Shown piece after piece: positions 1 through 64,000 of a stretch of 64,000 nt of DNA. Both the position numbers and the translations under genes were made by a program. Origin of the DNA: Azotobacter salinestris (lineage in GTDB: Bacteria > Pseudomonadota > Gammaproteobacteria > Pseudomonadales > Pseudomonadaceae); NCBI RefSeq assembly GCF_009363155.1, contig NZ_CP045302.1, positions 571,001 to 635,000 on the forward strand. The letters are read 5' to 3'. Numbering within the stretch: position 1 is the first letter of the stretch; every line of letters starts with the position of its first letter. A model generated the notes under the pieces. The model made no database searches and had not been told where the DNA came from. It was given only the letters and a program-made list of their open reading frames with translations.

Positions 1-270
1 CTGGCGGCGCAGTTGCCGGTCCTGATCCGCGGTGTCTTCTACGATGGCTTCCATCCGGCGGCCGAGCCGAGCAAGGAGCGTAGCCGCGAGGCATTCCTGG
101 CCAGGATCCAGGGCGCGGTCACCCATCTCAGCGTCGATTCCGAAAAGGCGGCCAAGGCGGTTCTTGAGGTCATGGCGCGCCATATGGATCCGCACGAAAT
201 AGCCAAGGTGGCCAGCATGTTTCCCGCAGAGTTTCGCGACCTGTGGCCTGACAGCGCCCGTCTGCACTGA
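1..270 (+). CDS. DUF2267 family protein, 3' end only
   Basis: The reading frame is open from the first base (codons CTG GCG GCG CAG TTG) to a TGA at 268-270, so the gene begins outside the window and only about 89 C-terminal residues are visible. They include the stretch LPVLIRGVFYDGFHP followed by a helical region and a final MFPAEFRDLWP, which fits the helical repeats of the DUF2267 family, small proteins of unknown function common in proteobacteria. The first available start-like codon (TTG at 13) lies inside the conserved motif and is unlikely to be the true start. No function can be given beyond the family. Confidence 0.7.
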   Translation: MAAQLPVLIRGVFYDGFHPAAEPSKERSREAFLARIQGAVTHLSVDSEKAAKAVLEVMARHMDPHEIAKVASMFPAEFRDLWPDSARLH

Positions 271-554
271 GGCCGGGCAGCGCCCGCGCGGGGGAGTCTT
301 GGCATCGGTGAGCGGGGGACTCGCCGGGGCCGGCTGGATCGGTACCTCCCTCCGTCCCGAAACGCAACGACGCCCTGCTTCGCCGGTCTGCCGAGGCAAT
401 CGGCTGTTTCGCCTGCGGCGAAATGGCCGCAGGCACCTTCGCGGCAACCTGTGGAGCGGCACCGGACGCCCCCGCCTCTTCCCACCCGGCCCCCAACCTC
501 TCGCCCATCCCATGCGCCATACTGGCGCCATACGCAACAGCGGGAGCATGAGGC

Positions 555-1523
555 GTGGACCTGATATTTCTCGGCACCTCCTCGGGGGCCCCCACCAGGG
601 CCCGCAACGTCACTGGACTGGCGCTGCTGGAGGAGACCGGCAAGGGCTGGCATCTGGTGGACTGTGGCGAGGCCACGCAGCACCAGGTGCTGCGCACGCC
701 GCTCTCGCTGCACGAGCTGCGCGCGATCTTCGTCACCCATGTCCATGGCGACCACTGCTATGGCCTGCCCGGTCTGCTGGCCAGCGCCGGCATGCACGGC
801 AGAAAGGAGCCGCTGGAGATCGTCGCCCCGGACGGTATCGAGGAGTGGGTCCGCACCACGCTGCGCCTCACCCGAACCTGGCTGGCGTTCGAGCTGAACT
901 TCCATGCCGTCGAGTCGCTGGGCGAATGGCGGGGCGGCAACCTGCGCGTCGAAGCCGTCGCCCTCTCCCACCGGGTGCCCAGCTATGGCTACAGCTTCAC
1001 CGAGGCCCGCCCCGACCCGCGCCTGGACACCGACAGGCTCGACCGCCACGGCATCCCCCGCGGCCCGCTCTGGGGCCAGTTGGCCCGCGGCATCGACGTG
1101 CAGCACGAGGGCCGCACGCTGCGCAGCGACGACTACCTGATCTTCGGCCGCCCGCCCCGCCGCGTAGTGGTCGGCGGCGACAACGACCGTCCCGAGCTGC
1201 TGGCCGAAGCCTGCCGCAGCGCCCAGGTGCTGGTCCACGAGGCCACCTACACCCAGGCCGTCGCGAACGACGCCAGGGCCGACTTCGGCCACAGCACCGC
1301 CGCCGCGGTCGCCACCTTCGCCCAGACGGCCGGCATCGCCAACCTGGTCCTGACCCACTTCAGCGCCCGCTACCAGGCCGATCCGAAACGCGGGCTGTCC
1401 ATCGAGGACATTCGTGCCGAGGCCGCGGCTGCGTATCGGGGACGCCTGTTTCTGGCGGAGGACTTCGCGCGGTTCCGGCTGGGACGGGACGGCGAATTGC
1501 AGCGGGTCGAGTGCGGGCGTTGA
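555..1523 (+). CDS. rnz: Ribonuclease Z (tRNA 3' endonuclease)
   Basis: 322-residue metallo-beta-lactamase-fold enzyme that trims the 3' trailer of tRNA precursors in the cytoplasm. The N-terminus [18 protein letters not shown] and the zinc motif [13 protein letters not shown] near residue 57 are typical of RNase Z. Further metal ligands are seen in GGDND, HEATY and LTHFSARY. The length fits the short bacterial form. The start is a GTG at 555; the frame offers no better ATG nearby, and the MDLIFLGT motif begins directly there. It stands alone between the DUF2267 gene and a convergent lipoprotein gene. Confidence 0.9.
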
Positions 1524-1573
1524 TGCGCTGGTGGAGGTATGCGGGCGAGCATCCGTTTGCGGCATCGAAGGGC

Positions 1574-2620
1574 CTATCCGCCCGGCATGGGGGCTCTTCG
1601 CGGCACCGGCTCGAACCGGCTCGACAGCGCCCGCTTCCTGGCGAGATTTCCCTCGATCTGTCCGGACAGGTAATAGACTCCCGCCAGCACCCCGGTGTCG
1701 GGGCTCCACATCAGATCGGACCATTTTTCCTTGAAGGCGGCGTTCAGGCTCTTGCGAAGCAGCGCCTCCATTTCCGGGCGCTCGTCCTCGCGCATCATGG
1801 CGCTGATACCCGCCACGCCCAGGGAAATCACCGAGCCCACCGCTCGGCCGACCGCCATCGAGATAACGCTCGAGGCACTGCTGGTGGCGAGCTCGGTCAT
1901 CAGTCGCTTGCTGGTCCGCCGCACGACCGGGGAGATGTCCGCGTCCGATCTCCAGGTTCTCGCGCTGCCGGAAGTCGTGCGGATTCGCGCGATCAGGGCC
2001 CCATAAGCCGGCAGCTCGTCGATCGGCTCGCTGTGGATGATCTGATGGACCGAAGCGACATGCGTGGGGGGCGGCCCCAGTGCGATCGCCGGAATGCCCT
2101 TGAGCCGGCGCTCGAATTGATCGAGGGGTACGCCGTAGCGCGGCGGGATTTTCCGAAGCAGCTCGCCGAGGAGCCAGACGTAGAACTTCATCGCCTTTTC
2201 CATGACCCGGTCGGGATCGATCTCCCGGGCGACGGGCTCCAGCACGCGATCGTGGTATTGCTCCTGCAGATAGATGGCCAGGCGATCCACGGCCGGATCT
2301 TTTTCCTCTCCTGCGTTCAGCCTGTACCAGGCCACCCTCATGGTCAGCCATTGCTGGGTCCAGTAGCCGGAAAACCAGGGGATGAAATCCGTATCGGTGC
2401 GCTGGTAGACGAGGCCCATCCATTCCAGCATGACGTCGCGCGCGTAATTCGTGGTCTGCCTTGTCGCCTCCTTCGAGGCGGCGACGATGTCGCTATCGAC
2501 CTTGCGCCAGGTACTTTCCGAAACCACGACCGGCGGCTGCCTGGGGGGATGCTCCCGAGAAGCGCACCCTGCCAGCATCGCCATCAGCAAGGCGACGCCC
2601 AGGGAGCGCCAGCTCAACAT
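1574..2620 (-). CDS. Putative lipoprotein of unknown function
   Basis: 348 residues. The chosen ATG at 2620 gives a classic lipoprotein signal: MLSWRSLGVALLMAMLAGCAS, with the lipobox LAGC, so the mature protein should be lipid-anchored. The frame stays open 91 codons further upstream, but that part reads as arginine- and proline-rich shadow sequence and would bury the signal peptide. The body is helical and charged, with a hydrophobic glycine/serine-rich segment near residue 245-275 (SVISMAVGRAVGSVISLGVAGISAMM) that could be a membrane hairpin. I do not recognise a family. It is convergent with rnz, with about 50 bases between the two stops. Confidence 0.7.
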   Translation of the reverse strand: MLSWRSLGVALLMAMLAGCASREHPPRQPPVVVSESTWRKVDSDIVAASKEATRQTTNYARDVMLEWMGLVYQRTDTDFIPWFSGYWTQQWLTMRVAWYRLNAGEEKDPAVDRLAIYLQEQYHDRVLEPVAREIDPDRVMEKAMKFYVWLLGELLRKIPPRYGVPLDQFERRLKGIPAIALGPPPTHVASVHQIIHSEPIDELPAYGALIARIRTTSGSARTWRSDADISPVVRRTSKRLMTELATSSASSVISMAVGRAVGSVISLGVAGISAMMREDERPEMEALLRKSLNAAFKEKWSDLMWSPDTGVLAGVYYLSGQIEGNLARKRALSSRFEPVPRRAPMPGG

Positions 2621-3064
2621 CGCAAGCGCCTGAAGCGACAGCGGTGACGCCGCGCCGCCGGGCACGTCTCGACCGAGACCTTCACTCTGCTCACGGGATT
2701 CGATTGCTCCACAGCCCTCGATGGACGGCCTTTTCTCCCGACGTGACGAAGTGCGTGCGGGACCTTTGCCATCTTTCCACCTCCCGGCGCGGCATCTGGC
2801 ACGCTCGTCCAAAGCGTTTTGAGTATAGATGCCGGGAACAGGCTCGAAGAGCTCAACGGGAAAGGACGGCGAGTCCCGCGGGAGCGGACGCATACGCGGC
2901 GTGGCGGCAGACGCCTTCCGGCAGCGTCAGGGGCGGCACCATGAGCGAAGTGCAGAGCGAGTCGGCGAGCAGAGCGGCGCAAGCGCGGGGGCAGGCCTAT
3001 GCCAGCTGCATGAGCGCCCGGACAAGACCTGTCGCGCAGCCCGGGAAGCGTGCCATGCCGCCGA
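2621..3064. other. Intergenic region between lipoprotein gene and copper operon
   Basis: About 440 bases lying upstream of the minus-strand lipoprotein gene and downstream of the minus-strand copper operon, so the lipoprotein promoter should lie here. I see no convincing terminator. On the plus strand there is an ATG at 2941 opening a short cysteine-containing reading frame (MSEVQSESASRAAQARGQAY...). It looks broken by a one-base shift near 3012-3018; see findings. Confidence 0.4.
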
Positions 3065-4612
3065 CTAGGGCTCGATCCGGACATAGCGCCCGGTGGGGAC
3101 GAAACGCCCGGCGGCCAGATCCACCCCGACGATGTGCGCCCCCACCGCCCCCACCCGCCGCCCCGGACCGAAGCCCAGGGGCGGGGTCAGCCCGGTGTGC
3201 AGGGCGTGCAGGTTCTCCAGCTCGCCCACAAGGCGTTCGCGACTGGCGTCGCGGCCGCTGCGCTTGAGGCCCTCGGCGAGCAGCAGCGCCGCGCTGTAGG
3301 CGCCGATCTGCAGCGCCGGCTGCTGCCCATCGAGGCCGGCGCGCCGGCGCAGCGAATCGAGCGCCTGCGCGCCGGCGAGGCTGACGTCCGCCGGCAGCAG
3401 CGGATAGGCGAGAAACAGCCGCCCGGAGAAGGACGCCGGCAGGCGCAGCGCCGCGCCGGCCACCTGCTGGGCACTGGCGTACAGCCGCGGCGCCAGCCCG
3501 GCCTCGTCCAGCGCATGGCCCAGGGCGAGCAGCGCCTCCCCGGAGCCGAGGAAGAACAGCGCCTCCAGGTCCGCCGTCAGCGGCGCCTCGCTCTGCGTCT
3601 GCGCGCCGTAATCAAACAGACGCACCTGCTGCCAGCCGCGCCCCCGCAGACGCTCCGCCAGCGCCTCGGCCGGCCTTGCGGCTTCCGACGGATAGGCGAC
3701 CAGCGCCAATCCCTTGCCGGCCGGCGATTCGGCAGCGAATTCGGCGAGGGCGAACAGTTGCTCGCGCAGTCCCGGCAGCGGCGCGAAGACCAACCGGTCG
3801 CCCTCGCCGCCCGCGCCCGGCAGCGGCCCGACCAGCGGCACTCCGTACGGCGCCAGCAGCTCGCCGTAGCCCTCCTCCAGCGCCGGTGCCAGCGGCGCCA
3901 GCAGGGCGAAGACGTCGCGCGTCTCGAGCAGGTCGCGCAGTGCCGCCTCGGCCGAGGCGCGGTCCGGACCGGGGTCGGCGATCACCAGCTCCAGGCGGCG
4001 GCCGTGGATGCCGCCGACCCGGTTCAGCCCGTCGAGCACCGCCTGCAGCAGCCCGGCGACGGTGTGGCCGGCTCCGGCGAGCGGGCCGGAGGATGGCAGC
4101 AGGGTGCCGAGGCGCAGGCGCCCATCGTGCAGGCCGGGGTCGCGGTCCTCCTCGAGACGCTTGAGATAGGTGGTGAGATTGGTCAGGTCGGTCCAGCTCA
4201 TGACGAAGCGTGGCATCGCCGGATTCAGGCGCGCGCCGGCCGGATCGAGCCCCTCGCCCAAGGCACGGGCCAGGCTCGCCTCGTCGTAGGCGGGCCGGGC
4301 TGCGGCCAGTCGCCGCCAGGTGATGTCCGGCGGGCGGATCGCGCCTTCCGGGCGGCCGCGCCCGTCGCTGCCGTGGCAGCCGGCACAGGGCACCGCGCCG
4401 GCCGGCAGCGAGGTGCCGGCCGGGCCGATTCGCGCCTCGACCGGGCGCTCGCCGCTGCCGATTCCTTCCCGGTACAGGCGCCGGCCGGCAGCCTCCTCGG
4501 GCGTCAGCTCGAGCGCACCGGCCAGGCTCGCCCAGCCGAGCAGCGTGGCGAGCAGCCAGGCGCGTTGGCGATGGCTCCCATGCTCCCGCGCGGGAGCGAT
4601 CGGGAACCTCAT
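3065..4612 (-). CDS. Cytochrome c domain fused to LivK-like periplasmic binding protein
   Basis: 515 residues, last gene of the copper operon. The start at 4612 overlaps the upstream SCO stop by 4 bases (ATGA). After an N-terminal hydrophobic stretch (residues 18-34, probable signal) comes a small class I cytochrome c: haem motif CAGCH at 76-80 and a methionine-rich segment (NPAMPRFVMSW near 140) that could supply the axial ligand. From about residue 160 the sequence changes to a branched-chain-amino-acid type periplasmic binding fold (GTLLPSSGPLAGAGHTVAGL..., NRVGGIHGRRLELVIADPG). It probably sits in the periplasm and passes electrons from, or senses the substrate of, the multicopper oxidase system. 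The family assignment is confident for each half; the joint role is inference. Confidence 0.8.
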   Translation of the reverse strand: MRFPIAPAREHGSHRQRAWLLATLLGWASLAGALELTPEEAAGRRLYREGIGSGERPVEARIGPAGTSLPAGAVPCAGCHGSDGRGRPEGAIRPPDITWRRLAAARPAYDEASLARALGEGLDPAGARLNPAMPRFVMSWTDLTNLTTYLKRLEEDRDPGLHDGRLRLGTLLPSSGPLAGAGHTVAGLLQAVLDGLNRVGGIHGRRLELVIADPGPDRASAEAALRDLLETRDVFALLAPLAPALEEGYGELLAPYGVPLVGPLPGAGGEGDRLVFAPLPGLREQLFALAEFAAESPAGKGLALVAYPSEAARPAEALAERLRGRGWQQVRLFDYGAQTQSEAPLTADLEALFFLGSGEALLALGHALDEAGLAPRLYASAQQVAGAALRLPASFSGRLFLAYPLLPADVSLAGAQALDSLRRRAGLDGQQPALQIGAYSAALLLAEGLKRSGRDASRERLVGELENLHALHTGLTPPLGFGPGRRVGAVGAHIVGVDLAAGRFVPTGRYVRIEP

Positions 4613-5325
4613 CGGCGCCCCGCCACCGGCTCGGCGAGCAGCCGCAGGCGCTGGGCGATGGCGGCGGGCGGGGCATCCGGGCGGATCTTGCTCCAGCGCT
4701 TGTTCGGCACGTCGCCGGCGATCAGCAGGGTCGAGTGTCCCTCGGGCGTTTGCGAGAGCTGGCCGAGCCGGGCGAGGACCAGCTCCACGTTGGCCTTCTC
4801 CCCGGTGAGGAAGACCCAGTCGGGGTCGTCCGCCCCCTGTCTGGCGGCGAAGGCCTTGAGCGCCTGGGGCGAGTCGTGCTCGGGGTCGCTGCTGAGGGAG
4901 ACGAAGAACACTCGGCCGGCCTGCGCGCCGAGGGCCGCGCGCACCTCGCGCAGCTTGCGGGTGATCAGCGGGCAGGCATCGCTGCAGCGGGTGTAGATCA
5001 CGTTCAGCAGCACCACCCGCCCGGCCAGCACGTCGCTGTAGAAGCGCCGCTCGCGGCCGTCCTGGTCGAGCAGCGGGGTGTCGGTGAAGTAGGCGCGCGC
5101 ATCCGGGACGCCGCCCTTCACCTCCTGCGCCGCCGCACCGCTCCCCGCAGCCGGGGTATGGCCTTCGTGGGCCAGGGAGAGTGCGGCGAACAGCGCCAGG
5201 GCGATGCCGAGAGGAGCCGAGACCGATATCGCCCTGGCAGGAGCGAATCCGTTCGCGATGCCTCTGCGCCGGCGGTCGATCGCAGATGAATCCGCTCCTA
5301 CAGATAACCGAAGGAGCGTTCTCAT
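4609..5325 (-). CDS. SCO1/SenC-type copper chaperone (second copy)
   Basis: 238-residue thioredoxin-fold protein of the SCO1/SenC family, which delivers copper to oxidases in the periplasm. It carries the CxxxCP copper motif (CSDACPLITRKL) and a later histidine in GHSTLLIAGD that would be the third ligand. The N-terminus contains a hydrophobic export or anchor segment ending near AALSLAHEGHTPAAG; the HEGHTP just after it may be an additional metal-binding element. I chose the ATG at 5325 because it overlaps the stop of the preceding SCO gene (ATGA); the 42 upstream codons are open but read as shadow sequence. It overlaps the next gene in the same way. Confidence 0.85.
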   Translation of the reverse strand: MRTLLRLSVGADSSAIDRRRRGIANGFAPARAISVSAPLGIALALFAALSLAHEGHTPAAGSGAAAQEVKGGVPDARAYFTDTPLLDQDGRERRFYSDVLAGRVVLLNVIYTRCSDACPLITRKLREVRAALGAQAGRVFFVSLSSDPEHDSPQALKAFAARQGADDPDWVFLTGEKANVELVLARLGQLSQTPEGHSTLLIAGDVPNKRWSKIRPDAPPAAIAQRLRLLAEPVAGRR

Positions 5326-5984
5326 GGGCGCTGCTCCTGCACCGTTCGCCCGGCCATATGCGCATGTCCGGCGTGTTTGCGCGCCGCGGCCAGCGCCTCG
5401 ATCCGCGCCAGCAGCACGGCCGGGTCGGTGAAGCCGTAATAGCGCGTCCACTGACCGCTGCGGGCGTCGCCGACCAGCAGGGTCGGCGGGTGGCTGGCGA
5501 AATCCGCCGACCAGACGCCGAGCCCCCTGAGGGTCTCGTCCACCGCCGCGACCTCGCCGGTCAGCCAGCGCCAGCCGGGACCGGCGCGGTAGGTGCGGGA
5601 ATATTCCAGCAGCCGCGCCGGGGTGTCGCGCAGCGGGTCGACGCTGATCGACAGCAGCCCGAGCTCGCGCCCGACCCGCTCGCCCAGCTGCGCCTGGACC
5701 CTCTGCATGATCGCCGAGATCACCGGGCAGACCGTGGTGCAGCTGGTATAGACGAAGCCCATGACCACGATGCGCCCGTCCAACGCCTCGGCCAGGCGCA
5801 GCTCACGGCCGTGCTGGTCGCGCAGCGCCACGTCGGCGAGGCGTACCCGGGCGCTTTCCGCCCGGATGTCCCCCGCCCCGTGGCCGGCATGCCCGTCCGC
5901 TGCCGCAGCCGGCACGGCGCCGCCAGCCAGGCCCAGGGCGCAGAGCGCCAGGGCGATGCCTCTCTGCAGTCGCTGCATGCTCAC
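5322..5984 (-). CDS. SCO1/SenC-type copper chaperone (first copy)
   Basis: 220 residues with an N-terminal signal (GIALALCALGLAGGAVPAAAA), a histidine-containing linker (DGHAGHGAGD) and a thioredoxin-like SCO domain. The copper ligands are CTTVCPVISAIM and a histidine in ASHPPTLLVGD. It starts inside the stop of the YVTN gene (4-base overlap) and ends inside the start of the second SCO gene, so the four downstream genes of this operon form a translationally coupled chain. Two different SCO proteins beside one giant multicopper oxidase suggest staged copper loading of that enzyme. Confidence 0.87.
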   Translation of the reverse strand: MSMQRLQRGIALALCALGLAGGAVPAAAADGHAGHGAGDIRAESARVRLADVALRDQHGRELRLAEALDGRIVVMGFVYTSCTTVCPVISAIMQRVQAQLGERVGRELGLLSISVDPLRDTPARLLEYSRTYRAGPGWRWLTGEVAAVDETLRGLGVWSADFASHPPTLLVGDARSGQWTRYYGFTDPAVLLARIEALAAARKHAGHAHMAGRTVQEQRP

Positions 5985-7918
5985 CGTCCTCCCGCGGGCC
6001 GCGCCCGCAAGGCGAGATAGGGCAGATCGCCGAACTTCAGCCCGAGCGAGTCCGCCCCCACATGCAGGTAGTAGGCGCCGGCCTGCTCCAGCTCGACCGG
6101 CGCCTCGTAGATCCCCTCGCCCACCTCCTGCGCGGCGACCTCCCGGGGCTGCGAGGACGGGGCGAGGAAGTAGCGCACGCGCAGGTCCGCCACGCCGGCC
6201 CGGGGCAGGTCGGCGTCGCCCTGCAGCAGGCGGAAGCGCAGCGTGAAGGGCGCGCCGGCGACGACGCCGTGGCCATCGACGAGGTACTCGACCCGCAACG
6301 TCGCCCGCCGGCGCTGCCGCTCCGGATCGGCGCGCACCTCGAGTCCGAAGCAGTGGGCGATCTGCGGCTGGTTGAGCAGGAAGGCGACGTCGAGACGCCC
6401 AGCGGCCGGCAGCCTGACCCGCGCGCCGAACAGCCCCGGCTCCAGCTCGCGCAGGCTGCGCGGGACCACGGTCGCCGCGCGCGCCGTGTGCCCGCGGTTG
6501 AGGTAGCCGGACATCGGCGCGTTCATGCCCTCCATGTAGAAGTAGGTGGTGTTGTCCACCGGGTTGACCACGAACAGCGCGGCATCGTCGCCGGCCGGGG
6601 CCAGGCTGCTGGCCAGCGGCAGGTTGCCGGCCAGCCTGGGCGCCGCAGGTCCTGCCTCGAAGCCGAGCACGCCCGGCTCGCGGCCCTTGCCCAGCGAGGC
6701 CAGGTCGATCATCGACACCTTCGGCGAGGCCAGCCCGCGCACGTAGGCGAAGGCGCGGGTGAAGGCGATCTGGTAGGGCTCGGCGGCGACCTCCAGGCGA
6801 TGCACCACCTCGTCGCTGGCCGCATCGATCACCGTCGCCGTGTTATCCGCGGTATTAAGGACAAAACCATGGCGGCCGTCCGGGGCGAACGCCAGCGGGC
6901 CGATGCCGCGACCCACCGGGATCGTCTTGCGCATCTCCAGGCTGCTGGCATCGATCACGCTGAGCGTGCCGGCCTCGCCGTCGCTGACGTAGACCGCCCC
7001 GGACAGCGGCGACAGGGCCACGCCGAGCGGGTGCGGCCCGCTGCGGATCTCGCGCAGCCTGGAGAGGGTCGCCACGTCGAACACCGTCAGGGTGCCGGCC
7101 TCGCGGCTGCTGACGAAGGCGTGCCGCGAGTCGGCGCTGAAGGCGATCTCGTGGTGGCCGCGGCCGGTGTCGGTCTGCAGCACCGTCTTCAGGGTGGCGG
7201 TGTCGATCACCGTCACCCCGCTGCCGGCCTCCCCGGACGCATCGTTGCCGACCCACAGGTAGCGGCCGTCGGGCTGCAGGGCTAGACGCACCGGCCGCTC
7301 TCCGGCGGGAATGCCGGCGAGCACCTGGAAGCGCTCGGCGTCGATCACCGCCACCTCGCCGGCCTCCGGCATGGACACGTACAGGCGTCGCTCGGCGGGG
7401 CTGGCCACCCAGTCCATGGGCGCGCCGCGCAGCGGAATGCGGGTGAGCATGCTGGTCACCCCGCCGACCGAGGTCAGCGGGTCGACCACCGTGATGCTCG
7501 GGTCCTGGTTGAGGATCAGCAGGTAGTAGCTGGTCAGGTCGAGCAGCGGGCGCACCCCCGGCAGGCCCTTGAGATAGAGGCCGATGCGGCTGCGGCAGGC
7601 GGTCTGCGGATCGTCGTTGCCGGTCGCCGGATCGAGCCAGGCGCCCGGCACCTGGCCGGCAAGCGGCTGGCCGCTGGCCGCGTCGCTCAGCCGGAAACGC
7701 AGATCGGCGAACATCCCCTCGGTCGGCACGCCGCCATCCACCGGCTGCACCGAAAATTCGACGGCGATGCCGTCGCGCACCAGCCGGTTGCCGCTGTCCC
7801 CGGCGGATGCGGCCGGCTGCGCCGGCTCCGGCAGGCGGCTGTCGAACAGATAGAGGCCGGCGCCGAACGCCAGTCCGAACACCAGCAGCAGCCCCAACCC
7901 CTTGTACACGGCTTTCAC
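5981..7918 (-). CDS. Membrane-anchored YVTN beta-propeller protein
   Basis: 645 residues if the GTG at 7918 is used. That GTG has an AGAGGG ribosome site 7 bases upstream; an ATG at 7945 would add nine residues. The N-terminus has one hydrophobic segment (GLGLLLVFGLAFGAGLYLF) for export or anchoring. Residues from about 120 to 430 hold repeated propeller blades (VAVIDAERFQVLAGIPAGERPVR, VTVIDTATLKTV, LTVFDVATLSRLREI, LSVIDASSLEMRKTI, ATVIDAASDEVV) of the YVTN/NHL type. The C-terminal 200 residues look like an immunoglobulin-like beta domain. It lies directly after the multicopper oxidase and is probably an extracytoplasmic partner. The function is not known. Confidence 0.8.
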   Translation of the reverse strand: MKAVYKGLGLLLVFGLAFGAGLYLFDSRLPEPAQPAASAGDSGNRLVRDGIAVEFSVQPVDGGVPTEGMFADLRFRLSDAASGQPLAGQVPGAWLDPATGNDDPQTACRSRIGLYLKGLPGVRPLLDLTSYYLLILNQDPSITVVDPLTSVGGVTSMLTRIPLRGAPMDWVASPAERRLYVSMPEAGEVAVIDAERFQVLAGIPAGERPVRLALQPDGRYLWVGNDASGEAGSGVTVIDTATLKTVLQTDTGRGHHEIAFSADSRHAFVSSREAGTLTVFDVATLSRLREIRSGPHPLGVALSPLSGAVYVSDGEAGTLSVIDASSLEMRKTIPVGRGIGPLAFAPDGRHGFVLNTADNTATVIDAASDEVVHRLEVAAEPYQIAFTRAFAYVRGLASPKVSMIDLASLGKGREPGVLGFEAGPAAPRLAGNLPLASSLAPAGDDAALFVVNPVDNTTYFYMEGMNAPMSGYLNRGHTARAATVVPRSLRELEPGLFGARVRLPAAGRLDVAFLLNQPQIAHCFGLEVRADPERQRRRATLRVEYLVDGHGVVAGAPFTLRFRLLQGDADLPRAGVADLRVRYFLAPSSQPREVAAQEVGEGIYEAPVELEQAGAYYLHVGADSLGLKFGDLPYLALRARPAGGR

Positions 7919-7993
7919 GGTCGATCCCTCTTGTGTGCCTGTCATGCACGCGGCCCGCTCTGCGGGCCGCGCAGCACTGACCGGGCGCTTCGC

Positions 7994-10900
7994 TCAGCGC
8001 GAATTGCCCTTGCCGTTGTTGCTCTTGCCCTGCTCCTGCTGCACCCGCAGCAGGCCCCACAGCCCGCCGGCGTTGCCGAAGGCGGCCTGATCCCGGTACA
8101 GGTAGTCGCCCGATACGGCATTGCCGCCGCCGGCGCCGGGGTACAGGAAGTTGAAGTGCGCCGCCGGCAGCACGCTTTCCTGGGCCCCGGCGTAACGGCT
8201 CAGCGGATTGTTGCCGAAGCGCACCGAGGCGACGCCGGCATCCGTGCTCGGGTAGCCGTTCTCGGTGAACTGCGCGAGGAACGGCTCCTGCGGGAACAGG
8301 TGGCCGTCGAGCCCGAAGGTCGCCCCCCGGCTGCCGCCCGAGGGCATGGTCACGTGGATGCGCAGCGGCTGGCCGGGACTGACGGTCAGCACCGGGGTCA
8401 CCGGATCGCCGCCGACCAGCTCGTTGCCGTAGGCCATGTGCACATTGGCCAGATCGCCCCAGCCGCCGTGGCCGAAGGGCGCGTCGGGCGCCAGGCCGAA
8501 GCGGTACCAGAGCGGCTCGCTCCGGTAGTTGACCGCCATGCCGGAGTTGTCTTCCGGGTCGACCGGGATGCCGAAGCCCTCGGCGGCCATGTTCTCCACC
8601 GGCCGGCCGTTCGCCCAGCGCAGGTTCAGCCCCTTGTGCCAGACCAGCGAGAAGTCGCGGTAGTCGGCCTGCCCGGACTGCTTCACCGTGGCCGCCGCGC
8701 GCATCCCCGCATCCTCGCTCCAGGTCGAGGCCAGCGGCAGCACGCTCATCGCCCCGGCCAGCCCCTTCTGGCTCTGCTTGATCGGGTCGGCCGGCAGCAG
8801 GTTGAGAGCGCCGAACTCGACCGCCGTGGCCTCGATCCTGTCGAGGTTGCGCTGGGCGTCCGCGACCGGCTTGCCCTCCCGCTCCAGGTGCCCGGCGTAG
8901 AAGCGGTAGGTGCGGCTCTGGTACTGCCCGCCGGCGGCCCGCGGCGGCACCGTCTGCTCGGGGTTGATGCCGACGTTGAAGCCGTCGGCGCGGGTCACGT
9001 CGTAGGCCAGCAGCTGCGCGTGCAGGCCGACATGGGCGGAGGGGCGCATCAGGTTGTTGTTGAAGGTGGTCGAACCCTCGGCGCCGTCGCGGTCGCGCTT
9101 CACGGTGCCGGCCATGATCGCGTAGGTCGGCAGGTCGGGCATCCGCTCGGGCAGGCGGTTCTCCAGGGTGATGTCGATGCAGTCGCCCGCCGCGGCGCGC
9201 AGCACCAGCGGCTCGACCGGCACGCCGGGCTTGAGCTTGCCGCTGGTCGGGTCGAGGTCGGCCTTGTGCACGTAGAGGATCGCCGTAGGGTCGTGCAGCG
9301 GCCCGGACTGCCCGCCGAGGGTCACGCTGGCGCCGGTTTCCTCGTCGACCACCGTGGTCTGCGCGATGGTCGTCGCCCGCGGGTTGAACACCAGGGTGCC
9401 GCCGGCCGGGTTCAGCGGCGCGCCGACGTGCTGGCCCTCGCCCGCCGGGTCGCCGATGGCCAGCCCGAGGGGGTTGTCGAGGATATCGTTGGCCAGCGCC
9501 GCGACGATCTCGTAGCTGCGCAGGGGCGTCGGCCGGCTGCCGTTGCCGTTCGGGTTGGGACTGACGCGCGGGCACACCCCGTCGAAGGCCGCGGTGTTGC
9601 GCGCCGCCACCGGCCGCGGGTTGTTCGGCAGCGGGTAGAGGTCGTCGCGGCTGACCGTGTAGTTGCGCATCACGCCCCACAGGCCGTTCCAGTAGCCCTC
9701 CAGCGAGGCGTTCATGCTGTACAGGTAGTCGGCGGTGTCCGCGACCGCGTCGGACATCATCGCCACCGGCGCGACGAAGCCGAACTGCTCGGAAATGCCG
9801 ACCATGTGCGCCGCCCTCCAGCCCGAGTTGGGGCTGCGCCCGTAGCCGTTGCCGTAGCCGGTGCCGTTCTGCAGCCACTTCACGCCGTGCAGGGTGACGT
9901 TGTGCGCCTCCTCGTGGCCGCCGGCATGCACCCGCAGCCGGACGTTGTCGCCGGAATAGCTGCGCAGCAGCGGCGTGAAGGGGTCGCCCGGCTGGTCGCC
10001 GGCGACATTGACGTGCGGCGGGAAGACGGTGCCGCCGCCGGTCGGCCCCTCGGCTTCGCGGAGCGCCGAGGGCGCCAGGTTGAGCGGCGCGATGACCCGG
10101 TCGGTACGGCTCTGCAGGGCGTGCGCCAGGTCCCCGGCCAGCCCCTCGGCCTGCATCCCCGGCTTGCCGTCCGGACCGTTGCGGTTCGGGTCGAACACCC
10201 GCAGCCCCAGCGGCTCGTGCCGGTAGTTGACGACGAAGATGCCCGGATCGTCCACCGAGATCGCCTGCGGGCAGGGTCGCGCCGGACAGCCGGGCACCTG
10301 GCCGCCGGCGACCTCCACCACCGCCTCCAGCAGCGTCGAGGCGGCACGGCGCACCGGCGGGTTGATGGCATGGCGGAAGGTCTCGGCCGTCGCCGGGTAG
10401 GCCGACGGGTTGGGAATGCCGTCGGGACCGGCGCCCACGTAGACGCCGGCCTCGTAGGCATGCTGGAAGTCGCTGTACTCCAGGAAGAACTCGCGGAAGC
10501 TGTCGTTCCTGCCGTCGCCGTCGTAGTCGCCGGTGGCGATCATCGCCTGCCAGGAGGTCGGCCCGCCGTCGGCGCGGGTGTACAGCGGCTCGCCGGTTTC
10601 CGCGTGGTACCAGCTCGATCCGGCCGGCTCGGTCAGTACCGTGGCGTAGAGGCCGACCTGCTGGTGGGTGGACGGACCGAAGTGGTCGTGGGTGAAGATG
10701 TTGCCCAGGCCGCGGTCGACGTCGTGGGTGTTGACCACCGGGTCGGCGAACCAGCGCTGCAGGGTGGTCCGCGCGCCCAGCCAGTCGGCCCGCCCGAACT
10801 GGCCGAAGTAGGGATGGGTCTTCGCCCGCGGGCAGTCCGGCATACCGTCGCGCGCATCGCCCGCCGTGCAGTGGTTGTACTCGCGGATGGCGTGGATGGT

Positions 10901-13767
10901 CTCGACCACGGCGGCCGGCGAGAGCACCCCGTCCTCGTAGTTCCAGCCGTTGGCCGAGCCGTCGGCGGAAGTCAGGTCCCACTTCGGCAGGTGGATGTGC
11001 TGGCCGATCACGTCGGTCGGGGTGCGGATCTGGTAATCGTCCAGCTCGTAGAACGCCGGCACCAGGTTGGTATGGTGATACATGGTGCAGTCGAAGGTGT
11101 TCATCCGCATCACCAGAGGCTCCGGCGGCCGGCGCTTGTCGATGGTCGGCACCGCGTCTTCCCACAGGGTGAGGATGCGGGTCTGCGGGAAGTGGTAGCC
11201 GACCTTGTTGAACACCGCGTCGAACTGGATGTTGGCGCCCTTGTAGACCCGCGGCCGGTCGGCGGTGAAGGACGAGGCGCCGCCGAACGACAGGCCACTG
11301 CCGCCGGCGAACCCGCCGCTTCCGGCCGCGGCGGTCAGGCGCATCTGGCGGTCGTCCATGCACGGCTCGAAGAAGGGCGCACCGGCCACCGGCGAAGCGC
11401 CGCTGGTGCGGAAGTTCTTCTGCTGCACGCTGCCGTCGGGCAGCACCGCATGGCTCGGGTGCTCGGTCCTGGCATGGAAGGCCATGGCCGCCTGCTCGAC
11501 GTCGGTGCCCTCCTCGGGGAAGTAGACCGGCCTGGCCCTCTTCACGGCCTTGCTGAAATCCAGCGCGCTGGTGACGACCCGCGCCTCGCCGCCGGCCGAC
11601 CAGCCGAGCAGCGCGTTGCGCGGCAGACCGCCGTCCCAGCCGCCGGCCTGGGCTGGGTCGAGGTTGGCCCAGAGCGCCTTGCCGCTGTCGCGCAGCGCCT
11701 TCGCCCTGTCGGCGTCGAGCATGTCCAGCGGCGGGGTCGGCGGGCGCTGGCCGACGGTGCTTTCCATGCCGCCGATCCAGAACGGGAAACCCGGGTTCTT
11801 CAGGCTGCCGTCGGCGTTGCGGTTGGCCTCGCTGCGGTCGACCAGGGCCAGCGAGCCGACGACCCGCTCCTTGTCGTCGTCCTCATCCTCGCCATCGTCG
11901 TCGGGCAGCGCCTGGCCGACCTTGGCCACCACCCGGACCTTGCCCGGCATCGGCGGCAGCGCCTTGCCCGGCAGGGGGACCACCGCCGGGATCGGCGTGC
12001 CGGCGACGATCTCGCCGTCCGGCAGGGCGCGCGCGCCCTCCGCCGGCAGGCCGCTGCGCAGCTCGAAGGCCTTCTTGTGGAAACCGTCCTTGCCCTTTTC
12101 GCTGACCTCCAGCCGGCTGCCCTCCTCGAACACGTCGTGGACCCGCCACATGTTCCACATGCCCTGGGCGAAGTGCGGGTAGAAATGGCAGTGGTAGATG
12201 GCGTCGCCGGCCACCCGGTTGCGGTTGCCCGATCCGCCGTTGGCGATCTCGTAGGTGTAGCCCGAGCCCGGACCGAGGCCCTGGGCATCCAGGTAGTCGG
12301 AGTTGTCGTCGTTGGGGTTGTACAGCCACTGGTGGCCGTGCAGATGGAAGACGTGCTGCTCGTGGCCGACGTGGGTGTTGCGGAACTTGACGAAGTCGCC
12401 GATGTAGCTGTGGTTGACGTTCGCCGGCTCGGCCGGGTACAGCGCCATGGAGGCCTTGATCCCGGTGGCGTCGGCCGGCGGCACCTGTCCCGGCCGCAGG
12501 GATTCGAGGCCGACGTTGGCCGGCACGTCCACCAGCATGGCGGCGTCGCCCACCGTGTGCGCGCTGAGGAAGAACTCCTCGTAGTGGCAGGTCAGGCAGT
12601 CGTGCATAGGCCCGACGCCGAGGCGGTTGGCGCCGTAGTTGATCATGAAGGCGTCGCGGGTCGGCTCCAGCACATGGCCGAACAGCGGATCGGCCCAGTA
12701 GCCGGGGAAAGCCTGGGCGGCCACCGCCTCGTCCTGGAAGGCGACGGCAAAGTCGCGGAACGGCTCCAGCCGGTTGGGCAGCGCCGGATTGCGCTTGCCC
12801 TGGCGCTCCAGCGGGTAGGTGGAGGCCGGGAAGCTGCCGTCCGCCTTCGGCCCCATGACGATGGCATCGCTGTAGCTGGCGACGATCTGGTTGCCGTCGA
12901 TCATGTTGAGGATCGGCGCGCCGGCCTTGCCCTCGCCGAGCCAGGGCTCGACGTCCGGATAGCGCGCCTCGTAGTCGACGATCGGCTGGCCGGTCGGCGT
13001 GCGGCCGCGGCTGGCCAGGCGCATCTCCTCCTCGGTCAGGGTGTTGCGGTAGATCCGCCCCCCCTGGGCACCACCACCACCTGGGCGAACAGGCCGTTGC
13101 CGGCGTTGCCGGCCGTGCCCTCGCCGCCGAAGGTCGCGCCGTCGCTGGTGGCGAGGAAGGCGCCTTCGCGCTCGGCGTACAGGGTGTAGCTGCGGCTGGC
13201 ACCCGGCGCCAGCAGGAAACTACCGTTGCGCCCGCTGTTCGCGGCGATGTCGCCGATACCGCCGACCACCTGCATGCCGTTGACCTTGAAGCCGATCTGC
13301 CGGCCGCGCACCTGGTCATCGACCTGCAGCTCGGGCGCGCTGGCATTGCGCGGGTTGGCCTGCGTGGCCAGCAGGTTCTGCAGGTTGACCTTCACGCAGT
13401 CGCCCTCGGCGACCCGCAGCACCAGCGGCCGCGGCCGCTTGTCCGGGCGCAGGGTGACCCGCCCGGGTTGCGCCGCGCCGCCCTTGTGCAGGGGCTTCTG
13501 CTGCTCGTCGACGACATCCTGGCGCAGCGCGAACATCATGCCGTTGACGTTCTGCGCGCCGAGGCGGTTGAACATCAAGGGCTGGTCGATCGCTACCACA
13601 TCGGCGACCAAGGTCCGCGTGCAACTGATCGCGGCATCCACCTGTCGGGCAGGCAGGAGTCCTGCAGCGGCCAGCACCAGCAGGCCGCCAAGGCGAACGA
13701 AAAACCTGACTGCATCGTTGTCTCGACGGAGAGCAATGCTGGCCATGATGCTGTTCTCGTTCATCAT
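7994..13767 (-). pseudogene. Giant multicopper oxidase (MnxG/McoA/MofA-like), split by a frameshift
   Basis: Two reading frames make up one protein of about 1925 residues. The first (13767-13036, 243 residues) starts ATG ATG behind AAAGGTGAGCC and has a signal-like hydrophobic segment. The second (starting no later than 13024, ending at 7994) holds the rest. They meet at a run of seven G on the coding strand (13058-13064). One extra G, or a -1 slip, would join VVVVPRGG to RIYRNTLTEEEMRL. Copper motifs are intact: HLHGHQW, HCHFYPHFAQGMW (the HCHxxxHxxxxM type-1 signature), THDHFGPSTHQQVG and HIHLPKW. The size, and the companion SCO and cytochrome genes, fit the very large manganese-oxidising multicopper oxidases of Pseudomonas and Leptothrix. 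Whether the gene is dead, a sequencing artefact or frameshifted on purpose cannot be decided here. Confidence 0.8.
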
Positions 13768-14224
13768 GGCTCACCTTTGGTTTCGGTTCCGGACTCGCTC
13801 CCGGGCGCCAATGCGGGGGGCGCAGCAGCCCTGGAGCAACTGCTGTGCCACAAGAAAATTCCCCGATAATTCAATCGGCTAAAACCACCATCACGCGAAA
13901 ATCGGGCAATTTTCCGCAGCTTTTGCGGGGTTTCTTCGGCAAATGTGCTGGCAAAATGCGAAGCCCCCGCCATCATGGCCAGGCTCCGGCGGGGACGGGG
14001 CTCCCCGAAGGTGGGGGGAACTCCCGGCCCCAGAGGTGGGGATAGACCGCTTTCCGCCCATGCAAGTCGGGCCGGAAAGCAGGCGGCTGCGGTCTGGCCC
14101 GAGGCACGGCCAGCCGGTCGGCAGCATGAGCCTTCTTCATGCAAACCCCGGCCAGCCGCGAAAGCCATGCAGCTTTGCTATTATCTGCAGCCCTTTCTCC
14201 CGGCTTTACCCAGGTATTCCGTTC
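13768..14224. promoter_or_regulatory. Divergent promoter region between multicopper oxidase and metH
   Basis: 457 bases separate two divergently transcribed genes, so both promoters must lie here. The middle part (about 13965-14045) is very rich in G and C runs, with several short possible stems such as CCCC-AGAGGT-GGGG near 14029. I looked for a cobalamin or SAH riboswitch in front of metH and did not find the conserved boxes. The metH ribosome site is weak (CCAGGTATTCCGTTC before the ATG). Confidence 0.5.
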
Positions 14225-17917
<3,693 letters not shown>

Positions 17918-17957
17918 CCACACAAGGCGCGGCGACCGCACCGCGCCAGGAGTTCAT

Positions 17958-18278
17958 ATGACCGACATGCCCTATCTGCTCGACCAACTGGAAGCCGCCG
18001 ACATGCTGGAGATCGACGGCCTCCACGCCAGCGACTTCAGCCTCGACGACGCCCTGCTGGACGAAGCCGATGCGGCCGCCAAGGCCGACCAGCCCTTCGC
18101 CAGCGAAGGCATCGTACTGCACATCGAAGCCATCGACGGGCGCGAGCGCCGCCATTGGCAGTTCAGCTACAACCAGGTGATGGAAGCCGCCTACCAGCCC
18201 GCCGACGACAGCTGGCAACTGGAGGGTGGCCACCGGCTGAAATGCTTCGCCGCCATCGGTGCCGAGGGAGATGACTGA
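17958..18278 (+). CDS. Small acidic protein conserved next to metH
   Basis: 106 residues, strongly acidic, beginning MTDMPYLLDQLEAADMLEIDG 40 bases after the metH stop and behind a CAGGAGTTCAT ribosome site. It probably shares the metH transcript. A small gene of this kind is found beside metH in pseudomonads, but I do not recognise a characterised domain (possibly DUF5629). There is no signal peptide or membrane segment, so it is likely cytoplasmic. The codon use and GC content match the neighbours. Confidence 0.75.
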   Translation: MTDMPYLLDQLEAADMLEIDGLHASDFSLDDALLDEADAAAKADQPFASEGIVLHIEAIDGRERRHWQFSYNQVMEAAYQPADDSWQLEGGHRLKCFAAIGAEGDD

Positions 18279-18410
18279 ACGGAAGGCCTTTCGCAGGCGT
18301 TCGTCGTGGCAATCAATCGGACAGAGAATGCTGAGCGCTCCCACCTGCACCTAGAAACGCCGCCATGAGATGTTCCGCGTCCCGCTGCAGGTCGGCTCCA
18401 CATTATCGGG

Positions 18411-18432
18411 TGCCCACGCAGAAGCGTGGGCA
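18411..18432. repeat. REP-like palindrome
   Basis: TGCCCACGC-AGAA-GCGTGGGCA forms a perfect 9-base-pair stem with a 4-base loop. There is no T tract after it, so it looks more like a repetitive extragenic palindrome of the type common in Pseudomonas genomes than an intrinsic terminator. It lies downstream of the metH pair. A related palindrome sits on the other side of the AT-rich gene. Confidence 0.6.
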
Positions 18433-18552
18433 TCATCGAAAAACCTGGGGCAGGGAGCCTGAGAGTTAACAAAGTGAGTAATGAAGCACGCAGAAGCGGA
18501 TCTTGTTTTTAGTATACGAACACAACAATCTTAATAAAGATAAAATACTAGC

Positions 18553-19287
18553 ATGAAAATAAACATTAATTCAGAAATTTTCAGCTGGAAACCGATCAAG
18601 GACAGAGGAACATATGAAAATCAAGAAGGCTGGGACACCCCCTATAAATATCTTGACCTAGCCCAACATATTGCACTTGCGCATACAGATCCATTTCAAC
18701 TCATTGATCTAATATCAAACCTCAACAGGAGCATCGATCACCGACTTAAAAAGCTCTCGCATGATTACGCGCTTAAAAAGCTCAACCATCTAGATATTCC
18801 TAAAGATACTCTTGGAAAGCTGGAAAAATTTAAAATCATACGGCCAACCATGCTAGAGGCCATCAATAGCATTCGAAACCGAATCGAACACAGCTTCCAT
18901 GCACCACCACCACTAGCAAGATGCCAAGAGCTTATTGATTTCACATGGTATTTTTTAAAATCAACCGACGACATCTGTAGACTTATAGCTGAGTCTTATA
19001 CTTTAAACCATAACTATATCCCCGGCATGGACTCTGACCTATGGATTGAGTTTAGTATTTCCCCATTGAGCGACTGGAAAGACATTAAAGCTCGAGGAGT
19101 CATTGAGCCCAGCCTCTTATCCGCGACAGAAGATGTATCCATAGAATGCGAAATATTCGACAAGATTGAAAGCAAAGAAAAAAGCCAAATTGAACAAAGA
19201 TTTTACTTTTCCGGAAACTACACAGCAAAAAACACGGCAACATTAAAAGTCATCCAAACGTACTTTATAGCAGACTCTCATATTTGA
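18553..19287 (+). CDS. AT-rich orphan gene with HEPN-type RNase motif
   Basis: 244 residues. By eye the gene is far more AT-rich than everything around it and uses codons such as AAA, ATA and TTA that are otherwise rare here, so it was probably acquired by transfer. The AT-rich stretch starts at about 18480. The protein is mainly helical and lysine-rich. In a helical region it carries RNRIEH (residues 108-113), which matches the RNxxxH / R-x4-H signature of HEPN ribonucleases; the preceding text is PTMLEAINSI. The C-terminal third looks like beta structure. No nucleotidyltransferase antitoxin gene lies beside it. A toxin or defence role is inference from the motif and the island-like context; I do not recognise a named family. 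Confidence 0.6.
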   Translation: MKININSEIFSWKPIKDRGTYENQEGWDTPYKYLDLAQHIALAHTDPFQLIDLISNLNRSIDHRLKKLSHDYALKKLNHLDIPKDTLGKLEKFKIIRPTMLEAINSIRNRIEHSFHAPPPLARCQELIDFTWYFLKSTDDICRLIAESYTLNHNYIPGMDSDLWIEFSISPLSDWKDIKARGVIEPSLLSATEDVSIECEIFDKIESKEKSQIEQRFYFSGNYTAKNTATLKVIQTYFIADSHI

Positions 19288-19291
19288 TCGT

Positions 19292-19311
19292 TCCCACGTG
19301 CCCGCGTGGGA
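19292..19311. repeat. REP-like palindrome after the AT-rich gene
   Basis: TCCCACG-TGCCCG-CGTGGGA forms a 7-base-pair stem. It shares the CCCACG/CGTGGG core with the palindrome at 18411-18432, so the two elements flank the AT-rich gene. It starts 4 bases after the gene's stop codon and could also act as a weak transcript end. Confidence 0.55.
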
Positions 19312-19397
19312 GCACCTTTACGGGCACTTGCCTCCCTTATCAGGGCCCAACCGCCAACTCACCCCTCCCCCACTGTGATCTCTTAATCGATGGGCTC

Positions 19398-19448
19398 TAT
19401 ACTTATGAAGTATAACTCCTGCAAAGTCTCAGCCTTGTTTCAAGGCTG
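19398..19448. promoter_or_regulatory. Two adjacent short inverted repeats
   Basis: TATACTT-ATG-AAGTATA (19398-19414) is a perfect 7-base inverted repeat with a 3-base centre. It is followed by CAGCCTTG-TTT-CAAGGCTG (19430-19448), a perfect 8-base stem. They precede the DUF393 remnant. The first could be an operator, the second a transcript hairpin; neither assignment can be proven from the sequence. Confidence 0.35.
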
Positions 19449-19470
19449 CAGGCCATGAGTTCGCTACTGG

Positions 19471-19818
19471 GTGCGCTCATACGTCTCCCCCGCAAAGCTG
19501 GTGCTGCCCGACATCAGCACCGAAGACTTCGATCCCACACCGCTGGGCCACAGTCTGGAACAGTTGCAGCAGTGCCTGCATGCCCGCAGCGCCAGCGGCG
19601 AGTGGTTCACGGGTATCGATGCCACGCTCTGGAGCTGGCGCGCGGCGGGAGTCGGGCGCTGGGTGGCGCCGCTCGCCTGGCGGCCGCTGAGGCCCTTGTT
19701 TCTGCTGGCCTACAAGCTGTTCAGCCTGGCCCGACCGCACCTCGCCTGGCTGCCGCACCCCGACGGCAGCCGGCGCTGCAGGGATGTCTGCCCGAGCGAC
19801 GAGCGCGGCCGGCATTGA
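19471..19818 (+). pseudogene. 5'-truncated DUF393 (DCC family) remnant
   Basis: A 115-residue frame from a GTG at 19471; an in-frame TGA at 19456 closes it upstream. The central part (KLVLPDISTEDFDP..., GEWFTGIDATLWSWRAAGVGRWVAPLAWRPLRPLFLLAYKLFSLAR) matches the C-terminal two thirds of DUF393/DCC thiol-disulfide proteins, including the usual WF/GIDA and LAYKLF patterns. The N-terminal YDGDCPLC-type redox motif that defines the family is absent and is not found in the other frames just upstream. It is therefore probably a decayed gene. Confidence 0.5.
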
Positions 19819-20056
19819 GCGCGCTTCCAGGGACCGCACCTCCGGGCTTTGCGACGAAGGCCCCGCTGACAGGCCTCGTTGCGCTGGATCGCCCAATCCT
19901 CGAGGCCTACCTTGTAATGACGATTGCGCCATTTGAACGCCAGGTTATCCCGTGGTATGGCAATGCAGTGGTTTGGCACGATCAGTGAGGAAGTTTTCGA
20001 AGAGTTCGCTTTCGAGCGGACTCATCACAAGTTCTGAGCTGTTCGGAGAGCGATCC

Positions 20057-20479
20057 ATGCACCCACTCGCCATCGACGAAACCAGCCCCGCCATCGAGGT
20101 AGACCCTCGCTGCCTGTATCACCCCAGCGACATCGAGATCACGCCGAGCGCCCGCTATCGCTTTGCAGCCAGCGGCAAATGGAAAGACAGCTGGATCACC
20201 TGCGGCCCGGACGGCTGGTGGGGCTGGCTGCTGCAGAAGAGGAATCGCCTGCCCGGGCGGCGGGTGTTCCTGCTTTGCGGCGTCGTGGGAAAGGACGAAA
20301 AACACGCGTTCCCCATCGGCTCGGCGTGCGAGTGGAACGCCCCGCCCGAAGTCGCCGAATGGTCTGACCGCCAGCTCTACCTCTTCGCCAACGACTGGCC
20401 GGACAAGTACGGCAACAACCATCCCCTTGAACCAGACAAGGGCGGGCCGCTTCGCGTGGTCATTACCCGGCTCGCCTGA
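20057..20479 (+). CDS. LecA-like (PA-I galactophilic lectin fold) protein
   Basis: 140 residues, no signal peptide. The pattern of a beta sandwich ending in LYLFANDWPDKYGNN followed by a short terminal strand (LRVVITRL) resembles the Pseudomonas lectin LecA, whose calcium and galactose site is built from NDVPGTYGNN. Here the corresponding aspartate (113) and the two asparagines (120, 121) are kept, while the LecA threonine is a lysine. Other LecA-like features are the early RYRFAASGKWKDSW and the GPDGWWGW segment. The similarity is recognised by eye and is weak outside the motif. It may be a cytoplasmic or non-classically released sugar-binding protein. Confidence 0.55.
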   Translation: MHPLAIDETSPAIEVDPRCLYHPSDIEITPSARYRFAASGKWKDSWITCGPDGWWGWLLQKRNRLPGRRVFLLCGVVGKDEKHAFPIGSACEWNAPPEVAEWSDRQLYLFANDWPDKYGNNHPLEPDKGGPLRVVITRLA

Positions 20480-20543
20480 TCCATTTCCGATGTTCGCTGT
20501 CCGGCGTCCTTGATCGGAGGGCGGTAACGCACGGACGACGAAC

Positions 20544-21395
20544 TCAGAACAGCGGAATGATCCCGGCCCCGCCCTGCAGGATCGGACGCAGCAGAATTTT
20601 GTAGCTGTCGGCATCGAAAGGCAGCGGCTGCCCGGTGGGCGCCTGGCGGGCCTCCTGCAGGCTGGCGTAGGTGCCGAGGAAATGCCACTGGTCGACCACG
20701 TGGTAGTCCTCCAGCCCCTCGCTGCGCTCGTGTAGGGCGACCGGCCCCGGGTACGGCCAGCAGAAGACCTCCCGCTCGGCCAGGACGGCGAGCAGCCGGG
20801 CGGTATGCGCCTCGCGGCTTTCGCGGCCGACGCAGGCCCCGGCGCATCTGCCGATCTGCGTGCGGAAACAGGCGCGACCGGGGATATGCCTTTCGAGGCC
20901 CAGCAGTCCCAGGCACAGCAGATGCCGGTCGGCGATGACCAGGAGCTGCTCGGTAGCCACGCGCCGGTTTCTGAACAGGCCGTACAGGGGCTGCCCGCGG
21001 CCGGGCGATACGGCCTCGACGATCTCGGGCTTTCCGTCCGCCAGGCGGATCGAGCAGAGCCTGCGCTGGCGGCGCAGGCGCTTGTTGTAGAGCGGCTGCC
21101 GCTCCTTGATCAGGCGCGACTCCAAAAGCAGGGCACCGATCTCGCCGGCCGTGCGGATGTGCTCGATACGCCGTGCCTGGCGCAGCAGGCGGGCTTCCTC
21201 GGGCGTGCGCAGGTGGGCGAGCAGGCGGGCGCGAATGTCCACGCTCTTGCCGATATAGAGCGGCAGGCTGTCGCTATCGCCATAGAACAGATAGACGCCG
21301 GGCGCTTTCGGCATGGCGGCGATCGGCTCCCGCAGATGCTCGGGGTATTCGTAGAGGTCGGTGGGAGGACGAAGAAGGCGTTTGGCTGGCAGCAT
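20544..21395 (-). CDS. cho: Excinuclease Cho (UvrC-like endonuclease)
   Basis: 283 residues. The N-terminal GIY-YIG domain is clear: APGVYLFYG followed by PLYIGKSVDIRARLLAHL, then LLLESRLIKERQPLYNKRLRR. This is the single catalytic module of Cho, which makes the 3' incision beside bulky DNA lesions together with UvrAB. Family members lack the UvrC C-terminal half, as here. The start ATG at 21395 (MLPAKRLLRPP) was chosen because upstream codons look like leader sequence. Cho is SOS-regulated in E. coli; I did not find a clear LexA box in the short upstream region. Confidence 0.85.
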   Translation of the reverse strand: MLPAKRLLRPPTDLYEYPEHLREPIAAMPKAPGVYLFYGDSDSLPLYIGKSVDIRARLLAHLRTPEEARLLRQARRIEHIRTAGEIGALLLESRLIKERQPLYNKRLRRQRRLCSIRLADGKPEIVEAVSPGRGQPLYGLFRNRRVATEQLLVIADRHLLCLGLLGLERHIPGRACFRTQIGRCAGACVGRESREAHTARLLAVLAEREVFCWPYPGPVALHERSEGLEDYHVVDQWHFLGTYASLQEARQAPTGQPLPFDADSYKILLRPILQGGAGIIPLF

Positions 21396-21553
21396 GCTGC
21401 GTTTTATAGCGGGACGGGCGAGACGACGCCATGGGCAGCCTCCGAACGGCAAGGCGGACGAAGACGGACCGCCCCGGACATGCGTTGGCCGAAGGGCTTT
21501 GCTTTTGGGACATGGGCACGGCTGAATGAAAAATAGTTTCCAACAGAAAAATA

Positions 21554-22060
21554 ATGGAAAAATTATCCATTAACCTGGACAAAGACCTCGAACGTATCGC
21601 CCTTCAGGAAGCCCGTCTCCAGTTTCGCAGCTTCGATGCCCATAGCGCCTGGGCTCTCGGCTCGCGCCTGTGCCCCCTCGCCGAGCAACGGCATCAGGCC
21701 ATCATCGTCGAAATCCAGGTCGGCGGAAATCCGCTGTTCCTCTGCACCATGCCGGGCACGGCGCCGAACAACCTCGACTGGGCCCGGCGCAAGCGGAATG
21801 TGGTCACGCTCATGCAGCGCAGTTCGTACGCCGTCGGCCTGCAGTTGCAGAAGGATGGCACGACCCTGAGCGAGCAGGCCGGGCGTGACTATGCTGCGCA
21901 CGGCGGCTGCTTTCCGATCCTGCTGCGGGGAACCGGCTGTATCGGAACCATCGCGGTTTCGGGGCTTCCGCAGCGCGACGATCATGAGCTGATCGTAGAA
22001 ATCCTGGCCGAGATGCTGGAGGAGCGGCTCGAAGAGCTGGCTCTCGATGCCGCGACCTGA
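21554..22060 (+). CDS. UPF0303 / haem-degrading-domain family protein
   Basis: 168 residues of the UPF0303 family, related to the GlcG/HbpS-like fold. Typical segments are the helix-rich N-terminus with LDKDLERIALQEARLQFRSFD, then HQAIIVEIQVGGNPLFLCTMPGTAPNNLDWARRKRNVV, and the C-terminal GTGCIGTIAVSGLPQRDDHELIVEILA. Some relatives are annotated as haem-degrading or as chaperone-like; no role is established for this one. It is transcribed divergently from cho and convergent with the ArsC-like gene. Confidence 0.8.
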   Translation: MEKLSINLDKDLERIALQEARLQFRSFDAHSAWALGSRLCPLAEQRHQAIIVEIQVGGNPLFLCTMPGTAPNNLDWARRKRNVVTLMQRSSYAVGLQLQKDGTTLSEQAGRDYAAHGGCFPILLRGTGCIGTIAVSGLPQRDDHELIVEILAEMLEERLEELALDAAT

Positions 22061-22134
22061 TGCGTCGATGTGATCGTGCCCACACCGAAGCCTGAGCGCC
22101 TCCAGCACTCAGGCCCGGTACGGGATGCCGCCGA

Positions 22135-22563
22135 TCAGTGCGAGGAGCACTTGTCCGTCTTGAGGCAGCTGTTGATGGCCTCGGGCACCGGCATGGCCAC
22201 ATTCAACAGCGCATTCAGGCGCGGGATGTCGAAGCCGCAGACCAGAGTCTCGCCCACTTCCAGCAGGGGCCGTTTGATCAGCAGCGGTTCGGCGAGCATC
22301 TTCTCGATCAGCTCGTCCCGGCTCAGGGCGGCGACATCCACCTCGCCGGATTTGATCTTCGGCGCCGCGGTATTGACCATGGCGTCCTTTTCCAGTCCGG
22401 CGAAGAAGGGTTCCAGACGCTCGCGGGTCCAGGGCGTGCTCAGCAGGTCCCGGACCTCCAGCTCGACGCCGTGCTCCTGAAGCAGGGTCTTCTGCCGGCG
22501 ATTCCCGCCACAGCCGGGTTTTTCGTAGAAGATGACGGTTTTTACAGCAGCTTGCGCAGTCAT
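22135..22563 (-). CDS. Nitrogenase-associated protein, ArsC/Spx-like thioredoxin fold
   Basis: 142 residues from the ATG at 22563, which has AAGGATC upstream. The N-terminus VIFYEKPGCGGNRRQKTLLQ (Cys18) has the ArsC-family thioredoxin-like active site, but with a single cysteine followed by GGN rather than CxxC. The rest (EVRDLLSTPWTRERLEPFF, PLLIKRPLLEVGETLVCGFD) matches the subfamily named nitrogenase-associated protein, to which Azotobacter NifO also belongs. This supports a diazotrophic host. No other nif gene is in the window, so this is probably a dispersed paralogue of unknown role. Confidence 0.8.
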   Translation of the reverse strand: MTAQAAVKTVIFYEKPGCGGNRRQKTLLQEHGVELEVRDLLSTPWTRERLEPFFAGLEKDAMVNTAAPKIKSGEVDVAALSRDELIEKMLAEPLLIKRPLLEVGETLVCGFDIPRLNALLNVAMPVPEAINSCLKTDKCSSH

Positions 22564-22698
22564 GGTGATCCTTCGGGCAATCGGGCGGATGAATGCCCGG
22601 ATCTTAACCAAGGTCACGTGCGAGGTCAGCCGGGCCTCGCCCTTCCGACTGCGACACTGCGCCGCGGCGGAAGGCGCGGCCCCCGGCCGGCCCGGGTC

Positions 22699-23646
22699 TC
22701 AGCCGAGCGCCGTGTCGAGGAACATCATCACCGCGAAACCGGCCATCAGGCCCAGCGTCGCCGGGGTCTGGTGACCGTTGCGGTGGGTCTCCGGGATGAT
22801 CTCGTGGGACACCACGAAGACCATGGCACCGGCGGCCAGCCCCATGCCGACCGGATAGGCCAGGGCGAAGCCGCTGGAGATGCCGATGCCGACCAGGGCG
22901 CCGAGGGGCTCCATCAGGCCGCTGGCCAGACCCACCAGGACCGAACCGGTCATCGGCAATCCGGTGGCGCGCAGGGCCATGGCCACGGCCAGGCCCTCGG
23001 GGATGTCCTGGATGGCGATGGCGCTGGCCAGCGGGATGCCCACGCCGAGATCGCCGCCGGCGAAGCTGACGCCGATGGCCATGCCCTCCGGCAGGTTGTG
23101 CAGGGTGATGGCCAGCACGAACAGCCAGACCCGGCCGATGCGCTCGCTGTCCGGGCCGCAGGGGCCGGTGCCGGCATGCGAATGCGGGGTGAAGCGGTCG
23201 AGCCCGAGCATCAGCAGCACCCCGAGCGCCAGTCCGGAGACCACGCTGGCGGCGGCCTGCAGACCGCTGCCGGTGATTTCCCGGGCCGCCTCCAGGCCGG
23301 GCAGGATCAGCGAGAAGGAGCTGGCGGCGAGCATCATGCCGGCGCCGAAGCCGAGCATGATGTCCTGGATGCGCACGCTGATCCGCCGCAGGGCGACGGC
23401 GGCAAAGGCACCGAGGCCGGTGGCGGCGAAACCGGCTCCGCCGCCGTACAGCGCGTAGCGCAGGTTCTCCGGATGGGTGCCGGTGAAGGCGTTGTACAGG
23501 CTGCTGCCGAGCAGCATCAGAACGATCAGCAGGGCAAGCGCCAGACCGGAGGCGATCACCGGGCTGGCCTCGATCTGCGCCAGCAGGGCCATGCGGAAGC
23601 TCGAGGCCGAAGTGGCCAGGGTGTTGCTGCTTATGCCGTCACTCAT
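22699..23646 (-). CDS. ZIP family divalent metal transporter
   Basis: 315-residue inner-membrane protein with about eight hydrophobic segments. The two metal-binding helices of the ZIP family are plain: HNLPEGMAIG and QDIPEGLAVA, followed by EPLGALVG and HEIIPETHR. A histidine-containing cytoplasmic loop (TPHSHAGTGPCGPDSER) sits in the usual position before the fourth segment. The length and layout fit the GufA/ZupT-like bacterial group that imports zinc and related metals. It is divergent from the thioredoxin gene; no Zur box was recognised upstream. Confidence 0.87.
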   Translation of the reverse strand: MSDGISSNTLATSASSFRMALLAQIEASPVIASGLALALLIVLMLLGSSLYNAFTGTHPENLRYALYGGGAGFAATGLGAFAAVALRRISVRIQDIMLGFGAGMMLAASSFSLILPGLEAAREITGSGLQAAASVVSGLALGVLLMLGLDRFTPHSHAGTGPCGPDSERIGRVWLFVLAITLHNLPEGMAIGVSFAGGDLGVGIPLASAIAIQDIPEGLAVAMALRATGLPMTGSVLVGLASGLMEPLGALVGIGISSGFALAYPVGMGLAAGAMVFVVSHEIIPETHRNGHQTPATLGLMAGFAVMMFLDTALG

Positions 23647-23852
23647 GGTCGCGGTTCCAGTGTCAGCGGCCGGGCTGCGCCGGCGTGGAAGCAGGAAACG
23701 CCCGAATCGCTACCCGGGCAAGGTAGCGACCGGGATGGCCTGTCGGATGGCGGGAAGGAGGATTTTCCGCCATCAGGCCTTTTGGACCACAGGGAACGGG
23801 CGCTCGTGCCCTTTTTCTAACCCTGCAGGTACAACGAACTTCGGAGAGCAAC

Positions 23853-24185
23853 ATGGCCATGACTTCGCCCCCTTCCTCCAGCGAACCGACCCGGGCCGCC
23901 GTCGAGGCCCTGCGCGAGCCGACCGTCCTCGAGTTCGGCGCCGCCTGGTGCGGCCACTGCCAGGCGGCGCAACCCCTGATCGCCAAGGCCTTCGCCAGCC
24001 ATCCGAAGGTCGGCCACATCAAGATCGAGGACGGCAAGGGCCGCCCGCTCGGACGTTCCTACCGGGTCACCCTGTGGCCGACCCTGATCTTCCTCGACCG
24101 GGGCCAGGAAGTCGCACGGCTGGTCCGTCCCGACGACGCGCAGGCCATCGAGCGCGCCCTGGCGATGATCGACGCGGCTGCCTGA
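23853..24185 (+). CDS. Thioredoxin-like protein
   Basis: 110 residues with the active site FGAAWCGHCQAAQPLI and the later TLWPTLIFLDRGQEVARLV, in which the cis-proline is present. There is no signal peptide, so it is cytoplasmic. WCGHC replaces the WCGPC of classical thioredoxin, which usually raises the redox potential. The start ATG has GGAGAG upstream. It is followed on the same strand by grxB and a small membrane protein, and may be cotranscribed with them. Confidence 0.88.
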   Translation: MAMTSPPSSSEPTRAAVEALREPTVLEFGAAWCGHCQAAQPLIAKAFASHPKVGHIKIEDGKGRPLGRSYRVTLWPTLIFLDRGQEVARLVRPDDAQAIERALAMIDAAA

Positions 24186-24277
24186 GCCGCCACGGCCACC
24201 CGGGCGGCCCTCCCCGGCGCCCCCTCGGCCCGCTTGACCGGTTACACTCGGCAGCGGTTCCGAAGCACGGAGGTGGC

Positions 24278-24931
24278 ATGAAGCTCTACCTGTACGACCA
24301 CTGCCCGTTCTGCGTATGCGCCGAGATGGTGGCGAACTACAAGGCGGTGGCCCACGAGAGGGTCTACCTGCCGAACGACGACGAGGCGACCTGCCACCGG
24401 CTGATCGGTGCCAAGCAGGTGCCCATCCTGCAGTTCGATGACGGCCGGGCCATGGGCGAGAGCCTGGAAATCGCCCGCGTGCTGGACGAGCTGGGCAACC
24501 CCGGGCGGATGATGCGCCCGCACGGCGACTTCGAAGCCATCCGCCAGCATATCGAGCAGGTGCGTACCGCGATCAGCTGCCTGCTGTTTCCCCGCGACAT
24601 CGCCCTCGGCCTGCCCGAATTCGCCACCCGGAGCGCCCGCGACTATTTCCAGGCCAGGAAGGAGCGGATCATCCAGCGCCCGTTCGCCCGGGCCCTGGCG
24701 GAAACGCCCGAGCACAAGGCCGCGGTGGAAGGGATGCTCGCCGGCCTGCCGCCGCTGCAGACACCCGTCGCCCACTGCAATCGCCTGGGCTGGGACGACG
24801 TGCTGCTCTATCCGACCCTGCGCAACCTGAGCATGGTCCGGGACCTGGCCTTCCCGCCCTCGGTGCGCGCCTACCTCGAGGAAGTGGCACGCCTGACCGA
24901 TACCGCCACCTATTTCGACCGGGCGATCTGA
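24278..24931 (+). CDS. grxB: Glutaredoxin 2
   Basis: 217 residues: an N-terminal glutaredoxin domain with CPFC at positions 9-12, IGAKQVPILQFDDG (cis-proline) and MGESLEIARVLDE, then a helical glutathione-transferase-like C-terminal domain ending in FPPSVRAYLEEVA. This is the GrxB architecture, a glutathione-dependent cytosolic disulfide reductase. The ATG at 24278 has an ACGGAGG ribosome site. The length agrees with E. coli GrxB (215). Confidence 0.9.
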   Translation: MKLYLYDHCPFCVCAEMVANYKAVAHERVYLPNDDEATCHRLIGAKQVPILQFDDGRAMGESLEIARVLDELGNPGRMMRPHGDFEAIRQHIEQVRTAISCLLFPRDIALGLPEFATRSARDYFQARKERIIQRPFARALAETPEHKAAVEGMLAGLPPLQTPVAHCNRLGWDDVLLYPTLRNLSMVRDLAFPPSVRAYLEEVARLTDTATYFDRAI

Positions 24932-24949
24932 GCCCTGAAGGAGTATCCC

Positions 24950-25195
24950 GTGCCCGTTCTGTTCGCCCGTGCCAGACTGGCCGCGACCATCCTGCTGCCG
25001 GCCTGGCTGCTGATCACCCTGCTGCTGAAACTCTGGCGCCCGATCATCACTGGCCTGCCGGAATGGCAGGTGGCCGCCATCATCGTGCCGCAGATGATCG
25101 TCGGCATGGTGTTCGTGATCATCCCGCTCACCCAGGGACTGCTCCTGAAACTGGCGGCGAAGCGCCAGGGGCTGTCGGCCGGCCGGGACGACTGA
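24950..25195 (+). CDS. Small inner-membrane protein
   Basis: 81 residues starting at GTG 24950 behind GAAGGAG. It has two hydrophobic segments (ATILLPAWLLITLLLKLW and VAAIIVPQMIVGMVFVIIPLTQGLLL) with a short polar loop and a basic tail (KLAAKRQG). It begins 19 bases after the grxB stop, so it is likely in the same transcript. I do not recognise a family. Confidence 0.65.
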   Translation: MPVLFARARLAATILLPAWLLITLLLKLWRPIITGLPEWQVAAIIVPQMIVGMVFVIIPLTQGLLLKLAAKRQGLSAGRDD

Positions 25196-25285
25196 GGCGC
25201 AGCGAGCGCACGGGCGCCGAAAACGGCCGGCTGCGGCCGCGCCTGCTAGACTGCGCGCCATTTTCGCTTTCCATCAGGCCTGCCC

Positions 25286-26671
<1,386 letters not shown>

Positions 26672-26759
26672 CGGTCGGGACCTGCGGAAAGCGCTGCCAA
26701 CCTCTGGATTGCGTTGCACGCCCTGCCAACTTCATCCTTTAACCGCTTGGAAAGCGCCC

Positions 26760-27620
26760 ATGAACATCAAGACTTCCTGGCTATTCCTGCTCGCCGGCCT
26801 GGGCTGCGCGCTGGGCGCGGCGACGGCTCAGGCCGCCTGCCCCTCCGAATCCGAGGCCGCCGAGCTGGTGAGCCGCTACCTGGAGCGCCGGCCGCTGGAG
26901 AACCTGCCGGCCATGAGCCTCGCCGAGGCCGAATGCGGCCGCGAGCGGGTGGTCGCCCTCCTCGGCCGCCAGCTTGGCCGGGTCGCGGGCTACAAGGCCG
27001 GCCTCACCAACCCGGCGGTGCAGCAGCGCTTCAACCACGACCGGCCGGTGCGCGGCACCCTGCTCGCCGGCATGCTGCTGGAGGACGGCGCCAGCGTGCC
27101 GGCCCGCTTCGGCGCCCAGCCACGCTTCGAGGCGGATCTGCTGGTGCGGGTCAAGGACCCGGAGATCCATGCGGCGACCACGCCCGAGGAGGTGATGCAG
27201 CATCTCGATGCGCTGATCCCCTTCATCGAGTTGCCCGACCTGCTGGTGCAGGATCCCGGCAAGCTCGACGGCGCCGCGATCACCTACATCAATGTCGGCG
27301 CGCGCCTGGGCGTGATGGGCAAGCCGCTGCCGGCCAGCCCGGCGCTGACGGCGCAGCTGCCCGGCATGAGTGTGCGGGTGCTCGACGGCGAGGGCCGCGA
27401 GCTCGACCGCGGACGCGGCAGCGACCTGATGGGCCATCCGCTTCAGGCGGTGATCTGGCTCGCCTGGGACCTGGCCCGCAGCGGCATCCGCCTGCAGGCC
27501 GGCGACCTGCTCAGCCTGGGCTCGTTCTCCAGGCCGCTGACGCCGCAGGCCGGCCAGCGGGTACGGGTGGTATACGAGGGGCTGGAGGGTGCACCGGCGG
27601 TCGAGGTGCATTTCCAGTGA
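26760..27620 (+). CDS. Exported fumarylacetoacetase-fold / 2-keto-4-pentenoate hydratase-like protein
   Basis: 286 residues with a clear cleavable signal (MNIKTSWLFLLAGLGCALGAATAQA). The mature part resembles the MhpD-like hydratase/decarboxylase branch of the fumarylacetoacetase superfamily: GYKAGLTNPAVQQRF, GTLLAGMLL, PRFEADLLVRV, FIELPDL, and the end DLLSLGSFSRPL. Cytoplasmic relatives act on 2-hydroxypentadienoates in aromatic degradation. An exported version is unusual, and its substrate is not evident from the neighbours (dbpA upstream, a lipoprotein downstream). Confidence 0.8.
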   Translation: MNIKTSWLFLLAGLGCALGAATAQAACPSESEAAELVSRYLERRPLENLPAMSLAEAECGRERVVALLGRQLGRVAGYKAGLTNPAVQQRFNHDRPVRGTLLAGMLLEDGASVPARFGAQPRFEADLLVRVKDPEIHAATTPEEVMQHLDALIPFIELPDLLVQDPGKLDGAAITYINVGARLGVMGKPLPASPALTAQLPGMSVRVLDGEGRELDRGRGSDLMGHPLQAVIWLAWDLARSGIRLQAGDLLSLGSFSRPLTPQAGQRVRVVYEGLEGAPAVEVHFQ

Positions 27621-27710
27621 AGCCAGCCGAGCGGCATGGACCGAGACGCATGCATATCGGCCGCACCGGCTGACGCCGGATCGACCGGACGGTCCCGCCA
27701 GGAGAGAAAG

Positions 27711-28382
27711 ATGCCGAACGCTGCTCGCCGCCTCGCACTTGCGGGGCTTGCCTGCCTTCTTCTGGCCGGCTGCGCGGGATTCCGCGGTGGCTGGGAAAGC
27801 GTCCCCTACTTCGGCGATACACCGCCGACGCCATCGGAGAACCGCTCTTTTCTCGAGGCAACGCCGAATCCTCCCCCACTGGAGCTCCCCGGCCTGCGCC
27901 TGCAGGTGACGCTCGACAACCAGCTGCGCACCCACGACATCCAGGTTTACCTGTTCGTCCTCCCGCTGCATATCGACCCGCGCGACCACTACTGGAAGAA
28001 CCATACCCCCGGCAAGACCCGCGTCCACATCACGGTGACACCCGCGGAGCCGGGATTCGTGTTCCGCCCGGCGCAGGCGGTGCTCGCCATCGGCAATCGG
28101 CGTTTCGATGGCGTTGCCGGATTCGACTTCGACCGCTGGGACCGTGAAGGGCGTCGCGTCGGGGAAGGCGGAACCTGGGAACATCGGCCCGTGGCAACGG
28201 AGCTGCATCTCGACGAGCCGGGACGCAGCTACCACCTGTCGATCGACTTCGACACCCCCGTCCCCTCGCCGGAGTCCCGCGAGATCCTGCTCGACCTGTC
28301 GCGGGCGCTCGGCTCGCCCCGGCATTCCGCACTGCCGCTTATCCGCTTCGTACCGATGCGCTGGCGTGGGAGCTACAGCTAG
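27711..28382 (+). CDS. Putative lipoprotein
   Basis: 223 residues. MPNAARRLALAGLACLLLAGCAG ends in a lipobox (LAGC), so it is a predicted lipoprotein. The ATG at 27711 follows GGAGAGAAAG. The mature part is mostly beta-strand-like with several aromatic and charged positions (VYLFVLPLHIDPRDHYW, RPAQAVLAIGNRRFDGVAGFDFDRW). I do not recognise a family. It follows the exported hydratase-like gene by 90 bases on the same strand. Confidence 0.7.
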   Translation: MPNAARRLALAGLACLLLAGCAGFRGGWESVPYFGDTPPTPSENRSFLEATPNPPPLELPGLRLQVTLDNQLRTHDIQVYLFVLPLHIDPRDHYWKNHTPGKTRVHITVTPAEPGFVFRPAQAVLAIGNRRFDGVAGFDFDRWDREGRRVGEGGTWEHRPVATELHLDEPGRSYHLSIDFDTPVPSPESREILLDLSRALGSPRHSALPLIRFVPMRWRGSYS

Positions 28383-28478
28383 CGGCAGCCGGATCGCTCC
28401 AGCCCAGCCGCCTCCGTGCCATTCTCCCCGTCGCCCCGGCTGCCGTTCGTCTGCGCCAGGTGGTAGCATCCGCGCCCC

Positions 28479-29513
28479 ATGAAAATCGCCGACCTCCATC
28501 AACGCCTCGCCGACCTCGGCGCCAAACCCCTCCATATCGGGCGGATCGACCGCGCCTGGCTGCACGGCTGGCCGCTGGACACCGGCACGCGCCAGCAGCA
28601 GGCACAGGATTTCCTGCCGCTCGGCGTGCGCGAGGCCATGCCCGAACTGAGCGAAACGGTCGCCGGCCTCGTGAGGCTGCGCGCCGAGCACCCGGCTGCC
28701 GACGGCTCGGCGCGCCTGCTGGTCGAGCTGGGCGATGGGCAGATGGTCGAGAGCGTGCTGCTGCCGCGCGACGGGCTCTGCGTGTCGAGCCAGGTCGGCT
28801 GCGCGGTGGGCTGCGTGTTCTGCATGACCGGCAAGAGCGGCCTCCTGCGCCAGCTCGGCAGCGCCGAGATCGTCGCCCAGGTGGCGCTGGCCCGCCGCTT
28901 CCGCCCGGTGAAGAAGGTGGTGTTCATGGGCATGGGCGAGCCGGCGCACAACCTCGACAACGTGCTGGAGGCCATCGAGCTGCTCGGCACCGCCGGCGGC
29001 ATCGGCCACAAGAACCTGGTGTTCTCCACGGTGGGCGATCCGCGGGTGTTCGAGCGCCTGCCACAGGGGCCGGTCAAGCCGGCGCTGGCCCTGTCCCTGC
29101 ACAGCACCGATGCCGAGCGGCGCCACCGCCTGCTGCCGCGTGCCCCGAGCATGGACCCGGAGGAGCTGGTCGAACTGGCCGAGGCCTACGCGCGCCGGAC
29201 CGGCTATCCGATCCAGTACCAGTGGACGCTACTCGAAGGCATCAACGACAGCCTGGAGGAAATGGACGGCATCCTGCGTCTGCTCAAGGGCAAGTACGCG
29301 GTGATGAACCTGATTCCCTACAACAGTCTGGAGGCCGACGACTACCGGCGTCCCGGCGGCGAGCGGATCGTCGAGCTGGTGCGTTACCTGCACGGCCGCG
29401 GCGTGCTGACCAAGGTGCGCAACTCGGCGGGCCAGGACATCGACGGCGGCTGCGGCCAGCTGCGCGCGCGGGCTACGCAGCTGGCCAGGAGCCGGCCGCT
29501 GCGCATCCGCTGA
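28479..29513 (+). CDS. Radical SAM RNA methyltransferase of the RlmN/Cfr family
   Basis: 344 residues. The radical SAM cluster motif is CAVGCVFC (Cys108, 112, 115), preceded by GLCVSSQVG. The family hallmarks FMGMGEPAHNLDNVLEAI and VFSTVGDP follow, and the C-terminal NSAGQDIDGGCGQL contains the cysteine that carries the methyl group in RlmN and Cfr. The N-terminus lacks the usual longer accessory domain of RlmN, so this is probably the RlmN-like paralogue group seen in pseudomonads rather than rlmN itself. The target nucleotide cannot be predicted. Confidence 0.85.
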   Translation: MKIADLHQRLADLGAKPLHIGRIDRAWLHGWPLDTGTRQQQAQDFLPLGVREAMPELSETVAGLVRLRAEHPAADGSARLLVELGDGQMVESVLLPRDGLCVSSQVGCAVGCVFCMTGKSGLLRQLGSAEIVAQVALARRFRPVKKVVFMGMGEPAHNLDNVLEAIELLGTAGGIGHKNLVFSTVGDPRVFERLPQGPVKPALALSLHSTDAERRHRLLPRAPSMDPEELVELAEAYARRTGYPIQYQWTLLEGINDSLEEMDGILRLLKGKYAVMNLIPYNSLEADDYRRPGGERIVELVRYLHGRGVLTKVRNSAGQDIDGGCGQLRARATQLARSRPLRIR

Positions 29514-29606
29514 GTCCCTGCCGCCGGCCATCCCCTCGGTGCCTGGACAGCTCCGCCGGACCGTCGATACTGTCGACGAAATCGGCCATCGCCTCGGGAG
29601 CCCGCC

Positions 29607-30014
29607 ATGTTCCGCATCCTCGGAATCGACCATCTGGTACTGCGCGTCGTCGACCTGGACAAGATGCTGCACTTCTATTGCGAGGCGCTGGGCTGCAGCG
29701 TCGAGCGCCGCCAGGACGAGCTCGGCCTGGTCCAGCTGCGCGCCGGCAGCGCCCTGATCGACCTGGTTCCCGTCGACGGCAAGCTGGGCAAGGCCGGCGG
29801 CGCCGCACCGGGCAGGGAGGGACGCAATCTCGACCATTTCTGCCTGCGCATCGAGCCGTTCGACGAGGCGCTGATCCGCCAGCGCCTGGCGGAACACGGC
29901 CTCGAAGCCGGCGCCGTGGAGTCGCGCTACGGCGCCGAGGGCAGCGGCCCTTCCCTCTACGTCACCGACCCGGAAGGCACGGTCGTCGAACTCAAGGGGC
30001 CGGCGGCCGCCTGA
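29607..30014 (+). CDS. VOC-fold (glyoxalase/dioxygenase superfamily) protein
   Basis: 135 residues with the two beta-alpha-beta-beta-beta units of the vicinal oxygen chelate fold: IDHLVLRVVDLDKMLHFYCEALG, NLDHFCLRIEPFDEALIRQRL and SLYVTDPEGTVVELKG. The metal-ligand positions (His near 9, His in LDHF and Glu in VVELKG) are kept. Substrate unknown; such proteins include glyoxalases, dioxygenases and antibiotic-resistance enzymes. It ends 5 bases before the next gene's start. Confidence 0.85.
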   Translation: MFRILGIDHLVLRVVDLDKMLHFYCEALGCSVERRQDELGLVQLRAGSALIDLVPVDGKLGKAGGAAPGREGRNLDHFCLRIEPFDEALIRQRLAEHGLEAGAVESRYGAEGSGPSLYVTDPEGTVVELKGPAAA

Positions 30015-30019
30015 ACCCC

Positions 30020-30476
30020 ATGACGAGCGACGCGGACATCCTCGCGCAGATCGATGCGGCTTTTGCCGACGTCGGCAAGCCCGAGCACTTCACCGACTAC
30101 CGCCACTGCTGCGAATGCGCCGAGCACGACGAGACGCTGCGCAGTCAGCCTGGAGCTGCGCCACGTCGGCAATCCGGGCTGGGATCCGCTGTGCTTCTCG
30201 TCGGCCCAGGGCCTGGCCTACTACCTGCCGACGCTGGTCCGCTTCGCCCTCGCCCCGCCGAGCCCCGAGCACGGCTGGTATGGCGATCAGCTGCTGTTTC
30301 ATCTTTCCTCTGACGGCGCCTGGAACAGGTTGTATTGCCACTGCTCGCCGAAACAGCGCGGCGCCGTCGCCGCGCTGCTGGCGCATCTGGTCGAGACCCG
30401 CGCCGAGGAGATCGACGGGCATCCCGAGGAAGACGTGCTGCTGCAGGCCTGCGCGCTCTGGTCGACCCCAGCCTGA
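30020..30476 (+). pseudogene. DUF6714-like gene interrupted by a one-base frameshift
   Basis: The ATG at 30020 opens MTSDADILAQIDAAFADVGK, then FTDYRHCCECAEHDETLRS. The sense then jumps to another frame: LELRHVGNPGWDPLCFSSAQ and onward to ALWSTPA at 30476. The two parts read as one conserved small protein (about 150 residues) if one base is removed near 30143-30150. Within the family the cysteine pair CCEC and the GNPGWDP motif belong together. It is either a recent pseudogene or a sequence error; the second frame is not preceded by a start of its own. Confidence 0.65.
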
Positions 30477-30572
30477 CGCTTCGCCGACATGGCACCGGCG
30501 GTTACACTGCGCGACCCTGCCCGGGAGAAACGCCCCGGGCTTCGCCCCGCCGTACAGAGAGACAACCGAGCC

Positions 30573-31232
30573 ATGACGGTTATCCAGGAACAGGTCGCAG
30601 CCGGCCAGGCCGCCTATACGCCGCGGACGTTGCCGCTCTACGACTTCGTGGTGCTCGGCGTTTCCAACCCCTTCATCTGGAAATGCCCCACCCGCCGCCT
30701 CGAACAGCACTACGAGCGCCATCTCAGCGCCAACCACCTGGATGTCGGGGTGGGCACCGGGTATTTCCCCGACCGTTGCCGCTTTCCCGCGCATGCACCC
30801 CGGGTGGCGCTGATGGATCTGAACCCGGACACCCTGGCGTTCGCCGCCCGGCGCATCGCCCGCTACGTGCCCAAAACCTACCGGCGCAACGTGCTGGAGC
30901 CGATCGTCTTCGCCGACGAGGGCTTCGATTCGATCGGCATCAACTACCTGCTGCACTGCCTGCCGGGCTCCATCGCCGCGAAAGCCGTGGTCTTCGATCA
31001 TCTCAAGGCATTGATGAACCCTGGCGCCGTCCTCTTCGGCGCCACCCTGCTGCAGGGCGGCGTCCCGCGCAGCCCCCTGGCGCGGGGGCTGATGGCCGCG
31101 TACAACCGCAAGGGGATCTTCTGCAACCGCGAGGACGATCTGGACAGCCTGAAGGAAGAACTTGGCCGGCGCTTTCGCGAGGTCTCGGTCGAGGTGGTGG
31201 GCTGCGCCGCGCTGTTCGCCGGGCGAGCCTAG
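30573..31232 (+). CDS. SAM-dependent methyltransferase
   Basis: 219 residues with a class I methyltransferase fold: LDVGVGTGYFPDRC (SAM loop), VALMDLNPDTLAFA (ribose-binding acid) and GFDSIGINYLLHCLPG (motif IV region). The N-terminus YTPRTLPLYDFVVLGVSNPFIWKC is typical of a group often found beside polyketide and peptide synthase genes. It is convergent with the terminal gene of the ars array and overlaps it by 4 bases, so a link to lipid tailoring is possible but it is transcribed from its own promoter. The target is unknown. Confidence 0.78.
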   Translation: MTVIQEQVAAGQAAYTPRTLPLYDFVVLGVSNPFIWKCPTRRLEQHYERHLSANHLDVGVGTGYFPDRCRFPAHAPRVALMDLNPDTLAFAARRIARYVPKTYRRNVLEPIVFADEGFDSIGINYLLHCLPGSIAAKAVVFDHLKALMNPGAVLFGATLLQGGVPRSPLARGLMAAYNRKGIFCNREDDLDSLKEELGRRFREVSVEVVGCAALFAGRA

Positions 31233-31717
31233 GGCTGACCCACCCGGTACCAGGTGCGCGTCTCGCCGATCAAGGGCGTGCCGATGAAACCCCGCACCTG
31301 CAGTTGCCGCCCGCCCCTCTGCAGGGTCAGGCGGCAGTCGTAGACCTTGCCGCTGTCCGGGTCGAGGATTTCCCCGTCCCCGTAGACATCGCCCCGCTGC
31401 TTCACGCCGCTGAGGATGGTCATGCCTAGCAGCGGCTTGCCACGGCGCTCCCCCTCGCACTTGTCGCAATAGGGCGACTCGGCATCCGGCCCGCGCAGGC
31501 CCTTCTCGATGATGCCCCGGTATTCGTCGCCCTGGCGGTCGATGCGGACCAGCGCCCGCGGCTCGCCGGTCCGCTCGTCGCGGATCATCCACAACCCGAT
31601 CAGCGGGTCGCCGGCCACGGCGCTGGCGGCGCCGCTGGCGGCCAGCAGCATCACCAGGGCGCAGCAGACGCACAGCCGCCGCACGGCCATCTGGCCACGA
31701 CCGTCCAGGGCCTTCAT
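31229..31717 (-). CDS. DUF2147 family exported protein
   Basis: 162 residues with a signal peptide (VRRLCVCCALVMLLAASGAASAVA). The mature part has the DUF2147 pattern: GLWMIRDERTGEPRALVRIDRQGDEYRGIIEKGL, a CDKCEG pair, and LGMTILSG followed by GEILDPDSGKVYDCRLTL. Members of this family are lipocalin-like or FABP-like small exported proteins of unknown function. A strong GGAGGA ribosome site lies inside the end of the acyltransferase gene, and only one base separates the two genes, so it is the last gene of the ars array. A lipid-binding role would suit the context but is inference. Confidence 0.82.
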   Translation of the reverse strand: MKALDGRGQMAVRRLCVCCALVMLLAASGAASAVAGDPLIGLWMIRDERTGEPRALVRIDRQGDEYRGIIEKGLRGPDAESPYCDKCEGERRGKPLLGMTILSGVKQRGDVYGDGEILDPDSGKVYDCRLTLQRGGRQLQVRGFIGTPLIGETRTWYRVGQP

Positions 31718-31718
31718 C

Positions 31719-33086
31719 TCAATGTCCTCCGGCGGCGGCCCGAATGATCGGAAGCGGACGATCCAGCCGTTCGCGCAACGCGGTCAGCTCATGGCGGATG
31801 GCTTCGCCGCGATAGTGCAGGAAGGCACCGGTTTCCCCGCCGACCAGAACCTCGAGATAGGGCTCGGCGGCCACGACTCCCTCGTCGCAATAGGTCTTGA
31901 GGGTCAGCAGGCTGTCGTCGTCCGCCTCGATCTCGGTTTCCACCACCCGCCTGAGCCCCAACTCCTGAACCAACATGCCAAGCCCTACGCTGTCCTCGTC
32001 GGCGACGCCCTGGTGCAGGGGCAGATGCAGGGAGAAATGCCGCTCGTCCACCCATACCGACTCCATGGGAGACGCGCTGTGCAACAGCTCCAGGGTGCAC
32101 GCCGCCTGCTCCAGGGTCGCCTGGTTGATGGCCGGCATGTACAGGCCGCGGCGACCGGAGGCAACGTAGGCCTTGCGCATGATGCCCTCAAGATTGGGTT
32201 TGCGGCTCGCCGGGGCATGCACGCAACCCGGATGGTCGCGGCCGATACCGCCGCCGAATTCGATGACCAGATTCACCCCGTCGTCGATCGCCCGCTGCAG
32301 GCTGCTCATCCACTTCACCGGATGGAACATCTGGAAGAACAGTGCGGCACGCATCTGGTCGGGATCGGCGGCGTGGTAGTCGCCGGTATAGTTGGAGAGG
32401 ACCTTCAGCTTCGGGGCCTGCAGGGTGACGGCGTCGAGATGGGGACGGTAGTGCTCCGCGGCGTGGATCATCAGGTAGGTGTGGAAGGCACCCTCGGTCT
32501 TCAGGTAGCGCCCGGCCCTGGCCCGGCCGAAGCGGGCGAGCACGTCGACCATGAGCGCTTCCAGATCGTGCTCGAAGCCGCAGACCACGGTCTGGTCGGG
32601 CAGGTTGCAGCCGCCGATGCCGCAATAGTGCGCCTCGGCGAGCGGCTTGATCGACTCGAGATCGAGACGGAAGGCAGCCATCTGCCCGCGTCCGAACTCC
32701 GACATCAGCCGGCCGCGCATGCGGATCAGTTGCAGCGCGTCTTCGAACGCCAGGACGCCGGCAGCCACCAGCGCGGAGTACTCGCCCAGGCTGTGCCCGG
32801 CCACCACGCTCGGCGTCCATGCCTCGCCGGTGAGCTCGTGGAAGGCCGCCAGGCAGGCCATGGAATGGGTGAGCAGCGCGACTTGCGTGAATTCGGTGCT
32901 GTTGAGCCGTTCTTCCGGCCCCTGGAAGGACAGTTCCGCCACGTCGAAGCCCATCGCCTGGCTCGCTCGCTCGTAGAGGTCGCGCACGCAGGAAAAGTGG
33001 CGGTGGATGTCGCTTCCCATGCCCACGTACTGCGAGCCTTGTCCGGGAAAGACGAACATGATGTTGGGACTGGAAACCTGGCTCAT
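31719..33086 (-). CDS. Stand-alone malonyl-CoA:ACP acyltransferase
   Basis: 455 residues. The first 300 are an acyltransferase domain: MFVFPGQGSQYVGMG, the nucleophile motif VVAGHSLGEYSALVAAG with Ser99, and the histidine in EGAFHTYLM. The remaining 150 residues are extra and unlike FabD; they show helical segments and no motif I know. The start at 33086 has AGGGAG upstream. ArsA already contains an AT domain, so this second one may load a different extender, supply the type III enzymes or act in trans on another carrier. It lies in the array between the glycosyltransferase and the DUF2147 gene. Confidence 0.85.
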   Translation of the reverse strand: MSQVSSPNIMFVFPGQGSQYVGMGSDIHRHFSCVRDLYERASQAMGFDVAELSFQGPEERLNSTEFTQVALLTHSMACLAAFHELTGEAWTPSVVAGHSLGEYSALVAAGVLAFEDALQLIRMRGRLMSEFGRGQMAAFRLDLESIKPLAEAHYCGIGGCNLPDQTVVCGFEHDLEALMVDVLARFGRARAGRYLKTEGAFHTYLMIHAAEHYRPHLDAVTLQAPKLKVLSNYTGDYHAADPDQMRAALFFQMFHPVKWMSSLQRAIDDGVNLVIEFGGGIGRDHPGCVHAPASRKPNLEGIMRKAYVASGRRGLYMPAINQATLEQAACTLELLHSASPMESVWVDERHFSLHLPLHQGVADEDSVGLGMLVQELGLRRVVETEIEADDDSLLTLKTYCDEGVVAAEPYLEVLVGGETGAFLHYRGEAIRHELTALRERLDRPLPIIRAAAGGH

Positions 33087-33167
33087 GAAAAAACTCCCTG
33101 TATGGATCGAGCACCGGGCATCGCCGCCCGGACCATCAATCAAGAACGCGGGGGCCACCCGCGCTCG

Positions 33168-34523
33168 TCACGCCACCCTGGAAATGCCGCCGTCCGACTG
33201 CGAACGCCCTTTCCGGTCGAGGATTCCCAGGTGCTGCAAGACACGGTCGGTCATGCGATCGGCCGTGAAGCGCTCTGCCAGCGGACGGGCATTCCCTGCC
33301 AGTTCGCGGTGGAGCGTCGCATTCGTCAGCAGGCTCTCCAGCTGCCTGGCCAGGTCGCCGCTGTCCCAGGCGTGGAAGGTCAGACCGCCGGCCCGGTCGC
33401 CGTCGCGCATCACCTCGGTGACGCCGCCATAGTCGGGGACCAGCACCGGCGTGCCATGGCTCATCGCCTCGGCCACTACCAGTCCAAAGGCCTCCCGGTT
33501 CACCGAGGGATAGACCACGCAATGGCTGTGGACGAACAGGGTGTCGCGGATCTCCCCGGGGACAGCCCCCGCCTGATGTATCGGCAGACCGAGATGGCCG
33601 GCGAGATCGGCGATGACCCTCTTGCAGGACTCGCCCTTGGCGGTGGCGCCGCAGACCACCAGTTGCAGCTCAATGCCACGCGCCTTCAACAACCGGGCGG
33701 CGTAGAGCAGCAGGTCGATACCCTTCTCGGCCTCCTGACGGCCGCAGTAGGAGACAATGGGGACGTCCTCCCGCAGTTCGGGGAAAAGCTTCTTGAGCCG
33801 CGCCCGTGGCGGCCTGGCCGACGGCAGGGGCAACTCGACGCCGTTGTAGAGGACGCTCATGCGTTCCCGCGGCACCTTCAGTTCGCCGGCGATCCGCTCG
33901 AGGTAGTCGTGGCTGACCAGCAGGGCCGGCCAGCGCGAGCCGGCGACGGCCTCGTTGAGACGGTTGCGATAGGTCTCGTACAGGCCGCCCCGCTGTGCAT
34001 AGTCGGCGAACTGCTCGTCCCCCTGGAAGGTCAGCACGTAGTCGAAATCGAGTCCGCCCTGGCGCTTGGCCGCCAGGGCGAGCGTGCCGAGGGAGGCGAA
34101 GCTCATCATCAGGTGGCTGACTTCGTCCCTGGCGATGAAGTGGCGCAGGCGCCGGACCAGGCCGGCATCGGAGGCCGGCGTCGCATGCAGTGCACAGATG
34201 AGGTGGGTGAGCATGCGGTCGACGAAGCCGTTGATGCTCTGGGTGATACGTACCCGCAGCTTCAGCGGAAGCAGGAAGGCGGCCGAGCCGACCACCTGGT
34301 CCATGAATGCCGAGGGCCGCCGGAACTGGTAGCGCGTGCCGTGGCAGAGCAGCCGGTGTTCGATGCCAGGATCGGCCAGTTCGGGATTCCACTCCATCAT
34401 CCAGTAGACCACCACCTTGTAGCCGCGTCGGTGGAGGATATTGGCGAGAGTCAGATCGCGAATCGTGGAACCCAGATAGGAACCACTGCCAATGGTGACG
34501 AACGCAAAAGTCGGCTTGCTCAT
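33168..34523 (-). CDS. Glycosyltransferase, family 4 type
   Basis: 451 residues with a GT-B fold. The N-terminal half starts FAFVTIGSGSYLGSTIRDLTLANILHRRGYKVVVY. The C-terminal half carries IVSYCGRQEAEKGIDLLLYA, the Ex7E motif EAFGLVVAEAMSHGTPVLVPDYGGVTEVM and ends in RFTADRMTDRVLQHL, all typical of retaining GT4 enzymes. There are no clear membrane segments, so it would act at the cytoplasmic face. Placed within the ars array, it may glycosylate the phenolic lipid or another envelope lipid; neither donor nor acceptor can be read from the sequence. Confidence 0.85.
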   Translation of the reverse strand: MSKPTFAFVTIGSGSYLGSTIRDLTLANILHRRGYKVVVYWMMEWNPELADPGIEHRLLCHGTRYQFRRPSAFMDQVVGSAAFLLPLKLRVRITQSINGFVDRMLTHLICALHATPASDAGLVRRLRHFIARDEVSHLMMSFASLGTLALAAKRQGGLDFDYVLTFQGDEQFADYAQRGGLYETYRNRLNEAVAGSRWPALLVSHDYLERIAGELKVPRERMSVLYNGVELPLPSARPPRARLKKLFPELREDVPIVSYCGRQEAEKGIDLLLYAARLLKARGIELQLVVCGATAKGESCKRVIADLAGHLGLPIHQAGAVPGEIRDTLFVHSHCVVYPSVNREAFGLVVAEAMSHGTPVLVPDYGGVTEVMRDGDRAGGLTFHAWDSGDLARQLESLLTNATLHRELAGNARPLAERFTADRMTDRVLQHLGILDRKGRSQSDGGISRVA

Positions 34524-34592
34524 GCTGCCTCCGGTCCATGGGGAGGACCGCGGGCCGGATCGCGCCCGCTGCCTCCCTCGCTCAGGGAACGC

Positions 34593-35852
34593 TCAGAAGG
34601 TGTAGCTAACGCCGGTGAACACCGAATAGCGCAACAACGTCCCGAACTCGTCGTCGTCGCCGCCGGTGAAGATGTTTCCAGTGAAATAGGCCTGGACGTG
34701 GTTGGTCACGTCGTACTCGAGAATGCCGGTGAAACGCTGGGACTCGTCGTCCAGGTTCCTCAGGTAACGGATGTTGTATTCGAGATCCGGAATCGAGGTG
34801 TTGTCGGTGACCTGGATCATCGCGTAGCTCTGCCGGTGGAGCACGTTCCGGCTTTGGAACTGGCCGGTCTGGATGCAGCCGATCAAGGGCTCGTCGTCGC
34901 AGCCGTTGTTGTCGCGCAGGTATTCGACGTTGACGGTCGGACCGATCTCGAGGGTGTAGGAGGCGCCGAACTGGTAGCCGGTCTTGCCCTCGTGCTCGAC
35001 ATTGCCCTCGGTATAAAGAAGCAGGGCATCCGAAGCGTTCCAGCCGGCGAAGAAGCCGGTCTGGTGCTGATCGCTCTCCCGGTAGGAGTGAATGATCGAG
35101 GCATAGCCCGAGGAGCCGGTATAGTCGAGCTTGACCGCGTAGATCTTCTCGAACTCATCTTCCGACAGCCGGCCACCGCCCACTGTGGGCTGGCCCGACA
35201 TGTAGCCTTCGACGTCGTCCGAGCGTCCCGGGCCATAGTTGTAGATTGTCGAGAGCGTCCAGTTTTCGTTGGGGATCCAGATCGCCCGGTAGTAGTCCAG
35301 GCCGGGAACCTCGACGCGCGGGTTGTTGCGTCCGTTGTCGCGGGTGAAGGGGTTGGACAGCGAGAGGATCACCGACGGACCCCATTGCAGGTTTTCCCGC
35401 CCGTAGGATAGGGTCAGCTCGTCGAAAGGCCGGTAGCGCACCCAGCCTTCGGTGAGGAACAGCTCCGAGCTGTCCTGATCGTCGCCATCGCGCGGACCGT
35501 CCTCCCATTTCTCCCAGATCGCCTCGGCACGCGGCTTGAGGGCGAATTCCCAGTTGCGGAAGTTCAGGTTCAGGTCCGCCCGCGGGTTGAGCACCCATTG
35601 GTAGCGCGGTATCTCGGCGGCGTTGTCGGGGTTGAGCGTCGAGTCCTCCGTTTCCTGGATCAGGGTGTAGGCCATGAGATTGACGCGTGAATAGAAGCCG
35701 CTCGCCAGCTCATCGGCCAGGCTCATCTGCTCCTCGCCCAGCTCTGGAAGCTCGGCCGCAGTCGCCATTCCCGCCTGAATTGCCATGCCTGCCAAAGGCA
35801 ATACCAGTCCCAAACGATGCGCCATCCTTGCCATCTCTGCCATCCGTGCCAT
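34593..35852 (-). CDS. Outer-membrane beta-barrel protein
   Basis: About 419 residues. The C-terminus alternates polar and hydrophobic residues and ends in GVSYTF, the aromatic-terminal beta-signal of outer-membrane barrels. Strands such as DLNLNFRNWEFALKPRAEAIW, ELTLSYGRENLQWGP and LYTEGNVEHEGKTGYQFGASYTL support this. The signal peptide is HRLGLVLPLAGMAIQAGMATAAE. The start is uncertain, because four in-frame ATGs occur within ten codons (MARMAEMARMAHR) and no good ribosome site is visible; 35852 is the first of them. The LYYGRE/LQWGP pattern resembles DUF1302-like proteins that accompany LolA-like carriers. It may be the outer-membrane end of the lipid export route. Confidence 0.75.
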   Translation of the reverse strand: MARMAEMARMAHRLGLVLPLAGMAIQAGMATAAELPELGEEQMSLADELASGFYSRVNLMAYTLIQETEDSTLNPDNAAEIPRYQWVLNPRADLNLNFRNWEFALKPRAEAIWEKWEDGPRDGDDQDSSELFLTEGWVRYRPFDELTLSYGRENLQWGPSVILSLSNPFTRDNGRNNPRVEVPGLDYYRAIWIPNENWTLSTIYNYGPGRSDDVEGYMSGQPTVGGGRLSEDEFEKIYAVKLDYTGSSGYASIIHSYRESDQHQTGFFAGWNASDALLLYTEGNVEHEGKTGYQFGASYTLEIGPTVNVEYLRDNNGCDDEPLIGCIQTGQFQSRNVLHRQSYAMIQVTDNTSIPDLEYNIRYLRNLDDESQRFTGILEYDVTNHVQAYFTGNIFTGGDDDEFGTLLRYSVFTGVSYTF

Positions 35853-35997
35853 ATCCGAATTTGTCCATACTGCGTTGAATGCCCTTGACGGGTTGTTGAG
35901 CCTAAAGGAATTAGTATGAAGCGCTCCGTATTGCAGAGGCAATGCCGAGCTCGTCGTCCGTGAGCTTCCCGCCATGCCGGAGCGCTCCATACCAGGC

Positions 35998-36999
35998 TCA
36001 CTTCATGAACAGATTGATATTGAAGATGAAATCCGGCAGCGGTGCGAGCTTCGGCTTGCTCATGCTCAGGGTGGTGACGTCGCCGCTCATCAGCTCCTCG
36101 TAGATGGCGATCTCGGAGATGAAGGGACGTGCCTCGCCATTGATCATCACCGTGCTGCCGTACGCCATGTTGGACGACTTGAAGCGCTTGCCCGATAGCG
36201 TGTAGTAGTCCGCCTTCACGCCGACCAGGCGCTCCTTGTCCACCCAGTAGATGATCCGGTCGTAGGTGGTCTTGGAGTTGCGCGCCTTCAGGTCGAAGAC
36301 ATAGCAGTCCACGCCATCCACGACTTCATCGGGCAGACGGGTCGCGTCGTAGTCCTCGGCGTAGTTGGTCGAGGCGACGTCGCCATAGGAGGCCTGGCCC
36401 ATCAGCTTCTGGCGCAGCGAGATGGGGATCGGCTTGCTCAGGCCCGGCTTGTGGAACCACATGTTGTTGTCGAGCATGAGCAACTTCTGTCCCTTGGATT
36501 TCGGCGGTGCGATGTTGAGTCCCGAGATGTTGAAGCCGCGCGCCTTGATGTCGTAGAGCATGGTGTCCGTACGCCCCTTCTCCCTGGACTCGATCTCCAC
36601 GTTCCAGGCGATGCCCTGCAGGTTGCCGCGCGATTCGTCTGCCCGCTTGAGGATCTGGTAGGGATCCTCGCCGGAGCTGGCGACCGGCGTCGGCATGCTG
36701 GCCTTGGCTACCTGAGGCATGGCCTCTGGCTCGGGCTCCTTGCGTACCGGCGCACTCGCTGCCGGGGGCTCGCTGGCGGCTCGGGGAGCTGCCTCCGTCT
36801 TGATTTGAGCCGGCGCCGGCCGAGGGGCAGCAGCCCGCTCGGCCGGCTTGTCGTCATCGTCGCTGCCGAACAGCCGGCTGAAGAAGCCCCGGCTGCTCTC
36901 CTGGACCGCCCTTACGGGCGGCTCGGTGTTCTCCGCGACGGCCAGGGTACTGACCAGCAGCGCCAGACCGAATGCGGAAATGCGGGAAAGTCCTTTCAT
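35998..36999 (-). CDS. LolA-like outer-membrane lipoprotein-sorting family protein
   Basis: 333 residues. A signal peptide (MKGLSRISAFGLALLVSTLAVA) is followed by a proline/alanine-rich linker (about residues 45-110) and then a LolA-like half-barrel: DPYQILKRADESRGNLQG, FNISGLNIAPPKSKGQKLLML, MWFHKPGLSKPIPISLRQKLMGQASYGDVASTNYAEDYDATRL. This last stretch is the hallmark of the LolA_like family (Pfam LolA_like) that accompanies RND or ABC lipid exporters. It probably carries a hydrophobic molecule across the periplasm. Its gene sits 41 bases after the ABC permease gene, as expected for one system. Confidence 0.85.
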   Translation of the reverse strand: MKGLSRISAFGLALLVSTLAVAENTEPPVRAVQESSRGFFSRLFGSDDDDKPAERAAAPRPAPAQIKTEAAPRAASEPPAASAPVRKEPEPEAMPQVAKASMPTPVASSGEDPYQILKRADESRGNLQGIAWNVEIESREKGRTDTMLYDIKARGFNISGLNIAPPKSKGQKLLMLDNNMWFHKPGLSKPIPISLRQKLMGQASYGDVASTNYAEDYDATRLPDEVVDGVDCYVFDLKARNSKTTYDRIIYWVDKERLVGVKADYYTLSGKRFKSSNMAYGSTVMINGEARPFISEIAIYEELMSGDVTTLSMSKPKLAPLPDFIFNINLFMK

Positions 37000-37040
37000 C
37001 TCTCAAAATCTCCGTCGGTTCGAAAATCTGTCCCAGCGGC

Positions 37041-38291
37041 TCACACATGCCCCAGGGCGCCGACGATCTCCATCCGCGCCGCCTTGCGTGCCGGAAGGCT
37101 CGCCGCGAGCAGGGACAGCACCATCAGCGCCAGCAGGCTCCAGAGCATTTCCTGGGGCACCAGGTAGACCTCCAGCGGGATGCGCCGGGTGATCTGCGGC
37201 GGGATCCAGGTCGGCTCCAGGGTGGCGATGCTCGACCACACGGCGAGGGTCAGCAGTACCCCGAACAGCGAACCGAACAGGCCGAGCAGCATGCTTTCCA
37301 GGGCGAACAGCCCGACGATGCCGCGCCGCTTCACGCCCAGGGCGCGCAGCGTGCCGATCTCCCGGGTACGCTCCATGATCGCCATGCCCACGGTGTTGAT
37401 CACGCTCATCACCACGATGGTGAAGACGATCAGGAAGGCGAACAGGAAGATCACGTCGAACATGTTCTTGACCTTGGTGTAGAAGGTCGACAGCTCGTTC
37501 CAGGTCTTGATGTCCACATCCAGGCCGCGGCCGATCAACTCGTTCTGCAGGGTCGCGCGCATCGGCTCGGTAAGCAGGCCGTCATTGAGCAGGACGTTGA
37601 CCCGGTCGACGCTGGTGGTGTCGTAGAGGTTCTGGGCGAACTCCAGGCTGACCAGCATCAGCTTGTCTTCCAGGGCCTCGACCGGCGAGTTGAAGGTCTG
37701 CAGCATCTGGCCATCGAGGGCGTTGATCTGCCCGTTCACGGTCGGTGCCATCACCACCACGGTATCGCCCTGCTTGAACCTGAGCTGATCGGCCAGCCCC
37801 TGGCTCATGCCCACGCCGTTGGGCTGCTCGTCGGCCATGGGCTCGCCGTCGAACAGCTGCATGCCGCCCACCTTGGTCCGCGAGCGGCTGCGAATGACAT
37901 CGACCTTGGAGGCTACCCGTCCGCTGGCGAGGAAGATGGTCGACACCTCGCCGTTGCTGACCAGACCGGAGATGTTCAGCTCGGGCGTCGAGATGCGGAT
38001 CTCCGGATGCGCAGCGAGCACCTCGTCGATCACGGCGACCTCCTCCTCGCTGAGCAGGTAGCGCGTCGGATCGAGCTTGCCCTCGTCGAGGAAGCCCTTC
38101 TTGAAGATCGACAGGTGGCCGTTGCCCTGGATGTGGATGTAGGAATCCTCCAGGCTGGTGAAGATATAGGCGGTGAAACCGCCCAGGGCGTTGACCGCGG
38201 CGAAGCCGAGCCCGATCGCCATCACGGTGAACAGCGAACGGCGGCCGTTGCGGAACAGGTTGCGCGTGGCGAGCTTGAACCAGGTGATCAT
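37041..38291 (-). CDS. ABC transporter permease, LolE/MacB type
   Basis: 416 residues with the FtsX/MacB layout: one N-terminal membrane segment (LFTVMAIGLGFAAVNALGGFTAYIF), a large periplasmic domain (about residues 50-270), then three C-terminal segments (MFDVIFLFAFLIVFTIVVMSVIN, VGLFALESMLLGLFGSLFGVLLTLAVW, LWSLLALMVLSLLAASLPARKAARM). This type extracts lipids or lipoproteins from the inner membrane rather than moving solutes. It overlaps the ATPase gene by 4 bases (ATGA), so the two form one exporter. Confidence 0.9.
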   Translation of the reverse strand: MITWFKLATRNLFRNGRRSLFTVMAIGLGFAAVNALGGFTAYIFTSLEDSYIHIQGNGHLSIFKKGFLDEGKLDPTRYLLSEEEVAVIDEVLAAHPEIRISTPELNISGLVSNGEVSTIFLASGRVASKVDVIRSRSRTKVGGMQLFDGEPMADEQPNGVGMSQGLADQLRFKQGDTVVVMAPTVNGQINALDGQMLQTFNSPVEALEDKLMLVSLEFAQNLYDTTSVDRVNVLLNDGLLTEPMRATLQNELIGRGLDVDIKTWNELSTFYTKVKNMFDVIFLFAFLIVFTIVVMSVINTVGMAIMERTREIGTLRALGVKRRGIVGLFALESMLLGLFGSLFGVLLTLAVWSSIATLEPTWIPPQITRRIPLEVYLVPQEMLWSLLALMVLSLLAASLPARKAARMEIVGALGHV

Positions 38292-39040
38292 GGGCGGCTC
38301 CCTGCGACACGGGTCTGGGCGGTCGGGCGCGTCGGCTGGCTGTCGCTGCCGATCTCGCCGTCCTGCATCAGGACACGGCGCTTGACGCTTTCCAGCAGAC
38401 GCTGGTCATGGGTGGAAAAGACGAAGGCGGTGCCGTGGCTGGCGTTGATGTTCAGCATCAGCTCGATGATCCGCCGGGCGTTGCCGGAGTCGAGGTTGGC
38501 GGTGGGCTCGTCGGCGATCACCAGAGCCGGATCGGTGACCAGCGCCCGGGCGATGGCGACCCGCTGCTGCTGGCCGCCGGAGAGCTTGGCCGGACGGTGG
38601 CTGACGTGCTTCTCGAGGCCCACCTCGGTCAGCCGCTCCATCGCCCGCTCCCGGGCGACCGAGGAGGAGGCGCCGGCGATCTGCAGCGGCAGCATGACGT
38701 TCTCCAGCGCCGAGAGCACCGGCACCAGGTTGAAGTTCTGGAAGACGAAGCCGATGGTCCGGTTGCGCAGCTCGCTGCGGGCGTTGTCCGACAGGTCGTT
38801 GACCTCCTGGCCGTTGATCAGCACGGTGCCCGAGGTGGGCGAGTCGAGCATGCCGATGAGGTTGCACAGGGTCGACTTGCCGGACCCGGACGGCCCCCAG
38901 ATCGCGACGAACTCGCGCGCCTGGATGGTGATGTCGATGCCCTTGAGGGCGATCACCGGCTTTTCGCCGATCTGGTAGTGCCTGGTGGCCCGGCGCAGCT
39001 CGACGAGCGGGGCCGTTCCAATCGAAGTGATAGTGTTCAT
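38288..39040 (-). CDS. ABC transporter ATP-binding protein, LolD/MacB type
   Basis: 250 residues. Walker A is GPSGSGKSTL, the signature LSGGQQQRVAIARALV and Walker B LVIADEPTANLDS, with a switch histidine in FVFSTHD. The sequence is of the LolD/MacB family, which pairs with the permease encoded next. It starts 105 bases after the arsD stop, in the same direction. There is no periplasmic solute-binding gene, which fits a lipid exporter. The substrate is inferred from position to be an ars product. Confidence 0.92.
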   Translation of the reverse strand: MNTITSIGTAPLVELRRATRHYQIGEKPVIALKGIDITIQAREFVAIWGPSGSGKSTLCNLIGMLDSPTSGTVLINGQEVNDLSDNARSELRNRTIGFVFQNFNLVPVLSALENVMLPLQIAGASSSVARERAMERLTEVGLEKHVSHRPAKLSGGQQQRVAIARALVTDPALVIADEPTANLDSGNARRIIELMLNINASHGTAFVFSTHDQRLLESVKRRVLMQDGEIGSDSQPTRPTAQTRVAGSRP

Positions 39041-39145
39041 GTCGGGTTTCCTGATGCGTCCAATGCCTTGAAATCCCCTGCAATCCGCGAAGTCCGGGCG
39101 CGACCGGGCCGCGACCTGCGCCGCAGGGCCCGGAAGCTGCGCCGG

Positions 39146-41056
39146 TTATCGACCGGATGCGCCTGCCGTTTCGGTCGCCGCGTAGGCGATGACGAAATCG
39201 CCGTCGCGCACACTGTGCACGCCGATCAGCCGGCCGCTGTCCCGGACCTGGATGATGAAGCTCCCGGCGCCATCGATGGCGATCGCCTCGAAGCGCTGCG
39301 GGGCGCCATCCACGCCGGTGCCCAGCAACTTGCCGGCGGCCTCCTTGGCGGACCACAGGCGGGTGACCCACTCGTCCCGCAGCGCGCCCTCCACCGCCAA
39401 ATCATCCAGCAGTTCGCGCTCGCCGGCCGTGCTGAAGCTTTCCAGGAAGCCGGCGGCGCGCGGACGGATCTGCTCGATGTCGATGCCCACCGGCTGCTCA
39501 CCGGCAAGCGCCACCGCCCGGTCCTCGCAGTGCGCGATGCTGATTCGTGGCAGTCGTGCATGCTCCTCCAGCCCCGCCACCCGCGGCTGGCCCGCCGCCT
39601 CGCTATCGATGACGAAGGCCGCCGGGTGCAGCATCTCCGGCTGCTCGCTGTGGGCGGCGAGCCAGGCGCGGACCGCGTCCTTCGCCGCTACCCGACCGAG
39701 CTGCCACTGCTGCTGGCGCGGCGGGACGCCGGCCTTGGCGGTGAAGGCCTCCATCTCGTCCAGATGCAGGTAGTGACGCGCCAGCAGCAGCGGATCGAAC
39801 CCCTGGGTATCGGCCTTGGTGATCAGCCGGCACTGCACGTCCCTGGCCAGCGACGGCAGCTCCAGGGGGCGGCTCAGCAGGTAGCGGGTCGGCTGGCGAC
39901 GGAAATCGAGCACCTGGGGCGGGTTGCGAAACTTGATGCTCCCCCACTCCCGCACGCGCAGCCAGACCCCGCCGGAGCCGTCCTGGATCTCCACGTTGGC
40001 GTACATGGTCATGGTTTCGTCGCGGACGATCTCGATGCGGATCGGCGCCCGGGTGCCGGCCGGCGGCGTCGAGCGGTACAGCTCCAGCTTGCCGAAGCCG
40101 ATCGGCAGCACGTAGCGGTCATGCTGCATGGCCCACACGCCGATGAACTGGCCGATTCCGTCGAACAGGGCCGGATCGATCAACAACTGAGGCTGGTCGA
40201 TCGAGCGGAACAGCTCGGTCGGCGGCCGGGTCACCAGCTCCGTCACCGCGCCCTCGTCGGCGATGACGATTTCGCCGGTCAGGCATTGGAAGCACGGCCC
40301 GTGGAACATGTGGCGCTCCCGGTAGATGTCCTCGCCGGTCAGCGGCAGGCGGTAGGGGTTGCTGAAATTGCCGAAGGACAGGTCGAGGTCGACCCGATAG
40401 GCCGTGGAGAGCAGCACAGTGGCGGTGGTCGAGGGCATGTCCTGCCCCTCGAGCTGGATCGCCACGGCGACTCGCCAGACCTGACTGTCGGCATCGACCT
40501 CCTTGACCCGGGCGCTGATGTTCAGCACCTCGCTGTCGCGGTCGGAAACCTCGATCCAGCGGGTGGCCTTGACGTCCTCGAAGCCGATCAGCCCCAGGCC
40601 GGGAGCCAGACAGGCGGCCGCCTCGGCCATCACCTCCAGGCTCATGGTCAGCGGCAGTACCGGCATACAGGCGGATACCGGCTTGACCCCGGGGGCATGG
40701 ACGAAGGCATGGTCGGCGAGGTACAGGTCCTCGTCCAGGTGCAGCCGGCGCTGGATCAGCAGCGCCTCGCCCGGAGCGTAGGCCAGCACCTGGCCGATGA
40801 AGGGCAGACTGCCCTCCTCCAGCGGCTCGGCGGCAGGTCCGGGCTCGGATCGAGGCGCTTGCGCGGCTGGCTGGGCTGCTTCCTGGGCGCGGGTCGATTC
40901 AGCTTCGAGCTCCACGGCGGTGACGACTGCCACGGCCTCCTCGACCGGCTCCTCGCTGCGCAGCTCCTCGGCGGACTCCACCTCGTAGACACGGGCGATC
41001 AGGGGCATGTCACTGTTGGTATCGAATACCAGATGGGAAAGGCTTGCGCTGCTCAT
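39146..41056 (-). CDS. arsD: ArsD: double hot-dog dehydratase fused to phosphopantetheinyl transferase
   Basis: 636 residues, known in Azotobacter as part of the type I fatty acid synthase that feeds the phenolic-lipid enzymes. After an acidic N-terminal stretch comes a PKS-type dehydratase: catalytic His in LADHAFVHAPGVK (about residue 116) and Asp in LLIDPALFDGIGQF (about 293). The last 200 residues form a Sfp-type phosphopantetheinyl transferase, with GIDIEQIR near 525 and WSAKEAAGKLLG near 570, which would activate the ArsA carrier domain. The start overlaps the arsC stop (ATGA) behind GGAGAAGAT. The fusion of dehydratase and transferase in one chain is unusual but is the described ArsD layout. 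Confidence 0.88.
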   Translation of the reverse strand: MSSASLSHLVFDTNSDMPLIARVYEVESAEELRSEEPVEEAVAVVTAVELEAESTRAQEAAQPAAQAPRSEPGPAAEPLEEGSLPFIGQVLAYAPGEALLIQRRLHLDEDLYLADHAFVHAPGVKPVSACMPVLPLTMSLEVMAEAAACLAPGLGLIGFEDVKATRWIEVSDRDSEVLNISARVKEVDADSQVWRVAVAIQLEGQDMPSTTATVLLSTAYRVDLDLSFGNFSNPYRLPLTGEDIYRERHMFHGPCFQCLTGEIVIADEGAVTELVTRPPTELFRSIDQPQLLIDPALFDGIGQFIGVWAMQHDRYVLPIGFGKLELYRSTPPAGTRAPIRIEIVRDETMTMYANVEIQDGSGGVWLRVREWGSIKFRNPPQVLDFRRQPTRYLLSRPLELPSLARDVQCRLITKADTQGFDPLLLARHYLHLDEMEAFTAKAGVPPRQQQWQLGRVAAKDAVRAWLAAHSEQPEMLHPAAFVIDSEAAGQPRVAGLEEHARLPRISIAHCEDRAVALAGEQPVGIDIEQIRPRAAGFLESFSTAGERELLDDLAVEGALRDEWVTRLWSAKEAAGKLLGTGVDGAPQRFEAIAIDGAGSFIIQVRDSGRLIGVHSVRDGDFVIAYAATETAGASGR

Positions 41057-42282
41057 ATCTTCTCCAGAACCAATCCGGCTATGGTCACCCCCGGCCCGAA
41101 GCCGAGACATACGATACGAGTGCCGACAGTGGCCTCCTCCAGATGCTGCATGAGAATGTGCGGAATCGTGGAGGAAGACATGTTGCCGTGCTCGAGAAAA
41201 ACATTCTGGCTGATTGCCACCTGGTCGTCGGACAGGCCGAGTTCTTCCTGAACATGGTCGACGATCTTCGGCCCGCCCGGGTGGACGGCGAAGCTCAGGG
41301 CGTCCTTGTCCCGCTCGAAGTCCATGCCGGCACGCTGCAGCAGGTCCACCGTAAAGGCCCGAACATGCCGCTTGATGATCACTGGAACCAGGGGCGACAG
41401 GCTGATCTTGAACTGATAGGGGCCGGGCACGCCCTGCATGCCGTCAAACGAATCCGGCAACAGATGCTCGCTCATCGCCAGAATCCGCAGGCCGCGCAAC
41501 GACTGACGCCGCAGCTCCTGCTCGGACAGCACCGAGTATTTGATCAGGCCGTCGGAGAACAGGGTCGCCGAGATGATGTTATCCGCCCGCCATTCGGTGA
41601 TGTTGTGGTGCGCCGACATCAGCTCGGTATGCACGATGTCCACCCGGTCCTTGACGGGAGTGACGCCACAGCGCGAGGAGGCAAGCATGCCGTGTGCCAT
41701 CTTGATGGCCGGGAAGGCGCCGTAGCAGCCCATGTTGTAGCTATGGGTCACCGTGGTCTCGAACCACTTGCGCTTCGCCACCATATGCTCGACGGGACTC
41801 GGCGACAGATAGCCCGAGCAGGTCACATGGATGAGGTCGTCGGGCGCCGGGGCGTCGGCTGCATACATCCGCTCGACGCCTTCCTCGACGACCTTGGCAT
41901 AGCTGTCGTGGCGTGCCTTGAGATCCGCTCCACGCGGATCCTTCTTGATGTCGAACAGCCGCAGGTGGGCCTGGTCCGGTTCCGGATCGGCGATGTCGAA
42001 GTTGCCGTCACCGAAGCGGATGTCCGTCAACTTGGGGAAGTAGACCAGTTGCCGCTGCTTGATCTGCGCAGGCGACAGGGCGTACTTGTCGAACTTCTCC
42101 TTGACCATCTTGTAGACTGCGAGGAAGGCCTCTTCGCCGGTGATCTCGTTGCTCAGGCAATGGGCCTTGGCGAAGCCGTAAGCGGTCAGTTCGAGGGTGA
42201 TGCGCTGAGGGATCGGCTTGGCCATCTGCACCGGAGTGAAGCCGGTCAGGACTGCACCGTTAAGATTGACTATGTCGCTCAT
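41053..42282 (-). CDS. arsC: ArsC: type III polyketide synthase (alkylpyrone synthase)
   Basis: 409 residues of the chalcone-synthase superfamily. The catalytic triad is Cys186 (HSYNMGCYGAFPA), His334 (VHPGGPKI) and Asn367 (EHGNMSS). It is expected to take a long acyl chain from ArsA/ArsD, extend it with malonyl-CoA and release alkylpyrones. Residue 284 is glycine. From memory of the published structures, glycine at this place favours lactonisation to pyrones, and tryptophan favours resorcinol formation; the upstream paralogue has the tryptophan. It is a tandem duplicate of arsB, linked by a 4-base overlap at both ends (arsB upstream, arsD downstream). Confidence 0.92.
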   Translation of the reverse strand: MSDIVNLNGAVLTGFTPVQMAKPIPQRITLELTAYGFAKAHCLSNEITGEEAFLAVYKMVKEKFDKYALSPAQIKQRQLVYFPKLTDIRFGDGNFDIADPEPDQAHLRLFDIKKDPRGADLKARHDSYAKVVEEGVERMYAADAPAPDDLIHVTCSGYLSPSPVEHMVAKRKWFETTVTHSYNMGCYGAFPAIKMAHGMLASSRCGVTPVKDRVDIVHTELMSAHHNITEWRADNIISATLFSDGLIKYSVLSEQELRRQSLRGLRILAMSEHLLPDSFDGMQGVPGPYQFKISLSPLVPVIIKRHVRAFTVDLLQRAGMDFERDKDALSFAVHPGGPKIVDHVQEELGLSDDQVAISQNVFLEHGNMSSSTIPHILMQHLEEATVGTRIVCLGFGPGVTIAGLVLEKI

Positions 42283-43496
42283 ATCTTCTCCAGCACCATT
42301 CCGGTGACAGTCAGCCCGGGACCGAAACCCAGGCACACGACGCGCGTACCCATATCCACCTCTTCGAGGACCTGCTTGAGGATGTGGGGAACGGTGGCGG
42401 AGGACATATTGCCGTTCTCCAGGAACACGCTCTTGCTGATCGCCACCTGCCCATCGGCGAGTCCCAGGTCCTCCTGGATGTGCTCGACGATCTTCGGTCC
42501 GCCCGGGTGGATGGCGAAGGTCAGCTCGTGCTTCTCGCGCTCGAAGTCGATGCCGGCGCGCGCAAGCAGCTTCACCACGAAGTCGCGGACGTGGCGCTTG
42601 ATGACCACCGGCACCATGGGCGTGAGGGTCATCAGGAACTGGTGCGAACTCGGAATCCAGGTCATGTCGTCGGCGGAGTCGGGCAGCAGGTGCTCGTTCA
42701 TCGCCAAGACCCTGAGGCCGTGCCCTCCCTGGCGCTGCAACTCCTCCTCGGACAGTACCGAGTACTTGATCAGGCCGTCGGCAAAGAGGGTCATGGTGAT
42801 GATGTTTTCCGCCCGCGCATCGACGATGTTGTTGTGCGCCGAGAGCAGTTCGGAGTGCACGATGTCGACCCGATGCTTGATCGGGGTGACACCGAAGCGC
42901 GACGAGGAGAGCATGCCGTGGGCCATCTTGATCGCCGGAAAGGCGCCGTAGCAGCCCATGTGATAGCTGTGGGTCACCGTGGTCTCAAACCAGCCGCGAC
43001 TGGCTGCCATCCGCTCGACCGGGCTCGGCGACAGATAGCCCGAGCAGGTCACGTGGATGAGATCATCAGGTGCTTCGGCGGCATTCTGAAACATCAGCTC
43101 CAGCCCCTGATCGACGACCTTGGCGTAGCTCTCGTGGCGAGACTTGAGATCGGCGCCGCGCGGGTCCGTGGCGATATCGTACAGCCGCAGGTAAGGGTGC
43201 TCGGGCGGAGCAACCTCGATGTGGCCGTTGGAGAAGCGGATGTCCGAGACCTTCGGGAAGAAGATCAGTTGACGGCGCCTGATCTGCGAGGAGGACAGGG
43301 CATATTTGTCGAACTTTTCCTTGACCGACTGGTAGACCTGGGCGAAGCCCGCCTCGTCCTGGCCGACGCCGTTCTTGAGGCAATAGGCGCGGGCAAAGCC
43401 ATAGGCCGACAATTCCAGGGTCAGTGCCTGGGGAATGGGCTTGGCCAGCTGTGCGGGGGTGAAGCCGGTAAGAACTGCATTGTGGGGACTACTCAT
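42279..43496 (-). CDS. arsB: ArsB: type III polyketide synthase (alkylresorcinol synthase)
   Basis: 405 residues, catalytic Cys182 (HSYHMGCYGAFPA), His330 (IHPGGPKI) and Asn363 (ENGNMSS). It is clearly homologous to ArsC over its full length. It would extend long acyl chains from the type I synthase and fold them by aldol condensation to 5-alkylresorcinols, the cyst-coat phenolic lipids of Azotobacter. Trp280 sits where ArsC has glycine, agreeing with resorcinol specificity. A strong ribosome site (AAGGAGGAAATACC) precedes the ATG at 43496; 84 bases separate it from the arsA stop. Confidence 0.93.
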   Translation of the reverse strand: MSSPHNAVLTGFTPAQLAKPIPQALTLELSAYGFARAYCLKNGVGQDEAGFAQVYQSVKEKFDKYALSSSQIRRRQLIFFPKVSDIRFSNGHIEVAPPEHPYLRLYDIATDPRGADLKSRHESYAKVVDQGLELMFQNAAEAPDDLIHVTCSGYLSPSPVERMAASRGWFETTVTHSYHMGCYGAFPAIKMAHGMLSSSRFGVTPIKHRVDIVHSELLSAHNNIVDARAENIITMTLFADGLIKYSVLSEEELQRQGGHGLRVLAMNEHLLPDSADDMTWIPSSHQFLMTLTPMVPVVIKRHVRDFVVKLLARAGIDFEREKHELTFAIHPGGPKIVEHIQEDLGLADGQVAISKSVFLENGNMSSATVPHILKQVLEEVDMGTRVVCLGFGPGLTVTGMVLEKI

Positions 43497-43580
43497 GGTA
43501 TTTCCTCCTTGAGTGAGCGGTTGCCTTTGCAGCGATCCCGCGCGCGCAGGCGCGGGAAAGACTTCAACCGTGGGCCGTTC

Positions 43581-46500
43581 CTAGGGTTGGCTCTCCGAAT
43601 CACGCTTCTTGCGTGCTTGCATCTGCTCGACGATCTGCTCGAGACTCGCGGTGATCACCAGCTCGGTCTCGCCGGTATTGCCCCGCCGGATCTGCTCCAG
43701 GCAGTGACGGGTACCGATATCCAGCGGGATCGGGTGGATATTGCGTTCCGCATAGAACTTGAGCATCTGGTCCCCTACCATGCCGGACTTCCAGGGTCCC
43801 CAGTTGACGGCCAGCGCCTGTACGCCGGGCCAGGCATGGCCGAGGCTGTCCGCCAGCTTGTTGAGCACCTCGTTGGCCGCGCTGTAGTCGCTCTGCCCCG
43901 CATTGCCGAAACGCCCGGCGATGGAGGAGAAGAACAGCACGAACTTCAGGCCTACCGGACGCAACCGACTGGCCAGCACCCGGGCGCCGGCGACCTTGGT
44001 GTCGTACACCGAGGAGAAGGACTCCAGGGTCTTGTCGCGGATCAGCTTGTCGTCGATGACCCCTGCGCCGTGCAGCACGCCGTCGATGCGTCCCCACTTC
44101 GCATAGATCCCGTCGATCAGCCGACCGAAGGCCTCGCCGTCGCGCACATCCACGGCGTGGTACTCGACCTTCGCACCGGTCGCCTCGAGCCGCGCGAGGT
44201 TGTCGCGGATCTCGCGATCCTTGAGCAGGCGCTTGAAGACCCGGTCCACCTCGGCCGGCTTCACCTTCGCGCCCCCTTCGCCGCGCAGCTTGCCGATCAG
44301 CACCTGCTTGAGCTGCGCCGGATCGGCGATCGCGCGGGTGTCCTCGGCCTCCTCCTCCGGCAGCGGACTGCGCCCCACCAGCACCAGCTGCGGGCGATAC
44401 TCGCGGCCCAGGGCAGCGGCTATTTCCGCGGTGATGCCGCCGGCCCCGCCGGTGATCAGCACCACGGCGCCCTCCTCCAGGGCCGGCAGACCCACTGCGG
44501 CGCCGGCCGCCTGCAGGCCCAGCTCCAGCTGGCAGCGCCCTTCGGCGCCGTAGCCGACTTCCAGCGCAGGGACCTGGGCAGCCCATTCGCCCAGTACCCG
44601 CTCGACCATTTCCCCGACCTTCAAGGCCGGCGACAGGTCGATGCACTTGACGTGCACCTCGTCGCCCCACTCCCGCGACGCCGACTTGGCGACGCCCAAG
44701 GTGCCGGCAGACTCGATGGGCAACTCGCGCGAGTGCTCGAGGCCGAAGCGGCCGTCCAGCGCGGTGACGCCGAGCAGCCAGCCGGCGCCGGCCCGGGCGG
44801 CGGCCTTGAGGTCCTGGTCGAAGACCTTGCACAGCAGGAACAGGACCTTGGCCGGGGCGATGGCATACCCCTCCCCGCCCGGCACGCCGAGCAGGCTGAC
44901 GAGGGTCCCGATCCGCTCCCCGCCGAGCAGCTCGCGCAGCGCCTGCACCGACTGCAGCGAGGTGGGATCGAACTCGAAGCGACTATCGCCCAGCGTGCGG
45001 TTTTCCTTGCCGGGAACGATCTGCTTCACCTGATGCCCAGCCTGGCCGAGGGCGACGCGGAAGGCGGTGGCCAGTTCCGAGTCATCCCCAACCAGCAGGA
45101 CCGGCAGGCCGGCTGAGGGCTGCGGGCCGGCGACCGCACCCAGGGGCGCGGCGACGGGCTTGACGGTGTAGCAGTGCACGACTTGTTCCGGCGCAACTTC
45201 GGTTGCGGACTCCGCCGTCTCAGCCGGCAATGCCGACAGCGGAGTCAGTGCTTTTTTTGAGGCTTGGTCTCCTGCCCCTGCGGAGTCATGGAGCCTGTCA
45301 TACCAGGCGATGATCTCGTTGAGGGTCTTGAGGCCGGTGAGCTCCTCGAACACGGCTTCCTCGTCGCGCCCGTCCATCAGGTTGTGGCGATCCTTGAGCT
45401 GGCTCAGGACCTCGATGCGCTTGATCGAGTCGATGCCCAGGTCGGCTTCCATGTGAGCGTCCAGATCGAGCATGTCTTCCGGATAGCCGGTACGCTCGGA
45501 AACCGCCTGCAGCAGGTCGGTCTTGAACGCCTCGGTGGAAGCCAGAGCGGCGGAAGCGGCAGGCTTGGCAGCCGGAGCAGCGGGGGCGGCTGCGGCGACG
45601 GACAGTTTGGGCACCTCGGCACGTGCCTCGCTGCGCTGGGCCGAACCCTCGATAGTGGCAACCTGGGGCTCGCGGCCGACCGGCAGACCGGCGGCATGCA
45701 GCGACAACACCTGGGCCGGCAGCACCGGTACCGGCGCGGGCGCCAGCCCGGCCTGGGAGACCACCTGCAGGTTGGGACGCGGCTCGCTGACGCTTGCCAG
45801 GTCGGCCCCCGCGAGGCTGCTCTGGAAATCGAGGAACCGACGCAGCGTTTCCTGCTGGTCGCGTTGCAGCGCGATGAACTGCGCGATGACTTCCTGAACA
45901 TGTGCGACATTCAACGGCGATGAGGCCTCCATCGCTGCCGGGAGCTCTCCCGTGCGCACTGTGTTGTCGTTTGCCATGCTGAACCTCCGTTGTGGCGCGT
46001 GGCGGTTAACGTTGACCGGAGTTGCCACCGGTCGGGCGAAAGAGACATGGGCGACGGTCGTACTGCTCGCGACCGGCTGTGCCTGGGGTTTCGGCGCGAC
46101 CACCGGCTGCGGACCGGCCGCTTCGGCCGGCGCCTGGGCGATCACGGGGCGAGCCTTGGCCGGAGCATTCCAGGGCAGCGCGCGGGCGCCGTTGACGCGC
46201 CAGATCAGCGGGCCGGGCACGGCCCTGGCCTTGGCCCGGGCGAACACCTCCGCGACCGCCAGCGCCTCGTAGCCGCGCCCCTTGAACCAGCGGCCGAATT
46301 CCAGCGGCAGGCCGAGGACGAACAGCTGGCCGAGCACATGGGCGAGCTGTACCCAGCCGCTACGCCCGGGCGCCTCGATGCCGAGTGCGGCATGCGGACG
46401 GTCGGCGAGAATGCGGTCGACCAGTCCGGTCAGCACCAGCCCCGGACCGGCTTCGACGAAGATCCGTGCGCCGGCCTCGTATAGCTGGTTGATCTCCTTG

Positions 46501-49500
46501 ACGAAGTGCACCGGCTCGGTCATGTGCTCGACCAGCAGGGCGCGCATGGCCTCGGGCTCCGCCGGATAGGCGCCGCCGGTGGTGTTGCTGAACACCGGCA
46601 CCCGGGCCGGCCTGAACTCGATCTTCGCCAGCTCGGCGGCCAGTCCCTCGCGCGCACTGGCCATCGCCGGCGAGTGGAAGGCGGCGCTGACCGGCAGCAC
46701 CTTGACCCGCAGCGCCTCGTTGCCCAGCACCTTGGCCGCAGCCTCGATGGCCTCTATCGAGCCGGCAACGATGGTCTGGTCGGCGGCATTGAGGTTGGCC
46801 AGGGTGACGTTCAGGCCATGCTGCTCGATCAGCGCGCGGACGCGGGCCTCGTCGGCGTCGATCGCCGCCATGGCCCCCGGATTGCTCCGGCCGGCCTCGC
46901 CGGCGAGGCGACCGCGGACTTCCGATAGATGGATGAAGTCGTCCAGGCCGATCACCCCGGCGGCATGCAAGGCGACGTACTCGCCATAGCTGTGCCCGGC
47001 GACGAAGTCCGGCTTCAGCCCGTAGTCGCCCAGCACCCTGAGCGCGGCGCTGTCGACCACCCCCAGCGCCGGCTGGGCGACCTGGGTCGCGTTCAGCACG
47101 GTCTGCTGGCGGGCACGCTCCTCGTCGCTGAATACCGGCACCGGATAGATGTAGCGCGACAGGGGCTGCTCCAGGCGGTCGGCGAGCAGCTTGTCGGCGC
47201 GCTCGAACAGGTCGTGCAGCTCGGGCAGGGAGGTCGTCAGGTCGGCCAGCATGTTGACCCGCTGCGAACCTTGGCCAGGGAACACGAAGCAGACGCCGCC
47301 GGTGGCTTCCGGTCCTTCGCGGAAGAACACCCCTTGCGGGTACTTCACCTCGCATTCCCGTCCCTGCAGTGCCTTCAGGGCCAGCTCCAACTTGGCCTTG
47401 AGATCGGCGCCGGAGCTGGCGAGCAGGGCCAGCCGACAATTGCGCGCACCGTCGGCGGCACGGGGCGCGGCCTGTTCCAGATGCAGCGAGTAGGCCAGTT
47501 GGGCGATATCGACCTGCTCGGGATGCTCCAGGGCAGCGAGCAGGCGCTGCGCCTGTTCGCGCACCTGGGCACGGTCCTGGCCACGGAAGGCGAAGGGCTC
47601 GGCATCGCGCGGATTGAGGTCGACGACGTCGCTGTCGCGGTAGGCGCCGGTGTATTCCTCCATCACCACATGGAAGTTGGTGCCGCCGAAGCCGAAGGCG
47701 CTGACCCCGGCGCGGCGCGGATGGTCCGAGGTGTTCAGCCAGGGCCGGGTCTCGGTGTTGATGAAGAACGGCGAGCGGCCGAAGTCGATCTTTGCGTTCG
47801 GCGTCTCGACGCCGATGGTCGCCGGCAGCACGCGCTGCTTGAGCGCCAGCGCGGTCTTCACCATCGCCGCCAGGCCGGCGGTCACCTTAGTGTGGCCGAT
47901 CATCGACTTAACCGAACCCACGGCGCAGGACTGGGTGGCCATGCCGGTCTTGCCGAAGGCGAGGTTGAGCGACTCGATCTCCGACTTGTCGCCGAGCGCA
48001 GTACCAGTGCCATGGGCTTCGATCAGGCCGATGGTGGTCGGATCGACCGCGGCGTCCTCGTAGGCTCGCTGCAGGGCGGTGACCTGTCCCTGGGGATGGG
48101 GCGCGGTGAGGCTGCGGTTGCGGCCGTCACTGGAGGCACCGATGCCCTTGATCACCGAATAGATGCGGTCGCCGTCACGCTCGGCGTCGCCCAGGCGCTT
48201 GAGCACCAGGGCGACTACGCCCTCGCCCAGGGCGATGCCGTCGGCGCTGTCGTCGAACGGACGGCTGCGGCCGCGCGGCGACAAGGCATGGGTCTGGGAG
48301 AAGCAGAGGAAGCCGACCGGGTTGTTGGTGGCGTCCACCGAGCCGACCACGGCGACATCGGCATCGTGGCTGCGCAGCTGGCGGATGCCCACGTCGAGGG
48401 CCGCCAGCGACGAGGCGCAGGCCGCATCGACGATGTAGTTGGTGCCGCGCAGGTCGAAGCGGTTGGCGACCCGCCCGGCGATGACGTTCTCCAGGATGCC
48501 GGGGAAGGAATCCTCGGTCCACTTGGGCAGGTCCTGCTCGTAGAGCGCCTCCAGCACCTGCCTGGCGGCCTCCTCGGGCAGCCCCTCGATCCGCGGCAGG
48601 TAATGGCTGAGCAGGCCGCGGAATATATAGTCGCAACCCAACTCGTTCATCCCGCCGGCGGCGAAGATGGTCGCGGTGCGGTCCCTGGCGAACGAGCGGC
48701 GGTCGAAACCGGCATCGGCCAGGGCCTGGCGCACCACGTCGAGGGCCAGCAGTTGCACCGGCTCGATCGATTTCAGGCTGGCCGGCGGGATGCCGTACAG
48801 GGACGGATCGAACTGGATGTCGTCCAGGAAGCCGCCCCACTTCGAATACACCTTGTCGGGGAGGCCGCGCTTGGGATCGAAGTAGTCCTCGGGGCGCCAG
48901 CGCTCCTCGCTCACCTCACGGATCGCGTTGACCCGGTGGAGAATGTTCTGCCAGTAGGTGCGCAGATCGTTGGCGCCGGGCAGCAGGCCGGCCATGCCGA
49001 CGATGGCGATGTCGCTTTCCGCCGCCACGCGCTTGGCCGCGCGCTTGCGCGGCAGGCGCTGATCGACCTGCGCCAGCACCCCGCTGCAGCCTTCCGACAC
49101 CGCACTGTGCAGTTCCGCAATGCTCAGCGCACGCGAGCGCAGGCGGGCGACCTCGCCGAGCATGTACATGCCCTCGCGGCGCTGATCCTCGGGAGGGATT
49201 TGCACGTAGCGGGAGGCTGCCGAACGGTCGGGGTTCTGGCTGATGCCCTTGGAGGCCATGCGCAGGCGACCGATATTGAACAGCTCCAGTACCTTGAGCA
49301 CCTTCTCCGGGGTCTCCAGGGCGAGCAGCATGTCGCGCCGGGTGCGGTTGAACTCGTCGCAGAAAGGTGTCACCGCGCAGCGGGTGTACATGCCCTTACC
49401 GGATTGCAGCAGGGTGGTTTCCTTGCAGGCGATGGCCTGGGACTGGAATTCCGGCAGGATCGCGCCGCTGTTGACGATCTCGTGGGTGAAGAGATAGGCG

Positions 49501-51092
49501 GTGCCCATGATCACGCCGATCTTCATGCCGCGCTCGACCAGCGGCGCCGCCAGGGCGGAAACCATCGCCGCCGACAGCTCGTCGTGGATGCCGCCGGCGA
49601 ACAGGATCTGGACCGACTCGGGATCGTTGATCTCGACCGAGGTCAGGGTCTCGATGGCCGACTCCCAGAGAATGAAGCTGCTCAGCGGGCCGGTGTGGCC
49701 ACCGCATTCACCGCCCTCGAAGATGAACTTGCGGGCGCCGTCCTTGATGAAACCCTTGAGCAGCCCGGGCGAGGGTACGTGCAGGTAGGTGCTGATGCCG
49801 ATGGCCTCAAGCTCGCGGGCCTGGCCGGGACGCCCGCCGGCGATCAGTGCGAAGCGCGGCTTGATCTGGCGGACCACCTCGAGCTGGGCCTGGCGCAGCT
49901 CCAGCGGCATGAAGCCGAGGATACCGACCCCCCAGGGCTTGTCGCCGAGCAGCGCCTTGGTCTTGGTCAGCAGGCTCTGCACCTGCTCCTGACGCATCAC
50001 CGACAAGGCGATAAATGGCAGGCCGCCACCATCGGCCACGGCCTTGGCGAAGCCCTCCACGTCGCTGACCCGGGTCATCGGGCCCTGGACGATCGGGTAG
50101 CGGGTGCCATGCAACTGCGCCAGCGGGGAATCCGGTCCCAGCGCGTGCTGCGTGCGGGCTCCGCGCAGGGCCTGTTCGGTGCCGCTCGAAAGCGCGGCGA
50201 GAATGCGTCCGACGGTACCGTGACGGCGTGCCAGGGCGGCCGCCAAGGCGATGTCCTCGCCCATCGGCTGCAGTTTGCCATCCACCTGGGCGAGCGCCTT
50301 GAGTAGCAGGGCCTCCCACGCCTCCTCCTTGATCACCGCCTGCTCGAGTTCCTCGAGCTGCTCGCGGGCACCGCGGCCGAACAGGCGGAACGAGCGTTGT
50401 TCGGGGCCGATCAGCACGGTTTCGCTGCCATCCAGCGCCGCCCAGGCACGGGCCTGCGGGGTACCGATGAAGGGGCTCTCGTCGGCCAGCCAGAGCTGCT
50501 CGCAGAGCACCACGCCGGATGCGCCGGCGAGCACCGCGGCGGCAGCGGTATGGGTGCCCATGCCGCCCTGCACCCAATAGGGGATGTTGACCCGACCGTG
50601 CAGCTCCTGGAGCAGGATGAAGCTCGAATGGCGGCTGACCCAGCCACCGGACTCATGTCCCTTGAGGATCAGCCCGTCGCAGCCGGAGGCCTCGGCGGCC
50701 AGGGCCGAGGGCAGATCCCAGACCTCGACGAAGATCTTGCAGGCCAGGCGCTTGATTCTCTTCTTCAGCGCGGCCAGCTCCTTGGGCTGCATCCCGGTGA
50801 AGACCAGGTCGTCCGGCTTGAGGCCGGCGAGCACCAGGATCGGCACGCGCCGGGGGATGAATTCGGCCAGTTGCTCAAGGCCGCGCTCGGCCGAGCCGAG
50901 GGTATCCCAGCGGATCCCCCACTGGGCGCTCGGCCCGGCATTGGCGGCCAGGCCATCGATGGCTGCCCTAGTAGTTTCCGGATCGTTGTGACAGCCCAGA
51001 TCGAGGATTCCGATTTCCCCGGCACGACAGGCAGCAATCGCAATCCTGGAGTCGAGATACCCTGCGGGAGTTATTGCAATATGACTAGCCAT
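43581..51092 (-). CDS. arsA: ArsA: type I fatty acid/polyketide synthase (NPD-NPD-KS-AT-ACP-KR)
   Basis: 2503 residues in one chain. Residues 1-300 and about 335-620 are two nitronate-monooxygenase-like (PfaD-type enoyl reductase) barrels; the second has the usual GGECGGHTG, while the first has GHESGGWVS, without the histidine. The ketosynthase (about 690-1120) has Cys892 in DAACASSLAALD, EAHGTGTALGD and GHTKVTAGLAA. The acyltransferase (about 1270-1560) has Ser1368 in AGHSYGEYVALH. A linker with proline-rich stretches leads to one carrier domain, Ser1889 in DLGIDSIKR. The ketoreductase (about 2205-2440) has TGGAGGIT and SSIAGRFGNAGQSDYSAAN. With ArsD it should make saturated long-chain acyl units handed directly to ArsB and ArsC. 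The ATG at 51092 follows AGGATGATCAA. Confidence 0.92.
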   Translation of the reverse strand: MASHIAITPAGYLDSRIAIAACRAGEIGILDLGCHNDPETTRAAIDGLAANAGPSAQWGIRWDTLGSAERGLEQLAEFIPRRVPILVLAGLKPDDLVFTGMQPKELAALKKRIKRLACKIFVEVWDLPSALAAEASGCDGLILKGHESGGWVSRHSSFILLQELHGRVNIPYWVQGGMGTHTAAAAVLAGASGVVLCEQLWLADESPFIGTPQARAWAALDGSETVLIGPEQRSFRLFGRGAREQLEELEQAVIKEEAWEALLLKALAQVDGKLQPMGEDIALAAALARRHGTVGRILAALSSGTEQALRGARTQHALGPDSPLAQLHGTRYPIVQGPMTRVSDVEGFAKAVADGGGLPFIALSVMRQEQVQSLLTKTKALLGDKPWGVGILGFMPLELRQAQLEVVRQIKPRFALIAGGRPGQARELEAIGISTYLHVPSPGLLKGFIKDGARKFIFEGGECGGHTGPLSSFILWESAIETLTSVEINDPESVQILFAGGIHDELSAAMVSALAAPLVERGMKIGVIMGTAYLFTHEIVNSGAILPEFQSQAIACKETTLLQSGKGMYTRCAVTPFCDEFNRTRRDMLLALETPEKVLKVLELFNIGRLRMASKGISQNPDRSAASRYVQIPPEDQRREGMYMLGEVARLRSRALSIAELHSAVSEGCSGVLAQVDQRLPRKRAAKRVAAESDIAIVGMAGLLPGANDLRTYWQNILHRVNAIREVSEERWRPEDYFDPKRGLPDKVYSKWGGFLDDIQFDPSLYGIPPASLKSIEPVQLLALDVVRQALADAGFDRRSFARDRTATIFAAGGMNELGCDYIFRGLLSHYLPRIEGLPEEAARQVLEALYEQDLPKWTEDSFPGILENVIAGRVANRFDLRGTNYIVDAACASSLAALDVGIRQLRSHDADVAVVGSVDATNNPVGFLCFSQTHALSPRGRSRPFDDSADGIALGEGVVALVLKRLGDAERDGDRIYSVIKGIGASSDGRNRSLTAPHPQGQVTALQRAYEDAAVDPTTIGLIEAHGTGTALGDKSEIESLNLAFGKTGMATQSCAVGSVKSMIGHTKVTAGLAAMVKTALALKQRVLPATIGVETPNAKIDFGRSPFFINTETRPWLNTSDHPRRAGVSAFGFGGTNFHVVMEEYTGAYRDSDVVDLNPRDAEPFAFRGQDRAQVREQAQRLLAALEHPEQVDIAQLAYSLHLEQAAPRAADGARNCRLALLASSGADLKAKLELALKALQGRECEVKYPQGVFFREGPEATGGVCFVFPGQGSQRVNMLADLTTSLPELHDLFERADKLLADRLEQPLSRYIYPVPVFSDEERARQQTVLNATQVAQPALGVVDSAALRVLGDYGLKPDFVAGHSYGEYVALHAAGVIGLDDFIHLSEVRGRLAGEAGRSNPGAMAAIDADEARVRALIEQHGLNVTLANLNAADQTIVAGSIEAIEAAAKVLGNEALRVKVLPVSAAFHSPAMASAREGLAAELAKIEFRPARVPVFSNTTGGAYPAEPEAMRALLVEHMTEPVHFVKEINQLYEAGARIFVEAGPGLVLTGLVDRILADRPHAALGIEAPGRSGWVQLAHVLGQLFVLGLPLEFGRWFKGRGYEALAVAEVFARAKARAVPGPLIWRVNGARALPWNAPAKARPVIAQAPAEAAGPQPVVAPKPQAQPVASSTTVAHVSFARPVATPVNVNRHAPQRRFSMANDNTVRTGELPAAMEASSPLNVAHVQEVIAQFIALQRDQQETLRRFLDFQSSLAGADLASVSEPRPNLQVVSQAGLAPAPVPVLPAQVLSLHAAGLPVGREPQVATIEGSAQRSEARAEVPKLSVAAAAPAAPAAKPAASAALASTEAFKTDLLQAVSERTGYPEDMLDLDAHMEADLGIDSIKRIEVLSQLKDRHNLMDGRDEEAVFEELTGLKTLNEIIAWYDRLHDSAGAGDQASKKALTPLSALPAETAESATEVAPEQVVHCYTVKPVAAPLGAVAGPQPSAGLPVLLVGDDSELATAFRVALGQAGHQVKQIVPGKENRTLGDSRFEFDPTSLQSVQALRELLGGERIGTLVSLLGVPGGEGYAIAPAKVLFLLCKVFDQDLKAAARAGAGWLLGVTALDGRFGLEHSRELPIESAGTLGVAKSASREWGDEVHVKCIDLSPALKVGEMVERVLGEWAAQVPALEVGYGAEGRCQLELGLQAAGAAVGLPALEEGAVVLITGGAGGITAEIAAALGREYRPQLVLVGRSPLPEEEAEDTRAIADPAQLKQVLIGKLRGEGGAKVKPAEVDRVFKRLLKDREIRDNLARLEATGAKVEYHAVDVRDGEAFGRLIDGIYAKWGRIDGVLHGAGVIDDKLIRDKTLESFSSVYDTKVAGARVLASRLRPVGLKFVLFFSSIAGRFGNAGQSDYSAANEVLNKLADSLGHAWPGVQALAVNWGPWKSGMVGDQMLKFYAERNIHPIPLDIGTRHCLEQIRRGNTGETELVITASLEQIVEQMQARKKRDSESQP

Positions 51093-51109
51093 TTGATCAT
51101 CCTGCTCTC

Positions 51110-51137
51110 AAAAAGATGCGCTTTCGGCGCACTTTTG
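51110..51137 (-). promoter_or_regulatory. Hairpin with U tract in the arsA leader
   Basis: On the coding strand TGCGC-CGAAA-GCGCA forms a 5-base-pair stem (51117-51131), lengthened past one mismatch by A-T pairs, and followed by CTTTTTG. It lies about 20 bases before the arsA start codon. It could act as a weak terminator or attenuator, or simply hold the leader folded. The stem is short, so this is tentative. Confidence 0.35.
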
Positions 51138-51494
51138 TCCCTTGTCCGAGCCGCTTGGCACGCAGCTCGCTGTTCGACTGGCATGGCCCCAACTACCCTG
51201 GAAAGCGGGAAATGCCATCTAATTGACATCGCACCAAAGGTCTGCCGGGTTTTTCACCGGGAAGACGGTATTTGCGTCCTGCTCCGGAAACGAAGCGGCT
51301 TCAGGCCAACGGGCATGTGATGTCAACATCTTGGTTTTCACACTACCGGCAAAATCAAGCGTACTCGGAATCTCCGGTAATTCATTCCAGGGCGAATGGG
51401 AAAGTGAATCCCGAATCGACGTCGAGTTTGAACAAATCAATGAAGTCAATAAGCCATCAAGACCTTGCAAATAGAAAATAATTGCAAAAAACTA

Positions 51495-51513
51495 TTTTTG
51501 CGAAGCGCAAAAA
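51495..51513. promoter_or_regulatory. Palindrome TTTTTGCG-AAG-CGCAAAAA
   Basis: Perfect 8-base inverted repeat with a 3-base centre in the AT-rich region about 400 bases upstream of arsA. It shares the TTTTGC half with the element at 51843-51857. It could be a LysR-type operator or a transcript hairpin. Confidence 0.4.
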
Positions 51514-51842
51514 ACAAAAATCAAAGCAGCTTAAAATATGGGAAAGACAATCTCACGAGCGATGCTGCCTGTAGGAAATATGAGATTAACCGCCATCTGA
51601 AAAATGGAAATCCACACAATTCATACTGACTACAGAAAAGCTGCAAAGACAGACATTAATATAATCAATTATTTGATTTATATAGATTTTTCATGAAACA
51701 ACAGCCGAAATCAAAACCCTTTAATCCATGCACAGACTTGGTAGTCCACCTTCGAAAAGCCCGCCGAACCAGCCGGTCACCCAACTACAAACACCACGCT
51801 TCCCTGCCTCTTGAGGAACCCAAGCAGAATAAAAATATAATT

Positions 51843-51857
51843 TTTTGCAATGCAAAA
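51843..51857. promoter_or_regulatory. Palindrome TTTTGCA-A-TGCAAAA
   Basis: Perfect 7-base inverted repeat around a central A, in the AT-rich region about 750 bases upstream of arsA. The TTGCA-N-TGCAA core has the dyad form of an activator binding site. No bound protein can be named from sequence. Confidence 0.4.
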
Positions 51858-52336
51858 TGCCACTAAGAAAATCACCCGAAACACCGATAAAAAACACAAT
51901 GCCATCGGATTGATGCAAAGCACTCGACCAAACATCACAACAAATGGCAATAGGCCTTCAAAAGGATTAAAATAGCAACTACGGAGCAGGCAAAAAAATC
52001 AACCAGAGAGACACGCAAAGTCCCCTCGGAAATCCGGGCAAGTACCTTCAAAGAATTTTATAAAAATAAAGTCAAAATGCCATCCGATTGTTTTTCAAGC
52101 ATTTTTCCAACTGATTGGGAAACAGTTGTGCGTTGGCCCCTACAGCTCGTGACAAAGACACTGGAGTCGGGATATTCGAGACGGCAATTGGCAGAGTGAC
52201 AGCAGTCCGGCTACGCCAAAAGACTCGAAAAACTTTTGGCGACGGCTGTATATATGACCGTGAATTATCGAAGAACACTGTCGGAGCCAATAACGCGAAC
52301 TTGCCGCAAAGGCCCGAGCCAGGCATGTCGAAGCCA

Positions 52337-52358
52337 CCCGCGGCAGCACGGCCGCGGG
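52337..52358 (-). terminator. Possible transcript-end hairpin after ldcA
   Basis: CCCGCGGC-AGCACG-GCCGCGGG makes an 8-base-pair GC stem 16 bases beyond the ldcA stop. There is no T tract on the minus strand after it, so it would be a stabilising 3' hairpin rather than a classic intrinsic terminator. Confidence 0.4.
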
Positions 52359-52373
52359 AGTTCGAGAGGTAGA

Positions 52374-54626
52374 TCAGCGCAGGCAGTCGACCGTGTAGAT
52401 CCGCCCCTGCGGGCCGTCCTCGTGCTGCAGGCCGTGCACATCCAGGCCGAATCCCGGGAAGCGCGCATCGAAGGCGCGCGTGGAATGCAGGTACTCGACG
52501 ATCGCCTTGGTGGTCCGGGTGAAGCGCTCGCCCGGCATGATCAGCGGAATGCCCGGCGGATAGGGCACCAGCATCACCGCCGCGATGCGCCCCTCGAGCT
52601 GCTCGATCGGTACCGCCTCGACCTCGCCGCGCACCAGCTTGTCGTAGGCGTCCGCTGGCTTGAGGGCAATTTCCGGCAGCAGGCTGTACATGTGCTTGAG
52701 CGCCTTGGCCCGGGCGCTTTGCCGGTTGAAGTCGTGCAACTGGTCGCACAGGTCGCGCAGCCCCATGCCGGCATAGCGGGCACCGCCGGCCTGGGCGATG
52801 GACGGCAGCACCTGCTCCAGCGGCAGGTTGGCGTCGTAGCAGCGCTTGAACTCCAGCAGTTCGGTCAGCAGGGTGCTCCACTTGCCCTTGGTGATGCCCA
52901 TGGAGAACAGCACCAGGAAGGAATACAGGCCGGTCTTTTCCACCACCAGGCCACGCTCCCAGAGGAAGCGGCCCACCACCACCGCCGGAATGCCCTGACC
53001 GGCCGGCTGCCCGCCGACACTCAACCCCGGGGTCACCAGGGTGACCTTGATCGGATCGAGCAGCACATAGTCCTCGGGCAGGGCATCGAAGCCGTGCCAG
53101 TCGGCCGCCGGGGTCAGCAGCCAGTCGGCAGCGGCCCCCTGCTCCCCGGTCGCACCGAGCGGCGGCTGCCAGATATCGAACCACCAGTCGTCCGGCGCCA
53201 GGCTCTTGCGCAGGTTCGCCAGGGCGCGCCGGAAGCTGAGCGCCTCGTCGAAGGTCTCCTGGATCAGCGAGCGGCCGGCCGGCCCCTCCATCATCGCCGA
53301 GGCGACGTCCAGCGAAGCCAGGATGCCGTATTGCGGCGAAGTGGAGATGTGCATCATGAAGGCTTCGTTGAAGCGGTCGCGGTCCAGCTGGCGGCGGCCG
53401 CCGTCCTGCACGTGGATCATCGAGGCCTGGCTGAAGGCCGCCAGCAGCTTGTGGGTGGAGTGGGTGCTGAACACCAGCGGACTGTCCGGAGCGCGCGTGG
53501 TCCCCATACCGTAGCGCCCCACATAGAATTCGTGGAAGGCGGCATAGGCGAACCAGGCCTCATCGAAGTGCAGCACCTCGACGCTAGCGCCCAGGGTCTG
53601 CTTGATCAGCTCGGCGTTGTAGCAGAGGCCGTCGTAGGTGGAATTGGTCACCACCGCGAGCTTCACACGGGATTCACGCCCGCGCGCCAACGGGTTGGCG
53701 GCAATCTTCGCGGCGATCGACTCGCGGCTGAACTCACCGAGCGGAATCGGCCCGATGATGCCCAGTTCGTTGCGCTCCGGCACCAGATAGAGGGGGATCG
53801 CTCCGGTCATGACGATGGCGTGGACGATCGACTTGTGACAGTTGCGGTCGACCAGCACCAGGTCGTCGCGGGCGACCATGGAATGCCAGACGATCTTGTT
53901 GGCGGTCGAGGTGCCGTTGATTACGAAAAAGGTGTGATCGGCGCCGAAATTGCGGGCTGCTCGTGCCTCCGCGGCAGCCAGAGGGCCGGTGTGGTCGAGC
54001 AGCGAGCCGAGCTCCGGCACCGACACCGAGAGGTCGGAGCGCAGGGTGTTCTCGCCGAAGAATTGGTGGAAGGCCTGGCCCACCGGGCTCTTGCGATAGG
54101 CCACGCCGCCGCCGTGGCCGGGCGTGTGCCAGGAGTAGTTGGACTGCAGGGTGTGCTCGACCAGTGCGCTGAAGAACGGCGGCAGCAGGCCGGCCAGGTA
54201 GCTGCGGGCGGCGCGGGCCACCTGGCGGGCCAGGAAGGGCACGGTGTCCTCGAACAGATAGAGGATGCCGCGCAGCTGGTTGAGATCGGCCATCGCCTCG
54301 GCCGGTGCGTTCTCGATAGTGACCTGCTCGCCGAGGGCGAAGATCGGCAGTTGCGGGGCCCGGGAGCGGGCGAGACGGATCAGCTCGAGCATGTCCTGCA
54401 GCAGGCGCTGGTTTTCCCCTGCCCCCTCGGCGGCGACCAGGACGCAGGCCAGGCCGTGGTGGGTCGAGGCGACGATGCGCCCTTCGCTGGAGCTGGCGGT
54501 GGAAAGGATGCTGAAGCCGCTCTGCTCCAGCTCTCGGGCGATCGCCCGCACGCGTTCGCCGGCGACGCTGTCGGCCTTGATGTCGCGATGGACGATGAGA
54601 ATCGGAAAATCGAGGTCTTTGTACAC
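52374..54626 (-). CDS. ldcA: Lysine/arginine/ornithine decarboxylase (LdcA type)
   Basis: 750 residues, PLP-dependent fold I decarboxylase, nearly the length of Pseudomonas aeruginosa LdcA (751), which makes cadaverine from lysine under arginine control. It has the N-terminal wing domain (VYKDLDFPILIVHRDIKADSV), the core with SNYSWHTPGHGGG, and the PLP lysine in FSTHSTHKLLAAFSQASM, then the C-terminal domain ending in VHGLQHEDGPQGRIYTVDCLR. The start is the GTG at 54626 with CAGGACATGGATC upstream; the frame stays open further, but that sequence is not conserved. It stands in the same place relative to dnaQ/rnhA as in P. aeruginosa. Confidence 0.92.
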   Translation of the reverse strand: MYKDLDFPILIVHRDIKADSVAGERVRAIARELEQSGFSILSTASSSEGRIVASTHHGLACVLVAAEGAGENQRLLQDMLELIRLARSRAPQLPIFALGEQVTIENAPAEAMADLNQLRGILYLFEDTVPFLARQVARAARSYLAGLLPPFFSALVEHTLQSNYSWHTPGHGGGVAYRKSPVGQAFHQFFGENTLRSDLSVSVPELGSLLDHTGPLAAAEARAARNFGADHTFFVINGTSTANKIVWHSMVARDDLVLVDRNCHKSIVHAIVMTGAIPLYLVPERNELGIIGPIPLGEFSRESIAAKIAANPLARGRESRVKLAVVTNSTYDGLCYNAELIKQTLGASVEVLHFDEAWFAYAAFHEFYVGRYGMGTTRAPDSPLVFSTHSTHKLLAAFSQASMIHVQDGGRRQLDRDRFNEAFMMHISTSPQYGILASLDVASAMMEGPAGRSLIQETFDEALSFRRALANLRKSLAPDDWWFDIWQPPLGATGEQGAAADWLLTPAADWHGFDALPEDYVLLDPIKVTLVTPGLSVGGQPAGQGIPAVVVGRFLWERGLVVEKTGLYSFLVLFSMGITKGKWSTLLTELLEFKRCYDANLPLEQVLPSIAQAGGARYAGMGLRDLCDQLHDFNRQSARAKALKHMYSLLPEIALKPADAYDKLVRGEVEAVPIEQLEGRIAAVMLVPYPPGIPLIMPGERFTRTTKAIVEYLHSTRAFDARFPGFGLDVHGLQHEDGPQGRIYTVDCLR

Positions 54627-54682
54627 GATCCATGTCCTGGGGGAGATTTCCCTCAGGATAAGCCAGAGCGCCGCCCCCCCGG

Positions 54683-55414
54683 CTACTGCTGCTGCGCCTG
54701 CTCCATCTGAATCCACAGCGCCGGACTGCCGGCGGCCTTCTCGATCGCCGCCAGCCGCTCGGCATGGGCGGCCAGCTCCGGCTCGCTGGCGCGGATCACC
54801 CGGGTGCGCTGACGGTCCTGCGGCAGCCGGCGGATCGCCGACGACTGGGCGCGACCGCCCTCGCCGCCCTCGCCGGACAGCGACAAGTGCGTCTGCCCGC
54901 CAGTCATGGCCAGCCAGACGTCGGCGAGGATCTCGGCGTCGAGCAGCGCGCCGTGCAGGTCGCGGTTGGAATTGTCGACGTCGTAGCGCTTGCACAGGGC
55001 GTCGAGGCTGTTGCGCTGGCCGGGATGGCGCTCGCGGGCCATCAGCAGGGTGTCGAGCACCTTGCAGTGGGCGCCGATCTCGGCGCGCTCGGCCTGTCCC
55101 AGCCGGACGAACTCATTCTCGATGAAGCCGATATCGAACGCCGCGTTGTGGATGATCAGCTGGGCGCCCTTGATGAACTCGAAGAACTCCTCGGCGATAT
55201 CGGCAAAACGCGGCTTGTCGGCAAGAAATTCGTTGGTGATGCCATGTACTGCGATGGCGCCCTCGTCCACCGCGCGGTCTGGCTGCAGATAGACGTGGAA
55301 ATGCCGCCCGGTGAGACGCCGGCCGAGCAGCTCGACACAACCGATCTCGATGATCCGGTGGCCTTCGGTCACCGGCATGCCGGTGGTTTCGGTATCCAGT
55401 ACGACACTGCGCAT
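54683..55414 (-). CDS. dnaQ: DNA polymerase III epsilon subunit (proofreading exonuclease)
   Basis: 243 residues. The DEDDh exonuclease motifs are present: LDTETTGM at the N-terminus, HNAAFDIGFIENEF in the middle, and LHGALLDAEILADVWL towards the end. The C-terminal tail after a glycine-rich linker (GGEGGRAQSS) is the part that binds the alpha subunit. It gives proofreading to the replicative polymerase. It lies 23 bases after rnhA on the same strand, the usual order in pseudomonads. Confidence 0.96.
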   Translation of the reverse strand: MRSVVLDTETTGMPVTEGHRIIEIGCVELLGRRLTGRHFHVYLQPDRAVDEGAIAVHGITNEFLADKPRFADIAEEFFEFIKGAQLIIHNAAFDIGFIENEFVRLGQAERAEIGAHCKVLDTLLMARERHPGQRNSLDALCKRYDVDNSNRDLHGALLDAEILADVWLAMTGGQTHLSLSGEGGEGGRAQSSAIRRLPQDRQRTRVIRASEPELAAHAERLAAIEKAAGSPALWIQMEQAQQQ

Positions 55415-55437
55415 CTATCGATATCTCCGAAAGGGGT

Positions 55438-55896
55438 CTAGAGGCTGTGCTTCTGTTGTGCGCGGGCGGCGGCGACGCCGCGGTTGGCCAGCAGGTCGGC
55501 TCGCTCGTTGCCGGGATGGCCGGTATGGCCGCGCACCCAGCTCCAGCTGACCTGATGGCGACCGACCTGCTCGTCGAGCTGCTGCCAGAGGTCGGCGTTC
55601 TTCACCGGCTGGCGCGCGGCGGTCTTCCAGCCGCGCCTCTTCCAGTTCGGCAGCCATTCCTGAATTCCGCGCATCACGTACTCGGAGTCGGTGGTCAGAT
55701 GCACTTCGCAGGGTCGCTTGAGCTCGGCCAGCGCGCGGATGGCCGCGGTCAGCTCCATGCGGTTGTTGGTGGTTTCCGCCTCGCCCCCCCAGAGCTCGCG
55801 CTCGACGCCCCGGCAGACCAGCAATGCGCCCCATCCCCCGGGACCGGGGTTACCCTTGCAGGCACCGTCGGTATAGATTTCGACCTTGTCGCTCAC
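55438..55896 (-). CDS. rnhA: Ribonuclease HI
   Basis: 152 residues with all four catalytic acids: Asp10 ([15 protein letters not shown]), Glu in [13 protein letters not shown], Asp in [11 protein letters not shown] and Asp in [14 protein letters not shown]. It cuts the RNA strand of RNA-DNA hybrids. The basic protrusion ([16 protein letters not shown]) is present. It starts directly after the stop of the preceding methyltransferase gene and precedes dnaQ, so the three are probably one transcript. Confidence 0.96.
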
Positions 55897-56658
55897 TCAA
55901 GCCCCATGTTTCGACGCGCGCCGGCTGACCTTGACCACCGGCAGCGGCAGCAGCTTGCCGATGGGCTCCCGGCGACTCTGCGGCAGCGGCCGCAGGCCGA
56001 CCACCAGCTTGCGCACCACCAGCAGGTAGAAGCCGCCGCCCGGCATCTGCCAGGACTCGCCCCAGGACTCCAGACGCGCGGTGCGGGATTGCCAGACGCA
56101 GGATGAAAGCGGCGGACGATAACACCCGAAGCGGCGTTTCTCCAGCGCGAAGCCGAGCAGCGCCAGCCAGTCGCCAACCCGACTGGAACCGATGCAGCGG
56201 GCCTGGCGCAACACATCGCCGGCGAAATGGCGACGCAGCCCCCAGAGGCTGCGCGGATTGATGCCGACCACGAGCAGGTGACCGCCGGGACGAACGCTGC
56301 GCGCCGCCTCGCGCAGCAACGCATGGGGCGACAGGCTGAAATCCAGCGCGTGCTGCAGCACCACCACGTCGGCGGCATGCTCGGCCAGTGGCCAGGCGTG
56401 CTCCTCGCAGACGATCTGCACCCCCGGCAAGGGTGCGCCCAGACGCACGCAGCAGCGGATCTGCCCGGCTCCCTCGAACTCGCCCGGCGGACCGTAATGC
56501 ACCAGGTAGCCGCCGAAGAAGCGCGCCAGTTCCTCCTTGAGCAGACGCCGCTCCTCCTGCAGCATCTGCTGCCCCAGAGGCGTGGAGAACCAGTCGCGGG
56601 CATCGCTCATCAGTGACAGCCACCGGGGATCGGCGTTGGCGAAGGGTTGGTCGGTCAT
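55897..56658 (-). CDS. SAM-dependent methyltransferase upstream of rnhA
   Basis: 253 residues, the methyltransferase always found between gloB and rnhA in pseudomonads. The SAM-binding part is degenerate (VVLQHALDFSLSPHALLREAARSVRPGGHLLVVGINP is the recognisable motif region), and the N-terminal half is basic and helical (LQEERRLLKEELARFFGGY). The ATG at 56658 is 206 bases from the divergent gloB start. The substrate is not known. Confidence 0.8.
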   Translation of the reverse strand: MTDQPFANADPRWLSLMSDARDWFSTPLGQQMLQEERRLLKEELARFFGGYLVHYGPPGEFEGAGQIRCCVRLGAPLPGVQIVCEEHAWPLAEHAADVVVLQHALDFSLSPHALLREAARSVRPGGHLLVVGINPRSLWGLRRHFAGDVLRQARCIGSSRVGDWLALLGFALEKRRFGCYRPPLSSCVWQSRTARLESWGESWQMPGGGFYLLVVRKLVVGLRPLPQSRREPIGKLLPLPVVKVSRRASKHGA

Positions 56659-56864
56659 GAAGGCTCCCTGTGTGCGGACGCTCGGTCTAAGATGGGACGA
56701 ACTCTTTTAAGTTTAGCGATCGCCAGCGTCAACACGCCCCCGGCGAGCGCTGCCGCCATCCTTGAGGGGCGGCCGCAACCCCTTCAACTCTCGATGAACA
56801 GACTCGACAGGAGAACGCGGAAGCGCCCGGCCCGCCCAGGATCCGGGACGCCCGCGAATACAGC

Positions 56865-57641
56865 ATGGTACGGATCGACGCACTCCCCGCCTTCCAGGAC
56901 AACTACATCTGGCTGCTAGAGGATCCGGCCACCCGGCGCATCGCCGTGGTCGACCCCGGCGATGCCGTCCCGGTGCTCGCCTGGCTGGACGCGAACCCCG
57001 GCTGGCAACTCGCCGATATCCTGATCACCCACCATCACGCCGACCACATCAGCGGCGTGGAACCCCTCAAGCAGGCGACCGGGGCTCGGGTGCTGGGCCC
57101 CGACGACGAGCGTATTCCGGCAGTGGATCTCACGCTTCGCGACGGCGAAACCGTCGACGTCCTCGGCTGTACCTTCAGGGTTTTCGAGGTGCCGGGCCAT
57201 ACTCGCAGCCACATCGCCTATTTCCATGCTGCCGTGCAGCCCTGGCTGTTCTGCGGCGACACCCTGTTCGCCGCCGGCTGCGGACGTCTCTTCGAGGGCA
57301 CGCCGAGCCAGATGCATCGATCGCTGAACCGTCTGGCCGGGTTGCCCGAGGCGACCCTGGTGTACTGCACCCATGAATACACCCTGAGCAATCTGCGCTT
57401 CGCCCAGGCGGTGGAGCCGGAAAACCCTGCCATCGCCCGGCGCCTGGCCGAGGTGAGCGCCTGGCGCGCTGCGGGACGAAGCAGTCTGCCGTCGAACCTG
57501 GCCCTAGAGCGGGATACCAACCCCTTTCTGCGCACCGGGGAAACCTCCATTAAAGAAAAAATGGCCCGCCGCAGTGGCCGGGCATCCATTGACCCAGATC
57601 AAGTTTTCGCCGAGTTGCGGGCATGGAAGGACAATTTCTAG
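56865..57641 (+). CDS. gloB: Hydroxyacylglutathione hydrolase (glyoxalase II)
   Basis: 258 residues, metallo-beta-lactamase fold. The zinc motif is [10 protein letters not shown] (His56, 57/58, Asp60, His61), further ligands are in [17 protein letters not shown] and CTHEYTLSN. The N-terminus [19 protein letters not shown] is that of GloB. It hydrolyses S-lactoylglutathione in the methylglyoxal pathway. It is divergent from the methyltransferase gene and followed by mltD. Confidence 0.95.
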
Positions 57642-57664
57642 GCAGCGGCCTACAGTTTGAAAGT

Positions 57665-57691
57665 CCCCGACGGGTTGACCCCTCTTCGGGG
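57665..57691 (+). terminator. Possible hairpin between gloB and mltD
   Basis: CCCCGA and TCGGGG pair over a 15-base loop containing GGG-TTGA-CCC. It begins 24 bases after the gloB stop. A T6 tract exists only 22 bases later, so termination is a guess. Confidence 0.3.
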
Positions 57692-57738
57692 CGCTTCCTA
57701 GAATCGGCCCACTTTTTTGCCCGGACCCCTTTCCGCCC

Positions 57739-59079
57739 ATGTCAAACTTACCCTTCAACAAGGATGTTGCCCCGGGCATATTGGCGCGGCGCACTCCATT
57801 TATCGTCATTTTCCTGGCCACAGCCCTGGCCGGCTGTCAGAGCACCAGCGAGCGCAACGATGACGAATATGCGCGCCTGGCCGCGAAGCCCAAGCGCGAG
57901 GTCCAGTGGCGGGACCAGGCTGCCACTGCGCAGCCCCAGGATATCTGGGCACGCATGCGCGAAGGCTTCGCGCTGCAGGACGAGATAGGGGTCAATCCGC
58001 GCATCGAGCGCCAGCGCCTGTGGTTCGTCAGCAACCCGGTGCATATCGACAAGGTCAGCGAGCGCGGCGCCCTCTACATCCATTACATCGTCGAACGCCT
58101 GGAAGAGCGCGGAATGCCGCTGGAGCTGGCCCTGCTGCCGGTCATCGAGAGCGCCTACAACCCCCTTGCCTATTCCCGCGCCCATGCGGTGGGCCTCTGG
58201 CAGTTCATTCCCTCCACCGGCCGCGACTACAACCTGCACCAGACCCAGTGGTACGACGGTCGTCGCGACATCACCGCCTCCACCCAGGCGGCGATCGAGT
58301 ACCTTTCCCGGCTCCACGATATGTTCAACGGCGACTGGCTGCTCGCCCTGGCATCCTACAACGCCGGCGAAGGCACGGTCAGCCGGGCCATGGAGCGCAA
58401 CCGCCGGCTCGGCCTGCCCACCGACTACTGGAACCTGCCCCTGCCCAAGGAAACCCAGGACTATGTGCCCAAGCTGCTGGCCCTGTCCCAGGTGATCAAC
58501 ACCCCCGAGGCCTATGGCATCAGCCTGAGCCCGATCGCCAACGAACCCTATTTCGACCGGGTGGAAATCGGCGGCAGCATGCAGCTGTCGCGCCTCGCCG
58601 AAATGGCCGGCATCGACAAGGGCGAACTGCTCCGACTGAATCCGGCCTACAAGCGCGGCATCACCCTAGATGGCCCCCAGTACCTGCTGGTGCCGACCGA
58701 AAATGCCGAGCGGCTGCAGCTCAGCCTGGGCCGCAGCCCCGAGCAACTGGCCGAATGGCGCAAGCAGCGTCTGGCCGCCAACCCCGGCGCCCCCCGTCCG
58801 CGCCGGCCGGAACTGCACCGGACCTTCACCCTGCAGCAGGCCACCACGCCGCCCAGCGCCGCGCGTATGCTGGCTCTGGAGGAAGAAGAGCCGCCGCGCC
58901 GGACGTCCATTGCCAAGAAGCGCCAGTCGGTGACCTACTACAAGGTGCGCAAGGGTGATTCGCTCCATCGCATCGCCCAGCGCTTCCAGGTCGATACCAA
59001 GACCCTTCAGCGCTGGAACTCCCTGAGCGGCCGGACCATCCGTCCAGGGCAGACCCTGACCCTCTTTCTGGCAAACTGA
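57739..59079 (+). CDS. mltD: Membrane-bound lytic murein transglycosylase D
   Basis: 446 residues. A lipoprotein signal with lipobox LAGC (Cys33) anchors it in the membrane. The lysozyme-like domain (about 100-260) has the catalytic Glu137 in PVIESAYNP and AVGLWQFIPSTGRDY and the later SYNAGEGTV. A first LysM-like unit lies near 275-325 and a full LysM domain closes the protein (TYYKVRKGDSLHRIAQRFQ...TLTLFLAN). It cleaves peptidoglycan with formation of 1,6-anhydromuramic acid. One complete terminal LysM instead of the several seen in some relatives fits the pseudomonad form. Confidence 0.94.
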   Translation: MSNLPFNKDVAPGILARRTPFIVIFLATALAGCQSTSERNDDEYARLAAKPKREVQWRDQAATAQPQDIWARMREGFALQDEIGVNPRIERQRLWFVSNPVHIDKVSERGALYIHYIVERLEERGMPLELALLPVIESAYNPLAYSRAHAVGLWQFIPSTGRDYNLHQTQWYDGRRDITASTQAAIEYLSRLHDMFNGDWLLALASYNAGEGTVSRAMERNRRLGLPTDYWNLPLPKETQDYVPKLLALSQVINTPEAYGISLSPIANEPYFDRVEIGGSMQLSRLAEMAGIDKGELLRLNPAYKRGITLDGPQYLLVPTENAERLQLSLGRSPEQLAEWRKQRLAANPGAPRPRRPELHRTFTLQQATTPPSAARMLALEEEEPPRRTSIAKKRQSVTYYKVRKGDSLHRIAQRFQVDTKTLQRWNSLSGRTIRPGQTLTLFLAN

Positions 59080-59221
59080 CAGCATCCGGCAATGGCCGGC
59101 CGCGAACGTCACGGGCCTTGCCGTCCCACCGGTCCCGCGAATGCGCACGGGGTCCGGAGCGCGAGCTTTTTCCAAGGCTGACAAGCTGTTACTGTAGCGG
59201 CCCGAATATCCAGAAGTCGCC

Positions 59222-61072
59222 ATGGATCGGACCCTCCTACCGATGCGCCCCCTCTGTCTGCTGTTGCTCAGTGTGCTCACAAGTGCGCCAGCGGCTGCGC
59301 GCATCACCGAAAGCCATGGCTACGCCCAGTTCGGTGTGCTCAAGTACCCCGCCAACTTCCGCCATCTCGACTGGGTCAATCCCAAGGCTCCCAAGGGCGG
59401 CACACTGCGCCTGATGGCCCTCGGCACCTTCGATACGCTGAACCCCTACAGCTTCAAGGGGACCAGTCCGTCGGCGACGGCCGACTTCCTCCAGTACGGC
59501 ATCAGCGAGCTGAACGAGCCGCTGATGGTCGGCTCCGGAATGTACGACCCCTCCGGGGACGAGCCCGCGTCCAACTATGGCCTGATCGCCGAATCCGTCG
59601 AATACAACGAAAGCCGCAGCTGGGTGGTGTTCAACCTGCGCAAGGCAGCCCGCTTCCATGACGGCAAGCCGATCACCGCCGAGGACGTGGCCTTCTCCTA
59701 CCGCCTGCTCAGTCAGGAAGGACACCCCCAGTACCGCACCGAGCTGCGCGAGGTGCAGCGGGTCGACGTCCTCGGGCGCCAGCGCATCCGCTTCGTCTTC
59801 AAGCGCTCCGGCAATCCGCTGCTGATCCTGCGCCTCGGCGAACTACCGGTACTCCCCCGCCATTACTGGACAGGCCGCGACTTCAAGGCCACGACCTTCG
59901 AGCCGCCGCTGGGCAGCGGCCCCTACCGCGTCGTCCAGGTGCAGCCGGGGCGCCGCCTGGTGTTCGAGCGGGTGAAGAACTGGTGGGGCGCGAAGCTGCC
60001 GATCAACCGCGGCAAGTACAACTTCGACCGGGTGGAGGTGGACTTCTACCGCGACAGCGGAGTCGCTTTCGAGGCGTTCAAGGCCGGGCACTTCGACTTC
60101 TACATCGAGCACCAGGCGAAGAACTGGGCCAGGGGCTACCGCTTTCCGGCCGTGGAGACGGGTCAGGTGGTCCGCGCCGAAATTCCGCACCGGATCCCGA
60201 CGCAGACCCAGGCGCTGTTCATGAATACCCGACGCAGCTCCTTCGCCGATCCCAGGGTGCGCGAAGCCCTGGGGCTGATGTTCGATTTCGAATGGACCAA
60301 TCGCACCCTGTTCTACGGTGCCTACTGGCGTGCCGAGAGCTACTACCCGAACAGCGAGTTCTCCGCCACCGGCAAGCCCGAGGGCGAGGAGTGGCTGCTG
60401 CTGTCGAAACATCGCCAGCAATTGCCCGAGCGCCTGTTCCGCGAGCCCTTTCCGATGCCGAAGACCGACGGCCGTGGCATTCCGCGCGAGACCCTGCGCC
60501 GCGCCCTCGCCCTGCTCGGCGAAGCCGGCTGGAAGCTCTCCGGCCAGCAACTGGTCGATGCTCGCAGCCAGCCGCTGCGCTTCGAAATACTGCTGGTCAA
60601 CCCAAGCCTCGAGCGCATCCTCCAGCCCTACAGCGAGAACCTCGCCAGCATCGGCATTGAGGTCCGGCTGCGCACCGTGGATCGCGCCCAGTACAAGCAG
60701 CGGCTCGACCACTTCGACTACGACATGATCCTGCTGACCCTGCCGCAGACTCTCAGCCCTGGCCTCGAGCAATGGTTCTACTTCCACTCCAGCCAGGCTG
60801 GTGTGAGGGGCGGCAAGAACTACGCGGGCATCGCCAACCCGGTGGTCGACAGCCTGCTGGAAAGTCTTCTGGCGGCAAAGACCCGGGAGCAGCAGGTTGC
60901 CGCCACCCGAGCCCTGGATCGCGTCCTGCTCTGGCAGCACTACAGCATCCCGAACTGGTACATCAATCACCACCGTCTGGCGTACCGCAACCGGTTCGCC
61001 TTCGTCACCACGCCCCCCTACACCCTGGGCCTGCGTGCCTGGTGGCTGAAGACCAAGGAGAACGACCGATGA
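59222..61072 (+). CDS. nppA1: Peptide-type ABC transporter substrate-binding protein (NppA1-like)
   Basis: 616 residues, periplasmic solute-binding family 5. The signal peptide is in the first 27 residues; an ATG at 59243 is an alternative start. The family pattern is [45 protein letters not shown] and the late YFHSSQAGVRGGKNYAGI. It is the first of two tandem paralogues that, with the nppBCD genes, form the YejABEF/Npp transporter taking up peptide-linked compounds such as microcin C and peptidyl nucleosides. The stop overlaps the next start (ATGA). Confidence 0.88.
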   Translation: MDRTLLPMRPLCLLLLSVLTSAPAAARITESHGYAQFGVLKYPANFRHLDWVNPKAPKGGTLRLMALGTFDTLNPYSFKGTSPSATADFLQYGISELNEPLMVGSGMYDPSGDEPASNYGLIAESVEYNESRSWVVFNLRKAARFHDGKPITAEDVAFSYRLLSQEGHPQYRTELREVQRVDVLGRQRIRFVFKRSGNPLLILRLGELPVLPRHYWTGRDFKATTFEPPLGSGPYRVVQVQPGRRLVFERVKNWWGAKLPINRGKYNFDRVEVDFYRDSGVAFEAFKAGHFDFYIEHQAKNWARGYRFPAVETGQVVRAEIPHRIPTQTQALFMNTRRSSFADPRVREALGLMFDFEWTNRTLFYGAYWRAESYYPNSEFSATGKPEGEEWLLLSKHRQQLPERLFREPFPMPKTDGRGIPRETLRRALALLGEAGWKLSGQQLVDARSQPLRFEILLVNPSLERILQPYSENLASIGIEVRLRTVDRAQYKQRLDHFDYDMILLTLPQTLSPGLEQWFYFHSSQAGVRGGKNYAGIANPVVDSLLESLLAAKTREQQVAATRALDRVLLWQHYSIPNWYINHHRLAYRNRFAFVTTPPYTLGLRAWWLKTKENDR

Positions 61073-62904
61073 CGTCTTCACTGCGCTCCTTCCTGCTCAC
61101 CGCCGGCGCTAGCCTGCTGCTCGGCCTCGCCAGCCTGGCCCAGGCAGCCCCGCAACATGCCCTGACGCTCTATGGCGAAGCGCCGAAATACCCCGCTGAC
61201 TACCGGCATTTCGAGTACGTCAACCCGGATGCACCCAAGGGCGGCACCTTGCGCCAGGCCGGGTTCGGCAGCTTCGACAGCCTCAACCCCTTCATCAACA
61301 AGGGCGTCGCCGCCGACGAGATCGGCCTGGTCTATGACACCCTGACCCGCCACAGCCTCGACGAGCCCTTCACCGAATACGGCCTGCTCGCCGAGAAGAT
61401 CGAGCGGGCCCCCGACAACAGCTGGGTGCGCTTCCACCTGCGCCCCGAGGCGCGCTTCCACGATGGCCATCCGGTGACTGCCGAGGACGTGGTGTTCACC
61501 TTCGACACCCTGATGAAGGATGGCGCCCCCATGTATCGCGCCTACTATGCCGACGTCAGCCAGGCGGTCGCCGAGGACGAGCGGCGCGTGCGCTTCGATT
61601 TCAAGCATGCCGGCAACCGCGAGCTGCCGCTGATCCTCGGTCAGCTGGCGGTGCTGCCCAAGCACTGGTGGGAAGGCCGCGACTTCACCAAGTCCGGTAT
61701 GGAGCCGCCGCTGGGCAGCGGCCCGTACCGGATCGCCAGTGTCCAGCCCGGACGCAGCATCCGCTACGAGCGGGTCAAGGACTGGTGGGGCAAGGACTTG
61801 CCCGCCAACCGCGGCTTCTACAATTTCGATGCGGTGCAGATCGACTACTACCGCGACAACACCGTCGCCCTGGAGGCCCTCAAGGCCGGGCAGTTCGACT
61901 ACTGGCTGGAGACCAGCGCGAAGAACTGGGCGACTGCCTACGACGTTCCCGCGGTCAAGAACGGTCAGTTGGTCAAGGAAGAGATCGCCAACAACAACCC
62001 GACCGGCATGCAGGGCTTCGTCTTCAATATCCGCCGGCCGCTGTTCCAGGACCGCCGGGTACGCGAGGCCCTGGCCCTGCTGTTCGACTTCGAGTGGACC
62101 AACCGCCAGTTGTTCAACGGCGCCTATACCCGCACCCGCAGCTATTTCGACAATTCCGAGCTGGCCTCCCGCGGCCTGCCCGATGCGGCCGAGCTGAAGA
62201 TCCTCGAGCCGCTGCGTGAGCAGATTCCGCCGGAGGTCTTCAGCAGCGAATTCCGCCCGCCGGTCAGCGACGGCAGCGGCATCGTCCGCGACCAGCAGCG
62301 GCGCGCCTACCAGCTGCTGCAGGAGGCCGGCTGGCGGGTCGAGGGCGACCGCATGCTGGATGCCAAGGGCCAGCCGGTGCGCATCGAGTTCCTCCTCGTC
62401 CAGGCCGATTTCGAGCGCATTCTGCTGCCCTACAAGCGCAATCTCGCCGATCTCGGCATCAACCTGGAGATCCGCCGGGTGGATGTCTCCCAGTACATCA
62501 ACCGCCTGCGCTCGCGCGACTTCGACATGATGGTCGGCGGTTTCGCCCAGTCCAACTCGCCCGGTAACGAACAGCGCGAATACTGGCACTCGGACAGCGC
62601 CGACAACCCGGGCAGCCGCAACTTCATCGGCCTCAAGGATCAGGCCATCGACCGCCTGGTCGATGGCCTGATCCAGGCCGACACCCGCGACAGCCTGATC
62701 GCCCACACCCGTACCCTGGACCGGGTGCTGTTGTGGGGCCACTACGTGGTGCCCAACTGGCACATCAAGACCTGGCGGGTGGCCTACTGGAATCGTCTCG
62801 CCCACCCGAAGGTGACCCCGCGCTACGACATCGGCCTGTACACCTGGTGGAGCAAATCCGAGCCCGCAGCCGCCTCGGACGCGCCGGCGACCACGGAGCG
62901 CTGA
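61069..62904 (+). CDS. nppA2: Peptide-type ABC transporter substrate-binding protein (NppA2/YejA-like)
   Basis: 611 residues with signal peptide [26 protein letters not shown]. It is a tandem paralogue of the preceding gene: [49 protein letters not shown] and [18 protein letters not shown] correspond one for one. Of the two it is nearer to E. coli YejA by overall layout. The gene ends 1 base before the permease start. Confidence 0.88.
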
Positions 62905-62905
62905 G

Positions 62906-63991
62906 ATGTTCGCCTATATTCTGCGCCGCCTGCTGCTGATCGTACCGACCCTGCTCGGCATCCTGCTGCTCAACTTCGTCATCATCCAGGCCGCCCCCGG
63001 CGGCCCGGTGGAGCAGGCCATCGCCAAGCTGGAAGGCTTCGAGGCCGCTGCCGGCGGCGCCACCGGACGCATCTCCGGCGGCGGCGGCGAAGTTTCCGCA
63101 GGCAGCTCCCGCTACCGCGGCGCCCAGGGACTGGACCCCGAACTGATCGCCGAGATCGAACGCATGTACGGCTTCGACAAGCCGGCCCACGAGCGCTTCT
63201 GGCTGATGCTGACCAACTATCTGAAGCTGGACTTCGGCGAAAGCTTCTTCCGCGACGCCACGGTCGTCGACCTGATCCTCGAGAAGATGCCGGTGTCGAT
63301 CTCCCTGGGGCTGTGGAGCACGCTGATCATGTACCTGGTGTCCATTCCCCTGGGGATCGCCAAGGCGGTGCGCCACGGCAGCGCCTTCGACGTCTGGACC
63401 AGTTCGGCGATCATCGTCGGCTATGCGATCCCGGCCTTTTTGTTCGCCATCCTGCTGATCGTGCTGTTCGCCGGCGGCAGCTACTTCGACTGGTTCCCGC
63501 TGCGCGGGCTGACCTCGAACAACTTCGACGAACTCAGCCTGGGCGGCAAGATCCTCGACTACTTCTGGCACCTGGCCCTGCCGGTGACCGCCCTGGTGAT
63601 CGGCAACTTCGCCACCCTCACCCTGCTGACCAAGAACAGCTTCCTCGACGAGATCAACAAGCAGTACGTGGTGACCGCGCGCGCCAAGGGTCTGTCGAAG
63701 AACCGCGTGCTCTACGGACACGTGTTCCGCAACGCCATGCTGATCGTCATCGCCGGCTTCCCTTCGACCTTCATCGGCCTGTTCTTCACCGGCTCGCTGC
63801 TGATCGAGGTGATCTTCTCCCTCGACGGCCTCGGCCTGCTGAGCTTCGAGGCGGCGATCAACCGCGACTATCCGGTGGTGTTCGGCACCCTCTTCATCTT
63901 CACCTTGCTGGGACTGGTCGTGAAACTGATCGGCGATCTCACCTACACCCTGGTCGATCCGCGCATCGACTTCGAAAGCCGGGAGAGCTGA
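62906..63991 (+). CDS. nppB: Peptide ABC transporter permease (NppB/YejB-like)
   Basis: 361-residue inner-membrane permease. The first segment ([33 protein letters not shown]) is the family's N-terminus. A glycine/serine-rich periplasmic insert ([19 protein letters not shown]) is followed by the core of five further segments and the coupling loop ([27 protein letters not shown]). It belongs with the two binding proteins upstream. Confidence 0.93.
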
Positions 63992-63993
63992 CG

Positions 63994-64000
63994 ATGAAAC
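63994..64000 (+). CDS. Start of next gene, cut by window edge (expected second permease)
   Basis: An ATG at 63994, two bases after the nppB stop with GGGAGAG upstream, opens a frame of which only ATG AAA C is visible. By gene order it should be the second permease (NppC/YejE). Confidence 0.55.

Follow-up and report, generated by a model that had tools for sequence, protein, structure and literature searches.

A candidate export cassette for phenolic lipids in the ars operon of Azotobacter salinestris

How do the phenolic lipids of Azotobacter cysts, once synthesized, reach the outer membrane and the exine? The ArsABCD enzymes of A. vinelandii make alkylresorcinols and related lipids. Phenolic lipids have been reported to replace 95% of the cyst membrane phospholipid (PMC10651043), and one paper treats the operon as arsABCD, with mutants in the biosynthetic genes having a defective exine (PMC4314083). 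The route to the outer membrane and exine is not stated in the accessible passages of published work on Azotobacter. No export half for ars is described in the titles or abstract openings among the matches listed from open PMC papers, a collection with the subscription literature mostly outside it.

The window analyzed here (64,000 nucleotides of A. salinestris, contig NZ_CP045302.1, positions 571,001 to 635,000) carries a run of eleven genes on its minus strand at 31229-51092. The order proposed in the initial annotation, from arsA-D through an ABC pair, a carrier, a barrel, a GT4 and an acyltransferase to a DUF2147 protein, was confirmed in the window:

43581..51092, minus strand: arsA, type I FAS (NMO/ER, KS, AT, ACP, KR), 2503 aa; 89% identity to A. 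vinelandii CA
42279..43496, minus strand: arsB, type III PKS, 405 aa; 89-90% identity to three Azotobacter species
41053..42282, minus strand: arsC, type III PKS, ATG start at 42282; 82-89% identity to three Azotobacter species
39146..41056, minus strand: arsD, DH and PPTase domains, ATG start at 41056; 84-90% identity to three Azotobacter species
38288..39040, minus strand: LolD-like ABC ATPase, 250 aa; top NCBIfam match TIGR02211 (LolD)
37041..38291, minus strand: LolE-like single permease, 416 aa; TIGR02212; profile against LolE chains 6.6e-22
35998..36999, minus strand: LolA_like periplasmic carrier, 333 aa; PF17131 1.2e-33; profile against 3buu 5.9e-49
34593..35990, minus strand: predicted outer-membrane barrel of 18 strands; 465 aa (397 aa if translation begins at the ATG at 35786)
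33168..34523, minus strand: GT4 glycosyltransferase, 451 aa
31719..33158, minus strand: FabD-like acyltransferase, start GTG at 33158 or ATG at 33086
31229..31717, minus strand: DUF2147 protein

The first four genes form an arsABCD phenolic-lipid operon, with the type I FAS ArsA, two type III PKS and the DH-PPTase ArsD in order, at 82-91% identity to their counterparts in three Azotobacter species. Upstream of arsA, about 1.28 kb without an assigned gene (51093-52373), AT-rich by eye in a window of 66.7% GC, is possibly a regulatory region; the gene beyond it (52374-54995) resembles, by eye, a lysine/ornithine-type decarboxylase.

The next question is what kind of transporter follows arsD. The ATPase scored 246.8 bits against TIGR02211, under the LolD cut-off of 307.75, and the only permease gene of the operon scored 86.1 bits against TIGR02212, under the LolC/LolE cut-off of 362.45. 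The carrier belongs to the LolA superfamily (PF17131, 116.8 bits against a cut-off of 30). Its structure model was set aside at a mean pLDDT of 51.5, the linker being modelled at low confidence; in the alignment this low-complexity linker, about 90 residues long and following the signal peptide, occurs in the Azotobacter carriers only and is absent from other ars carriers. For the barrel, the 18-strand outer-membrane fold comes from a predicted model; the protein matched no Pfam and no NCBIfam family at 1e-3, and a PDB sequence search returned one chance-level chain, which is no barrel. With OprD/Occ, AlgE and Wzi barrels it shares 9-14% identity and no sequence family match, and their functions are not transferable to it.

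Conservation was assessed in a scan for ArsB, which gave 86 relatives and 80 loci kept, 30 of them with arsA, arsB and arsD all present. In 24 of these 30 the ATPase and permease directly follow arsD, and the carrier is also present in 23 of the 24 (most scored loci are themselves rows of the HMMs used to score them); the contig of the 24th, L028, ends after the permease. Three of the 24 loci (L008, L011, L026) are absent from both the carrier and the permease alignment, and L028 is absent from the former as well. The barrel adjoins the carrier in 17 of the 23 carrier-bearing loci; five Burkholderia/Paraburkholderia loci have it in divergent orientation 7.6-10.4 kb upstream of arsA, and no barrel was found in L031 or in the MAG to which that locus belongs. 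The spacing between arsD and the ATPase, a gap of 105 bases in the window, ranges from an overlap of 50 bases to a gap of 364, with a 4-base overlap in L009, L022 and L026. In four methanotroph loci the gap exceeds 150 bases (319 in L010, 364 in L011, 202 in L023 and 173 in L032), so a single transcript cannot be taken for granted there. Outside the Chlorobium group, none of the 48 scanned loci without ArsA, several of them short contigs, has the carrier. In gamma- and betaproteobacterial loci, arsA-arsB-arsD are thus conserved together with ATPase, permease, carrier and, mostly, barrel. Directly upstream of arsA in one Burkholderiales locus (L024:1344-2288) lies a protein containing the first part of an AMP-binding domain, and its cluster recurs in other Burkholderiales loci.

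In five of the 30 loci, all alphaproteobacterial (Beijerinckia L014; Methylocystis and a relative, L017, L018, L019 and L034), DevC-, DevA- and DevB-like genes replace the cassette. These calls were made by NCBIfam for L014, L017 and L019, where the curated DevBCA cut-offs were missed though the models were best or near-best matches (DevC 137.7 in L019 and 151.4 in L014 against 290.35; DevA 245.5 in L017 against 295.8; DevB 103.7 in L017 and 97.3 in L014 against 129), and by clustering and HMM for L018 and L034. The contig of the remaining locus, L020, ends 2 kb past arsD.

The genes downstream of the barrel are tied less uniformly to ars. Of the 30 ArsA loci, 17 have a GT4 match (incomplete in two, being fragmented in L012 and lying at the end of the contig in L015), which upholds the proposed place of the GT4 in the module; glycosylation itself we infer. 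Alkylresorcinol galactosides are known from Azotobacter, and nothing usable on them was found in the open literature. Loci of the Methylocystis type carry a GT2/GT21 (HpnI-like) and an FkbM methyltransferase. The acyltransferase and DUF2147 protein had also been counted into the export module and were both rejected as members. The former occurs in L006-L009 only, that is, three Azotobacter loci and one Azoarcus MAG, within 10 kb flanks (loci ending earlier fall outside this scope). Among 20 genomes searched for DUF2147 at 1e-5 (19 with ArsA loci and one Chlorobium), the gene is linked to ars in four (Azotobacter and one Azoarcus MAG), lies on another contig in ten and has no match in six.

How tightly is the cassette itself bound to ars? 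Of the 369 genomes searched in the class, 59 had a match to the carrier profile at 1e-5, and a carrier of ars grade (at least 400 bits) occurred in two, the genome of the window (406 bits) and G136 (419), the next score being 212. Of 180 Burkholderiales genomes 35 matched at 1e-20, with ars grade only in the seed G377 (413.7) and the next at 240.5. All three ars-grade carriers stand beside ArsA-ArsD, and G136 is the only such match among the 549 genomes that was not chosen beforehand. ArsB was found in three of the 369 genomes (E<=1e-30; that of the window and two at 36-37%) and in one of the 180 (E<=1e-20), the seed. The barrel profile matched seven of the 369, strongly only in the window's genome and G136.

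G136 carries a run of ArsA, ArsD, ATPase, permease, carrier and barrel (L123:1450-13850 and L142:917-8434), with identities of 56-57% for ArsA, 51-52% for ArsD, 64-66% for ATPase, permease and carrier and 46% for the barrel, and its genome gave no match to PF02797 (type III PKS). Because ArsA-ArsD and the four cassette genes occur there without a type III PKS, the cargo need not be phenolic. Past the barrel lie a 653-aa protein, an NAD_binding_4 reductase, a sulfotransferase and a B12/radical-SAM protein. In G201, a genome again with no PF02797 match, a KS-AT-ACP-KR-DH type I synthase stands beside a diverged cassette. G330 has an orphan ATPase-permease-carrier set with a barrel relative on another contig. 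Five Burkholderiales loci (L188-L192) have ATPase, permease, carrier and barrel, with intermediate carriers of 210-240 bits, followed by two genes that Pfam identifies in L188, L191 and L192 as a LytS-type kinase and a LytTR regulator; the stretches fetched around these LytS/LytTR-linked cassettes gave no ArsA, ArsB or ArsD match. A different arrangement is seen in L127-L135, where some 11 kb encompass an ATPase gene, two permease genes and a diverged LolA_like gene.

Given these controls, the cassette is wider than ars, with one clade belonging to ArsA/ArsD loci. A cassette away from ars with another partner, named in the initial annotation as evidence against its reading, thus exists in the wider family (LytS/LytTR) and not in the ars-grade clade. 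An exclusive tie to phenolic lipids does not hold, given G136 and the distant cassettes with the two-component pair. The synthases of G136 and G201, and the reductase and sulfotransferase of G136, lend some weight to a reading in which the cassette exports any very-long-chain product of the ArsA/ArsD type (acid, alcohol, sulfated or glycosylated lipid) and the phenolic ring is incidental. This reading is considered unlikely, and it fits poorly with the Chlorobium group, where KS and SDR are separate genes that stand with the cassette and a type III PKS, and where the two scanned loci (L037, L039) have no ArsA-type synthase.

Seven Chlorobium-group loci, two scanned (L037, L039) and five fetched (L167-L171), encode a barrel-like protein together with permease and carrier. 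In five of them the permease is preceded by a type III PKS gene: in L037, L170 and L171, in L039 with a further gene intervening, and in L168, where the PKS is a piece at the end of the contig. In L169 a PKS fragment takes this position, and in L167 a type III PKS lies about 6 kb upstream. A KS and two SDR genes were found in five of the seven, not in the short L039 and L168. In the two scanned loci the permease is separated from the second type III PKS by a protein that has no Pfam match (L037:13675-14682, L039:3128-4363). Among 61 Chlorobium-order genomes six have the LolA relative (E<=1e-10) and the same six a strong type III PKS (E<=1e-40); seven further genomes gave weak PKS matches only, the best at 8.8e-15. 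The P of 1.8e-8 for this overlap is given no weight, because it ignores genome relatedness and the 1e-40 line was drawn after the matches were seen. Carrier and PKS are on different contigs in G428, with the PKS fragment inside L169, and the PKS of G409 is split over contig ends.

In the permease tree 22 ars rows and G136 form one clade with support of 100/100, and the seven Chlorobium rows another, apart from it. An AU test of a clade named after the first tree was seen rejected uniting the two sets (p-AU 3.1e-5), with long-branch warnings remaining. G136 stood at the edge of the ars clade in the first tree and inside it in the second, from which six rows of the first were dropped for long branches (pks_G201, tcs_L191, oth_L139, L140, L141 and L195). 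In the Chlorobium group, too, type III PKS loci thus carry a related cassette, and on the AU test it was apparently joined to them separately.

The same result bears on a further alternative, that the cassette is a Lol-type envelope system for encystment lipoproteins or peptides, co-regulated with ars and not carrying lipid. Its ATPase and permease are nearest to LolD and LolE, and related cassettes stand with the LytS/LytTR pair. Against this, the joinings to lipid-synthase loci appear separate, alphaproteobacterial ars loci have DevBCA-like genes instead, and a canonical LolB gene is present elsewhere in the window's genome; the alternative is regarded as improbable.

Published proteomics is consistent with grouping the ATPase with ars. 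In PMC10651043 Avin_29510 ('ABC-type antimicrobial peptide transport system, ATPase component') has fold 0 in an algU mutant under encysting conditions, with ArsC (29530), ArsB (29550) and ArsA (29560) in nearby rows of the same Table 3; soluble extracts were used, and the accessible part of the paper gives no AlgU motif for Avin_29510. Because of the tag order and the map of L006, Avin_29510 is taken as the counterpart of the LolD-like ATPase, which would make this ATPase AlgU-dependent together with ArsA, ArsB and ArsC.

Because genes for synthesis, pump, carrier and barrel share one run, the operon is a candidate dedicated export route for phenolic lipids. Gene content, order, conservation and the fold prediction were seen directly; the reading of the operon as a make-and-ship unit taking alkylresorcinols and pyrones to the outer membrane is given a probability of roughly 0.7. 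The LolD-like ATPase and a homodimer of the single LolE-like permease would extract the completed lipid from the inner membrane. The soluble LolA_like carrier would shield the alkyl chain of this lipid across the periplasm, and the barrel would accept the lipid or pass it on to the surface or outer leaflet (cyst outer membrane, exine). Some of the lipid is probably glycosylated by the GT4 in the cytosol. We infer the direction, the cargo, the permease homodimer and the roles of barrel and GT4 from the genes, and it may be the FAS product, and not the aromatic ring, that determines the cargo. In alphaproteobacterial ars loci a DevBCA-like tripartite exporter would do the same job. The complete lipid-export path read earlier from this stretch is partly supported. 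The balance tilts slightly towards a Lol-type pathway for a non-protein lipid, with pump, chaperone and receiving barrel, joined at least twice to type III PKS loci, the DevBCA-like genes being a third solution. If this is true, the range of LolA-family carriers would include free lipids as well as lipoproteins. The locus offers specific genes to delete in a standard laboratory organism, and a candidate glycosyltransferase.

The cassette resembles the Lol pathway (LolCDE-LolA-LolB) in its ABC ATPase, MacB/LolE-type permease and LolA-superfamily periplasmic carrier, and differs from it in having one permease gene instead of LolC and LolE, in missing the NCBIfam LolD and LolCE cut-offs, and in an operon with a barrel, without LolB and tied to lipid synthases. 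In the heterocyst glycolipid system DevBCA acts as an exporter. As described in the accessible passages, the heterocyst locus likewise unites synthase, glycosyltransferase and ABC exporter in one island, has an HgdBC-TolC exporter and, like ars, provides the protective lipid layer of a differentiated cell (PMC6161253, PMC11804610). Unlike it, the Azotobacter locus has a LolDE/LolA/barrel exporter, and only the alphaproteobacterial ars loci are DevBCA-like. The xanthomonadin, arcuflavin and flexirubin clusters have an exporter of the RND/MMPL type. In the accessible account these clusters resemble the present one in that a polyene or dialkylresorcinol pathway is accompanied by LolA, an acyltransferase, a glycosyl transferase and an exporter-like protein, and differ in their type II FAS-like synthesis (PMC3949708). 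The exporter in the present locus is an ABC pair.
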